Assembly: GCA_963682025.1 (NCBI GenBank)
Contig: OY821519.1
Coordinates: 95,098,585-95,162,584, forward strand
Length of the DNA stretch: 64,000 bases
Direction of reading: 5' to 3'
From: Cordilura impudica
Taxonomy: Eukaryota > Arthropoda > Insecta > Diptera > Scathophagidae
Below are positions 1 to 64,000 of the stretch, in pieces (the stretch's first letter is position 1; every line of letters begins with the position of its first letter). The notes beneath the pieces were generated by a model. The model saw only the letters and a program-made list of their open reading frames with translations, was not told the origin of the DNA and did no database searches. The translations under genes and the position numbers were made by a program.

Positions 1-1
1 G

Positions 2-204
2 GCAGCTACACATTTAAAGAAGCTGATGGCACAACTCGTCATGTAGAATACTCTTCCGATAAAAAGGAAGGTTTCAAAGCTACTGTTCATAATTTCGGCC
101 ATGCTGATCACGGACATGGACATGGCCACCATGATCATGGACATCATGGTCATGCTAGCAGTTATGTTAATTTCAAAAAACATGAAGAAACGAAACACCA
201 CTAA
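2..204 (+). CDS. RR-2 cuticular protein, last exon only (gene 1)
   Basis: Terminal exon of a cuticular protein whose first exon lies left of the window. Base 1 is the final G of the AG acceptor, so the exon starts at 2 in phase 1. The 67-residue tail reads SYTFKEADGTTRHVEY, the second half of the RR-2 chitin-binding domain, then a His-rich stretch (repeated HGH/HHDH) and the end HASSYVNFKKHEETKHH before TAA at 202-204. It matches exon 2 of the three downstream genes almost residue for residue, so the frame and exon limits are well supported. RR-2 proteins are secreted and bind chitin in hard cuticle; the His-rich tail may bind metals or take part in sclerotisation (inference). Confidence 0.9.
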   Translation, partial: SYTFKEADGTTRHVEYSSDKKEGFKATVHNFGHADHGHGHGHHDHGHHGHASSYVNFKKHEETKHH

Positions 205-500
205 AGAAGTCGATTGTATAATCACTATGGGAAAGACTGTGGCAATTAATCTGAAAGTACTGATCCCGTCACTGGTGAAACCAGGACATATTACTGTATT
301 AATATTATTATTATAATTATTATTAATTAAATGTTATGTATGTATATACTTAAAAATAATTAGAATTAATTCGCTTCCTATTTCTTTGTTTTTCTTTTTA
401 GTAAAAAACTGAAAACTTGTCTCATGTGATATTTTATATTTTAATTACTAATTATTTAAGTGTTGTGTGCAACAATCTGAATTAAAATAATAAATAAACT
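205..500 (+). other. 3' UTR of cuticle gene 1 with poly(A) signals
   Basis: The sequence after the stop is conserved with genes 2 and 3. It includes a block containing GGGAAAGACTGTGGCAATTA and a later block CTTGTCTCATGTGATATTTT. Overlapping AATAAA signals lie at 489-494 and 493-498. From about 510 to 880 I see only AT-rich intergenic DNA. Confidence 0.65.
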
Positions 501-1067
501 GATATTTTTTAATATTAAATATGAGCCCTTGGTTTGATTATTTTATAACTGTATCTTTTGATTTGTATTAATGGAAAATTGGATGGACATTGGCTAATCA
601 TTATCGTGTTGCAGTTCGGCCACGCCTGTGGGCCATGAAGATACTTTTAATATTTCTAATTATCTACATTTGTGTTAGCAGAGAAAAAGATTTGTTTTCT
701 ACGGTATAGATAAATTGTGAATGAAAATTATATTTTCTCTACTTGAGTAAAAACTAAAATACAAATCAATCAACAGAAACAAAACAAGTGTTTAATTGCA
801 AAGTATGAACCAAGAAATATGTAGACAAATTGATTATCAGCAATTTGTTGTACTCAATCATTAAATTTATCTTTTTATATGGACTAGTATAGCCCAGTAC
901 TCGAAATTCGAGTGCAAATTCTGCGAAATATTATTTTTTCATTCAATGTTTGTCTTCCAATGTATTTTAATCAATATATGTGACCTTCTCCGAGAAAAGG
1001 GACCTAGTGTGTGAAAATTAAGTTTTGAGAAAAAAACGCATTTAAAGTTTCTACACCCTTTTAGGTA

Positions 1068-2932
1068 CAATAGAAGCTCACAAATTAGAACTCTCAAAAA
1101 TTAGAATCATCCAGAAATTAGAATCGAACATCATAAAGTATTGCACGTTCTAAAATTAGAACTTTTAATCCTAATTATCGAACGAATTGAATTTTTCCAT
1201 ATGCGTACAAAAACTAGCTTTAAGTATTTCAATTTTGCTTGTTCTTTCTTTGTGAATGTGCCTTGAAAATAAGAAGAAGGGATAAATGCATACATGGCTT
1301 TTCCCTGAATAAAGCTCGTGACTCATACACATGTTTGCAATCATAAAGTGAAGGTTATTTTAAAAAATGTTACATAAGCGTTTGGCACAAAAAGTTTAGA
1401 TTTTGAGAAAGCTTGATAAAGGTGTATAAGCTAATCGAATAGCTCAGGATTTTGGAGTTGCGAAGTCTGCAATCAGCTATATCAAATCCAAGAAAAAATT
1501 GATTTTGAGTGCAGTCGCTAGCAGTTATCAAGTTGCAAGAAAAAAAGGTCTGCATGATGCTGAATATCCGGAAATGGATAAACAACTGTATGCATGGTTT
1601 TTAATTCAACGAAAGAAAAACTGCACTTTGACTGGACCAATATTAAGGGCTAAGGCTAAACAAATTTTCAGCGAACTTTATCGTGATAAAATTAAAGTTC
1701 GTTTAATGCAAGCGGTGGATGGTTTGCAAAATTATATGTCGCCATGGCATTCGATATTTATTTGTGGTGAAATACTTTCCAGTAATATCGAGTCCATTGC
1801 TCCATTCATACAAACTTTTCGCAACAAAGTTACTGAAATGGGACTGACCGAAGCACAAATATATAATGCCGATGAAAGTGTATTGTTCTTTCGTTGTTTA
1901 CCAGACACAACATATGTAGGTGCTTTTGTAAAAACTTTATTAAAAAGGTAAGGTAAACAAGTGAATGTATATATTTTCAAGTTGTTATGACTGCATTTTT
2001 GCCTTCTAGGTCAAACGCTTCTCTCAAGACAACTCTTTGCCACCGAAGGCTCTACTGCTGATTGACAACTGCACCGCTCATGCAACGGTTGAACAGCTCC
2101 AAAGTGACGACGGAAACAGTTGAATTCTTTTTCCCCTAATGTGACATCAGCTTTGCAGCCTAGGGACTAAAATCCGATAAAGCTAAACTAAGCTGATTTA
2201 CAGGCGCCAGCTGCTTGCTAACTTAATTGCTGAAGGGTGTGATTTGAACATTCTTTTAAAGCACTATTCGATCCACGATGCAACAGTGTTACTTAAAAAG
2301 CATGGGATGAATTACCGCATCACATAATTAAAAAGTCTTGAGCAAAGTTATTGAATTGGAACGAGTTGGAAAACGTTCATTCTGATGAGTTCGACAGCGA
2401 CGACACTGGCTTAATGGGGTCATCTAAAGCAGGACAGCAATCAATTTCTAGAAGAAACTCAGGCGCTGTTAAATAAGCTTGACCCAATTAATTCAATGCC
2501 TCTAGAAGAAATCGAAAAATGGAATCAAGACTTGAACGAGGCAGAACTCGATGAAATCGAACTCTCCACCGATGACGAGGACGCGGACCAAGATGAAATC
2601 GTTGACACTGGGCCTGCAATTTCTTATTCTGTAGCTGTCGAAAGTACAAACAGCTTGATTAAGTGGTGCAAGAAGAAAGAATTGTCTCAGCACATGAGCA
2701 ATGTTTTGGCCATACGGAATCAAATCGTTATTTCATCTCTTAAAGAACCAAAAAAAACAGTCATATATAACAGATTAATTACATTAAAAAACAATAAAAG
2801 TTATATTTATTATGTTTATTTAACCTTGTTTCTGTTTTAAAAACAAATAAAAAAACCGTCCAGAAATTAGAACAATTCATTAATTAGAACCACCCCAAAT
2901 ACCAAGTGGTTCTAGTTTGTGAGCTTCTACTG
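1068..2932 (+). mobile_element. pogo/Tigger-type DNA transposon
   Basis: A 1.87 kb element with terminal inverted repeats CAATAGAAGCTCACAAATTA (left) and, on the reverse strand, CAGTAGAAGCTCACAAACTA (right). TA duplications flank it at 1066-1067 and 2933-2934. Subterminal copies of an AATTAGAA motif occur at both ends. The termini and TA target fit the pogo branch of the Tc1/mariner superfamily. Confidence 0.9.
1370..2750 (+). pseudogene. Tigger-like transposase, decayed
   Basis: Fragments in several frames reconstruct a pogo/Tigger transposase that would bind the element's ends and cut and paste it. From N to C: a helix-turn-helix (IAQDFGVAKSAISYIKSK, about 1433-1495), a CENP-B-type second HTH region (1499-1740, with KKNCTLTGPILRAKAKQIF), the first catalytic Asp in QIYNADES (about 1858), the second Asp in LLIDNCTAHA (about 2060), a diagnostic FFPPNVTSALQP (about 2130) and a long acidic C-terminal tail (2496-2755). 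At least three frameshifts or stops and a short deletion after the first Asp make it non-functional. Confidence 0.8.
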
Positions 2933-3730
2933 TACCAGAATCCACCGTTTTTGACACAACCCGTTTTTTGACACACTGGGTCCCTTTTCTCGGAGAAGGT
3001 CACATATATAAAAAAATTGTGAATATTTAAATGAGCCTAAAGGTATGTTAATCAATTTTTGCATTCACAATTCAACACAGAGCGTCTGATATATAATTTA
3101 AATCATTCGCATTAGCAGGGTGTAACGAATTATTAAAAATATTTTATTTTATTTAATTTAATATATTTTAAGACAGATTAAACATAAATTTTATCATTCT
3201 CAGCTTCTCCTCCATATGAACTATAACTATGCCAATTTTCACACTCCTCCGTGCCCGCATATTGCTTAACAAGGGATCTACAAATTTACCTTCACGTACT
3301 AATATATTGGAACACCAGTGTAGTTATGAATTTTAGAAATATATGCTTTCTTCTTCTGTACCATGCGCAATGGAAAGAAAATCCAAAATTTGCATATGAA
3401 TTACAGTATTAAATAATTTCAATATGTCTCAAAAATGACGTTAAATCTAACAAGATAAATTATAATTCTTAGTACTCCATAACCGACTACTTTAGACTAA
3501 ATAGACTTCTAAAATTTGCCTTCTTTTTTTCCTGAATTTTTTAATAAAAAAAGTCTTTTTATTTTTAGCAGATAAAATAATTTATCAAGGTTGCCATGTA
3601 TTGATTTGAAAACATAACAACTTTATGCTCACAACGAATAACAGCGTTTGAAAACATCATTTACAATAAATTGATAAAGACGTACGAAAAAATGTTATGA
3701 TTCTATGGCAATAAGAAGAAAAATCAATCA

Positions 3731-4030
3731 TCTATAATATTAATAGGCTAGGCGATTTCTTGTGACCGATGTTTTGTTCTACCGTTTTATCCCGATTTTG
3801 ACCAAACGTATATTATTTGAAAGGTATTTCTTTTTAGCTGTTCACCAGATTTACAGATTTTTAATTTTTTTCCTTAATTTTGAACAAATTGCATTTAAAG
3901 TTGCTACCAACGCATACATAAAATTATACAATGCTATGTGTGTGTTTATTAAATTTGTTAATGTGGTTGTAATAAAAATGAGTTTGTTTTTGTGTTGATT
4001 TGTTAATTGGCTATAATTGATTAGCATACC
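3731..4030 (+). mobile_element. DINE-1-like Helitron, 3' truncated
   Basis: Starts TCTATAATATTAATAGGCTA after an A, the 5' end shared by the copies at 16361 and 61792. The body follows them (conserved TTTTGACCAAACGTATATTA; (A)CAATGCTATGTGTGTGTTTA). Homology stops at GATTAGCATACCT near 4030, where the TE-like coding DNA at 4031 begins, so the CTAG end is missing. Confidence 0.8.
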
Positions 4031-4440
4031 TGATCCAAATGACGTTCTTCTTCCGCCGCTGCATATAAAATTGGGCTTTTTAAGAACTCTGTCAACGCTC
4101 TGGACAAAGAATATGCAGGGTGGAAATCTTTCAAGAGCATCGTGGCAGTTTTCTTGGAAACAATAAGAGTGAAAACTATAGACAAATTGTTGCTGAATTA
4201 TTGAAAATTATCACGAATTAGGTGCACGAATGTCACTCAAAATGCATTTTCTTCATTCGCAGTTAGATTTTTTTCCACAAAACCTAGGTGCGGTCAGCGA
4301 CGAACAAGGGGACCGTGCTCACCAAGATTTAATGAAAAATTAAAGAAATTATAAAGGATTTTGTGACAAAAACATACTGGGAGACTATTGCTGGAAACAT
4401 CAAAGGACCCAATCCTAGTCTTACAAAACCAATTGGATGG
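4031..4440 (+). pseudogene. Unassigned TE-like protein, C-terminal fragment 1
   Basis: In changing frames the + strand encodes VLLPPLHIKLGF (about 4045-4080), FLGNNKSENYRQIVAELL (about 4155-4205), MSLKMHFLHSQLDFFP (about 4231-4278), VSDEQGDRAHQDL (about 4296-4335) and LGDYCW (about 4378-4395). I recognise this block order as recurring in many arthropod genomes in transposon-like settings, but I cannot name the superfamily. It is the C-terminal half only, broken by frameshifts, and abuts a second copy of the same family. Confidence 0.6.
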
Positions 4441-5163
4441 AATTGTTGCAAATTTGTGTTTGACTCAGAAAAAATCGGAACTACTGGCTTCATTTTTGAA
4501 AGGAAATAATTTGCTGGCGAAAGGTACCAAAGTAACAGCATATCGCGAACGCCAAAAAGAGTTAGAAAAGTTCTTCAATGTGAATGATGCAAAAAATTTC
4601 GTTTATTGCAACGATATTGAAAAGTTAATGGAGACGATAGGGTTAATCTATAAAAAAAAGATGATTGGCGTTTATTCATCGATAGTTCACTAATCAGCTT
4701 AAAAGTTGTGCTTTTGCACAAGACAAATAGAATGCCTTCGGTTCCGATTGCGTATAGCACTGACACTAGTGAAAATTTCGATAATTTGAAACACATTCTG
4801 GAAGTAGTCAAATATAACGAACACCAGTGGCGCATTTGCTGCGACCTCAAAATAGTTTCACTGATTACAGGCTTAACAGCATCTGGCCGTCCAAAATATC
4901 CGTGTTTTTTGTGCGATTGGGATTCACGATACGGAGAAGGTATTAAAGGAAGAAACCAGTACAGTACAAACAGCATAACTGGAATAGTCGCATTGGACGA
5001 AAATGGTCTAAAGACAATAGGCTACACGAAAGTATTGTTCCTGAAATAAAAATTTTGTTGCCGTTGCTCCACATTAAACTTGGCATTGCTAAAAATTTTT
5101 TTAAATGTATCGCAAAAAGAACAGCAGTATTCAACCGCTTAAAAGACATTTTCCCAAGACTAA

Positions 5164-5647
5164 AGCAGACCACACACTGTCAACAAATCGTTTCGATCGG
5201 TCGAAATTTCGACAGATTGTCATGTGTGTAGCGTGGTTGCATACAAATCGAACATCGATCGGTTGCGTGTGAGTGGCGTAGTTGACGATTTTCTCTTCGC
5301 ATTACAAGGGTAAGTAATTCCTCATATGTTTCTGTGTTCATTCTTAGAAAATTTTTGTACACTGCAGGAGCAGATAATTCCACTTCATTTAATAAATTTA
5401 TGTGTGAAAACTCATATCGCCTTTTTAACCACTCCTGCATCCAAACTGAGCGATATTTTTTCCTCTTCCTCTCCTCACTTCTTCTTTCACATAAATAAAT
5501 ACCATATATGGCTATTATTTTCTTTCCGCGTTCCATCTTCACTTGCCGGCGAACACCGTGCAACTAAAATTGTCAACCGATCGACAAGTGTGTGACAAAA
5601 CGAATTTCGACCGATCGAAACGATTTGTTGACAGTGTTTGGCCTGCT
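5164..5647 (-). mobile_element. Non-autonomous PIF/Harbinger element
   Basis: A 484-bp element with TSD TAA at 5161-5163 and 5648-5650. The long inverted repeats begin AGCAGACCACACACTGTCAA at the left and AGCAGGCCAAACACTGTCAA on the reverse strand at the right, and continue through CAAATCGTTTCGATCGGTCG. The TWA target and the Harbinger-like ORF agree on the assignment. Confidence 0.88.
5180..5563 (-). pseudogene. Harbinger transposase N-terminal fragment
   Basis: A 127-codon minus-strand frame inside the element. The stretch RKYRSVWMQEWLKRR, then NLLNEVELSAPAVYKNFLRM and TYEELLTLVMRREN, is the N-terminal pattern of PIF/Harbinger nucleases that precedes the DDE domain. The frame runs into the inverted repeat before any catalytic residue, so the piece cannot be a transposase on its own. 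It opens with TTG; the first ATG is internal. Confidence 0.65.
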
Positions 5648-6388
5648 TAAGTAACGCCAAAATTCAGGAAGGTGTTGTTAATGGTCCCGACATACGGAAA
5701 CTAATGAGTCGTCAAGATTTTGACCAAGTTCTGACAGACCGAAAATTAAATGCATGGATCGGATTGAAAGCAGTCATTAAAGGACTTTTGGGTAAAGAAC
5801 GCAAAGACAACTACAGGCAATCTGTTGCAAACATGTTGGCAGATTTCGATGAAATTGGGGTTAATATGTCGTACAAAATTCATCTCTCGCATCAGCATCT
5901 TCATCAACTCGCTCAACAGTTGCCAACTGAATCTGATGAGCAAGGCGAACGTTATCACCAAACTGCGCTTCCATTTGAAATAAGGTAACTATAGAGTGTG
6001 CATATTTTGAATTCCTAGATTTTTCTAATATCTTTGTCAGAGTGCACAATTTAAACATGTTAACGATTGAAAACTATTTTCGTCTCAGGTACGATATGAA
6101 GAAAAAGGTAACGATTCAAACAGATGCATCATCATTCGCATCAGAGGAAAGAAATCTCCAGATGCAATACTCGCTGAAATTTGTTGGTGGTATAAAAACA
6201 CCTTTGAAGAAGAGGAAGACGAGGAAAAAGAGGAAGAAGGGGAAGACAAAGATGAAATTCCAGAATATCTGTTGGACGAAATTATCGACCTTTCTGATGA
6301 TGATGACGATGACCAAGATATTAGAGAGAGCAGTGATGTTGATCCACAGCCGCTTGCTAAACGGCAACTGGCCAAATCATTAATTTAA

Positions 6389-7480
6389 TTTTTTTGCTTA
6401 AAACTTTCCATAACTAACATTTCAAAAATATATTTTTTTCCATATTTTTATAATTTCTTTTTCAATGTTTCTTCAAAACCAACACTGAACAAAATTGGTA
6501 CATAAAAAATGAGAAGTACATTAATATTAAGCTGGAAAACGCAAGTTTTGTATTATGATTGTTTTCTTTTCAAATGAAATTTATTGAAGAAACTGAGAAG
6601 CATATTATAGATCAAACAGAAAGCAAAAAAGACTTAGTTTTGTGGAAAATATTTTCAAAAAGCATGAAAAAAAAATAATTTTTCCAACATTTTGCTTCAC
6701 AAGCACCACAAAAATTTTCTAAATCAGTTTTTTAAAAAAATTTAATTGTTGCACAGGTCTCTACAGATTGAAAAAATATTAATTAGTCGACGAGTTATAG
6801 CCAAAAAACCATATAAACAATATGCTGAAAATCGGCATTTGACTGCAAAGTTCGAAGGTCGATTAAAAAAAAATTCGAACTAACATAAACAAACGCCGCG
6901 ATATGGGTCTTCTAATTTAGCCTTTATTTTCACCCCTAACTCTTAGAATCGACCTAACTTTTGCTAACCTGAATTTGTTGCACAGTGTTATTTTAGGATT
7001 GCCATGCATAGAAATGAAAACATAAAATCTTTATGCGTTTTCGCAGCATCTTTAAGTATCTACGGTTTTTTAAATATTTTACCTACACACAGAAAAGAGA
7101 TTTGTTGTGGCTACCAAATTTATTGCCAACCGAATTGCGATGAAGATAATAACCGAATTTTGAGTTGATTAGAATTACATTTCTATTGTATTAACAGTAA
7201 ATATTTTATCACAATAGAGAATGGTTAGTTGCTATAAAGTGTCTGTTGATACAATCGAAAATGGAGTTGTTAAAATTTGGAACAATTCGGTTGACGATTT
7301 TTTTCTGTGTGTGTACTTAAGTAGTGGACCTACTTGTACCTACTTGAGCGCAACCCCAAAATCTAAAAGGCCGTTTTCGGGATAAACTAGTGTAGAATTA
7401 TAACAAAAGGTAACATAACCATAAATGCCTTACCTAAGCCTAAACAAATAGTCAAAAACTATTATTTAAATAGGTTAATT
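6389..7480. other. Intergenic, no gene seen
   Basis: AT-rich DNA without credible ORFs. One possible small inverted-repeat element lies at 7084-7315: it starts TACACACAGAAAA, ends with the complementary TTTTCTGTGTGTGTA, and repeats CAACCGAATTG in inverted orientation inside each end. No TSD is evident. Confidence 0.5.
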
Positions 7481-7692
7481 GCTAAAAATCAAAATTTTAC
7501 AGGAGATAGTTTTTATTTAATTTTGCTGTTATTTAGTAACGGCATTTCGTACACCTTTGCTAGATTAGTTTGTAATACAAACGTACAGGTTTTTATTAAC
7601 ATTTACTTATGTGAGGCGAAATATCAATATTAATGTTGTAACATGCTAACGTTTAAAACGTATAAATAGCCAAGTTAAATCTTATATTAGCC
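7480..7692 (+). promoter_or_regulatory. Promoter of cuticle gene 2
   Basis: TATAAATA at 7661-7668, with the likely start at CACAGT (about 7692), 31 bp from the TATA start. An upstream element TTACTTATGTGAGGCGAA (7603-7620) and a block AATTTTACAGGAGATAG near 7495 are conserved in the same order before genes 3 and 4. The 5' UTR would be about 80 bp. Confidence 0.75.
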
Positions 7693-7772
7693 ACAGTACC
7701 CGTAGCAAGTTCCACTGCTTATTAATATTAATAGTAAACTTGAAATTAGCTTAATAATACATTAGTAATACT

Positions 7773-8548
7773 ATGCATTGCCTTAGCACCACTCTTGTTT
7801 TAGTAGCCTTGTGCAGTTTAACTGTGTCTGGACATCATGGTCATCATGACTCTGGACATGGTGGTGAACATAGTGAGGAGGTAGGCTACTCAGTAGCCAC
7901 CAAACATGAACACCACGGAGGACATGGCGGACATGGTGGAGATGGCGGTCATGGTGGAGATGGCGGCCATGATGGTGGACATCATCATGGTCATGATCAT
8001 GGCCATCACCATGGCCACGATGACGGTCATGATCATCATGCCCATCCTAAATATGAATTCGATTATGGTGTAGAGGACAAAAAAACTGGCGACATTAAAA
8101 GTCAAAAAGAACATAGAGATGGTGACAAGGTTAAGGGTAAGCATCTAAAAAAGATTGCAGTGTGTATTGGTTTTTCTACACTGAATTTGTTCCAACTGAA
8201 TCCTTCAAATGTAGTAAATGAATAATGCGGTTGTGACAATCGTTTTGTTTCATTTGCTACATAAGAGCTCAAATAGTTGCGACATTAGAATTGATTGTCC
8301 CAATATTACAACCAGTTTCCCTTTTTATTCAATTTTTAGGCAGCTACACATTTAAAGAAGCTGATGGCACAACCCGTCATGTAGAATACTCTTCCGATAA
8401 AAAGGAAGGTTTCAAAGCTACTGTTCATAATTTCGGCCATGCTCATGCTGATCACGGACATGGACATGGTCACCATGATCATGGACATCATGGCCATGCT
8501 AGCAGTTATATTAATTTCAAGAAACACGAAGAAACGAAACACAAATAA
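7773..8548 (+). CDS. RR-2 cuticular protein, His-rich (gene 2)
   Basis: Two exons, 7773-8136 and 8340-8548, predict 190 residues. The donor is G|GTAAGC and the acceptor TTTTTAG|GC, phase 1; the 203-bp intron is homologous to that of gene 4. Signal peptide at residues 1-20 (MHCLSTTLVLVALCSLTVSG), then a His/Gly linker (HGGHGG, GDGGHGG, HHHGHDHGHHHGHDD) to about residue 88, then the RR-2 domain from YEFDYGVEDKKTGDIKSQ through the intron to SYTFKEADGTTRHVEY and GFKATVHN, then a His-rich tail ending KKHEETKHK. RR-2 proteins are secreted and bind chitin in rigid cuticle. VEDKK replaces the VKDTK of genes 3 and 4. No AATAAA is obvious; the 3' UTR ends near an A-run at about 8888. Length and layout are normal for the family. 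Confidence 0.92.
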
Positions 8549-11500
8549 GGAGCTCGACTGTGATAACCCTAAGGGAAAGACTGCGGCAATTCATCTGAAA
8601 ATACTGATCCCGTGACTGGTAAAACCAGGACATAATACTGAATTATCATTAGATTAATTATCATTAGTTAAAAGTTATGTACATACATCTGAATTAGAAA
8701 AAATTAGAATTACTTAGCTTGCTAGTTTATATCTTTAAACCCATTTTGGATATGTTATTTTTTATTTTTATTTAATTCATATTAATATTTAATTTAATTT
8801 TTGTACTAAAACCCTTAAAACTTGTCTCATGTGATATTTTATTCTTTAATTATCATTAATTAAATGTTACGTGCAAAAATTTGAATTTAAAAAAAAAAAA
8901 AAATAGTTTTAAAATATTAAATGCGTGCCCTTTCATTGCTTATTTTGGAACTATATCAGTGATGTGGCCTCGTTAGACGATTCCTGTGACGACACCGAAA
9001 AAAACACAATCGACCTTTTTGGCAGAAAATTTAATAAATTTCGTAATTATTTCGTAGAATATACGAAAGTGTCTGTAAAATTTTACGAAACTAACGAAAT
9101 CTTTCGTAGTCGCATTTTTTTCGAAATATTTTTAAAAAATATTTATTTTTAGGAAATAAATTTCGTATCAATATTATTTCATAGAATGCAAAAATGTTTT
9201 TAAATTTATTAAAAAAATTTTCTTTTCAGATTTTGATATTTTTCCCAACTGATTTATAAAATCCAAATTTCACATATTTATTGCAATAAATAACACAATT
9301 TTTTAGGAAAGCGAGAAAACCCAATTCTTTAGATCTAAAAGTATATATCGATAATAGCATATATCGGTTGATATCGATATTATAGATGACTGATATATCA
9401 AAAGAGTTTGAAATCAAGGATTTATTTTAACTTGCGCCTAACGCTTTGGGAAGATAAATCGTCGATATTATACTTTTCTTGTATAACAACCAGGGGGCTA
9501 ATCGTCGCATTCGATATTGAGTACCATCAATCGAAATTACATATTTTAGATTATTGTTCAAAGAATACGGATAAACGTCAGACCTCCTATCAGCTTTCTT
9601 CTTAACTGTGAGAGAATTTTAACTGTGATTAGAATTTTAAACATAAAAAAATAATTTCGATAACGAATACGACGATTGGAACCCAGTATCTGTTCTTTTA
9701 AGTAGAGTTCGGAAAAAAAACACACACTGAATAAAAAACTCGTACATATATGTAAACCAACATAGCTCAGACCAACAAACACATATTTTTATTTTCATAT
9801 CAATTACATGTGTTTCTAAATTTTGCACGATGCCCAACACAATCATGACTGTGTTTCGTTTTAATATTTCATTAACTACAAGAACATTTTTCTATCACGT
9901 ATTTTTTGTTTCGAACACATATAAACCACACAGATTCGAGTGTAGCTTTATTTTAAGTTCGGTTTCTTGCATGTGTACTGCCAAAGAAGAACATGTTCTT
10001 CAACGCGTATATCTAAAAATTTAAACATTATCTACCCGCGATCGAAAAAATCTGAAACACCCCTATAAGAACGACAGCAATTGTTTCATTTTTCGGCCTA
10101 ATACCTATATAAATATAGCATCCGATATGAACTTTTCATGTTGGTTTATGCTTCTTTTCTATATCTAATAAGTTGGACATAAGAGATAGGGTCTCTAAAA
10201 GCATGGTATAGGGTATCGTATAGTCGTATCAATATTATTTCGTAAATAAAATAATTTGTTATCTTTATTTTCTGGGAAACTTCAAATATTTATCCAAAAA
10301 AAAATTGTGAAAATTTATATATAAAAAATAACATTCTCATCAAATTGCGTTTATTTATGTAACAATTTTTGTGTTCGCAATTCTTAAATATCATTTGAGG
10401 TTTTCTAAAATTCATTGAATTTAAATTAATGTTTTCTGTAGTCCGATTCTGTAAATTTCAACGATCCGACAATCGCAAAATATATAGACAGCTTTTGTTG
10501 TTTGCACTAAGGATTAAGTGATTCACTAAGTACAGACATCTTAACGACAGTCCACATCTCTATTTTTTTATTTATTTGAATTGTAAACAAGTGGCATCTC
10601 TGTCAAAATAAGCGAAAACACACAAAGAATAGAAAAAAACAAATTACTTCGTGTTTGAAAAGATGATTTTATGTTTATGTTTAATATCTTTATTTTTTTA
10701 CTAATATTTCTGTTTATTTATTTGAAAATGAAATAATGAATTGAATATGCTATTTAATTTTTTTATTTATATAAAAAAGTTTTTTAATATAAGCAAAATA
10801 TTTTCACTATTTTATGATTTTTATTTATGTATGACGACATTTCAACCTTAAAGTTTTTATCGATTGAATAAACAACACAAAAATGGTTGTCGTTTAGATA
10901 ACAACAACAGCTGACTTTAACAATAGCGAATATCGTTTAAAAATTTTACTGATAATGTTGCTATTTTCTTTTTTTAACGATTCGACTATCGTTAAAAGAA
11001 GTTTTTGAATCGCGATACTGAACGCTATTAATTTCTCCTGAATGTCAATATTTTTTTTAAATGTGAAAATTTTTTAAATGTAAACATAGGTATTTGGTGT
11101 TTTTTTTTTTTTTTTTTTTTGAATTTCAATTAGTGTTTAACGAATAAAATTTATATATTAAAGATGCAATTGAGATCTTCTAAATTTAAAATTTTTATTT
11201 CCGACGTTTTGATATGATTTTTTGAAATTCAATTAATTGTAATTTATAATTGGAAATTTTTAATTCCAGTTTTTAAAATTGATATTTTCTTAAATTTGAA
11301 GGGAAAATTTAAAAAGTCCAATTTTGTATTTATGTGAATAATAATGCTTTAGTAATTATACACAATTTTTAAAAATTAGATGTAATCGCAATCAGATATT
11401 TTGTAGGTAAAGCAGAATAATAATTCTATATAACTATGTAGAACTGTTTTGAAAGCAAAAAACTCATTGATGAACTCGGTAACTCTATTTTGTAAAGACA

Positions 11501-12050
11501 ACAAAAAGTTAATAGCCAAACTTATGTTCATATTTGTTAAAGAATAATGAAAAAAACGTATGAAATAAAAGACCAGCCCGTGTATACTCTTAACATTGTT
11601 CTGTATGATATCTAGTTGAAAATATTGACATTCATGTTAAAATAGAAATAACTATTGCAAGGCTAATTAGAACAAAAATTGCGGCGCCATCTACTGTGGC
11701 ATAGTCACGCTGAGCAAGATGAAGTGACACTCTGTTAATGCAAAAGAAATGTATTTTCCCCACAACAAAATATTGCAGAATTTTATGTAAATAAAATAAT
11801 ATACCGATTTATTTCTAACATGCAGTTATTATGGATATACATGTATAGAATATATGTATATTATTTGTATTGTTTAATATGTGTATGTATGTATATGTAA
11901 ATACTACACACAAAAAATACAACATCAAACGTTATTTTTGTGTTTTTCTCTTTAAATAAATTAATACATAAAAATTTTTTTGCTAAATTTACATTGTTTT
12001 CTTTTTATTAACAACCAGGTATTTTAGCATTATTTGCTTTAGATGTTGGT
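8549..12050. other. 3' UTR of gene 2, then intergenic DNA
   Basis: 8549-8890 is 3' UTR sharing the GGGAAAGACTG and CTTGTCTCATGTGATATTTT blocks with genes 1 and 3. The rest is AT-rich with no supported gene. It holds a fragment of the (CCGT)n-family element (10095-10225, ending GGTATAGGGTATCGTATAGTC), a repeat shared with 54545-54825 (listed separately) and a T-run at 11101-11120. Confidence 0.55.
10439..11024. repeat. Dispersed repeat shared with 54545-54825
   Basis: 10760-11024 and 54545-54825 are close copies in the same orientation, sharing TTTATGATTTTTATTTATGT, AACAACAGCTGACTTTAACA and a terminal GATTCG(A)CTATCGTTAAAA. The outer part here (10439-10480, CGATTCTG..CGATCCGACAATCG) is weakly the inverse of 10975-11024, suggesting a decayed MITE. 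The second copy lies inside the Harbinger-type element 54407-55047. Confidence 0.5.
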
Positions 12051-12059
12051 GAATTTTTA

Positions 12060-12865
12060 CTCCCTTTATATTAAATCGTAGTGTCTGCTTGTCGAAAAAA
12101 TTTTGGATCGATTTTAACCCCTTTCCCGTGACCCATTCGATCTGAAATTTCGCAGGCAGGCTCGTGGTAATGACAGAAATGACCTAACAAATTCTTTTAG
12201 TGATGCCAAAACAATGGAAACTTTTAAATTTTCCTACCAGAGTTAATAAAAAAAATTTACAAAGGGTTAGTTTTTATTATTATATTACCCCAACGACCAC
12301 AAAAACAACAAGTCCAGGTATGACAACAACACAACATTTAGAATAAAACAAGAACAATACAGAAACATCATTTTTTTAATTTTTTTTTTTTACTTTTTCA
12401 GAGATTTCCCTGGACCTGTTTTAATGATTCTTGAAATAGAAATCTTCCCATGAATTTGGTGAATCATTCTCATTAAAAATGATCACTGTAGCTGCACCAT
12501 TGAAGGCGTGATCGTGACAAGAACAACGTACAAAATTATATTTTTTCAAGACTTTTTTTAGTTCTTCATTCAAATCTCGGGCCCTAATCGACCGATTTGG
12601 ACGAATTTAAATAGCAAACTTTTCAGGATGTTAGTGAATCATTTTTTATGTCAGCGAGCACCCTAGCTGCCCGATTGATGCCGCCATCGTGATTTCCACA
12701 GACGGACAGACGGAAAGACGGACAGACGGACATCGCTATATCAACTCCGGTTGTTATAAGGATCACAAATATATATATTTTATGGGGTCCAAAATTTTTT
12801 TTCTAATTATTACAAACGGAATGACAAACTTATATATACCCTCTGCACACTGGAGTGGAGGGTAT
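12060..12865 (-). repeat. Dispersed repeat ending in TATACCCTCTGCACACTGG
   Basis: Contains the tetranucleotide tract GACGGACAGACGGAAAGACG before CATCGCTATATCAACTCC and ends in an imperfect palindrome around CCCTCTGCACACTGGAGTGGAGGG (12840-12862). Related pieces occur at 13683-13748 (inverted), 34170-34210 and 51030-51145. No ORF or TSD was found; the class is unknown. Confidence 0.45.
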
Positions 12866-13324
12866 AAAAAGTATATATTTACATATATATATTCAAATAA
12901 AAGTGGAAAAAATGATATAGTGAAACGTAAAGTGTAGAAGGATGTCTTCAAATATACGCACAAAAAATATAAACGTCAAACTGAAACAAGAACACTCGTC
13001 TGAACACCAAGGTTCACAATCATGATTCAGAGAGCGAATCAAGTGGTTCATTTTGCCGTCTGAACATGCTATAAGCTTCGTAATTCGAAACTTTTTGCAA
13101 AGTTTAAATAAGTTTTTTTTTTTTGCTTTGGTGTTAACTTCGAGCGCTTGGCGCTTTTTCGATAGAATAACGAAAAAACATATTTATATGATTTATCTTT
13201 TTCAGCTGTCAGTTTTTCCAAAACTTCAAGCATGTCTGCTTTTTGCAGTATATTATCAGATCAGATTGTCATTCCGTTTATAACCTAAAGAGTAATAAAT
13301 CTTCGAGTTCATTAATTATATATA

Positions 13325-13677
13325 CTAGCCGATTCCACCACTCGAAATTCGAGTGCAATTTCTAGGCAGCTTCATTTTTCAATTTAGCCAATTCACAAAC
13401 CAACACTTTTATGGTTTATTATTATTGTAAATGAAGATCACAAATTCATTAACAAACACATTAACAAATTTAATAAAACACACATAGCATATGTATAATT
13501 TTATGTATGTGTTAGTAGCAACTTTAAATGCAATTTACTCAAAATAAAGGAAAAAATTTTAAAATTTTTAAATCTGCAAAACGGCTAAAAAGAAACATAC
13601 GTTTGGTCAAAATCGGGATAAAATGGTAGAACAAAACATCGGTCACAAGAAATCGCCTAGCCTATTAATATTATAAA
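13325..13677 (-). mobile_element. DINE-1-like Helitron, full length
   Basis: On the minus strand it begins near 13677 (TATAATATTAATAGGCTAGG) and ends with the hairpin GCACTCGAATTTCGAGTGG and CTAG at 13328-13325, followed by T. It shares the body of the copies at 3731, 16361 and 57127. No ORF. Confidence 0.8.
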
Positions 13678-14096
13678 TTATTGGTCCTTATAACAACTCG
13701 AGTCGATATAGCGATGTCCGACTGTCCGCCCCTTTGTCTGTGAAAATCAAGCTCATTCGCAAAATAAAACATTTGCATGTATAAACTAAGGTAAATATTG
13801 TTTGCCATTATTTCGTGCAGGTTGGTATTGAAAGTGAAACAAATAGGTCATCATTGCGCCAAGATATAACCAAAAATAAGTAGATACCTTTAAAAAAAAA
13901 AAGCTTAAAATTCAAAGTGTTTGTGTAATATGTTAGTATTAACTTTTTCAAATGTTTTGTTTATATCTCTATATTAGTACGTGGAGGTAAATTTTTGGTC
14001 GCCATTTTTAAGCCAAATGCGGGCACGGAGAAGTGTGAAATTTTACATAGTTATAGTTCATATGTAGGAGATGTGCGAAATGATAAAATTTATGTA

Positions 14097-15492
14097 CAGT
14101 GTTGGAAAAAATAATAGGGACGTTATCTCCTTCCTTAATAACATGTTCTAAACTTTTTCGTACTGAGCTATTTTTGTTGGCAGTCACTGTTAAATTCTTT
14201 CAAATGTAACGGGATTGCATTATCTGTTTACTTTTTTACTTTGTTCTCTTTAAATTAATTCTTATTAACAGAAAATTTAGAAAGGAAGTAAATTTACATG
14301 GAAAAAATAATAGGGACATATTTCTTAAATTGTGTTTATATAAAAAAAAAACTTAAAATTTTTCATAAAACATTTTCGAGTTGAGTGTATTCGTTATTTC
14401 TATTTAACAATGGGTCGGGGTGTTCATACCACTGATGCTGAAAAAATGTAATCCTTAAATTAAAAGCAAATGGGTTGTCATTTAGAACCACTCAAAAAAA
14501 AAACATCGAAACCAGGGGAAGAAAGCGTAAAACATCAGCACGTTTTGACCAACTTTTAATTAGAAATTCAAAAAAAAAACCCCTTTGCGTCATCAAATAG
14601 CCTTAAAGATTAACTGTGCGCTCCCGTAACAAGTCGTACGATAAGAAACAGACCGCAGGATGCTGGACTTATGGGTCGAAGTCCAAGAAAAGTACCTCTC
14701 CTTAGCAAACGGAATATAAGAACAAGATTTGAAGTTGGGAGACAACACCTTGGCCGTAAAAATTGGAACAATGTGCTGTGGTCTGATGAAACAAAGATAA
14801 ATTTGTTTGGATCAGATACAAAATCTTTTGTACGTCGCCCTACCAATAAAGAATTTGATCCAAAGTATACAAAAAAGGCAGTCAAACACGGTGGAGGGTC
14901 CTTGATGATTTGGGAATGTTTTTCTGCATCTGGCTTGGTCCAATTGTCTAGAAACAGGGGAAAATGACGGCTGTAGATTATTTGGAAATCCTACAGAACA
15001 AAATGCTCTCATTTGCTGAGGAAGAAATGCCGTTGAAGAAGGAGTTTATGCAGGACAATGATCCTAAACACTCCGCTAGAAGTGTAAAATCATGGTTTCT
15101 GTCAAAACAAGTGCCCGTAATGGAGTGGCCATCGCAAGCACCGGATCTAAATTCCATAGAACACCTCTGGGGTGTTCTAAAAAATAAAATTGGAAGTTTT
15201 AAATCAAAAAATAAGTAAAATTCAGGATGCTTGGAATTCCATTTCCCGGGATGTTAGTGGCAATCTTGTGGGTTCAATGAACCGGCGATGCCAAGAGGTT
15301 ATAAAAATGAAAGGAGCTTCTACCAAATATTAAAATAATATTAGGATTTGATGGTAATATTTAACAAAATAAACATATATTTTTATTGCCAATCAAAAAA
15401 TGTTCTTATTATTTATTTATTTTTTTATTTATTTTATTTATTTTCTCCAGGCATGAAAATTTAATGTGTCCCTATTATTTTTTCCAACACTG
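14097..15492 (+). mobile_element. Tc1-like transposon A
   Basis: A 1396-bp element with TA duplications at 14095-14096 and 15493-15494. The inverted repeats are CAGTGTTGGAAAAAATAATA followed by GGGAC at both ends. A second direct copy of GGAAAAAATAATAGGGACA lies internally at about 14299-14317, resembling the subterminal repeats of IR/DR-type Tc1 elements. Confidence 0.92.
14410..15333 (+). pseudogene. Tc1-like transposase, broken
   Basis: The N-terminal part from ATG 14410 (MGRGVHTTDAEK) is riddled with stops. A clear DDE core follows: VLWSDETKINLFGSD (about 14775-14820, first Asp), KHGGGSLMIWECFSASG (14884-14934), then after a frameshift near 14945, MQDNDPKHSARSVKSWF (about 15047-15097, second Asp) and WPSQAPDLNSIEHLWGVLK (about 15126-15180, Glu). 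The Asp-to-Glu spacing is 34 residues, that is DD34E. A further shift puts the C-terminus (NRRCQEVIKMKGASTKY) in another frame, ending at TAA 15331-15333. Confidence 0.85.
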
Positions 15493-15770
15493 TATAATAT
15501 ACGTTAAAAATATATTAAATTAAATAAAATAACAGATTGAGAATAAATAACTTTATAAGAGGTATTCTAATCAATTTTAGCCAATTCACAATTCATCGAG
15601 TTTCATTATAATTGTATTGTGTTGAACTCTGAATTGCTAAAATTGATTAGCATACCTTTAGGCTCATATAAAAAAGAAATTTTTAGTAAGAAACCCATGT
15701 GTGCTCAACAAATATTTTTAATGAAATTTTATGAATTTTATTTAAATATTCATGCATTTTATATATATAT

Positions 15771-16073
15771 CTATTTCTTGTGACCGATGTTTAGTTCTAT
15801 CTTTTTATCACGATTTTGACCAAACGTATATTATTTGAAAGGTATTTCTTTTTTTCCTTTATTTTCAGTAAATTGCATTTAAAGTTGCTACTAACACATA
15901 TATACATAAAATTATACATATGCTATGTGTGTTTATTAAATTTTTAATGTGTCTGTTAATGAGTTTGTTATCTTGATTCACAATAATAATAAAACCATAA
16001 AAAGGTTCGTGAATTGGCTAAAATAAAGCTGCCTAGAAATTGCACTCGAATTTCGAGTGCTAGAATCTGCTAG
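15771..16073 (+). mobile_element. DINE-1-like Helitron, 5' truncated
   Basis: Begins within CTATTTCTTGTGACCGATGT and ends with the hairpin GCACTCGAATTTCGAGTGC and CTAG at 16070-16073, followed by T. A second 3'-end fragment of the same family (CTAGAATCTGCACTCGAGTT) follows at about 16105-16165. Confidence 0.75.
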
Positions 16074-16360
16074 TATATATATATATAGATTAAAAAAATA
16101 TTGAAAGGAAAAAATTTAATGAAAAAATAAAATTTCCTAGAATCTGCACTCGAGTTTTGAGTGCTGGTTTGTTATAATTAGTGCAAGAATTCCAGATATA
16201 AATGTAAACGTAAAACTCAGGTGAAGCGTATGAAAGACGCAGCATGGCCGAACTTGATACTTTATATCTAATAGAAAACTTTGTCGTTTGGTTATTTTTC
16301 CTGCACAATTTCAGTCAAAAGTATTTTTTTTTTTTTGAATTTTAATGCTTAATTTTATTA

Positions 16361-16754
16361 TCTATAATATTAATAGGCTAGGCGATTTCTTGTGACCGAT
16401 GTTTTTTCTACCGTTTTATCCCGATTTTGACCAAACGTATATTATTTGAAAGGTATTTCTTTTTAGCCATTTTGCAGCTTTACTGATTTTTAAATTTTTT
16501 TCCTTTATTTTGAATAAATTGCATTTAAAGTTGCTACTAACACATACATAAAATTATACAATGCTATGTGTGTGTTTATTAAATTTGTTGTGTTTGTAAT
16601 AAAAATTAAGTTTGTTTTTTGTGTTGATAAGCGAATTGGCTATAATTGATTAGCATACCTTTAGGGTCTTTATTTAAAAATAAAATAAAATTTCCTAGAA
16701 AAAATAAAATTTCCTAGAATTTGCACTCGAATTTCGAGGGCTGGAATTTGCTAG
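16361..16754 (+). mobile_element. DINE-1-like Helitron, full length
   Basis: A 394-bp copy with both ends: TC at 16361 preceded by A, and CTAG at 16751-16754 followed by T, the A|T insertion expected for Helitrons. The 3' hairpin GCACTCGAATTTCGAGGGC has one mismatch. A short duplication of AAAATAAAATTTCCTAGAA precedes the hairpin. Confidence 0.85.
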
Positions 16755-17068
16755 TTTTGATTTAAAGCACTTATTGTGCATAAGAGATAATAAATACTTA
16801 TTTTGTTTTTAAAGAATTCTGGTAATTTTTTTTTATACCAAAAAATCAATATATAAATAAACCGAAATTATTGGTACAAAAGTGAACAACTAGCAAAAGG
16901 ATGAATTTCATATAGTTTTTCCCATATTTAAATACTTGATGTTATAATTAAAAATCGCGTACAATAATTATTAGCTGACCAATTTGAAATACATCTGAAA
17001 ATCTTCAAAATCTTGCCCCACAAAATAAATAAATTAATTTCTCAAGTACTTTTTTGTTTAAGTATGTT

Positions 17069-17540
17069 TATACCCTGTATGGTAAGGGTATAATGACATT
17101 ATGCTTTTATTATACTGATCTACTCATAATCAGTTCCTGAGTCGATTTACCGATGTCCGTCCGTCCGTCCGTCCGTCTGTGTGTCCATGTAAACCTTGCA
17201 ATCAAACCACAGTTAGCAAATGCTAATACATGTTGATGATATTTGGCACATAAGCTCATATCGGCTATAAGACGAACGCTATTGAAATTCGTGGAAATCG
17301 ACTTAAATTGTCATAAGATCCAAATTATTATATAGATCTCGGTCAAATTAGGTTTGTGTGTGTTTATTACAAACCCTATAGGACAATTCTTAGTCATAGC
17401 CCCCATATAGAGCTGCTTCTCGATCTTCACTTAAACCTCTCAGAAACAAAAATATTGCACAGATTTTTCGCAAATATGATTTGTACATGTTTTTCCAAAA
17501 TTAAGTGACTATCTAATACCGGTAAATAAGTGAGGGACAA
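17069..17540 (+). repeat. (CCGT)n-core dispersed element
   Basis: Starts TATACCCTGTATGGTAAGGG, contains GAGTCGATTTACCGATGTCC and (CCGT)4-5 at about 17157-17176, then the family body CATATAGAGCTGCTTCTCGA. Related copies: 30247-31127, 39880-39990, 49968-50617, 56275-56912 and 62921-63835. Between 16755 and 17068 I see no feature. Confidence 0.65.
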
Positions 17541-17639
17541 AACTCTCTTAATGACTACAATACGCATTATTAACAGAAAACAAATTCGAGATAATTAAGT
17601 CTTATATTAAAGTAGAGACATGACCATGAAAGTAGCTAA

Positions 17640-17920
17640 ACTGTCAAGAAAAGAAAATCCAAATTTTACAGGACATAGCTTTCTAAAATTATCTTTGTTT
17701 TATCTTTGATTTAACGTTAGTAACAAAACACACAAAGAATGTGCAGTTAAGCTAAAATTGTTTTTGTTGTAAATTCGTAAACCCCTGAAATCAAAACGTA
17801 TTTAACATTTATTAACATTTGCTTATGTGAGGCGAAAATTAATGTGTAAGTGTTGAAACACTTTTTTTGGTTAAAACATATTTTAAACTATAAATAGCCA
17901 AGTTAAATCTCCAATTAGCC
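17640..17920 (+). promoter_or_regulatory. Promoter of cuticle gene 3
   Basis: TATAAATA at 17889-17896 and CACAGT at about 17919, with the same 31-bp spacing as genes 2 and 4. Conserved blocks: AAATTTTACAGGACATAG (about 17660), AAGAATGTGCAGTTAAGCTA (about 17735) and GCTTATGTGAGGCGAAAA (17821-17838). Confidence 0.75.
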
Positions 17921-17988
17921 ACAGTCGTAGCAAGTTCAATATTTTCATTACATTAATCTTAAACTTTGATTAGCCCAATATATCAAAT

Positions 17989-18679
17989 ATGCGTTTCCTT
18001 AGTACCACAATTGTTTTAGTAGCCTTGTGCGGTTTGGCTGTGTCTGGACATCATGGTCATCATGACTCTGGACATGGTGGTGGACATAGTGAGGAGGTAG
18101 GCTACTCAGTAGCCACCAAACATGAACACCACGGAGGACATGGCGGTCATGGTGGAGATGGCGGTCACGGTGGAGATGATGGTCATGGTGGAGATGGCGG
18201 TCATGGTGGTCATGGTGGTCATGACGGAGGCGATGGTGGACATCATGGTGGTCATGATGGTCATGACGGTGGTCATGATGGTGGACATCATGATGGTGGA
18301 CATGATCATCATGCCCATCCCAAATATGAATTCGATTATGGTGTTAAGGACACAAAAACCGGTGACATTAAAAGCCAAAAAGAACATAGAGATGGTGATA
18401 AGGTTAAGGGTAAGTCTCTGGAAGAGAGTTCAATGTGTAATTTATGCCATTCAATTTATTCAATTTTTAGGCAGCTACACATTCAAAGAAGCTGATGGCA
18501 CAACCCGTCATGTAGAATACTCGTCCGATAAAAAAAGCGGTTTCAAAGCTACTGTCCATAACAGCGGCGAGGCTCATGCTGACCACGGGTCCTCTCATGG
18601 ACATCACGATCACGGACATCATGGTCATGCTAGCAGTTATATTAATTTCAAAAAACACGAAGAAACGAAACACCACTAA
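17989..18679 (+). CDS. RR-2 cuticular protein, Gly/His-rich (gene 3)
   Basis: Exons 17989-18409 and 18471-18679 predict 209 residues. The intron is only 61 bp (donor G|GTAAGT, acceptor TTTTTAG|GC), so it has lost most of the sequence still shared by the introns of genes 2 and 4. Signal peptide MRFLSTTIVLVALCGLAVSG. The linker is the longest of the set, an expanded run of GGHGGDGGH-type units to about residue 105. The RR-2 domain runs YEFDYGVKDTKTGDIKSQ to SYTFKEADGTTRHVEY and GFKATVHN, then HADHGSSHGHHDHGHHG and the conserved end SSYINFKKHEETKHH. Secreted chitin-binding cuticle component by family; stage and tissue cannot be told from sequence. Confidence 0.93.
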
Positions 18680-19016
18680 GTCGCTCGATTGTGTTAAGCC
18701 TACGGGAAAGACTGTGGCAATTAATCTGAAAGTACTGATCCCGTCACTGGTGAAACCAGGACATAATACTGAGTTATCATTATAATAATTTTCATTTAGT
18801 AAATATTATGTAAAGACATCTGAATTAAAGAAATTAGAATTAATTAGCCCCCTTTATTTACATATTTAAGCCTCTATTTGATATGCTCGTGTTCATTTTT
18901 TTATTTTTTTTTTTTACTAAAAAAACTTAAAACTTGTCTCATGTGATATTTTATATTTTAATTACTAATTAATTAAATGTTTTGTGGAAAAATCTAAATT
19001 AAAAAACAAAAATAAA
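18680..19016 (+). other. 3' UTR of cuticle gene 3
   Basis: Shares GGGAAAGACTGTGGCAATTA and CTTGTCTCATGTGATATTTT with gene 1. AATAAA at 19011-19016 is the likely poly(A) signal. 19017-19293 is intergenic with nothing recognised. Confidence 0.65.
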
Positions 19017-19295
19017 CTGAAATAAAAAATAATACAACTGTATCTTTTAATTTGTATAAATGGACATTGGCTACTCATTGTCGAGTTGCAATTGGGACAC
19101 GCCAGTGGGTATGAACGATACCTGCACTATTCCGAATATTATACATTTGTTGTACTCAATCTTTAAATTTATTTTTACTTTTTTACCATGTAGGTTTCGG
19201 AGAAGAAAAATTTTCATATTTCAACTTATCATATGACCCAATAAAAAATATAAAAAAGTTCTAAAAACATTTTAAAATTTTCCGATTCTGACATA

Positions 19296-20886
19296 CAGTA
19301 GTGGTCTTATAATTAGCACACCGATCCATGCAATTTTTCTTCCCCAAAAAACATTATTAAAAGAATTTTTTTTAAATTTATTTATTACTGTCAAATATTC
19401 ATTGTGGTATACTTAAAGCGATGTATAGAATAAAAACAACTTAAAAAAACAATTCAACAAAAAACGATACTTTAAACTTAAAAATCGAAAAATTCACTGG
19501 ACTCATAATTAGCCCACCCCCATATAAGAGGATCAAATCCGTCATTTGGATTAATTTTTTTTTAATATTTTGTCGGGTAGCCCTTTTGCTTGATCACCAG
19601 TTCTAATCTTCTTGGAATACTTTCCACCAGTGACTGACATCTTGCTGATAATATAGCATACCATGCCGCACGAACCACTTCCCAGAGTTCGTTGAGATTT
19701 TTTGGTTTTTTAAGTTCTCAATATCATTCCATAAATTGTCAATTGGATTGAGATCAGGACTTTGTGCTGGTCATGGCAAAACATCAACTGATTGGCCCTC
19801 CAAATATTTTTTTACTAATCGCGAGGTGTGCTTGGGATCTTTATCGTGCATAAAAACCCATTTGACACACAAGTTTTTTTCAGCGAATTGAATCATATGA
19901 TTCTCTAAAATATGTTTATATAAATGTTGATCCATTTTAGAGTCAATTTTAACGATTGGGCCCACTCCATGCCATGTAAATGCTGCCCATACCATTATAC
20001 CCCCACCTCCATGTCTAATGATTTTCACAGTATAGCGAGGATTAAAGTCTTGCTTGAGGGGACGCCAAATATGTTTCTTTCCGTCCGACCAAATCGATCA
20101 AATTTTGATTCATCACTCCACAAAACATTTTTCCAGAATGATATTGGCTTTTGTTTATACATTTTAGCGAACTTGAGACGAGCCGCAAGGTTCTTTTTTG
20201 AAAATAGAGGCTTGTGTTGTGCTACATACCCAATTAAGTTACTTTCATTTAGTCTGCGGCGGATGGTTTTTGTGCAAATTGATATATTATGTTCCTCCAT
20301 AATATTTTTTTGAATTTCCGAAGATGCTGTGAAGGGATTTTTCTTTGCATAAGAAATTATTAATCTGTCCTCAGCACTAGAGGTCTTTCTTGGTCGCAGC
20401 TTTCTTCTGACGGCTTCACAAGTTTCGTGCTTTTTTTGATATTTTAATGCATTTTGGACGATTTTGCGGGATCTGCCAATGATTCTAGCAATTTCAGAAA
20501 CGTTTTTACCTTTATTGTGCATATTTATTATAATTTTCCGAAGATCTGGGGTACAGGATGAATTTTTACCCATTTTCACGTCAGTGTAATAGAATTAATA
20601 CTGAACTATGTGATTCTAATAATCTTTGCTTAAAGTTATTGTGAAAACAAAAAAAAATTAAATTGTGTGCTAATTATAAGTCTCTTTAATTTTAGAGTTT
20701 TGCTTTGTTCAGTACCGTTATTTTTAACAATAGTTGTTGGTTGTACTCTTTATTTGTTTTGTTTTGTAAAGTACAGCCTAGTGAATTATTTTAAATAATA
20801 AGAGACATAAAACTACTCCAATAAAAAAACAAAATTAAAGTCAAAGATGTGGGTTTGTGGGTGTGCTAATTATAAGACCACTACCG
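19296..20886 (-). mobile_element. Tc1-like transposon B
   Basis: A 1591-bp element with TA at 19294-19295 and 20887-20888. The inverted repeats are CAGTAGTGGTCTTATAATTA (left) and CGGTAGTGGTCTTATAATTA (right, reverse strand), each followed by GCACAC. The transposase lies on the minus strand. Confidence 0.92.
19562..20573 (-). pseudogene. Tc1-like transposase, lightly broken
   Basis: ATG at 20573 (MGKNSSCTPDLRK). N-terminal paired HTH region (VSEIARIIGRSRKIVQNAL, then RPRKTSSAEDRLIISYAKK), then VLWSDESKFDRFG with the first Asp (about 20110), RHGGGGIMVWAAFTWHGVGP (about 20010), FMHDKDPKHTSRLVKKYL with the second Asp (about 19850) and WPAQSPDLNPIDNLW (about 19760). The third catalytic position is Asp, not Glu, 34 residues after the second. 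Damage is light: one 1-nt frameshift near 20072, a TGG-to-TGA stop in LPWPAQ (about 19776) and a 1-nt shift in the run near 19711. The C-terminus ends ...KGYPTKY at 19562. This suggests fairly recent activity. Confidence 0.88.
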
Positions 20887-21541
20887 TAAATTGTGGTATG
20901 GCGAACCATATCTTAGAATCTTCGTTAACATATTTGTTACGTAGTGAACTAAAAATGAAATTAAGCTTGATTTCCTTGGATTTCTTTTAACTCGGTCATT
21001 GTCTCTGTGATATCTAAAATTGAAGTATTCTCCCTGAAATAACATCCTATTGTTGTTGATGTTCAAAAGTTGATCAAGTTTGAAATTTCTTCCAATTAAA
21101 AAAATACCATATGTATCAGTAAATTTACTGTTATTCACTGTACTTATGCTTCTAAGGTCATTTCAAACTATTCGAGGTAAGCGAGTACCATTTATTAAAC
21201 ATATCACTTAACAAAGAAAATCGATCGATAATATTTTTAAATTGACACATAAAACATTTTAAGGATGCATCTATATAGAGGTGGTCTCAAAAATAGCGGG
21301 ATAAAACCAATAAAAAAAAAATACTTTTAAATATTCGGCAGTTTTAGGTTGTTTTCATTAAAAAAAATTTTTAGTTTATAAATATTGAGTTTAAATTCGC
21401 CTCCCTAGTTTAATACAAACTATACTTTTTCCAAGTGGAATTTTTTTTTAAAGCCAGTCTCTTCAAGTCTTAACTCTATATATTTGTGTGTCCATTTCTT
21501 TCACATGTTTTGCACGCTCGTTGGCCCTGTTTTAAGCTTCG
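20887..21541. other. Intergenic, no gene seen
   Basis: An 85-codon minus-strand open frame (20881-21138) has no motif I recognise and overlaps the Tc1 end, so it is not called. The bases CTTCG at 21537-21541 are the left TSD of the next element. Confidence 0.45.
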
Positions 21542-24382
21542 CACAGTGGCCAATTTGGCTTCGCTAGCGGCATTTTATTCATAGCTTCCAAAGTAAAGAA
21601 GATATCTTCAAAATTTTTTCTCAATTCAGAAAAAAATCAAACAATTTTTGGAAAAAAAAAATAAAATTTTTTTTTTTTTTTTTTAATTTTTAATTTTTTT
21701 TTCTTTTTTTAATTTTAAATTTTTTATTTTTAATTTTTTTTTAATTTTTTATTTTGTTTTTAATTCAATAAAAATTTTTCACCATATATTCATATATAAA
21801 ATAAGAAAAAAATTGTCAACTCAAAGAGAAACCATATTATAAAAGAAATATTAATCAGATTCTTCAGTATCAGATTCAGAGAAATCATCTTCAAAATGAT
21901 GCATTATAAGCAAGCTTTTAACTTCCTTATCGAAACTAATATTTCTGGAATAGGAAATTGATGAGCCGTTGGACAATGAAGATATTAAGGGATCAGAAGA
22001 AACAAAAAGAGCGTTAATTATATCTTCCATTGTATTTTTCCTGCAATTTTTTCTGGTATTATTTTCACGGATGTTCCGATAATCTTTATTTCTGGCTTCA
22101 AGCGCTTCCTCGGACATCATACCAATTGGAAGCGAAAAATGATTGATTATGTCTGCTCCATGAATTAAAATTCTGTGAACAGACGAGGGCATGTAAAACC
22201 AAGGGTATAAACTAACAAAAATTTCGGCAGTTTCCATTGCGTAAAGTCTGAATGCCTCCGTGTTTATATCATATCCACATGCAAGTGCTCGTAAGACGAC
22301 GCTGAATCGATATATTAAATTTTCGTTCACTCCAGTTATACGAGCGGCTAAATCTGGTTGTTGAAAGAACCTTCTTGCCGTATTTCCGTTGTTGGTATTT
22401 CCAGTAACAGCCATTGGTATGTCGACCAACAAATGCATTTCTTCTCGTAGCTTCTGCTGTATATTTGTTTTATTTTGTCCAACAATATCCTTGTCAGCAC
22501 CACGAGTTTGCCACTATTTTATTGGTATTCTATAGGATATGTGCAAAATACATTCAAAAAACCTTATCCAGGCGTGGAAACTGGATAGCCCATATTGAAA
22601 GAGGTTCACTTTAATTGGAAAGTTCTTCACCAAATTTAAGTCATTAATTTTTTTCGGTGTTGCGTTGCAGATTCCGCATATTTGCGAAGAAGATTCTGAA
22701 ATGACGCTGAAAGTTTTACCATCAAGCATGGTCATGTGAAATTGGTGATCAATAACCAATGAGTTTACATATGTTGGTACAATATTTAATATTTGGCTCT
22801 TAATATTTTCAATTTCCCTGTGACTCAGGTCCGCCGTTTCCTTCTCGCAAAGTATTTTGATTGGTCGACAGTATCGTGTAGAAGAAGGTCGATTGTTTTT
22901 CTATAAAACTGTCGGTCCGTTCTGCACTTGCAGTGGTACAATACAAATTGAAAATAAATATTGGTCTCTCATGTTTCCTTCGCAGTCCTTAAATTTTTGC
23001 CTATATGTGGAATGGCCGCTGCTGCCATCACAACCCCATTTGTATACAGCAGTTAAATGGATGTTATTATTACTTGTAGATGGGATTTCAAAACTTTCAG
23101 GGTGTGCTTCCATGATCCTATTTATTGTATGGTCCACAAGACTTTGTAGTGGCACTTCAGCATAATAATCAGTGACTGTAATGTCACTAGGATAGCACTT
23201 TTTTTTGGCGAAGCGTAATTTTTCGTAGCATGGATATATATCGGCGTTTTGGTTTCTTGCTGATTTCTTGTTCAAGTTCCAAGTGTATCTGGTATGTCCA
23301 AGATCTACAAATAGCGCAACCGCTTTATCGTCCGAAAATTTTGATGGGAGGGGCTTTGGTTTGTTTATATTTTTTATTACCTTTCCGCTAAACTCCTCAT
23401 CGCCATTTACCATTTCTACAACTTTGGAAGCACTGCGCTTTCCAGCTTTATATAAACTGCAGCTTGCAGCTACCAACAATCCTTCACATGACACTTCCTC
23501 TGTAAGCCCTGACATCTTATTGACTTGCGTTTTTCTGCAGCACTCGGAAAGCTCTTTTTCCGGTCGTCCAATATTTTCATTTGCTTTTTTTCCCAATAAT
23601 ACCAATGGTGTATCTAGCCATTCTTGGTTAATTTTTTCGAAAAACACCTTACTTCTGCCACAGGCCTTCCAGCAAAATTTCGCAGTTTCCTTCCAATTTC
23701 GCACTGCTCCTTCTGAGTATAGGTAATTTTGCTTAAAACGGTACCAAAAACATAATTTTCCACGGCGAGAAACTTCTTGGTGGGGATCGCTTCTTCATGC
23801 CGTATTAAAAAAAGGGTGCGTTTTGACACTGACATTTTGCCTAAAAAGTACAATAAATTGAAGGGTCGCAGGTACTCGCAGTTAATTTTGGACATTTTGG
23901 ACACACAATGGTTTACACATATAGGAAAATTTACAAATACACTGAATGCAGGTGAATTTTGTAAGTTCTACTCCACGAAAGACAGGTGTACGTTACAATG
24001 GGCGAGTTGCTAATACACTTAAACACAATTACGTTTTATAAATAACATAAGTATACACAGATCACAACCATAGTTTTTTTATAAAATACATACCTTGGCG
24101 TTAGTATATAACAAAACTTTTAATGAAAATAATAAAATTTGCAAGTTTAACACGAATAGCAAAACGATGATCAAAAAGGCGGAAATATTTTGCACAACAC
24201 TTGCAGAAACATATGCTGACTTTGACAGCTCACAGCTGTTCATCAGCTATAAGCTGAGCTTTTAAAAATCGATACAAATCTAGTGAATGTATTTGTTATC
24301 GATTGTTAAAAAAAAATTAACGGTTTTTCAAATTTGGAAATTTGAATTAAATGCCGCTAGCGAAGCCAAATTGGCCACTGTG
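21542..24382 (-). mobile_element. Transib-type transposon 1 (RAG1-like)
   Basis: A 2841-bp element flanked by 5-bp duplications CTTCG (21537-21541 and 24383-24387). Both ends start CACAGTGGCCAATTTGGCTT and match for about 34 bp (continuing CGCTAGCGGCATTT). CACAGTG is identical to the V(D)J recombination-signal heptamer, and a 5-bp GC-rich TSD is characteristic of Transib. There is no obvious A-rich nonamer in this copy. A long T/A-rich tract (21640-21790) separates the left end from the coding region. Confidence 0.88.
21851..23895 (-). pseudogene. Transib transposase, copy 1
   Basis: Reads from ATG 23895 (MSKINCEYLRPFN), shifts frame near 23650, then stays in one frame to the stop at 21851, interrupted by two in-frame TAG codons near 22900 and 22513. 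Landmarks: GRPEKELSECCRKTQ; KWGCDGSSG with the first catalytic Asp (about 23035); RPSSTRYCRPIK just after the first TAG; FHMTMLDGKT and QICGICNAT (zinc-binding CxxC-like, about 22670); FHAWIRFFE; GNTNNGNTARRFF (about 22390), where the second catalytic Asp is Asn; VHRILIHGADII with the paired His; MSEEALEARNKDYR with the catalytic Glu (about 22105); SSDPLISSL. Similarity to the RAG1 core is by motif order. The Asp-to-Asn change alone should abolish cleavage. Confidence 0.85.
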
Positions 24383-24387
24383 CTTCG

Positions 24388-25720
24388 CTCTGAACAGAAA
24401 TTTGGTTTATTACTCATGACAATTTAGTCTGTCAAAATTCGAGATGGAAAATTCCATGAAAAACTCTGAAAATCGAGATTAATCATTGCTAAACTTGTCA
24501 TCAATTTTATTAGTGCAAAATATATTTTCCGGAAAATTTTTTGACAAAAAAAATCTTAAAGTTAGGCGGAATCAAATTCTTCGGTAACTGACCATATGCA
24601 GTGTCTTAAAATATGAAGGAAAAGAGCGTAAGAGAGAGACAGAGAAAGAGAGAGAGATAGATAGAGAGAGAGAGAGAGGGAGATAATGTGAAAAGTCTCA
24701 CAATATTAATAGTGACGAGCTGCACAATAGTTCGTATGGTGTCTTTGGTGCTACCTCCACTGCTATTGTCAGATATGGCCTCAAATTTTTTCCAGATATG
24801 AAAAAACGAGTATAAAAAAATTTAGCGCGCTGAAAATAAAATAAGTAAAAAACACTACTTTTTGAACACACCTGTGGCCATACCGCATAAAAAAGTAGAA
24901 AATGATATTTTTGTCAAGTTTCAAATCACAGAGATGAAATCAGATTTTTTTGATTTGGACATTTGTCTTCAACATTCTACCTCCTCCTGCAAATTAAGTT
25001 TGCGTCCATTTCTGTAATTAGATTGTGATAAAAAACAACATTTTTGACCTTTTCATTTGGGTTGGTTGGTCTCAGATTTGTTCGAAAACTTTATTTTTTA
25101 ATTTTTTAACTTAAATAAAAAAATTTTTAATTATAAAATTCTAATCGACCTTTTTTTTGAGTTTTTATTTAAGATGTTTTGAAGTAGAAATTACTCTAAT
25201 CAGGCTTTCAAGGTCATGGGTTTCAAATGCAAATAAAAGATTATTCCATTTTTTCAATCCGACGTTTCGTTGGGATTATTCCAACATCTTCAGGGATTTT
25301 GATTTATTGAATCTGGCAATATTTTCATAACAAATAAGAATAATACAATTTAATAACAAGGGAGAACATAAAATCAAGCGAAATTCAAAATTCAACTTAC
25401 ATATAATCTTTATTTGTCAGTTTTACATTTAAAAACTTTTACGTATGTGGTAAAATACGAGTAAACAGCACGACATTAAACACACAATTATTAAAAATAA
25501 ATGTGTAAATATAAAATAAAATAACACAGATTAAACTTTTTCTTAATGTAAGTATCACAGTTGAACTTAAACTAAATTAAACTACTGCTATAGTGTAATT
25601 TGCCTTGGTTTGATCTTTGCCACTTTTTGTATTTATTGCACGAAGTTGTCTTTGTCTTTTTAATTTTTTTTTTAAATTTTAAAAAAAAAAAAAATTTTTT
25701 TTGCTGCCATAATATCACTT
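24388..25720. other. Intergenic with (GA)n tract and a possible retroelement scrap
   Basis: A GA/GATA microsatellite lies at about 24632-24682. 25250-25310 contains CGACGTTTCGTTGGGATTAT next to ATTCCAACATCTTCAGGG, a stretch I have seen near retroelement ends, but there is no ORF to support that. A poly-A/poly-T tract lies at 25660-25700. No gene seen. Confidence 0.4.
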
Positions 25721-25721
25721 A

Positions 25722-26092
25722 AGGCCAGTTTACACTATCACAACCTGTCAAAAAGTCGAATATTATAAAAAAGTCGTATCATGTAAAAAACTTATGCTAT
25801 GATATTGACAGTCCGTAGGATTTTATTTTCGAAGTCCGATGGTTTAAGAAATATTTTCATCGGTAAAAAAGGTAAAAAAAAAAAAACAAAGAATGTGGAA
25901 ATAAAATATAAATTTCAAAATAAATTTGCTTGTTATTCTAAACAGCTGTTTTCATAAGACTTGAGTGTGATGGTGTAAATGGCCTAAGTATGCAAAAATA
26001 ATGTCGGTACGACATTATGACAGTCCGATGAATTTCATCGGATTTTTATTTCGACAAATCATACGACTGAGTGGTATCGTGTAAATGGGCCT
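25722..26092. mobile_element. PIF/Harbinger-type MITE
   Basis: A 371-bp element with TTA at 25719-25721 and 26093-26095. The ends are AGGCCAGTTTACACTATCAC (left) and AGGCCCATTTACACGATACC (right, reverse strand). An extra inverted end-like motif (GATGGTGTAAATGGCC, about 25968-25984) suggests two fused or internally rearranged copies. No ORF. Confidence 0.75.
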
Positions 26093-26151
26093 TTACTAAC
26101 ATTTCTATTTGATATTGAGAACAGAGAATGACAAAATTATCATTTTAAGCA

Positions 26152-29100
26152 GAGCCTCCTATTACTCGAGCTTAAAAATTAACATCGAGTAGTAAAAATT
26201 AACATTTTTCATGTTTGAAAGCATGTAAAAAGATAAATATAAGTATTTAGTATAACAAATGTATACTTTTTGGAATCGTACAAGTACCAAGAATATTATC
26301 CTGAAATTTGACTCGAATCGGACTGTCCTAGTGGCGTGGGCAAACTACTACTCGAAAAAGCTCGACGCCTTTCCATACAAATGTATGAAAATATTCACTT
26401 CATAGATGTTTGGCTTCATTTTAAAAAAAAATTCCCAAAATACATGGTATGATTTTATATATTTTAAAGTCAGTTACACTGGTAGATTACCCTCCTGAAA
26501 TATTAAAACATTCTGATGAAAACTATGGAGTGGGCTAAGTACTACTCGAGAAAGATCATCCACTTTCCACTCAAATGTATGAAAATATGATCTTCGTATA
26601 TGTTTGATGCCAGTTTACAAAAAAAATTTCAAGAACATTTGTCAAAAGCTCTTAGTATTTTAATCTGAATATATGTAGAGAATATGTTTTCAAAATATCA
26701 GAGCATTTCGACAAAAATGTTGGCGTGTGTGAACAACTACTCGAAAAAAATCAGAAATTTTGCAAAAAGTGGAAAAAAATTAAAAAAAAAATTAAAATAT
26801 AAAAATAAAAAATATTTTTTTTTAATTTTTTCAGTATCTGTAATTGACCATATTCATAGATTACTCATAAAAAACTTCCTTCAAGTTTCAAAGCATTCCG
26901 CATTCCAAGCATTGAAGCTTGGATGAACTATTACTCGACAAAAAACAGAAACTAAAAAAAAATATTTTTTTTTTTTTAAATATTCTTTTTTTTTTTAAAC
27001 ATTTTTTTTTAGGAAAAATATTTTTTTTTTTCAACTGCCCGTAATTGACCTTATTCACAGATGAAAATCAAGTCATTCCGATTAAAATTGTGCTCTGGGC
27101 GAACAATTGCTCGAAAAAGGTCAGCCACTTTCTATACAAATGTGTGAAGTTTGATGTAACTTTAAAAAAAATTTCCATCACGACTTGCTAAAATTTTTTA
27201 CTATTTTTAGTTGCAAATATATCGAGATAATCGTCTTAAAATTTAAAAGTCTTCCAACGATAATTGTGCTGTTGGCGAACTACTACTCGATAAAGGATGA
27301 CCACTTTCCATAGAAATATATGAAAAAATTCACTTCATGCAAGTTTGACATCGATTTACAAAAAATATTTAAGGCACACATAGTACAAATTTATATGCTA
27401 TAAAATTGCAAATAAGAGGACATTACGTTCTTAAAATTTCAAGGACTTTCGGTAATAGTTGTGCTTTTGACGCATTTCAACTCGAAAACTGTTTCCATAC
27501 AGATATACGAAAAAATGCACTCCAACCAAGTTTGACATCCATTTACAAAAAATATTCCAGGAACACATGGTATATATTCATAATTCTAAAATTCGAAATA
27601 CGAGGTCATTACGTCCATAAAATTTCAAAGCATTCCACCAATAATTTAGATGTTGGCGAACTACCACTTGATAAAGATCAGCCACTTTCTATACAAATAT
27701 GTGAAAATTTGCTGTTATTTTAAGTTTGATTTGATTTTTAAAAATTTATATGTTTTGAAGTTATAGATTTCAGGAGATTATATCCTTAAAATTTCTAACT
27801 ATTCCAGGGAAAATTGTGGAGGCGGCGAACTTATACTCGAAAAAAATCAGCCACTTTCAAATCTTTTCACCGAAAATGATCAGTCAGTTTCTATACAAAT
27901 GTACGAAAATATGCACACTACACTCTCTCTATATAATTTTCTGATATTCCAATGTTTTAGGAAAATAATCTGTTGATATGAGGGACTACAATATGTATTA
28001 AATTTTACCATGTATTTTTGGAAAATATCTTTTAAAATGATGTCAAACTTCCATGGAGTGAATGTTTTAATTTATTTGTATGGAAAGTGGTCGAGCTTTT
28101 TTGAGTAGTAGTTCGTCCAACCCACAAGTATTGTCGGAAACGTTTGAAATTTAAAAGAAATACTCTCCTTACATTTTCAATTCTAAAAAAAATATAACTT
28201 TTGGCTAAGTCATTATAAAAAATTTTCTGTAAAATTATCTCAAACAAGAAATGCGAGCAAATGTTCACACTTTTGTATGGGAAGAGTCTGATCGTTTCAC
28301 GTAGTAGTTCGTCCGAGCCACAATTTTGGGCAGATTACTTTTGTGTACGTAATGCACTCATATTTTCCACTTTAAAATTCATAAATCTGTTCCATGTGTG
28401 TCTTAAATATTTTTAGCTAAAAAGAAGCCAAAATAAACTTTATGTATTAATGATTTCTTGTAATTTCAGTACAAGGAACCTTGTCATGCGTTCCCGTACT
28501 ACTCACCTTTAACCTCAATAAAAACTAAACTATTGGGCGTATCACCTTGAATTTTCTTTTAAACGATTTTTGACAAAATTCTCTTGGAATACAGGGTAAC
28601 TTTTGGGGTACCTTGTCCTGGCCGAAATAGGAGTAATTTCAGTAATCGATGCCAAACTTGCATGAAGTGAATTTTTTCATATATTTGTATGGAAAGTGGT
28701 CGAGCTTCTTCGAGTAATAGTTCGCCAACAGCACATTTATTGTTGGAATACTTTGAAATTTTTAGAGGATTATCTCGATATATTTAAACTAAAAATAGTA
28801 CAAAATTCTAGGAAGTCGTGATGGAAATTTTTTTTTAAAGTTACATCACACTTGAAATAAGAGAAAATTTGCACACATTTGTATAGAAAGTGGTTGATCT
28901 TCTTAAAGTAGTTGTTCGCCCAGAGCACAATTTTAATCGGTATGACTTAATTTTTTTTATATGAGTCATCTGTGAATAAGGTCAATTATGGGCTGTGAAA
29001 AAAAAAAAATTTTTTTTTTAAATTTCTTCGTTTGAAAAAAAAAATTTTTTTTTTTTTAGTTTCTGTTTTTTGTCGAGAAATAGTTCCTCCAAGCTTCAAT

Positions 29101-30024
29101 TTTTGGCGGAATGTTTTGACACTTGAAATAAGTGTTCTCTTTATATAGACAGCTCTAACGAATATAACTTTTTGTTACGTCATTGTGGAAAATGTTCTGG
29201 AAAATATCATCAAACTTCAACTATTTAAGAGCACACATTTGTATAGAAAGTGGTCAATATCAGTCGAGTAGTGCAATACCGATGCCACAATTTTGGTCGG
29301 AAAGGTTTAAAATTTTTTATGAGTAATCTATGAATATAGTCAATTACAGGCAGTGAAAAAATTAAAAAAATATATATTTTTTTACACTTTTTGCAAAATT
29401 TCTGATCTTTCTCGTGCAGTTGTTCCCACACGCCAACATTTTTGTCCAAATGCTTTGAAATTTTGAAAACATATTCTCTACATATATTCAGATTAAAATA
29501 CTAAGAGCTTTTTCCAACTGTTCTTGACAAATTTTTTGTAAATAGGCATCAAACATATACCAAGATCATATTTTCATATATTAGAGTGGAATGTGGATGA
29601 TCTTTTTCGAGTAAAAATTAGTCCACTCCATAGTTTTTATCAAAATGTTTTAATATTTCAGGAGGGTAATCTACCAGTGTAACTGACTGCAAAATATATA
29701 AAATCATACCATGTATTTTGGAAAATTTTTTTTTAAATGAAGTCAAACATCTATGAAGTGAATGTTTTCATGCATTTGTGTGGAAAGGCGTCGAGCTTTT
29801 TCGATTAGTAGTTTGCCCAAGCCAGTAAGACAGTTAGATTCAATTGAAATTTAAGGATGATATTCTTGGTACTTGTACGATTCCAAAAAGTATATATTTG
29901 TTATACTAAATACTTATATTTATCGTTTTACATGGTTTCAAACATGTAAAATGTTAATTTTTACTACTCGAGCTACTCGTTAAGCTCGAGTGGCTCGAGT
30001 ACTCGAGTTTGACCGTAGGCTTTG
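26152..30024. mobile_element. Foldback-like element with modular inverted arms
   Basis: 3873 bp flanked by a perfect 10-bp direct repeat ATTTTAAGCA (26142-26151 and 30025-30034). The two halves are diverged inverted copies centred near 28080; for example 26471-26510 (around GTAGATTACCCTCCTGAAAT) pairs with 29646-29687. Each arm is a series of about nine diverged modules of 170-200 bp. Left-arm modules carry GCGAACTACTACTCGAAAAA then CCACTTTC(T/C)ATACAAATGT; right-arm modules carry the reverse complement. The termini contain CTCGAG-rich sequence and end in AGCCT. No ORF above about 100 codons, so it is non-autonomous. A 9-10 bp TSD with long modular inverted repeats fits Foldback elements of the Mutator-like group. 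Confidence 0.82.
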
Positions 30025-30246
30025 ATTTTAAGCACTCTTAAAGTATTTATGGTCAAACATGTATGAGTGAGTGTTGTTAAAAAAACGATACCCATACACA
30101 ATATATTCAGACCGACTGTAACTTAAATAACTATTAATTTTTTTGCAACCAGAACACAAAGGTCGATGAAGCTCACTTTTTTTTTTTGTCCAAGAAAAAC
30201 TAAAGACACTGAATTTTTGAGTGCCATCATAAAAACCTGAATATTT

Positions 30247-31127
30247 ACACCCTATACCACTACATATGTATGTGATTTGGGTATAATGACTTTGTGCTGC
30301 TGTTTGTAACTACCAAAAATATTTGACCTAGACCCATCTTTTATTATACCGATCGCCTCAGAATCACTTTCTGAGTCGATTTAGCGATGTCCGTTCGTTC
30401 GTCCGTCCGTCCGTCCGTATATAAGCTTTTGTCGGTCATATGATTAACGCTATTGAAATTGGAAAAATTCGATCCATGTTCAGACCTAGTCCACATATAA
30501 ATGACCCCTATGAAATCGACTTAAATTGCCATAAGATCCAAATTATCATATAGATCTCGGTCCGTCCGTCCGTCCGTCCGTATATAAGCTTTTGTCGGTC
30601 ATATGATTAACGCTAATGAAATTGGAAAAATTCGATCCATGTTCAGACCTAGTCCCCATACAAATGACCCCTATGAAATCGACTTAAATTGCCATAAGTT
30701 CAAATTATCATATAGATCTCGGTCAAATTGACTTTGTGTGTGTTATTACATCTATTTATCATTTGTCCAAAAATAAACCCCATATGGCAATTCTTCCCGA
30801 TTTTCACCTAAATCTATCAAAAAACAAAAATATTGCACAGATTTTTTCTCAAATTTGGTTTGTATATATTTTTTCAAAATATAAGTGACTTTACCAAATA
30901 AGGTCAGGATCGGTCCATTTTTCGACCTAGTCCCCATATAAGTAGCGCATCCGATATGAACTTTTTCATATCTGCAGCTAAAAAATTAATAACAATGCCA
31001 CTCATATTTTAGTTTATGCTTATTTTCTATATCTAGTTGCAGCGAAGAGACAGGGTCTCTAAACCATGGTATAGGGTATCGTATAGTCAGTCTAGACCGA
31101 CTATAATTTTCTCACTTGCTTTTAAAC
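30247..31127 (+). repeat. (CCGT)n-core dispersed element with internal duplication
   Basis: Starts ACCCTATACCACTACATATG and ends with the palindromic segment AGTCAGTCTAGACCGACT (about 31084-31101). About 163 bp, from the (CCGT)n tract through TATATAAGCTTTTGTCGGTC to TCATATAGATCTCGGTC, is tandemly duplicated (first copy 30398-30560, second 30561-30722) with few differences. The rest resembles 56275-56912 and 62921-63835 inverted. Confidence 0.7.
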
Positions 31128-32129
31128 TATTGTTATTCACTTATTCTTTTTTTCTAAATTAATGTTGAAAAACTATATTTTTCAAAAACACTTATGTACA
31201 TCAAATAGATATGAGAAATAGAAATTATCTACCCGGACCATTGAAATGCATGAAAATGTGAGACAGTTACTGCAGAGTTTCGTTTAGGTGACTTTGCCGC
31301 GATATTTTGGACAAAAAACGAATTTCTAGAGAAAAAAATTATGCTGCATTTCTCTTAATTAAACAATTCTCTACAAAACTGCATCATTACATTTTTGATA
31401 TTTTTACACTCGAAAATTACACTTATCAAAATCCAAAGTGAGACGTGTTAATGAGACACTAAATGATGTTTTCCCCACTTCAACTTTTATTATTAGTACC
31501 ATTCCAGAACATGATATCTGACCTATCTGTTTGCAGTGCTAAGTTTATACCACAACTGCTATACATAAATATGACAAAGAATATACAACAATTTTGAAAG
31601 AAACAATTTTTTGTGGTTACAAGTCAGTATACACTGTGACCTTTGTTTATATGTATGTATAAGTACTGTTATTCTACATTTCTTTTTTTTTTTTTTTTTT
31701 TTGCTCTAACCTTACATGAACCAAATCCTGAGAGAGCTAAGCAGCAATTTTGTGAAACACAACAAAAGCAAGATGTATAAAAAAAATAAATAAAGAAAAT
31801 ACGAAAAGTAGATTATTGAATAACAAAATATTTAAGAAATGTCGTAGATTCTATGGATTTATGTAATTTGTTTTCTCTATTTTTTTTATTTTTTACTTTA
31901 AAGGCTTATGCCAGATGACGTTAAATCTCAATAGACAACATACTTAAAAACCACATTACTTATGTAAGAGTATTAGGGTAGTTATCAAAATTTTGCTAAA
32001 CAGTAGAAAAAAGTCCCGAGATACTCTGAAAAGTATGATTGGAAACAAAGGGATTTTCTATGGTAATAATGTTTTGTTTAAGCCCTGATAAATAGTAAAA
32101 AAAAAAAAATATTACAAAATTGTAATAAA
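31128..32129. other. Intergenic, no gene seen
   Basis: AT-rich DNA with a 22-base T-run at about 31681-31702 and an A-run near 32099. No ORF, repeat boundary or RNA gene recognised. Confidence 0.5.
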
Positions 32130-32449
32130 ATCGAGCCATGGCCAAAATCAAAATTTTACAGGAGATAGTTTCTTTTTTTTTTTAATATCTTTAATTTATC
32201 TTGGCTTTATATTTAGTACGTTAATACACTAAGAATGTGCAATTAAGCTAAAATCGCTTTCACTGTAAATTCGCAATGCTAATTCGTACACCTCTGAAAT
32301 TTTGATAGATTAGTTTAAAATTAAAACGTACAACTGGTTATTAATATTTCCTTAAGTGAGGCGAAAAATCAATGTCAATGTTGAAACATTTTAACGTTTA
32401 AATATATATTTTAGAGTATAAATAGCCAAGTTAAATCTCATATTAACCA
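32130..32449 (+). promoter_or_regulatory. Promoter of cuticle gene 4
   Basis: TATAAATA at 32417-32424 and CACAGT at about 32448, 31 bp from the TATA start. Upstream blocks shared with genes 2 and 3: AAAATTTTACAGGAGATAG (about 32151), AAGAATGTGCAATTAAGCTA (about 32231) and TTAAGTGAGGCGAAAAAT (32352-32369). Confidence 0.75.
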
Positions 32450-32526
32450 CAGTATTCGCAGCAAGTTCAATTGTTTCATTATATTAATAGTAGTGAACTT
32501 TAAATTAGCATAATACGGCAAATATT

Positions 32527-33356
32527 ATGCGTTTCCTTAGCACCACAATTGTTTTAGTAGCCATATGCTGTTTGGCTGTGGCTGGACATTCGCATCATGG
32601 TCATGATGATTCTGGACATGGTGGCAAACATACTGAGGAGGTAAGCTACGATGTAGCACACGCACACGATCACGGAGGACATGGCGGTGGTCATGATGGT
32701 GGCCATGATGACGGTGGTCATAAGGATGGTGGACATGATGATGGTGGTCATAAGGATGGTGGTGATAAAGATGGTGGTGATAAGGATGGTGGTCATAAGG
32801 ATGGTGGACACGGTCATGGCCACGATGACGGTCATGATCATCATGCCTATCCTAAATATGAATTCGATTATGGTGTTAAGGATACAAAAACTGGTGACAT
32901 TAAAAGTCAAAAAGAACAAAGAGATGGTCATAAGGTTGAGGGTAAGTTTCTAAAAAATATTTCAATTTTCATATATCAAATTAGTTTCAACTGAATCCTT
33001 CATGTATGTAGCTTCTGAATAAGGTTGTGAATATCAGCTGGCTGGTTGTCACAACCATTTCATTTGCTACACAGGATCTAAAGTAGTTTAAACATTAGAA
33101 TTGGTTTTAACTAGTTTCCGTTTCTATTTATTTTCTAGGCAGCTACACACTAAAAGAAGCCGACGGCACAACCCGTCACGTAGAATATGCTTCCGATAAA
33201 AAGAAAGGTTTCACAGCTACTGTTCATAAAATCGGCCATGCTCATGCTGACCACGGATCCTCTCATGGACATGGACATGGACATGGAGATGGCCACCATG
33301 ATGGCCATGCTAGCAGTTATGTTCATATCAAAAAACAAGAAGAAAAGAAACACTAA
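32527..33356 (+). CDS. RR-2 cuticular protein, Asp/Lys/Gly-His linker (gene 4)
   Basis: Exons 32527-32941 and 33139-33356 predict 210 residues. Donor G|GTAAGT, acceptor TTTTCTAG|GC, phase 1, intron 197 bp and homologous to that of gene 2. Signal peptide MRFLSTTIVLVAICCLAVAG. The linker differs from the paralogs: the unit (H/D)KDGG, as in HKDGGHDDGG and DKDGGDKDGG, repeats about eight times, adding alternating charge. The RR-2 domain runs YEFDYGVKDTKTGDIKSQ to SYTLKEADGTTRHVEY and GFTATVHK, with a longer tail (HGHGHGHGDGHHDGH) ending VHIKKQEEKKH. This is the most diverged member. AATAAA at 33371-33376 lies only 15 bp after the stop; the 3' UTR blocks of genes 1-3 are absent and an A-rich tract follows (33411-33445). 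Confidence 0.93.
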
Positions 33357-33664
33357 TCACGGTCGATTGTAATAAATGTACACAACGAAACTTGATGAAG
33401 AAAATATGCAAACAAAAAAAAAAAACAAAAAACAAAAAAAAAAAATTGTAAGTTATCTGAAAAATATATGAAATTAATGCTTTAAAATTTGCAATTTTGC
33501 AAGATCTTTTTGCTTCACTTTTAGTTAATTTTTTTTACAATTAAATTTGCATTAGTAAAATATTGTAGGGAGAGTGGGTATTAAGTTGTTTATTATTATA
33601 AAAAGTAAACAATTGTTATACTCAACTGTAAAACTTATCTTTTAGTATGGGTTCGAACAAGATA

Positions 33665-34097
33665 TATCTGTGGTCACAAGCATTAACCGCCTAAGTCGAA
33701 AATCATGCTTTCGAAAAAAACAACTTTTTATATAAATGTAATGATTCATCATTACGACTTAGGTCAGTATATTTTTATTAATATCTTTTTTAGTAAATAG
33801 TGTTAGAGAAATGGGTATTTCATGTAAATATAAAGCGTTTTTAGCAGAACATGATAGCATACGTAACCCAAATCGTCGAATATCATGCTTTTGAGAAAAA
33901 TAACTTTTTATATAAATGTAATGAGGCTTCATTATGACTTAGGTCAGCATGTTTTCATTAATAACTTTTTAATAAAGAGTGATAGAGAAATGGGGATTTT
34001 ACGTAAATATAAAGCGTTTTTAGTAGAATATGATAGCATACATAACTCAAATCATTCTTAAGTCGACTTAGGCGGTTATCGCTTGTGACCACAGATA
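33665..34097. mobile_element. TA-flanked MITE with internal tandem duplication
   Basis: A 433-bp element with TA at 33663-33664 and 34098-34099. The ends TATCTGTGGTCACAAGC and CCGCCTAAGTCG (33665-33698) are inverted at 34064-34097. Between them a unit of about 180 bp (starting ATCATGCTTT, containing AACTTTTTATATAAATGTAA) occurs twice, at 33702 and 33882. 34100-34250 holds a fragment of the TATACCCTCCACAC repeat family. Confidence 0.75.
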
Positions 34098-35043
34098 TAC
34101 TCAACTACTTAAGTAATAGGCTGATCTGCTCTGTTTATTTCTGATCCAATTTAATTATAAACTTAGAGAGTGGTATTTATATACCCTCCACACCACTGTG
34201 CAGAGGGTACATATCAGAGACCAGCAATGAATCGTTTTTTCGCTCTGATGTAAAGGGTTTTTCAATAAGAGCGCTACAAAAGTTTTTTTAAATAAAACAA
34301 AAACGGTTTTGGTTATCAATGAAATTCTTTATTCCTGTGAAAGTACGTTCGATGCCATTATGTATGGAAATCGATCTCTTTTGCATGGCCACCATGGGCA
34401 CGCTTGCAGAAGTCCAGACGCTGAACCCAATTTTCGACGGTTTTCAAGCATAAATCGGCCGATAGTGCTGCAATTTCACGTTCGATATTCGTACGAAGTT
34501 CATCAATCGTCGCTGGCTTGTTGGCATAGACCATAGACTTGACGTAGCCCCACAGGAAATAGTCCAACGGCGTCAAATCGCACGACCGAGGCGGCCAATC
34601 GACTGGACCATTTCATGAGATAACACGATCTCCAAACATGGTTTCCAATAAATTGATTGTGACATTCGCTGTGTGGCCTGTGGCGCCGTCCTGTTGGAAC
34701 CACATGTCCTTCAAGTCCATATCATCCAATTGGGGCCAAAAATATTCGGTTATCATTGAACGGTAGCGATTCCCATTCTCAGTAACGTGCCGGTCTTGAT
34801 CATCACGGAAGAAGTACGGCCCAATGACGCCGCCGGCCCATAAACCGCACCAAACCGTAATTTTTCGGGATGCAATGATGACTCATGGAGTACGTGTGGA
34901 TTGCTGTCTGACCAATAACGCATATTTTGTTTATTGACGAAGGCATTCATCGAGAAATGAGCGTCATCGCTGAAGATGATTTTTCGATGAAAATCCGAAT
35001 CATTTTCAAATTGTTGCTCAGCCCAATTCACGAACATACGACG

Positions 35044-38000
35044 CACAGTGGCGCCATTTGAGTTTTTTCGTTGCAAAAATCATATCTTTTGAACCGAATA
35101 ACATAATTGAACAGTTTAAACAGCATATGATAGATAACTGTTCAGCCTATGAAATGAGCGTTTGGAAAGGGTGCTACGCTTTGTAGGAAAATCAATTTTA
35201 TGGTAACTAAAAAAAATTATTTTTACATTTTTAGAATGTTTTTATTTTTTTTTTTTTAAATTAGTACCCAACAAATTAAAAAAAAATTACTTCTTTTTTA
35301 AATTTATTTTTTCAATTTTCTGTAAAATATTCATCACAATTCGTAAGAGAAGGTATATCTAAAAGACTAATCATTTCTAAACTATAATTGTTTTCTAACT
35401 CTATTCGTGACTTCACATGCCGCAGGGAAGAAATAAGTGGATCGGAAGATGCTGCCAATATGTTGAAGAGGTCCTCATTTTGCCTTACTCTTGATGCTTT
35501 GAATTTGTTTCTGCAATTTATATTTTTTATAAAATTTGTTAAGAGACTCCTGTGCTTCTTCAGAAAGCTCTCCAATTGGCAAAGACTGGTACTCAATTAT
35601 ATCTTTGCCATGCGCCAATATTTTATGGACGGTCGGGGTCAACTTCTTCTGTGGATACATTTCTGCTAAAAGAGATGCAGTTTTCGATGCATATTCACAT
35701 ATTTTGTAGAATTGACATTTTTTGCAGTTTAAAACATTCAAGATCGTTCCCAATCTTTTCACGATTTGATTGTCAATTCCAGTGATTCTAGTTACTGCCT
35801 CATCATTTTCAAAAAATCTCCTAGAAGTGTTTCCATCGTTTGAGTTACCGTATCCGTGCTTGGGACAGTCTACTTTTAGTCCAACTTGTTTAAAAAAAGC
35901 ATCCTGTATTTGCTTCTTTCTGATCTTTTCCTTATCCTTTATTGATGTATTTTCATCGAAGTTTTCCTCCTCTTGTGGTAGGGTATACGCCAGTTTTAGC
36001 AAGAACTCCATACACCTTATCCTTGCGTGCAATGGTGACATTCCATATTCGTAATTCTCCTCGTTTGTAGAATCGTTTAAATTACCAAAGTTCTTCTGAC
36101 TCTTTTTGCAAATCGGGCATAACAATGTTGAGGTTGTTCCTGTCAGTTCGTTTACGACTTTTCCGTCAACCATGGTCAGGTGGAACTCGTAATTGCATTC
36201 AATATATTTTCCTTCTCCAATTTGCAGCTTTGTAGGCTTAATCTTGCTTATTTGTTCTTCAATGTCCTTCACCGTGGTCCTTATGAGTTTTGCCGATTCC
36301 CTTGCAAATTGAAACATTATTGGTCGGCAATAATGCACTGATGATGGACGTGGATTTTTCCAGTGTAAGGAAACATCAGATTTTAGCCGCAAAGGAACAA
36401 CAGATGCCATAAACATATTTCCGTCGGATATTGTAGCGTCATCGGAAGATATCCTTTGCTTATAAACGCTTTGTCCGGATGATCCATCGCAGCCCCATTT
36501 GCTGGTCAATGTCAGTTTCTCAGGAAGAATTTCAGGAAGACTCTCCAACAACCGTTTTGCTGTATGGCCCATGAGATCCTGCAGATTGGCTTTCACAGAG
36601 ACTTCCGTGAACTCCGTATGCAGTGGTCGTGAATTTATTTTGGCTTGCGTAATATGCTTGTATCCTGGTAAAATGTCAGCCCCGTGTCGCATCAGGGATG
36701 CCCGTAGTATCTCATATTTTTCTTTGGAAAGTTGTAAGTCCATAAACAAGGCCGAGGCTTCTTCGGAACCATACTTTTTAATGTGTGCGTTTGTGTGCGT
36801 GGGAATGCTTTCCTTAATCCTTTTTAGTCGCAGTGGGCTTGCATCAGCAACAGATTTTGTAATCTGCGACCTAACTCTTTCACTATCCTTTGTATATTTA
36901 ATAGACAGCGCGTCCGATAAAAGCTTCGTGGTCAAGTCATTGGCGGCATCGGCAAGTTTCCTCTTTCTTGTGAAAATTGAACACTCCTCAATACTTTTTT
37001 TTGGCCTTCCTTTTGCTCCTCTGGTTGATGTGGTGGGTTTATCTACTGCCAATATATCCAGGATGGTGTCTTCATTAAGCCAGTCCTCGTATTTGGAGTT
37101 GAAGTTCTGAATGGTTCGATTAGATTTCACCCATTTTGCCTTAATATTTGCATATATCAGATAAAAATTATTTTTTATTATTTCGCTTCTCTCAATATTT
37201 CCGTATAAGCTATCAAGTTCTTCTAAAGCAGCTTCCGTGAAAAACTTTGGTGTGGTTGACCTTCTGAACAGTTCAAATAATTTTAAATTGTTTAACGCCA
37301 ACTTTCAGTCGTAGACTAATCCAGGCATTATGCTTATTTTGCAATATATAGGCTTATGATACCATGCCTAAAAATTTACCTGTTCCCTGCATACATATGG
37401 ATTTAGGTTGAATTATGCAATTTTGATATTATGCTCGTGTCTAAATAAGATTTGTGCCTACCTGGAGGGACCATAAGTCAATATTGTTCTTGACCATTTG
37501 TACTCCAAAGTAATTTTTAAGTGAGGTGCGTACCTGCGAATTTCAATGAGTAGTTTTTTGTGCATCCTGTGTCTGTAACAGAATATTGGGAGTAGACTTT
37601 GGCAGAGGCTCACAGGTAGACAACCGACTTAAAATGCAATTTTCAAACTATTAGATCAAACTACTGTCAGTCAAAACATGTAAGGGATGCACGCCATACA
37701 ATTTCTGCAACCATGTCTTTTTAACCTTTTTTACCTCTAGAAGCCAAACGGGCACGTACGGGCAGATAAAACATTTTGAATTATGTAAATAATCAAAGAA
37801 CATGTTTTGCAAATATGGCAAATATAGAAAAATACAGATTTTTTTTTATTTTCCGTTAAAGTTGAAAAATAGTGAAAAAACGGATAGTTTTTAAATAGTG
37901 ATTTACCAGGAGAAACACAAAGAAAACAAATTCAAACAAAAAATAAGGCGATTCGTTACCTATTTTTCGTGATATTACACCTGAAATCGCAACAAATTGA

Positions 38001-38205
38001 CTAAAAATTGTGTGTTTTTTTGAAAACCGAAAGTCGGTCAACTTTGAACGGTTATATCTTCTAAACTAAAAATATGATATTATTAAGAGTAGCATATTTG
38101 AAATCGTTGAAAAGTTTCTTATAACATGGGTTTATTCAAAACTTCGTCGGCGCACATGAAAATTTTGATTTTTGCAACCTCGTTTGCTCTACGGGCGCCA
38201 GTGTG
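35044..38205 (-). mobile_element. Transib-type transposon 2 (RAG1-like), nearly intact
   Basis: 3162 bp, flanked by a perfect 5-bp duplication CGACG (35039-35043 and 38206-38210) that interrupts the mariner codons RR|MF. The left end is CACAGTG (35044-35050), a 22-bp spacer and GCAAAAATC (35073-35081). The right end on the reverse strand is CACACTG, a 23-bp spacer and GCAAAAATC. The spacers share GCGCC and TT at their edges. This heptamer-spacer-nonamer layout resembles a 23-RSS. CGACG fits the CGNCG target consensus reported for Transib. Confidence 0.93.
35312..37328 (-). pseudogene. Transib transposase, copy 2, almost full length
   Basis: ATG at 37328 gives MPGLVYD, then an in-frame TGA (37307-37305). 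A 608-codon open frame follows (37301-35475, numbered here from TTG 37301), then a 1-nt frameshift near 35500 into the last ~60 codons ending at 35312. Landmarks: basic GAKGRPKKS (95-103); SKWGCDGSSG with Asp272; MFMASVVPLRL; SVHYCRPIMF; FHLTMVDGKV; LLCPICKK with Cys395/Cys398; LHARIRCMEF; GNSNDGNTSRRFF with Asp489; TVHKILAHGKDII with His559/His564; LSEEAQESLNK with Glu585; SSDPLISSL in the shifted frame. Asp, Asp and Glu, the Cys pair and the His pair (five apart) occur in the order seen in RAG1. Only two lesions separate it from an intact transposase. Confidence 0.9.
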
Positions 38206-38939
38206 CGACGTTTCTGGTGGTCAAGCGGCTTCAGTTCTTGCGTCAATTTGATATTGTTAGGATGTAGGCCAAGATCTTTTCGCAAAATTCGCCACAACGA
38301 CGTCACAGAGATGCCCAACGCTTGAGAACGACGTGTGAGAGACACATTTGGGCTTCCTTCAACTCAAGCCTCAGCAGCAACAATATTCTCGACACTACGG
38401 GCACCTCTTTGTCTCACTGGCACGGGAACATTTTGTACTATGCCTGTGGATTCAAATTTTTCCACTAGACGCTCAATTGTTGAACTGCTAGGACGATTAT
38501 GACTACCATAAATTGGACGTAGCGCTCTTAACGTTGAGGCCACTGACTCTGAAATTCGGTAGTAAATTTTAATAATTTCGACTCGTTGTTGGCTCGTATA
38601 TCTTTCCATCATGAAATGGCAAACCTTACTGAAGAGAAATGTCAAAAGAGCGGCAAGAAATATGGCGTCGTTTGCTGTCCCTGTCTTTCTACTTTTGTAG
38701 CGTCCCTGCTGAAAAACCCTTTACTACTCTGATGCACTCATACTTACACTAACATATATTTATGAGTGTAACTTTATGAGTATCGTACCATCCGAAATCA
38801 TAAAAAACACCTCAGTTTGATTTATAAATTTAGGAAAATACTTATAACACTTACAATTGATTCAACTCATTCACCCCATCGATGTACAAATGCATGTATA
38901 TTTTTACACGTATACTACATGGAGTGAAAACTACATGGC

Positions 38940-39263
38940 CTAACAATGAAAAGCCAGTTTTTGGATTTGATATTAATTCTATTCTTCAACGTAATCTCCG
39001 TTAAGTGAAGTACACTTCTTCCCACGATCCTCTAACATCTTGATACCCTTGAAAAAATACGATTTGTCAAACCCTTAAAAATAGGCTTCTGTCTCTGATA
39101 TGGCTTCTTCATGTGTAGAAAATCTCTTTCCCTGGAGCCATTTTTTCAAGTTTAGCAACAAATAATAATCGCTGGGAACCAGATCTGGAAAATACGGGGT
39201 TGGGGAAACAATTCGTAATGCAAAGACTTCAACTTTTCTGAAGCCAAAGCATGAATGCGCCGC
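38940..39263 (-). pseudogene. mariner transposase C-terminal relic
   Basis: The minus strand encodes HDNALAHSCFGF across the Transib junction (its first codons lie at 43633-43645, beyond the Transib), then YFPDLVPSDYYLLLNLKKWL, GKRFSTHEEAISETEAYF and GDYVE-like sequence. This is the DD34D mariner C-terminal block with Asp in HDNA and Asp in PSD. Nothing of the N-terminal half was found. 38724-38939 shows no feature. Confidence 0.7.
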
Positions 39264-39879
39264 ACAGAGGACCATATTTTGAGAAGGCGGCCAAAAATCA
39301 TTTTTTTTTTTTTTGTTACCGATTTTAAAGTTATGTTATTCATTTGAAAGTAAATACTAGTAAACCACGGGAGCCAAAAAATTGCGACTCTATCTCAACT
39401 ATATCACAGCGAACAGGGTCTTCGAAAATGGGCTTTCTCAGTATTTTGCTAAAATTAAAAATTTTCTTTGTAAATTTTTATTTTTGAATGACTGTAACTT
39501 TTTTCAGTTAAAAGATTTTGAAGTGAAATAAATTTTGTATAATTTTGTGGCTTTTATACTATTAACGTTAAAAATGTAAAATCACTGAGTCATTCCGAAA
39601 TTTAAAAAAAAAATTTTTTTTAAAAGGTCCAATTTTTCCGAAAATCTCCTACTTAATAGAGCATAACATCTGCCAGTCAAAAGCATTCAGAAAAAATCTT
39701 GCACTCTTCTACAGTCCGAACCCTCCCCTATACTCCTATACCCCATTATACACCCGCCAGTTTCCGCCCGTGTGCACCAGAACAATTTTTCTGACCCAAG
39801 GTTAAATATTTTCTGCAAAATTTATGAATACAAAACTTGTCCACTATGTGGTTAGGATATATTAAGTTTGAGGTGATGT

Positions 39880-39990
39880 TTGTAACTGCCAAAAATATTC
39901 GACCTTTATCCATCTTTTATTGTACGGATCGACTCAAAAACACTTTCTGAGTCGATTAAACGATGTCCGTCCGTCCGTCTGAGTGTTATG
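39880..39990 (+). repeat. (CCGT)n-family fragment
   Basis: A short piece of the dispersed family: AAAATATTCGACCTTTATCC, TTCTGAGTCGATTAAACGAT, then (CCGT)2-3. It sits inside Transib 3. Both ends are truncated. Confidence 0.6.
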
Positions 39991-40210
39991 AATACAAAAG
40001 TTGGTCGTACCGGTGCACCGCGGTGTATTTTTTGCGTGTCGGTAGAGTTGTCAGGAGTTGTTATATACTTATAAAAAAGGGTTGAGATATAATGCGCTTA
40101 ATTGTTACAGGTACATTTACATATAGGTATCTTTCAAAAACATTAATAGTCTGAATTAGAGTTATATAGTTTAAATACCTGACAAAATGGGAAACAATTT
40201 AAATAACAGG

Positions 40211-40463
40211 TAAATGGTAGAAAAAAACTATTGCGACATAGCTCTTTAAGATATGAAAAGGTATGCTTCACCTTTTAAAACGGGTTAGGGTGTGGGTTTT
40301 TTATGCTTCTAAAAGTGGTAATAAAAGATAAAAATTTGTAAATGGTAAAAAAAACTATTGCGACATAGCCCTTTAAGATATGAGCAGGTATGCTTCACCT
40401 TTTAAATGGGGTTAGGGTGTGGGTTTTTTATGCTTCTAAAAGTGGTAATAAAAGATAAAAACT
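40211..40463. repeat. 128-bp tandem duplication upstream of the Transib 3 ORF
   Basis: Two adjacent copies starting TAAATGGTA (40211 and 40339), each containing ACTATTGCGACATAGC, AGGTATGCTTCACCTTTTAA and GGGTTAGGGTGTGGGTTTTT. They end just before the transposase start at 40502. They could be a duplicated promoter segment (inference). Confidence 0.8.
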
Positions 40464-40501
40464 TTTATTTTACATAATTTCAAGAAAGAGTATTTATAAT
40501 A

Positions 40502-42554
40502 ATGTTTCCACAATTATTATTCATTACAATTTGTGCAATGGCTAAGTACTGTTGCAGAGATCTGGCAGATATTTATTTTCAACGAAATGATGTAGACGAT
40601 GTAATTTTGCATATAGTGAGCAACGACTTCTTTAAGAATTGTAACCTAGAAGACATTGAAATGCACAAAGGAAGAATTACTAATTTTGCATCGAATTTGA
40701 AAAGACGGTACATTGAATGCTCTCATAGCAAGGCAAAGATGTACAAACGTTACCAAGACTGGTTAATAAAGGAACTTATTTTTGAGAGTGCATCTAGAAC
40801 TGCAAACGAAAGTGGAAAAAAGGGTCGACCAGCAAAACCAATTGACGGATGTAGTGAAAGATCTCGAAGGCGCAAGCTGGAGAATATCAATGAAGAAATT
40901 TCTCAAAGAATTATTAAGGATTAATTTTTGCACCAAATTCAAACAACCCAAAAAAAAAAAAAAATTGAAATAATTGAAAAAATAGTAGAAGCGAGCCCAA
41001 GGCGCACAAAGAGGATTTTGAAAAGCACATTCCTACACCAATTGAAGATAAGAAATTTACGCCGGAAGAAGCGTTAGCCCTATTTTTGGATTTGAAATTG
41101 ACCAAAAATCAATATAAGGAATTACGGAAGCGAACCAATGAGAAGAATTGTGGGATTTTTCCAGAGTATCGAGATTTAGTTTCTGCCAAAAAAGAATGCT
41201 TACCTTCACAATCTGCTATTAGCATCACTTCAACATCGGCAGAAATAAAATTGCAAGATCTCCTTGAACATACTGCAGAACGATTGCTAAATACGCTTGA
41301 TACTGATCATTTAAAAAAAATTGGTAATCGCAGCGTTACTTTAATTTCTAAATGGGGATGTGATGGATCCTCTGGTCAGAAACAATACAAACAATTTAAT
41401 GCTGAAAATTCATTAGATGCTAATTTATTTATGGTATCTTTCGTTCCATTGCGCTTAACAAAAAGGTATAGCGTCTTCGAGCCGTCAACTAGTAGAGCAA
41501 CAGAAATTGATATATGGAAAAATGAAATTCCTTCTTCAACAAAGTATTGCAGACCAATAAAATTTGCATTCAAAAAGGAAACCAAAGATGTCATAACTGA
41601 AGAAGTTCAAAAAAATAAAAGATCAAATTAAGGAACTTCAACCAGTAATATTTAAATTTGATGACCAAGACATTGAAGTACATTTTAAAATGTGTCTCAC
41701 AATGATTGATGGAAAAGTTGCACAAGCTTTAACTGGAACAAAGTCAACGTCAAGCTGAATTACATGCCAAAAGACTTCAAGTCAATTAAGCCAATCCCCA
41801 CCAGAAGACGATAGTTTTTAGGAAGCCTACGAAGTTGGAATGTCATGCTAGAATATGTTTCATGGAACATATTCTTAAATTGGGTTACGATTTGGAATTT
41901 GGTCCGTTAGGCGAAACAGTGATAAAAAACAAAGAAAATGAAGAAAAAAGAAAGCAAAAAAAAAACAAATTCAACAAAAATATCTACAGCTAGGCCTCGT
42001 AATCGACCAACCAAAACAAGGGGAAGGAAACACAAATGATGGAAATACTGCAAGGAGATTTTTTTCCGATCCGGAAACTGCAGCATCTATCACAGGTGTA
42101 GATCATGAATTAATAAGACGATTCAAAATCATATTACAAGTTCTAGCATGCAGCAGAAAGATAAATGCAAAAAAATTTGGAGAGTACGCCAATAAAACAG
42201 CTATACTTTATAATGAAAACTACTCTTGGAGATATATGCCACAGCTCATAAAATTTTGTACCATGGGGAACAAATAATTCATAACAATATGCTACCAATA
42301 GGAGATCTATCTGAAGAAGCGCAAGAAAAAAGGAACAAAGACTACAGATTCTTTCTCGAGCACAACACAAGGAAAATGTCCAGATGTTGTACTAATGAAG
42401 ACCTTATCACTATTTTGTTGTGCACTTCAGATCCATATATGTCCAACATTCGTCAAAAATGGAAAACTACCTCGAATTAGACGAAGAAGCTAAACAACTT
42501 CTAGAAGATGAAAATCAAGGCTATTTAGAAGAAATTTTTACTAAAATTGGTTGA
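40502..42554 (+). pseudogene. Transib transposase, copy 3
   Basis: ATG at 40502, open to 40924, then a frameshift at an A-run (about 40950). Pieces in order: KKGRPAKPIDGCSERSRRRK (40813-40875); PEEALALFLDLKLTKNQY; SKWGCDGSSGQKQYK with the first Asp (about 41360); KYCRPIKF; after a second shift near 41625, HFKMCLTMIDGKVAQALTGT; a decayed CxxC region with stops; GNTNDGNTARRFF with the second Asp intact (about 42045); ITGVDHELIRRF; AHKILYHGEQII with the paired His (about 42240); GDLSEEAQEKRNKDYR with the catalytic Glu (about 42320); TSDPYMSNI; end EEIFTKIG at TGA 42552-42554. All three catalytic residues survive, but at least five lesions disrupt the frame. Confidence 0.85.
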
Positions 42555-42807
42555 TTTAAAGTACTTTTTCATTACACTAACAATAAGTTACACTTTTTTT
42601 ATATAGTTAAAAAATTTTCTTGATTTAAAAATTTATATATTTTGTAAATTTACAATAAAAATTGTTATATTTCATAAATTTACCATAAAAATTGATATAG
42701 AAATATTTAAAAAGACAATAAAAAAAAATTTAACTAAAGCAAAAACATACGAATTGAAACTTCTCTATCTTGAACCAATATAAGGTAACTTTTACGTTCG
42801 CTGCTTA

Positions 42808-43264
42808 GTCGCAGTTCACACACGACGATTTTAGTTGCGCAATTCTTGAGTTTATAGATGTTTGCGGTAAGGGGAATAAAAAGGGAAAAATAATTGGCGG
42901 TTCTCGGCTATTTCAAGCAATTCTCTCATTCGCTTTTTTTTTTTGGTTGAATATTTGACATTTCTTTTCATTCGGTGTTTCGCTTCTTGGTGTGAGTAAT
43001 TCGTAATTATTGTTTACTTTATTAAAATGGCGTTTAAATGGAATCTGGATTTAATTGAAAAATTAATAACCATTGCATTTATTATGTTAAATGCAAAGAA
43101 TATTTGGATCGGGACTAGAGCACAAATGTCATATTATAAGAAAATAAAAGCAAAACAAAACAGTAAAATTGCCGAAGAAATTGTCGTGTGTGGACATAAA
43201 AGCAAGTTCAAAAGAGAATTGCCAAAAAGTTGCGCAATAAAAATTGCCTTGTGTGACCCCCGAC
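42808..43264 (+). mobile_element. PIF/Harbinger-type element with possible MADF-like ORF
   Basis: 457 bp, with TTA at 42805-42807 and 43265-43267. The ends are GTCGCAGTTCACACACGACG (left) and GTCGGGGGTCACACAAGGCA (right, reverse strand), both leading into TTGCGCAA. It is nested in the 3' part of Transib 3. Confidence 0.7.
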
Positions 43265-43323
43265 TTAATAAATTATATTTTAACTCGGGATCGTTCAAAA
43301 AAAAAAAAACCCCTCTGGACTAA
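43027..43323 (+). pseudogene. Possible MADF/Myb-like fragment of the Harbinger element
   Basis: A 98-codon frame from ATG 43027: FKWNLDLIEKLI, then NIWIGTRAQMSYYKKIKAKQ and KIAEEIV resemble the start of a MADF/SANT-type DNA-binding domain (W..ELIEKLI...W......Y.K...). PIF/Harbinger elements commonly encode such a second protein, so the context fits. The frame then runs through the right inverted repeat, so only the first ~60 residues are meaningful. The domain call is tentative. Confidence 0.4.
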
Positions 43324-43717
43324 AAATTTTACGGGGGCCAAAGTTTGGCATTTTCTGAAAAAATTAAGTTAAAAAATTGTTAAAAAGTATTAGTTGTAAA
43401 ATTAACTGAAAAAATAAGACATTATATTAAAAAAACCTTTTTTAAAAACACTTCACTTTTGTACTAAAGTTCAACTACAAATGAAAATGTATTTTAAATC
43501 CTCCGTAACTTTTTTTTATTAAAGGCTAAAGTCTCACCTACCAAACAAAAAAAACCGCATATCAAAATTCCAATCCAATCAAAAGTTATAGATTTTTGAC
43601 CGCCTTCTCGTCAAATGGTCCACTGTGCGCCAGTGCATTGTCATGTTTTTTTTATAATTTTTTCTTAATTTTACCGCTTTTTATGATTTGATGATTATGC
43701 TGATTTTATAATTTCAC

Positions 43718-44150
43718 GTCATTACCCAATTTGGACTTGGCGCCACAAATGACCTCAAGCTAGTAAAGGACCATTAAGTCAAAAAATTCAAATATTTTGC
43801 AAATACTGCTGAATTTTGAATCATTTTAACCCTAGTAACATATAAGGGTAAGTTTTCGTAAAATATAGCACAATTTTATTTCCAAACCCATAGTAAGGAT
43901 TTCATCTAGTTTACTAGAACAATTAATTTATTTAAATGTGCCTCGGCAAGGAATGGGTTAAAGTTGTTCGATTTATTCCAAATCTTTAGCATTTAAGACT
44001 TGCACATTTGGTTATTATATTTAAAGCATCACATCTAAAAATTCAAGAACATTTACAAAATATTTGAATTTTTTTTAATAAATTGTATTTAATTAGCTTG
44101 GGGTCATATGTGGCACCAATTCCAAAAGGTTTAATGGGGTCATATTATTT
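43718..44150. repeat. Inverted-repeat element (MITE-like)
   Basis: 43730-43806 (TTGGACTTGGCGCCACAAAT, then CAAATATTTTGCAAATA) is matched in inverted orientation by 44056-44132. Arms are about 77 bp with about 250 bp between. No ORF. No clean TSD is seen. Confidence 0.6.
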
Positions 44151-45064
44151 TTTTTTCCGAAACCCTAGGCTACTGAGATAAAATGTAACATTTGAAAGTA
44201 CAAAACTGATAATTTTTTGATACAAAGTATTAAAAAAGAGTACATTTACTGCATATTTCACAATAAACTAATTTTTCTCGAAATCCGGAAAAAATTCCTT
44301 GTAAAAAAAATTCAGGAAGAGAAATTTTCTTAAAAATTCACATAGTTAATCTCTAATATATATTTAAAAAACTTTGAAGTGTCAGATCCATTTTTTGAAA
44401 TTTTGTTTAAGAACATTTTTTAAAATGTAAAAAAGGAGTTTTCTAAATTTTATCAAAAAAATATTTCATTTTTGGTCTCATTTCGCAATAGGTTAACAAC
44501 GTGGTAATAAAACAGTACTTCATATCTGAGTACTTAAAGGTATAGGACAAAAAAAAATGATGGCTTTAATTAATTTGTTAAAGTTGAAAAAAATGTTCAT
44601 CACAATTCATGAACTAGAGTTTTCTTCGCACCAAAGTGGTCTGGGGCATTTGTTATTTCTTAGCGAGTTTTTATTCGATTTTGAAGTTATATAGTTTTTT
44701 GAAAAGATAATTTAGTAGTGATATCGATTCATATAATAACTTATCGGAAAAATTAAACTGTAGAACGAAGATTTCGTAAAATCTGATAGTCATATTTTCC
44801 CCATATAAACACACTTGGCATTTTCAATCGCGTTGAGGCACCTCTAAATTTTTTTTGATTGACTCAAAACTTTTTATTTCTCAGTTTTTTTGCTATTCGC
44901 ATATTTCTAGGGAGTGGGACTTTAAATTCGAACACTATTTTTCCCCTCCATATAATGAAGGGCCACCCTAATGAACACGTTTCAGTTTTTATTCAGCTAT
45001 TTAAAATTGCGGCACGCAACGAGCAGAAAGCTTTTTCATATTAATTTATATTGTAATATATGTC
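44151..45064. other. Intergenic, no gene seen
   Basis: AT-rich DNA with no motif or repeat boundary recognised; the open frame at 44859-45044 has no family features. Confidence 0.5.
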
Positions 45065-45360
45065 GAACTCGCTCTGTTAATATCTTTATGATGCCAGCAA
45101 CCTCACTCACTTTAATTTTTCGATCATCCAATACAACCTGATGCACTTTTCCTACGTTTTCTTTGGTAACTGCGACCAGGATGATCTATATCATTTGTGC
45201 TCATACGACCACGTTTAAATTCAGAATACCACGTTTTAACCATTGAATATGACGGCGAAGTTTCACTTTAATGTTTATCAATCCATTCTTTGGCTTGGAC
45301 GGAATTTTTTCCCACCAAAAAGCAATGTTTAATTAAATTACGACACTCTTTGCAATCCAT
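45065..45360 (-). pseudogene. mariner transposase N-terminal relic
   Basis: From ATG 45360 the minus strand reads MDCKECRNLIKHCFLVGKNS, QAKEWIDKH, then SYSMVKTWYSEFKRGRMST and DHPGR, then in another frame KVHQVVLDDRKIKVSEVAGI. This is the N-terminal HTH half of a mariner transposase, with at least one stop and one frameshift. No catalytic region follows. Confidence 0.7.
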
Positions 45361-45539
45361 TATTTCTCAAACTTTAAAAGCAGCATCATTTTTATAACGG
45401 TTACTTTTTTTCTAATTAATTAAATGTCATGAAATTTTGATACAATGTTTGTAACAGTTGGCCCTACTGAACAAACAGAAAACAATTTTCACTTCTCACG
45501 CCATCTCTATGAGATGTCACGTACTTTTCACTCGTTGTA

Positions 45540-45835
45540 GTAAGCAGACACTTGAAGCACTTGACCTAGGGTACGATCAAGATTTGAGAGGATTTGATAG
45601 ACAAATCAAGCACTTGGCCATACCGTAAGAGATTTGAGAGGAATTGATAAACAAATGGGAGGAGCTCTCATATTTCTTGCAGGTGGTTTCCGTTAAGTAA
45701 TGTTAGTAATTCCAAGATCAACACCGGCAGAAGAACTTAGTGTTAGCCTAAAAGCACCACTTCATGGAAGGCGAGTAAATTGACTTCAAGATAATACAGC
45801 GCAACGGTTTGCCAGACAACTTTTGAAATTTTAAA
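45540..45835 (+). pseudogene. Helitron Rep/helicase relic
   Basis: The + strand reads EALDLGYDQDLRG and, in another frame, RDLRGIDKQMGGALIFLAGG (about 45627-45690), then VIPRSTPAEELSVSLKAPL (about 45706-45762) and FARQLLKF (about 45808-45832). GGALI.LAGDFRQ..PVIPRSTPADE is the signature of the Pif1-like helicase of Helitrons; here GDFRQ has become GGFR-stop. It is a short, damaged remnant and the only sign of an autonomous Helitron in the window. Confidence 0.75.
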
Positions 45836-45839
45836 AACG

Positions 45840-47130
45840 AAAAGCGGCCGTTTTTGATACCTTTTTTCGTGTTCTCGGTTTCTCGTCATGAGACCTTCCT
45901 TGTCAGTTCAATTACACATTAATGTATAATATTTTTGCTCCCCCTGATTTTTCTGGAAATTCCTTTGGTACATTTTTTAAACAAAATATTTATTTTGTCT
46001 AACATTTAGTAAGAACTACTAAAATTTTGTTGTCGTTTCTCATGCATAGTAAGAAAAGTTTGAAAAAGGCCACCTTATTAAGGTTGCTTACATGCAAGAA
46101 AAACGGATACGGGGGTTTGCTTGCTACATACATTTCATCATCATCATAGAGCTAGCAACGTAACTTCTCTTGAAGCTACAAAATTAATTAGGTTAACAAA
46201 ATCGGTTCAATACGATAGTGATTAACTTGCGTACAGTTGTGGTCATAAACAAAGACAAATCTGTGTATTTTGCCAACAAATTTTATGTCTAGAATACGAT
46301 AAGTATTTCTGCAAAACGTAGATACATATTTCCAAAAGAAAAAGTATGTTCAACTATTTCGATGACCACTGCTGTTTAAGCATGTGCAAAACATGTTTGC
46401 ATTTATGAAATATGTAAATCCTTGTTTACTTAACATGTCTCTGGTATTTCAAGGTATGTAAATATTAAGTGGATTGCAGAGAAGCATACGAGCGAATTCA
46501 TTCAAATGTAAATATGCATATGCCCTAAATGTTGTACTACTTAACGAATGTGGGAAAATATTCGGAAATACAAAACTAACGTACGAAAGTACTTTCGTTA
46601 TTGCCGTAAATAAAAAGATGAAAATCCATTGTTGTATGCTAATTATTTAACAGTTTCCTCTTCTATCCTTCTTTTGTATCCACTAGAAACTACTCGACCT
46701 AAATATATGCAAGTACTTACTTTCAGTTGGTAAATGTGCATAGCAGAAAAATTCTTGTCTTATATTCTAAATATGCAGGCATTTGAAGGACGTAATTCAG
46801 TTGGTTATGTTTAATAAATATTGCAGTAAGGGGGAGGAAAAGTTAAGGATTGTGGAATGAAGAAAATGCAATAAGATCAGAATCAATTATGCCAGTTACT
46901 ACTGCTATCCATCCAGTGAGTGTATTGTTGTAGACACTATTTTAGAAATCTGAACTCATCCCTTTTTGTGTGATTAAATCCAATCTTTAACAGATTTATT
47001 CATCGAAAAGCTGATGTTTTATTAATTAGTATGTCACTTTTTGAACTGCCCTCTTAGTTAATTACAAATAGACTTCTTTAAAAATTTGAGCAAGCTGCGT
47101 CATTTACCTTGACTTTGTCGGCCATTGAGA
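45840..47130. other. Intergenic, no gene seen
   Basis: No ORF or repeat boundary that I can support. The composition is slightly less AT-rich than the flanks. Confidence 0.45.
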
Positions 47131-47142
47131 ATTTTTCCAAAA

Positions 47143-48072
47143 ATGGAAAAAAGTGAATTTCGAGTTCTCATAAAACATTATTTTTTACGAAAGGTTTGGC
47201 AAATTACGAAACCAAGGAATGGCTTAATAAATACTAAGTGGACTCTGGACAATCAACTTCAGTGGTTAAAAAATGATTTACTGAATGCCAATGTGATCGT
47301 GCTAGCACAAGTGACGCCAAACGTTCAAGTCGCCTAAAAGATGCCGGCATACCAGAAATTGTCAATAATATCCATGAAATGATATTGCACGTTCTGGGAT
47401 TGAAAATGCGTGAGGTGACTGAGGTGACTGAGGCGGATACATCACATTTCACATGTGTTTTTGAACATGAAAAATTATTTCTGTAAAGGCTGCCACGATT
47501 GTTCACACTCGACCGTAAACCCAACTGTGTGACTACTTCAAAGGAGTGTTTAGCAAAAGTTCAACCGAAATAAAGATCCATCATAACACAGCACAGGCCA
47601 ACGAGCAGTCAAAACAGTGGACTTCAGAAAGTGAATCAAAGTCATGGCAAAAGGTTTTTGGGATGCATGCAGTGTCATTCACATCGGTTACCTTGAATAT
47701 GGTAAAACGGTCACCGGCAAATAATATCCACACCTGTTGGAAGCAAAAACAAACGCATTTGGCGGAGAAAAGTGTTCTTCCACCATGGCAACGCACCGGC
47801 GCATATGTGTGTAGTCGACATTGCAAAAGTCTTACCACATCCAGTATAATCTCCGGATTTAGTCCCTGCTTTTTCTACCCATTTCCAGAGGTAAGATATT
47901 TGGGCCAAATGAAGTGGTTATCATTGAAATAAACGACTATTCAGAGGACCTTGAGAAAACCTCTTATTTGGAAGGAATAAAAAAAACGCTGGACTAAATG
48001 TATCGACCTGAAACGCTTTTTGGCCGAAAAAAAAAAATATATTTTCATCAAAACGTCGAAGCCACAAAATAA
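47143..48072 (+). pseudogene. mariner transposase, decayed full-length copy
   Basis: ATG 47143: MEKSEFRVLIKHYFLRK is the conserved mariner N-terminus. Later frames give STSDAKRSSR and VNNIHEMIL (about 47300-47380), FFHHGNAPAHMCVVDIAK (about 47775-47830) and LPHPVYSPDLVPAF (about 47835-47876), with C-terminal EVVIIEINDY and YLEGIKKTL (to about 47990), stop 48070-48072. In HGNAPAH the catalytic Asp is Gly. Multiple frameshifts. Terminal repeats were not located. Confidence 0.75.
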
Positions 48073-48389
48073 ATGCTGCGTTTGCTCAAAACATTTTTTT
48101 TTTATATATACACCTACACTCAGAGAATGGCGCCTATTAAAGCAGTGCACTGTGTTGATATCAGGAAAATGTATTACGGGTAGAAGAAGGAAGGAAATAG
48201 TGCTTGTGGATATTTCTTTGAATTTGTCTCTTTTTTAAGTGACAGGAAAGACTTCAGCGGGATGTTTATCAAACATACGACTTGTGCGGCTCATGAACGA
48301 ATTTTCTGAATAATGAGTTGTGCGATTTACCCGACAATAGACAGCAAACGGATAATATCCACTACATGAGCGAGTCTAGAATAACTCTA

Positions 48390-49275
48390 GGATCTCGGAA
48401 TAAGTTCGCTTATCTCAGCAGACACTTCACATTGTAATATCTATAGTACAGTGTACACGGTCCAGAAGCTTCAAAACAGACTGGAATCCCCTGCCAATAT
48501 CTAGGAAATGTATTCCATGTATTCAGGTCGCTCAACCGGATCCGGCAGTACACCTTGTGGCTGATATGGGTTCCAAGACATAGTGTGGTCAAAGGAAACG
48601 AGCTGGCTGACGAGTGTGCGCGGAAAGGCTCAGTTTCTCTGAGCGGGACGATGGACACTGATATTAGAATCCCTCTATCAGAGCTGTCTAATCTGATTCA
48701 AGAGGCAGCTGATCTTGAATTAAAGACAAGGTGGTCGCAACTGAACTCTTGCAGAATATCTCAAATCATATGACCCTTGCCTTATCCAAGGAGAACGAAA
48801 TCACTCCTTGGTTTTGGAAACTGTGTAATAGGGCGGATGGCTGATCGTATAGGTGTCCCGAGAGTTGACTTCTGTAGGAGCTGTATGGATGTGGACGAGG
48901 AGGAATCAGTGTAACATTTGCTGTGTGAATGTTCAGGACTGAAGGAGCGGCGCCTTAGATATCTAGGGCAAAGATTCTTCGACAACCTGCGCTGCATAGT
49001 AGACGTTCCACTCGGCGACCTTGCGGAATTCTGGAGGGAATCTGGCTGGTTCAGGAGGGACTCATAACGGACGAAAGGTGTCTTTTCCACTCGTTCTTTT
49101 CTTGTCTTTTCTTTTTCATCTTCCATATCCCTTACACTATATATCTGTACTCTTTAATTTCTCTTCCTATATCTACCTTCCGGCACTTTCTAAAGAGTAT
49201 CACAATGGGCCTTATGGCCTGCGAGTGTAACCGCCTTCGGGCGGGCGACCCATCCAACCCAACCTAACCTAACCT
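48390..49275 (+). mobile_element. Non-LTR retrotransposon 3' end (RNase H and tail)
   Basis: Encodes the RNase H region WVPRHSVVKGNELADECARK (48561-48620), a zinc-knuckle-like HLLCECSGLKERRLRYLGQR (about 48915-48975) and FWRESGWFRR, the usual C-terminus of RNase H-bearing LINEs (I/LOA/R1-like group). It then runs through a 3' UTR (GCCTTCGGGCGGGCGACCC) to a terminal AACCCAACCTAACCTAACCT repeat at 49255-49275. 5' truncated, with a frameshift near 48770. Confidence 0.7.
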
Positions 49276-49339
49276 ATTCCATTTTAGCTCATTAGAAAAA
49301 TATGAAGGAGAAAAACAGAGGTTTGCTGCTTCCCTGCGT

Positions 49340-49631
49340 TTAACTATACATCTTTATATAAATCTGGAGAAATCATTATTAGCACCAAAAGTAATATGCT
49401 TTGACAAGAGTGCACACTTGATGGAATGGCTTTGAAATATCGGTGAATAGAATGACTTGAGCGTTCCATGAGGTCTTCCGTAGAAAAACTTCTATGGTAG
49501 CCATACTGTCTGTTGTTAAGCAGTAAGTAAGTAGAGAAAATAGAAATTGTATAAAAATTCTCCGGGTTGTTAGCTTTTTGGGATTGGCTCATCATATTGG
49601 CAATCTTCCAACATGAGGGAATGGAACCCAT
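49340..49631 (-). pseudogene. Non-LTR reverse transcriptase fragment
   Basis: A minus-strand frame with SIPSCWKIANMM, NPENFYTISIFSTYLLL and QYGYHRSFSTEDLM. It resembles the fingers-palm region of LINE reverse transcriptases (P..WK.A...P.......YRPI.L.S and QYGFR...ST.DL). Heavily decayed and without flanks. Confidence 0.55.
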
Positions 49632-49794
49632 ATGATACGAAGCGCTATAAAATTTGCCAATGAACGTGATAACGTCGAAGAATAATGTTGCAGTACCAGT
49701 GCTAATATGGTCATTCAGTCCCGGTAATTGATCAAAAACTAAATCGTGTGAGAACTTCTGTTGAGTGTTTGCCGATGTTCAACAGCAATATGAA

Positions 49795-49927
49795 TGAGCT
49801 TTTGTGCCGTTTTATAGCGATGGATGAAACATGCATTCAACAAGACACTCTGGAGATCAAACAACAGTCTCAGAGTGAACAGGCAGCGAAGAAGGCCAAG
49901 GAGCTCTTCTTGGCCACTAAGGGATAA
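49795..49927 (+). pseudogene. mariner catalytic-region scrap
   Basis: The + strand reads LLCRFIAMDETCIQQDTLEI, then KQQSQSEQAAKKAKELF. MDET with the first catalytic Asp and the following spacing match mariner transposases (F..MDETWI...TPE...QS..W). Too short to classify further. Confidence 0.6.
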
Positions 49928-49967
49928 ATAAGAAACGTTGAATATTAAACAAATGAGAAAATTATAA

Positions 49968-50617
49968 TAGGTCTTGACCGACTATACGATACCCTATATC
50001 ACACGTTTCAAGAGAGGGCATTGGCTACAACTTTGCTGAGGCTATAAGTGCAGATAGAAAATAAGCATAAAACAAATTTTATTGGTACTGTCAATAATTT
50101 TTAGAGTGCAGACATCAAAAAGTTCATATTTGATGTTATCTTTATATGGGCACTCGGTAAAAATCGACCGATTATGGCCATATTCTTATTTTTCTCAAAA
50201 ACATGTCTAAACTAAATTTAAGAAAACTATGCAATATTTTTGTTTTTTTTATAGATTTAAGTGAAGATCGGGAAACAGCTTTATATTGGGACCATGACTA
50301 AAAATAGTCCTACAGGTTTTAGTTTTAGACTACTGATAATTGGGTATAATAGACACACATACACCAAACTTTAAGATACATATATGATAATTTGGATTTC
50401 ACCAAATTCAATAACGTTTGTCCTATAGCCAAATTCATCACAATTTATTCAATTTGCGAATTTTAGTTTGATTACGAGGTTTACGTGGACACACTGACGG
50501 ACAGACGGACGGATGGACATCGGTATAATAAAAGATGGGTCAGGTCAAATATTTTTGGTAGTTACAAACACCAACACAAACTCATTATACCTAGACTACA
50601 TGGTGGTATAGGGTATA
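49968..50617 (-). repeat. (CCGT)n-core dispersed element
   Basis: Starts GTCTTGACCGACTATACGAT, has GGACGGATGGACATCGGTAT at about 50503-50525 and ends ACATGGTGGTATAGGGTATA. Opposite orientation to the copies at 17069 and 30247. Confidence 0.65.
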
Positions 50618-51720
50618 AAAAGGACCGAATCTGACCATGGTTGCTTAGTGGGGCGTTTCAGAAAAATATTTTTTTTGCAACTTTTAAAGCAGATTATTTG
50701 TCAGATTTTTTGGAGGCTGATACGGGGTCGTTGAAATCGATTTAAAAAAAGGTTTAGGTTATCAAACATGACATTTTTCACAAAACCAGATAAATCGCTT
50801 CTGAAGAATACCAACCTACTAAAATAAAAAATTCTCTATTTCCCAAATTCAAACTTCAATATCTTGATAAATATGCAATATTTTGCATAAAATTGAGTCA
50901 TTCAAAATGCTTTTTCCTTAGAAACAATTTGTCTCTGTTATTTCAGAAGAAATAGTAATAAAATTTAAAACAAAATAATTTTGCATGCCCCTCAGCAATG
51001 TCCCAAATATGTTTTCAAAATTTTATGATGGGTTTCAAACGAACGACAGACAGACAGACGGACGGACATCGCCAGAGCGACTTCTCTTTTTACAATGATC
51101 GAGAATATGTATAGTTTATGGGTCTTCGGTGTGGAGGGTATAAAAGGATATTTCTATTTATTAATTTCTATAGATAGTTTTTAAAAAATCTAGGCGATTT
51201 TTAAAAAATCAATTTTATTCTGTTTTTGTTTTAACGAAATAAAAAAATTAGTTTCTTTTTTTTATAAATTTTTATAAATAATTTCAAAACTAGCTAAAAT
51301 TTAACATATAAAAAATAGCCTAAATCAGTATTTTTTAAACAAGTATTTCGAAGACCTATCTAACGCATTTACTCCCAAATAGTAACAATTTTTCGAAATA
51401 TTTGAGATTTGAACTTGGGAAATACCTCATTTTTGATTTTATGATCACCAAAGCTCCCTTTGATGTAATAATTTTTACCGCTGATAGTTTTCTTTAGTAG
51501 GTTACAACTCCTTAGAAATAATTTATTTGAATTTTGGAACAAAAAGCACGATAGAAAAAATATAAAAAAAAATATATATTTTTTCGATTTCAGCGACCAT
51601 CAAATAATCTGAAAAAACTATCAAAAGTCGTCAGAAATAAAACACATTTGTTATATGAAAATGCACACAATCAGTGCGTCGTACGAAATACGTAGTGCGT
51701 AACGAACTCTGCGATAGGTT
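50618..51720. other. Intergenic with a repeat fragment
   Basis: 51030-51145 contains ACAGACAGACGGACGGACAT, CGCCAGAGCGACTTC and GGTGTGGAGGGTATAAAAGG, a relative of the 12060-12865 repeat. The rest is AT-rich with no gene recognised. Confidence 0.45.
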
Positions 51721-51722
51721 TA

Positions 51723-53066
51723 CAGTCGTGTCTGGATATAGTGAACTAATTTTTGCAAGGCCTGTTCATAGTATCCAGGTTGTTCGCTATATCAAGGTTG
51801 AAATTTTTTGTTCAAAAACTCGTTTTATTTGCTCAAAATCCATACATGTAAATGCAAGAGCTGATTAGAAACAATTTGTACAAAAAAGCAAATATATGTA
51901 CATACATATGTAAGTGTTATGAAAGAATTCGCGAATAGATGTTTGTTTCTTGCGTTCAGAAATTGACTTTCGCACCGCTTTTTCACGTAGACTTCGCAAT
52001 AGCTTCAGTAGCTTTTACAGGATTTGTGGTCGGTATTTCGCCTTTCTACAATATTCTCGGCATCTTTCTCAAAATGAATCGGTTCGTCGGCTTCGATTGT
52101 ATTCCATTTTTCAATATCGATAACAGTATAGGTTTCCTAAAATAAATAAAGTAACAACTAAATGAACAGGTAGACGAAAACAAAGGGCAATGAAATTCCA
52201 AAACAAACCGGTCTCGTCTGCGTTATAAATTTGGTCCTTGCAAAGCTTCAATTCATATATAATGTTGCTGAGCTTATGCTTAAATGGTTCATGACAGTTT
52301 TTCGCCGGACACTTTTAGCAGTCGAATTCCGAAACGCGATTTAAATCCAGACAACCATCCGGAGCTGGCATGAAAGCTACCTTCTGTTTCCTTAATATCA
52401 GCGTGTAACTTTATTGCCTTTACGTTCAGCATATCCCCACCGACTGGACAGTTTTTTTTTCTTTGCTCTATAAAGCAGTTGTATAATGCCTTCTCCATGC
52501 ATGAATACTCGCCTTTTCTAAGAGTCTTCCTCTTAGATGCTCCAAGTGTTTGGTATGATATAATAGTGTGCATCTTTTTGTTGATTCCCGATATTGTTGA
52601 TTTAGCTACTCCATATAGTTTAGCCAAAGATGAAACACTAACGCCCTTTCCGATTTTTTTTCCACAATTTCAGATTTTTCCTTTAACGAGAGGAATTTCC
52701 TCGAAGACATGATCGCACTATGAATTTACAACAATCACTACACGTGTTTATTTCTCTCTGTTTAAATGATGACTAAACGCAAGAGCACATAAAATAGCAT
52801 ACTTTCGACAAAAACAAAACAAACTCTGACGCTAACTGCCGGTTCATACACACACAGCAAGTCCAATTTAGGGGAATCCCTTCTTTTATTTGTGGTTCTT
52901 TTGTGTCGTTTTTTGCTGCTCTCTGCTTTAAGTTGTTTTCAAAATTTTTTTCACTACTTAGAGGTTGTCAGTTGTTCACTATTTAGAGTACTCCATGCAA
53001 AAATTTTGGTGTTCACTATATCGAGGTGTTCACTATATCGGGTGTTCCCTATATCCAGACGCGACT
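51723..53066 (-). mobile_element. pogo/Tigger-like element 2, internally deleted
   Basis: TA at 51721-51722 precedes CAGTCGTGTCTGGATATAGT. The right end on the reverse strand reads AGTCGCGTCTGGATATAGGG and is followed by TA. The right end carries GTTCACTATATCG-type repeats three times (52992-53055). About 1.34 kb. Confidence 0.8.
51940..52712 (-). pseudogene. Tigger-like transposase, N-terminal half
   Basis: The minus strand from about 52712 reads MSSRKFLSLKEKSEIVEK, then (frameshift near 52640) AKLYGVAKSTISGINKK, a CENP-B-type HTH, then EQRKKNCPVGGDMLNVKAI and SSGWLSGFKSRFGI (second DNA-binding half). Beyond the stop at 52289, QIYNADETGLFW (about 52210-52245) holds the first catalytic Asp. 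The other two catalytic residues are absent; ETYTVIDIEKWNTIEADEPI is a C-terminal-like tail, so the core DDE region was deleted. Confidence 0.75.
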
Positions 53067-54403
53067 TATTTCTATTTCTAACGCCGACGAACGACGAATA
53101 AATTGTTGTAGAGTGACCGTATTTTACTTTAGTTTTTCAAATGTTTTAGTAAATAAAGTCATTTTTGTTTTTAAGAATTGTTTTTTATTTTATTTATAAC
53201 TTATATGATAAATAAAATCTATTTTTAATTATATAATTTTCTTTTACATAGTTTTTTTGTTAATATTTATTCTTTTTCATTTAGTGCTTCTTTTTTCAAT
53301 ATGGTAACACTATCAGCTACAACATGTAAACAGAAATAACATAAAATTAATTTATTAATGAAAATTTATGTAATTTTTTCAGAATTAAAAAATTAAACGC
53401 TGCCGTACAAAAAATTAAGGCTTTTACCATCGTGAACATGGTGTTTACAATTACTATAACTCGTACCAAGTTAAAAATTCTTTTATTCATATTTTTCCAA
53501 TATTTATTTAGGTACATTAGGGTTATGGCTTTTTTATTTTTTTTTTTTTTACCAAAAAGGCTATTAAAAAATATTAAGAAACGCAATCTTACTTCTTCGC
53601 TGCTCTCAAAAAAGTTTCCGCACCAAACGCGTTGAAATTTGGTCTAAATTTTTTTTATTTGATTTAAAATATTTCTTCTACGTTTAAAGACCTTTTTGTA
53701 TTTTAGGTGCGATGCCCCGAATGGTTTCAAATTTTCACCACTTATAACACATTTTGTTGCGATTCTAGCAAAATATTTTTTTTTTGCGACGGTCGAGATA
53801 TTTTCCGAGTTATGTACCTCCAAAGTTTGGACATTGACTTGTATATAAGTTTTTAGTATTGGAATTGAGTAATATACATATATATCATTTTGAAGCTCAC
53901 ATGAGTGCCTTTTATTTGATATTTTTAAATTTGAAATCCAAAACTTGTCATTATCTCATAAAACGATCTCTGCAATGTTGATATCTACAACAACTGAATA
54001 TAAAAAAGTCTAGATCCACTAGCTTCATGTCGATGTATATTTTGGCCTCTTAACCCTTTCCCTTCATAAATTTCAAAACTATACCACCAATAAGCAATGC
54101 TCGGTGGAATTCTAGAACAATTCTGGTAAATTTAGCATTTATCCTAAATACAAAATACCGAGCAGAACTATAAAAACTATGTCAATTTATATGTGGTGCA
54201 TTGTACGACGTATGGTTTTCAGACCATTGTTTCGGCGAAGACAATTTTGAATTATTAAATTTAAAAAAGGTAATGAGTGTTTTATAAGGCATGGGGTTAT
54301 GCAGAAGTCGTAAATAATAAATCAGCAGCGTAGTAATATTTGCGCAGAACGTGCTATAAAAGTTGTTCAGGACAGTTTCCTTTCTGCAAAAATAGTCGCA
54401 CTC
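53067..54403. other. Intergenic, no gene seen
   Basis: AT-rich DNA without recognised motifs. 53513-53528 (TACATTAGGGTTATGG) recurs inverted near 55322, too short to define an element. Confidence 0.45.
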
Positions 54404-54406
54404 TAA

Positions 54407-55047
54407 GGCCGAGACGCAATGAGCGGCAAAGCGGCAAGCGGCAGAGCGGTGAGCGGCAGAGCGGCGAGTTTGAGTGGCAAGTGGCTTATTACTAAGCGTC
54501 ATTTCTGAGCGGTTAGTTGTCAAAATGCCATTGCCAATGTTATTATTTATCATTTATATAAAAAGTTTTTATAATAAAAGCAAAACATTTTCACTATTTT
54601 ATGATTTTTATTTATGTATGACTACATTTCAACCTTTTTAACTTTTTATCGATTGAAAAACATTAAAAAAACGATTAAAATAACAACAACAGCTGACTTT
54701 AACAATAGCGAATATCATTTAAAAATTTTACTGAATACCAAAATCGATAATTTTGTTGTTTTCTTTTTCTAACGATTCGATTATCGTTAAAAAGAAGTTA
54801 CTGAATCGCGCTAGATTGACAAAACAAAGAAAAGCCATTTTTTTTTGCCATTTTTATTATTTGCCGCTCAGAAATCAACTAAAAATTAGAACAAGTTCTA
54901 TTCCTGAGCGGCGCCGCTTAGACGCTCAGAAATGCCGCTCACATGCCGCTCATTGTGTGGCCACTTCAGTAGTATTTCATGTTTTCATTTTTTTGCCCTC
55001 ATCACCCTGCCGCTCGCCGCTTTGCCGCTCATTGCGTGGCCTCGGCC
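54407..55047. mobile_element. PIF/Harbinger-type MITE with GAGCGGCA subrepeats
   Basis: 641 bp, TAA at 54404-54406 and 55048-55050. The ends are GGCCGAGACGCAATGAGCGG (left) and, with a 3-bp insertion, GGCCGAGGCCACGCAATGAG (right, reverse strand), followed by arrays of GCGGCA/GAGCGGC. The interior (54545-54825) is a copy of the repeat at 10760-11024. No ORF. Confidence 0.78.
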
Positions 55048-55539
55048 TAAATCATAAATTTATATCATACAATATTCAAATAAATAAATAATCATACCTC
55101 GTATCAAAATCTACATTGTTTAAATAATTTTTTTACTATGCATATATTAAATTAATAAAAAATATAAATATAAAAATAAAAAAAAATTCAATTCAGTGAG
55201 TTTTTTGAAATTGCATTTGGTGAGGAAGGTTTTTCCGGCAAAATGACCTGCAAACACGATTTTTATTATTAGTTTAGTATTGCCTATCAAGTGGTGATAG
55301 GTAAAAATTTTGTACAAAATTAGTCATAACCCTAATGTACATATTATAAACTAAAAACAATTACAAATGACGTTACAGCTGTTATGTGAATTCGTCGTAA
55401 TTCTATTTCATTCGACGAATTTACGCAATGAATTGTTGTCGACAAATTCGTTTAGCTGTGCGAAATTCGTCATTCGTCCCAGTTGTGTTCCTACCTTTAA
55501 GAGTTTCATAAATAAAATAATCTAACCCTTATGCATATG

Positions 55540-56245
55540 AGTTTTGAATATCTCCGTGACTGTGCGTGACCAAGTTTCAGATTGATTGGATGATGGGAAA
55601 TCCGCTTTAAATCTCTCCGTGACTGCGTGTAACTAGCGTGATTGTGCGTGAATATGACAAAGTTAATCTTTTTTAACAGCAAGTCTACCGACCAAGTTTC
55701 AGATCGATCGGATAAGGGAAAATCCGTTTTAAATCACTCCGAGACTGTGAGTGACTATGCGTGACTGTGCAAGACTATGTCGAAGTTAATCTTTCTTTAC
55801 AGCAAGTGTATTGACCAAGTTTGAGATTCCCCGGATGAGGGGAAATGACATTTAGATCACTCCTTGACTGTACATGACTAAGCGTGACTATGTGTGACTA
55901 TGTCAAAGTTAATCTTTTTTCACAGCAAGTCTATCGACCAAGTTTCAGATTGATTGGATGGGGGAAAATCCGTTTTAAATCTCCGTGACTGTGCCTGACC
56001 ATGCGTAACTGTGTGTGACTAATTCAAAGTTAATCTTTTTTCAATGCAAGTGTATGAACCATGTTTCAGATCGCTCGGATGAGGGGAAATGACATTTAGA
56101 TCACTCCGTGACTGTGCGTGACTATGCGTGACTGTGCGTGACTACCCCAAAATTAACCTTAAGTCACAACAAGACTATGGGCCAAGTTTCAGATCAATTG
56201 GATAAGGGAGAATTGGGTTGCCCCACGACAGATAGACAGAGAGTA
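55540..56245. repeat. 122-bp minisatellite, about six units
   Basis: The marker (G)ACCAAGTTTCAGAT recurs at about 55569, 55691, 55814, 55936, 56057 and 56181, a period of 121-124 bp. Each unit contains AAAGTTAATCTTTTTTCACA, GATTGGATGAGGGGAAAT and a short GTGACTGTGCGTGACTATGC subrepeat of 10-11 bp that varies in number. 55051-55539 shows no other feature. Confidence 0.88.
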
Positions 56246-56274
56246 TGAATCAAAAGAAAGAGTTTAAAACAAGT

Positions 56275-56912
56275 AAGAAATTTTGAGTATCATTGTTATT
56301 AATTGGTTGCGCTCGGTTATAAAAAAGTTCATATCGGTTGCTATATTTATATGGAGACTAGGTCGAAAAATGGACCGATTCTGATCACATGTGCTAACGT
56401 CACATATGCAAACCAAATTTGAGAAAAATCTGTGAAATATTTTTGTTTTTTTTATAGATTTAAGCGAAGATCGGGAATCAGCTTTATATGGGGGCTATGA
56501 CTAGGAATTGTCCTACAGGATTTATTTTTGGAATATTGATTAATGGATGTCATAAGCACAAACCCAATTTGACCGAGATCTATATGACAATTTTGATATT
56601 ATAGCAATTTAGGTCGATCTCATATGGGGACTAGATCTGAACATGAACCGATTTTCACTAATCTCAATAGCGTTTATCTTATGGCCGATAGAAGCTTATG
56701 TAATAAATTTCATCAAAATATATTTATATAAGCGACCTGTAGTTTTATTACAAGGTTTACATGGACACACAGTCGGACAGACAGACAGGCGGGCGGACGA
56801 ACATCGCTAAATCGACTCAGAAGAGGGGTCTAGGTCAAATATTTTTGGTAGTTACAAACATCAGCACAAATTCATTATACCGTGACCACATAGTGGTATA
56901 TGGTATAATAAA
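56275..56912 (-). repeat. (CCGT)n-core dispersed element
   Basis: Contains CATATGGGGACTAGATCTGA, GTTTACATGGACACACAGTC, GGACAGACAGACAGGCGGGC and GTGACCACATAGTGGTATAT at the end. Inverted relative to 30247-31127. The left-end palindrome is lost. Confidence 0.65.
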
Positions 56913-57126
56913 TTGGGTTAATTGGTACCTCATCTTTCATATTCTCCGGATTTAGCCCACGGTAACTATTTTCTATTTTCAAACCTTAAGATGCGGATCG
57001 ACGAAAAAAGAGAATCTTGAGAAACCTTGAGAAATCCTATAATTTGGAAGGTACAAAAAATTGGAGAAACGGACAAAATGCATTGAGCTAGAAAGTGACT
57101 ACATACGAGTATATTGACATATATTA

Positions 57127-57487
57127 CTTAATATTAATAGGCTAGGCGATATCTTGTGACCGATGGTTTGTTCTAGCATTTTATCCCGATTTTGACCAAA
57201 CGTATATTATTTGAAAGGTATTTCTTTTTAGCCGATTTGCAGATTTACAGATTTTTAAATTTTTTCCTTTATTTTGAGTTAATTGCAATTAAAGTTGCCA
57301 CTAACACATACATAAAATTATACAATGCTATGTGTGTGTTTATTAAATTTGTTAATTTGTTTGTAATAAAAATGAGTTTTTTTTTTTGCTGATTTGCGAA
57401 TTGGCTATACCTTTATGGTCTTTATTTAATGAAAAAATAAAATTTCCTAGAATTTGCACTCGAATTTCGAGGGCTGGAATCTGCTAG
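57127..57487 (+). mobile_element. DINE-1-like Helitron, nearly full length
   Basis: The 5' end is degenerate (ACTTAATATTAATAGGCTAG). The 3' hairpin GCACTCGAATTTCGAGGGC and CTAG at 57484-57487 are intact and followed by T. The body is as in the copy at 16361. Confidence 0.8.
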
Positions 57488-58744
57488 TATTACTTAATTG
57501 TATTTTTTTTTTACTAAAAAAACTGTCTTTCGTTCAAAAAACTCACGGATTTATTCAGCCGTCACGTAAGTTTTATTGAAATAAATTCTAAACTAATTTC
57601 TTATTATTGAAGGTGGGCCATTTTCATTGTGAGTCACTGTGAGTCAGTGTAAACATATTTTAGTTTTTTTTTTTCATTTTGTTTAAACATTCTTGGTTTT
57701 TTAAATCAAATGAATAAAAACTTGACATAGAAAAACTTTCTTTAACTTAATCTTTTTATATATTTCTATTTCTATTTCTATTTCTGTTTTACTTTATCTT
57801 ATACAAATAGGTCGATTGTATGAGTTAATTGTATTTCACTTTTAATTCAATTTTGCAAAGGCATCTTGTTCCAACCAAGTCTATTCCGACCCCAACATAC
57901 CCCCACAGTAACATTCTAGATGTGTATTGAACAACAGCAACTAGAAAGTAATTTCCATAAGAATGTCGGTGCAATTCATTTGTACACATTGTTTATATTT
58001 GAAAATAATTTTTTTTTTCTCCATAATAAACAAAACAAAAAACTAAATAATTGTACGAAGAATCAGCAACGGACGTGTTGCCAACATTTTTCTGCATTTC
58101 CTTTAGATCCCTGTAGCACAGTGCTCTAGTTTATTTTCGGTTGTTGATGAATCTTTCTTCATCTTCTTTTGTTATAATTCAAGCATTTATCTTTTTCTCT
58201 CTTATTCAGTGTTTTTTAATGTTTGTTCTGTTTATTATTATTTCTATTTAACTACATAGTTTGAAAAATTTATAAATTAAACAGTTGTTGCCATCATCAT
58301 TATCATCATCATCATCATAAACTCTATTTGAAACCCTTACATCAAGATACGTACGCATACGTATAATAATGATTATAATGAAGCTGATAATAATGATGAT
58401 GTGGTTGAAAAAAAGTGTTAAAACATGTGTCAAACAGACATACGGACAGTTATACATTTTTTTGGTATTTATGTTTAAAATTCCTCAGCAGAATTTGCGA
58501 GTTGTACTCCTACGAAAATACATTAACAGCTTGTCAGTAAAATCTTTGCACATAAAGAAAAAATCAGAAACTTGAAAAGAAACATTGATTTCTAAATCAA
58601 ATAACCATATTTTTTATATTTTTTTTTCATCTTAGCTTTTATATACAATGTTTATAAATATTAAATACAATAAAAAGTTAAACTTCAATAAAAAAAAAAT
58701 GTTCTAATGAATATTAAAAAAGGAAAACAGTTCAATTTCTGTGC
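57488..58744. other. Intergenic with simple repeats
   Basis: (TTTCTA)n at about 57768-57788 and an (ATC)n tract at about 58295-58318. No supported gene or transposon. Confidence 0.5.
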
Positions 58745-59393
58745 TGTCAAATAAATGTTCGTACAATTAAGCTTTATTCGATAAAATGTATAATTTATTG
58801 TATATTTATGGGATTTTAGTTGCTAATATTTTGAGAGTCCACCTTGAGCATTGATTACTAATTGCAAACATCTGCGCATTTAATGAGTAAGCTCTGGAAT
58901 ATTATATTATTGTTGGTAGAGTGGAAGTCTTTTTTAATAAATCTTATCAATTAATTTGTATTTGTTTGCGACCTTTACCCGACCACAGTATATCGATAGG
59001 TTTCGTACAAGGGATTTGGGCAGGGGGTATCAATAACTTTGGTATAGTTATATAATAAGCAGGACCTACACATCATATATTGAGAAAATGTGTATATGAA
59101 CTTAAAATATCAAGATAAACTTATTTCTAAAATCTTGATTTTACAAACTCCCTAAAGATTTCCAAACTTTGCTGTAGGAATTAATTTTTTATGTTCTAAT
59201 GCTAATGATAGTACAGCATCACTTTCGTCTCATCACAGAAAATAACGTCATCCCAGTACTCTGGAGGAAGTGAAATGTGTTCTGTAGCAACTTTAAACCA
59301 TTTTTCAATATTTTTTACTAAGAGCACAGGTTTTTTCCTAGCCACGCGTGAGGAATATTTGTGTTTTTGTAGAACGTTTCGGATGGTTTCATA

Positions 59394-60574
59394 AAGGGTT
59401 TTTCAACAGGGACGCTACAAAAGTAGAAAGACAGGGACAGCAACCGACGCCATATTTCTGCCGCTCTTTTGACATTTATCTTCAGTAAGGTTTGCCATTT
59501 CATGATGGAAAGATATACGAGCCAACAACGAGTCGAAATTATTAAAATTTACTACCGAAATTCGGAGTCAGTGGCCTCAACGTTAAGAGCGCTACGTCCA
59601 ATTTATGGTCGTCATAATCGTCCTAGCAGATCAACAATTGAGCGTCTAGTGGAAAGATTTGAATCCACAGACACAGTACAAAATGTTCCCGTGCCAGTGA
59701 GACAAAGAAGTGCCCGTAGTGTCGAGAATATTGCTGCCGCTGAGGCTTCAGTTGAAGAAAGCCCAAATGTGTCTCTCACACGTCGTTCTCAAGCGTTGGG
59801 CATCTCTGTGACGTCGTTGTGGCGAATTTTGCGAAAAGATCTTGGCCTACATCCTTACAAGATCAAATTGACGCAAGAACTGAAGCCGCTTGACCACCAG
59901 AAGCGTCGTATGTTCGTGAATTGGGCTGAGCAACAATTTGAAAATGATTCGGATTTTCATCGAAAAATCATCTTCAGCGATGAGGCTCATTTCTGGCTGA
60001 ATGGCTTCGTCAATAAACAAACTATGCGTTATTGGTCAGACAGCAATCCACACGTACTCCATGAGTCATCATTGCATCCCGAAAAAATTACGGTTTGATG
60101 CGGTTTATGGGCCGGCGGCGTCTTCTTCCGTGATGATCAAGACCGGCACGTTACTGTGAATGGGAATCGCTACCGTTCAATGATAACAGAATAGTTTTGG
60201 CCCCAATTGGATGATATGGACTTGGAGGACATGTGGTTCCAACAGGACGGCGCCACAAGCAACACAGCGAATGTCACAATAAATTTATTGGAAACCAAGT
60301 TTGGAGAACGTGTTATCTCACGAAATGGTCCAGTCGATTGGCCGCCTCGGTCGTGCGATTTGACGCCGTTGGACTATGCTTGAAAACCGTCGAAAATTGG
60401 GTTCAGCGTCTGGACTTCTGCAAGCGTGCCCGTAGTGGTCATGCAAAAGAGATCGATTTCCATACATAATGACATCGAGCGTACTTTCACAGGAATAAAA
60501 AATTTCATTGATATCCAAAACCGTTTTTGTTTTATTTAAAAAAACTTTTGTAGCGCTCTTATTGAAAAACTCTT
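59394..60574 (+). mobile_element. rosa-type mariner 2 (DD41D)
   Basis: 1181 bp, TA at 59392-59393 and 60575-60576. The ends are AAGGGTTTTTCAACAGGGAC (left) and AAGAGTTTTTCAATAAGAGC (right, reverse strand), both leading into GCTACAAAAG. Inserted in the Tc1 relic C. Sister of 34253-38721. Confidence 0.92.
59502..60469 (+). pseudogene. rosa-type mariner transposase, copy 2
   Basis: ATG 59502 (or 59505): MMERYTSQQRVEIIKIYYRN. Open through the HTH domains (LRALRPIYGRHNRPSRSTIE; SQALGISVTSLWRILRKDLG), RRMFVNWAEQQFEND, IIFSDEAHFWLNG with the first Asp (about 59970) and LHPEKITV, then TGA in place of Trp at 60096-60098. Later pieces: MWFQQDGATSNTANVTINLL (second Asp, about 60240) and DWPPRSCDLTPLDYA (third Asp, about 60372), where about 115 bp encoding the FLWGYVKS region kept in copy 1 are deleted. 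The end VENWVQRLDFCKRARSGHAK stops at 60469. Second-to-third Asp spacing is 41 residues. Confidence 0.88.
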
Positions 60575-60870
60575 TATAAAACACTCAGCCCATAGTCATT
60601 ATTAACTTGTGCTGGATTGCGGCTTATCGTAAATAGTTTTACTTATTTGACTTTCAATACATCGCGTCACTTTTTTGGTCTGCCTGGTGACCCCTTCAAA
60701 TCGAGTCTTCCTCTATTTTCAGCTAGGAATATGATGGTGTACGCAGTCCTTATATTAAAAGAGAACATAATAGTGATTTCCCTGGCTGATTTTCCTTTAT
60801 AATGATTGAAATACACCAATTGAATTATTTTTTTTAGCAAACTCGTTTTCATTCACTCGTTATACGTAGG

Positions 60871-61791
60871 GCAATTATTTCATACATGCAACCTCTTTCA
60901 CATGCAATATAATTCATGAAAAAATTTAAAATGCATCAAATTCTCGGAAAATGAACGTATTTATTGTTATTTTCACTTAGTATGCAAAAAATTTTTTGAC
61001 ACCATTCATATTGAATAAACGTAGTTTTTTGTTGTTTTTGTTGTTGTAAAGTGTATATCTTTTTTGAATGTGTTGGCGTCATATAGTCCTGGACAAGTGC
61101 AGTATCAGAATGTGTGTAAAAGCAAACAAATATGTACATATATAAGAGTTTTTTGTTGAAATTCTTAAATGAAAAAACATTTTCAATTTTTTTTTATTGT
61201 GGAAAGATATTCTTGACAAACTGTAAGTCTTATCAGATACGTAGGTCCCATTAAAAGTTGCATTGAAGATCATTTATATAAACCGATTCACATTCACAAA
61301 AAATAAAAAGTCCGGAGCAGTGCAGTTGTAGTTGTTGTTTTTTTTTTTTAATATCTTATATAAGATGTTCTGAATTAGTTTAGCAATTTTTTGTCCAAAT
61401 CATTGTTTAGGTTTTCCTGCCATATCTTAATGATTTCTGGAACAGGGTGACGTGTAAAATCGTGAAAAACGCTACAAAAAAATTGCCCAAATCAAATTTT
61501 CTACTTTCGTTATTATTTTTTTTTTTTGAGTTAATAAATAAAAAAAATGGTAATTTTTATAAATAATTTTTAAAAATCGTCAAAACTAAAGCCACAAATA
61601 ATGAAATTGCCAAAATCAGTTTATGTTGTTATCGTCATATTCCTTTTTTTTAATTCAGAAATAAAAAAGAACTTTGTTTTTTTAATAATTTTAATAAATT
61701 GCAAAAAAAAAAAACAAAAAAGTCACAAAAATCGCCAACTCAATTTATTTTTTTATTGGTTTGTTAGATTTTGACGTCCAATTTAGACATA
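60871..61791. other. Intergenic, no gene seen
   Basis: AT-rich DNA with homopolymer tracts (61185-61195, 61339-61350, 61518-61529, 61705-61716). Nothing recognised. Confidence 0.5.
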
Positions 61792-62121
61792 TCTATAATA
61801 TTAATAGGCTAGGCGATTTTTTGTTACCGATGTAAGTTTCACAGTTTTACCCCGATTTTGACAAAAAATTTATCATTTGAAAGGTATTTCTTTTTAGCTG
61901 TTACCCAAATTTACAGAATGTCATCGTCTGGAATATTTTTTTGGAGTTCTGATCGTTTCAAGTTGCTACTAACACATACATAAAAAAATTATACAATGCT
62001 ATGTGTGTGTTTATTAAATTTGTTAATGTGTTTGTGTTAGTGTGTTGAGTTTGTTTTATTAAATGAAAAAACAAAATTTCCTGGAATTTGCACTCGAATT
62101 TCGAGTGCTGGAATCTGCTAC
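61792..62121 (+). mobile_element. DINE-1-like Helitron, full length
   Basis: Starts TCTATAATATTAATAGGCTA after an A. Ends with the perfect hairpin GCACTCGAATTTCGAGTGC and CTGGAATCTGCTAC, where the terminal CTAG has become CTAC. Confidence 0.82.
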
Positions 62122-62344
62122 TTGCAATTAATTCTGTAATTAACATGCAATTTTTTTAATTTTGTTTTCAACGGTGCGTGGTAGAGCAGAAGAAAACATA
62201 TATTTCTAAAAATTCATAACTACACTGTATTCTTAATCGGATCGGTTTCCGGCATTTCAGCCTTTATCAGCGATTTATTGAATATAGTGATAATTGTTAT
62301 GTTATAATTGAATAGCTTGTTTCTGCATGAAATTTTTCTGCTTA

Positions 62345-62455
62345 GGGCGGCCGTGAGGTTTGAACCTGCGTCTATCTCACATACACTCGTACTTGCACTT
62401 TTTGGTCATGCGCTTTAACACACTCACCTAAAGTCAGGCCTACGAGCAGTGTGGT
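62345..62455 (-). mobile_element. tRNA-derived SINE head, degenerate
   Basis: On the minus strand, a box A-like TAGGTGAGTG (62430-62421) and a perfect box B core GGTTCAAACC (62366-62357) lie about 55 bp apart, the spacing of tRNAs with a long variable arm. Neither a closed cloverleaf nor an A-tail was identified. Confidence 0.4.
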
Positions 62456-62920
62456 TAAGAGTCAGTTTTCATACCGTACAGCTTTTACTTCGTATTAATC
62501 TCAGAAGACACAACACTGTTCAAACAAACAATCGTAATTTTTTTAATTTTTTGAATATTTATGCATTCTAATTTCCACTAATCTCAATACGTAGATTATT
62601 TTATTATTTTTGTGTCCAGTTCATAAATAAAAAGTATTTTTTTTTTATTTATTTATTCATCCTTTATTGGCAGATTATATTTACATGATATGTATATTTT
62701 GAGATCTTATCGACTAGATATTACAACAATTAATACATTAACTAACAGTTAAGATATTAACTAACACTTGGTTATTGCGCATAAAAATTTTAAAGGTAAA
62801 ATAGGGGAAAAATCCTTAATATAAATAAAATAAAAAGTATTTGTTTTAAAAAATTTTTAAAAACAATTTTCAAAAAATCTAAAAAAAAGACACAGTTCAT
62901 AAATAAAAAAAAAAGAAAAT
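62456..62920. other. Intergenic, no gene seen
   Basis: AT-rich DNA with short A and T runs only. Confidence 0.5.
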
Positions 62921-63835
62921 TATAGTCGGTTTAGACCGACTATACGATACCTTTACCATGTGTTTAGAAACCCTATCTATTAGGTCAAACTAAAAAGATA
63001 TAGAAAATTAAGCGCCCCGGTAGGTGAGTAGGTATCGTGCTCGCCTACCATGCGGGGGTCGTGGGTTCGATTCCCACCAGAGGCTTTGGTCTGTCGCTGC
63101 ACAAAAAAAAAAAAAATAAATAAATAATAAACACACTACTCTATCTTTCCTCCTTCCTATATCTATATCTTTCCTGAGATCAACACAATGCAATGCATCT
63201 GTAGGGGACATCCCCTGAGTGTTGATTAATAAAAAAAAAAAAAAAAAAAAAAAAATAAACCAAATTTGGTAGAAAATGGCATTGCTATTAATTTTTCGAC
63301 TAGGTCGAAAAATGGACCGATCCCGACCATATTTGGTAAGGTCACTTATTTTTGGCAACAATATACACAAACCAAATTTGAGGAAAATCTGTGCAATATT
63401 TTGGTTTTTTGATAGATTTAAGTGAAAATCGGGAAGCAGCTTTATACGGGGGCTATGATTTTGAATTGTCCTATTGGGTTTATTTCTGGACTACTGATTA
63501 ATGGGTGTAAAAACACAGACAACCCCAATTTGACTGAGATCAATATGAAAATTTGGATTCGATTTTATAGTGGTCATTATATGGGGACTAGGTCTGAACA
63601 TGGACCGATTTTCACCCATTTCAACAGTGTTCATGTCATGGCCAATAAGAGCTTACATACTAAATTTCATAAAAATATATTAATATTTGCGCCCTGTAGT
63701 TTGATTACAAGGTTACATGGACAAACAGCCAGACGGACGGACGGACATCGCGAAATCGACTCAGAAAGTGATTCTTAGTCGATCGGTATAATAAAAAAAG
63801 GGTCTATGTCAAATATTTTTAAACAAAGGGCATAA
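62921..63835 (-). repeat. (CCGT)n-core dispersed element carrying a SINE
   Basis: The left end has the palindrome AGTCGGTTTAGACCGACT (62925-62942) and ATACGATACC. The right part has AGACGGACGGACGGACATCG (63731-63750) and GTCGATCGGTATAATAAAAA. A SINE (63012-63255) interrupts it after TAGAAAATTAAG. Confidence 0.7.
63012..63255 (+). mobile_element. tRNA-derived SINE
   Basis: The head (63012-63085) has box A TAGGTGAGTAGG (63021-63032) and box B GGTTCGATTCC (63064-63074), the internal RNA polymerase III promoter of tRNAs. A body unrelated to tRNA follows (CTTTCCTCCTTCC; GGGGACATCCCCTGAGTGTT) and then a 27-base A-tail (63229-63255). An internal A-rich linker occurs at 63102-63116. The acceptor ends do not pair, so it is not a tRNA gene. 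Confidence 0.78.
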
Positions 63836-64000
63836 ACAAGTATTTGTTTTAACTAATTATTAAAAATAATTTTTAAAAAATCGCTAAAGAAAATAGAAAA
63901 ATAAAAAAATATTTAAATAAAATTTTTGTTTTTTTGTGTTTTTTTTTTTTTTTGCTCCATAAATAAATGAAAAAGTCACTTTGCTTTTTTTATAACGAAT
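63836..64000. other. Low-complexity AT-rich end of window
   Basis: Runs of A and T only; no feature. Confidence 0.6.

What the first reader, a model, noticed from the sequence alone, without database searches (positions are those of the whole stretch)
21542..43627. Three Transib (RAG1-like) elements, each with 5-bp TSDs, in 22 kb
Three elements with distinct ends (21542-24382, 35044-38205, 39264-43627) carry transposases with the same motif order as the RAG1 core: Asp in CDGSSG, CxxC, Asp in NDGNT, His-x4-His, Glu in SEEAxE. TSDs are CTTCG, CGACG and CGCCG/CGCCA. Two sit in mariners whose reading frame is restored on removal. Different ends and proteins imply three subfamilies, not one burst. 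This density of RAG1 relatives in one locus is striking.
Basis: partly seen in the sequence, partly recalled or inferred. Interest (0 to 1): 0.85.

Follow-up and report, generated by a model that had tools for sequence, protein, structure and literature searches.

The report
Three Transib transposons in an insect
The three elements are real Transib DNA transposons, distant cousins of the enzyme that shuffles vertebrate antibody genes; they are ordinary members of a known kind, but two of their families are very abundant in this insect genome and such elements sometimes sit end to end, sharing one insertion scar.

Summary
E1 21542-24382, E2 35044-38205 and E3 39263-43627 (one base earlier than stated) have CAC-starting inverted ends and 5-bp flanks CTTCG, CGACG and, imperfect, CGCCG/CGCCA. 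All three encode transposase cores like Hztransib, a solved Transib transposase (window copies); matches to RAG1 are far weaker. One motif is misread: the second catalytic Asp lies in TM(I/V/L)DGK, before CxxC, not in NDGNT. Three lineages is supported. E2's empty site is shown in 6 of 6 fetched host copies. The density is not striking: E2 and E3 have about 3,600 ends each in 1.49 Gb, which predicts about a dozen such 22-kb clusters by chance. This abundance departs from a published statement that autonomous Transibs usually have one or a few copies, though no intact copy was seen. Further finding: 157 places hold two CACAGTG-type ends separated by 5 bp, against 3 for the control. Of 10 outer flanks tried, 7 were readable: 5 equal the shared 5-mer, 2 differ by one base, which fits insertion into existing target duplications. 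Known kind, new families.

The parts
21542..24382 (-). E1, Transib element, 2841 bp, coding strand minus
   Evidence: inverted ends CACAGTGGCCAATTTGGC..., 92% identical over 51 bp; 21 full-length places at 92-100% identity, itself included
21537..21541 (.). E1 left TSD CTTCG
24383..24387 (.). E1 right TSD CTTCG
22064..23338 (-). E1 transposase core, one frame with stops (ORF pieces 22901-23704 and 21851-22438)
   Evidence: (39% to the Hztransib core, 6.7e-101)
35044..38205 (-). E2, Transib element, 3162 bp, coding strand minus
35039..35043 (.). E2 left TSD CGACG
38206..38210 (.). E2 right TSD CGACG
35475..37301 (-). E2 transposase frame (608 aa); copy L011 reads Met where this copy reads Leu at the likely start, and the tail departs from relatives
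34251..38723 (-). host element of E2 (bounds read by eye from inverted TAAAGGGTTTTTCA ends; E2 inside); Tc1/mariner-like by recalled motifs
39263..43627 (+). E3, Transib element, 4365 bp including a 456-bp nested insertion
39258..39262 (.). E3 left target copy CGCCG
43628..43632 (.). E3 right target copy CGCCA
41056..42360 (+). E3 transposase core in three frame pieces (41056-41604, 41621-42238, 42238-42360)
   Evidence: 2.95e-70 to the Hztransib core
42808..43263 (.). 456-bp insertion inside E3, absent from 6 of 7 other E3 loci (L018 uninformative)
39075..39260 (-). mariner transposase remnant left of E3

Best explanation
Three copies from three separate families of the Transib superfamily. 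Each family encodes or encoded a DDE transposase that pairs the two CACAGTG ends, cuts with hairpins on the flanks and inserts at 5-bp sites (CGNCG for E2 and E3, CRNYG for E1), leaving 5-bp duplications. The E2 and E3 families have expanded to thousands of ends; a target taste shared among such elements makes them sometimes land in the 5-bp duplication left by an earlier one, giving end-to-end pairs that share one 5-mer. Shown: homology, catalytic residues, ends, TSDs, empty site for E2, end counts, junctions. Inferred: cut-and-paste with flank hairpins (from Hztransib and RAG), and the order of insertion at junctions.
For: Window copies against the Hztransib core: E1 6.7e-101, E2 1.6e-78, E3 2.95e-70 in three pieces. 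Against the PDB: window E2 1.1e-74, E1 copy L046 2.1e-109, E3 copy L023 1.4e-84, Hztransib first each time. A profile of 30 proteins with one row per family finds Hztransib at 4e-190, RAG1L at 1.1e-14 and RAG1 at 1.5e-9 at best. Hztransib D126 and D225 (numbers from a passage of PMC6941560; chain offset of 17 inferred) fall on D in 6 of 6 rows of these families and the E1 sister; E436 on E in 4 of 6, a gap in L011 and K in L023. TSDs: 20 of 21 E1 copies perfect; 14 of 20 E2 left ends next to CGN(C/T)G; 13 of 20 E3 right ends next to CGNCG. CGNCG is a published Transib target (passages of PMC4735498 and PMC5704228). Empty site 6 of 6 for E2. 3627 E2 left ends, control 0; 3660 E3 right ends, control 0. 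Junctions 157 against 3; outer 5-mer equal to the shared one in 5, one base different in 2, outer end not found in 3, of 10 tried.
Against: No complete transposase frame of about 660 aa, the length of relatives such as P0002 and P0121, was seen in 37 loci (21 E1, 8 E2, 8 E3, some of them cut short; longest stop-to-stop frame 609 aa), so present activity is not shown. E3's flanks differ by a base and its empty site is untested. Pfam has nothing above cut-off for the six pieces except the Tc1-type one; an E1 piece has a sub-threshold RAG1 match (14.7 of 25 bits). PF26100 is listed for many relatives, but the Pfam copy searched did not return it for P0001, P0002 or P0010. Of the arms at 20 junctions only 21 of 40 match an E1-E3 end from the first base; the rest are other CACAGTG-ended sequences not shown by protein to be Transibs.
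Confidence: 0.95

Rival explanations
1. The elements are RAGL/ProtoRAG-type transposons (RAG1-like with a RAG2-like partner) rather than Transibs.
For: Weak sequence matches to RAG1L 6b40 and RAG1; shared order of catalytic and zinc motifs.
Against: The Hztransib E-value is about 69, 104 and 83 orders of magnitude better than the best RAG-type match for E2, E1 and E3; all three lie among insect proteins in the tree, although RAG1 itself was not in that tree.
Confidence: 0.02
2. The end-to-end pairs reflect an active preference of the transposase for existing Transib ends, beyond the CGNCG taste.
For: 157 junctions; 4 of 100 exact E3 right ends abut another exact end, above the 0.4-2.1% that random re-use of CGNCG sites predicts for assumed totals of 7,287-20,000 elements.
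Against: 0 of 100 exact E2 left ends abut; random re-use predicts 31 to 420 junctions, which brackets 157; the total number of such elements is not known.
Confidence: 0.2
3. The end-to-end pairs come from end joining or recombination between elements, not from insertion.
For: In E2 copy L015 one end lacks bases after the heptamer and the middle CGTCG differs from the right CGACG; L134 joins two like arms; 12 of 50 listed junctions have another 5-mer than CGNCG.
Against: 38 of 50 listed junctions have exactly CGNCG between the ends; the outer 5-mer agrees with the middle one in 5 of 7 and within one base in 7 of 7 readable cases, 3 of 10 unreadable.
Confidence: 0.07

Closest known systems
Hztransib (Helicoverpa zea Transib; PDB 6pqn and related entries)
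   Same: transposase core 39% (E1), 36% (E2) and 37-60% in three pieces (E3) identical, same DDE positions; CAC ends and 5-bp TSD (recalled for Hztransib)
   Different: separate lineages in the tree; ends start CACAGTGG; thousands of ends here for E2 and E3
Drosophila Transib1-5 and the Drosophila obscura protein P0151
   Same: E1 clusters with insect proteins including P0151, 54% identity over 70%
   Different: Transib1-5 sequences were not fetched, so assignment to them is untested
RAG1 / ProtoRAG RAG1L
   Same: CDG, D before CxxC, HK..LAH and the S-E-NE-NK region aligned by profile; CACAGTG equals the RSS consensus heptamer (recalled)
   Different: remote in sequence; RAG2 not looked for; no sign of domestication

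Membership tests
Transib superfamily | DDE transposase homologous to Hztransib with D126, D225, E436 equivalents | tested here: met
   E missing in copies L011 (gap) and L023 (K)
Transib superfamily | CxxC and H-x4-H zinc motif | tested here: met
   C305 and C308 invariant, H472 and H477 in at least 90% of 30 rows
Transib superfamily | terminal inverted repeats starting with an RSS-like CAC heptamer | tested here: met
   CACAGTG in the families; E3 left in the window is CACAGAG, E2 right is CACACTG
Transib superfamily | 5-bp GC-rich target duplication, CGNCG type | tested here: met
   published CGNCG; window E3 has one mismatch
Transib superfamily | cut-and-paste with hairpins on flanking DNA | not testable with these tools
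   known for Hztransib (passage of PMC6941560); inferred here
RAGL / ProtoRAG | closer to RAG1/RAG1L than to Hztransib | tested here: not met
RAGL / ProtoRAG | linked RAG2-like gene | not tested
   no RAG2 profile was run

The most novel reading that the evidence does not exclude
In this genome Transib transposases actively prefer the 5-bp duplications beside existing Transib ends, beyond their CGNCG taste, so that thousands of elements of at least four CACAGTG-ended families are building end-to-end arrays of RSS-like CACTGTG-CGNCG-CACAGTG pairs that could move as composites or recombine like paired signal ends.
Probability: 0.18. Interest if true: 0.6.

Novelty: new member of a known kind. 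Interest (0 to 1): 0.36.

Why it matters
A published account says autonomous Transibs usually sit at one or a few copies per animal genome for reasons not understood (passage of PMC4411706). Here two families have about 3,600 ends each, and 15 of 20 and 16 of 20 sampled ends still carry transposase-region DNA, several with deletions. So this insect is a natural case for asking what lifts that limit, although no intact copy was seen among the loci read. The many copies also give large samples of RSS-like ends and target sites for comparison with RAG. The cluster in the window itself is ordinary.

Tried and rejected
Considered and rejected: RAGL membership. Chance origin of ends plus TSDs. One burst with diverged ends. 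Special clustering of Transibs in this locus. The first-look counts of 612, 1734 and 7572 candidates were not used as copy numbers: E3 contains a dispersed repeat at its positions 579-725 that occurs at five other places in the window. Pfam gave nothing above cut-off for the transposases; Rfam nothing in 20000-45000. The 2005 Transib paper was asked for under two ids and is not held. Papers: passages only of PMC8355894, PMC4411706, PMC6941560, PMC4735498, PMC5704228 and PMC12230796. A first comparison of family ages used unlike measures for E1 and for E2/E3; it was redone on one measure, which replaces it.

Not obtained: E1 end count, E3 empty site, E2 core count, and abutting counts for E3 and E2 ends over the whole genome; the genome search did not complete. 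From, 33 long places at 92-100% identity were scored among 40, the other 7 belonging to a 76-77% sister family, which suggests that E1 is a low-copy family; this is not a count.
Full report
What is there. The window lies in a 1.486-Gb assembly of 855 contigs. Among named proteins the best match for E2 is from the gall fly Eurosta solidaginis (P0010, 58% over 66%); for E1 the named ones are Drosophila obscura (P0151, 54% over 70%) and then Eurosta (P0154, 60% over 60%). The host is therefore probably a fly; this is an inference. Three elements were checked base by base. E1 (21542-24382) has near-identical ends of about 35 bp starting CACAGTGG and the duplication CTTCG. E2 (35044-38205) has short ends CACAGTGGCGCC / CACACTGGCGCC and the duplication CGACG. 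By eye, E2 and E3 carry an AAAAATC-containing nonamer-like stretch 21 to 23 bases after the heptamer, close to the 20-22 bases described for symmetric Transib ends (passage of PMC8355894); E1 shows none by eye.

Is it more than chance. A scan for such ends with equal 5-bp flanks returns only E1 and E2 in 64 kb and nothing in 50 simulated windows. Twenty of 21 full-length E1 copies have perfect 5-bp duplications. Read by eye, five of six E2 loci with both ends legible (L015 apart) have equal 5-mers, and L012 differs by one base. For E2, six fetched copies of the same host element lack the insertion and show one target 5-mer, CGACG in five and TGACG in one, with no gap at the junction (six of 40 places scored). 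E3's empty site could not be tested.

What the proteins are. The three window copies match the Hztransib core at 6.7e-101, 1.6e-78 and 2.95e-70; Hztransib is also the best PDB match for window E2 and for one other copy each of E1 and E3. A profile of 30 related proteins gives Hztransib 4e-190, amphioxus RAG1L 1.1e-14 and RAG1 1.5e-9 at best. In the alignment the three catalytic positions known for Hztransib fall on the D of CDGSSG, the D of TM(I/V/L)DGK and the last E of SEEAxE. That motif comes after CxxC, and the E1 family has NNGNT there, so it is not the catalytic Asp. In the tree of 46 rows the three families fall apart with strong support. RAG1 was not in the tree.

State of the copies. 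E1 in the window has stops in its core frame; E3 has its core in three frame pieces and a 456-bp insertion; E2 has a 608-aa frame, but where copy L011 reads Met at the likely start this copy reads Leu, and its tail departs from relatives. No frame of about 660 aa was seen among 37 loci, some of them cut short. Measured alike as substitutions only, the median difference between copies is 2.0% for E1 (210 pairs), 2.7% for E2 and 4.1% for E3 (28 pairs each). All sets were chosen as best hits to the window copies, so the hint that E3 spread first and E1 last is weak.

Abundance. Patterns for one end, with up to two mismatches, give 3627 places for E2 and 3660 for E3, against 0 for the reversed control in each. 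Of the first 20 exact E2 ends, 15 have transposase-region DNA where expected, some with deletions; L081 is rearranged and four have none. Of the first 20 exact E3 ends, 16 have it, four of these (L100, L103, L107, L111) with a large deletion reaching into the transposase; one has a nested E1, and three others lack it. These first-listed ends on contig C1 are not a random sample. For E1, 33 long places at 92-100% and 7 of a 76-77% sister family make up the 40 scored; a full count was not obtained. PMC4411706 states that autonomous Transibs are typically present in one or at most a few copies (passage); this genome departs from that in numbers of long copies, though intact ones were not found.

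Is the cluster special. With 7,000 randomly placed elements about 12 windows of 22 kb with three or more are expected; with 10,000 about 33. Among the 100 listed exact E2 ends 3 of 99 gaps are shorter than 22 kb, 2.7 expected. The cluster is therefore ordinary.

Targets. E1 targets read C(G/A)N(C/T)G with C before and G after as the commonest bases. E2: 14 of 20 CGN(C/T)G, of which 9 CGNCG. E3: 13 of 20 CGNCG. Published Transib insertions use CGNCG.

End-to-end pairs. Three of the 20 E3 flanks (one, L116, with a heptamer changed by one base) and E2 copy L015 had another such end just beyond the 5-bp target. Genome-wide, CACTGTG-N5-CACAGTG occurs at 157 places against 3 for the reversed control; 38 of the 50 places listed have CGNCG in the middle, 12 do not. 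In 20 fetched junctions 19 join unlike arms and one, L134, like arms. Of the 40 arms 21 match an end of E1, E2 or E3, or a relative of them, from the first base, and 16 of 20 junctions have at least one such arm; a further recurrent family starting CACAGTGGCTGAAAAT is also involved, and a few arms are unassigned; none of these others was shown by protein to be a Transib. The outer 5-mer of one partner was sought in 10 cases and found in 7: equal to the middle 5-mer in 5, one base different in 2. This fits insertion of one element into the target copy left by another. Random re-use of CGNCG sites predicts 31 to 420 such pairs over the assumed ranges, so no special preference is needed; 4 of 100 E3 ends against 0 of 100 E2 ends leaves room for one.

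Verdict. The parts of wider interest are the abundance of two families and the shared-target pairs.

Noticed in passing
window 42808-43263: 456-bp insertion inside E3, absent from 6 of 7 other E3 loci; both sides read CTTA by eye.
   Followed up: partly
window 40210-40340 and 40338-40467: 131-bp tandem duplication at 94% identity inside E3, upstream of the transposase; also seen in other E3 loci.
   Followed up: no
window 39841-39987, also 17104-17169, 30269-30403, 50519-50606, 56821-56896, 63724-63820: A dispersed repeat of up to about 140 bp lies inside E3 and at five other places in the window; it inflates first-look counts for E3.
   Followed up: partly
L006; L042 and L095 (C1:6163349-6167127): An E1 copy lies inside an E2 copy (L006) and, by position, another inside an E3 copy: Transib in Transib.
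   Followed up: partly
L003, about 4344-4530: The end of an E1 copy with its TSD and flank is repeated about 180 bp further on, a local tandem duplication.
   Followed up: no
L134: Two like arms (54 of 60 bases) of a further CACAGTG-ended family face each other across CGTCG, a near-perfect palindrome.
   Followed up: no
window 20025-20579: Tc1-type transposase fragment with Pfam HTH_Tnp_Tc3_2 (1.2e-18) near E1.
   Followed up: no
window 32527-32994: Frame rich in His, Gly and Asp, ending in a sequence like a cuticle protein (name recalled, not searched; frame).
   Followed up: no
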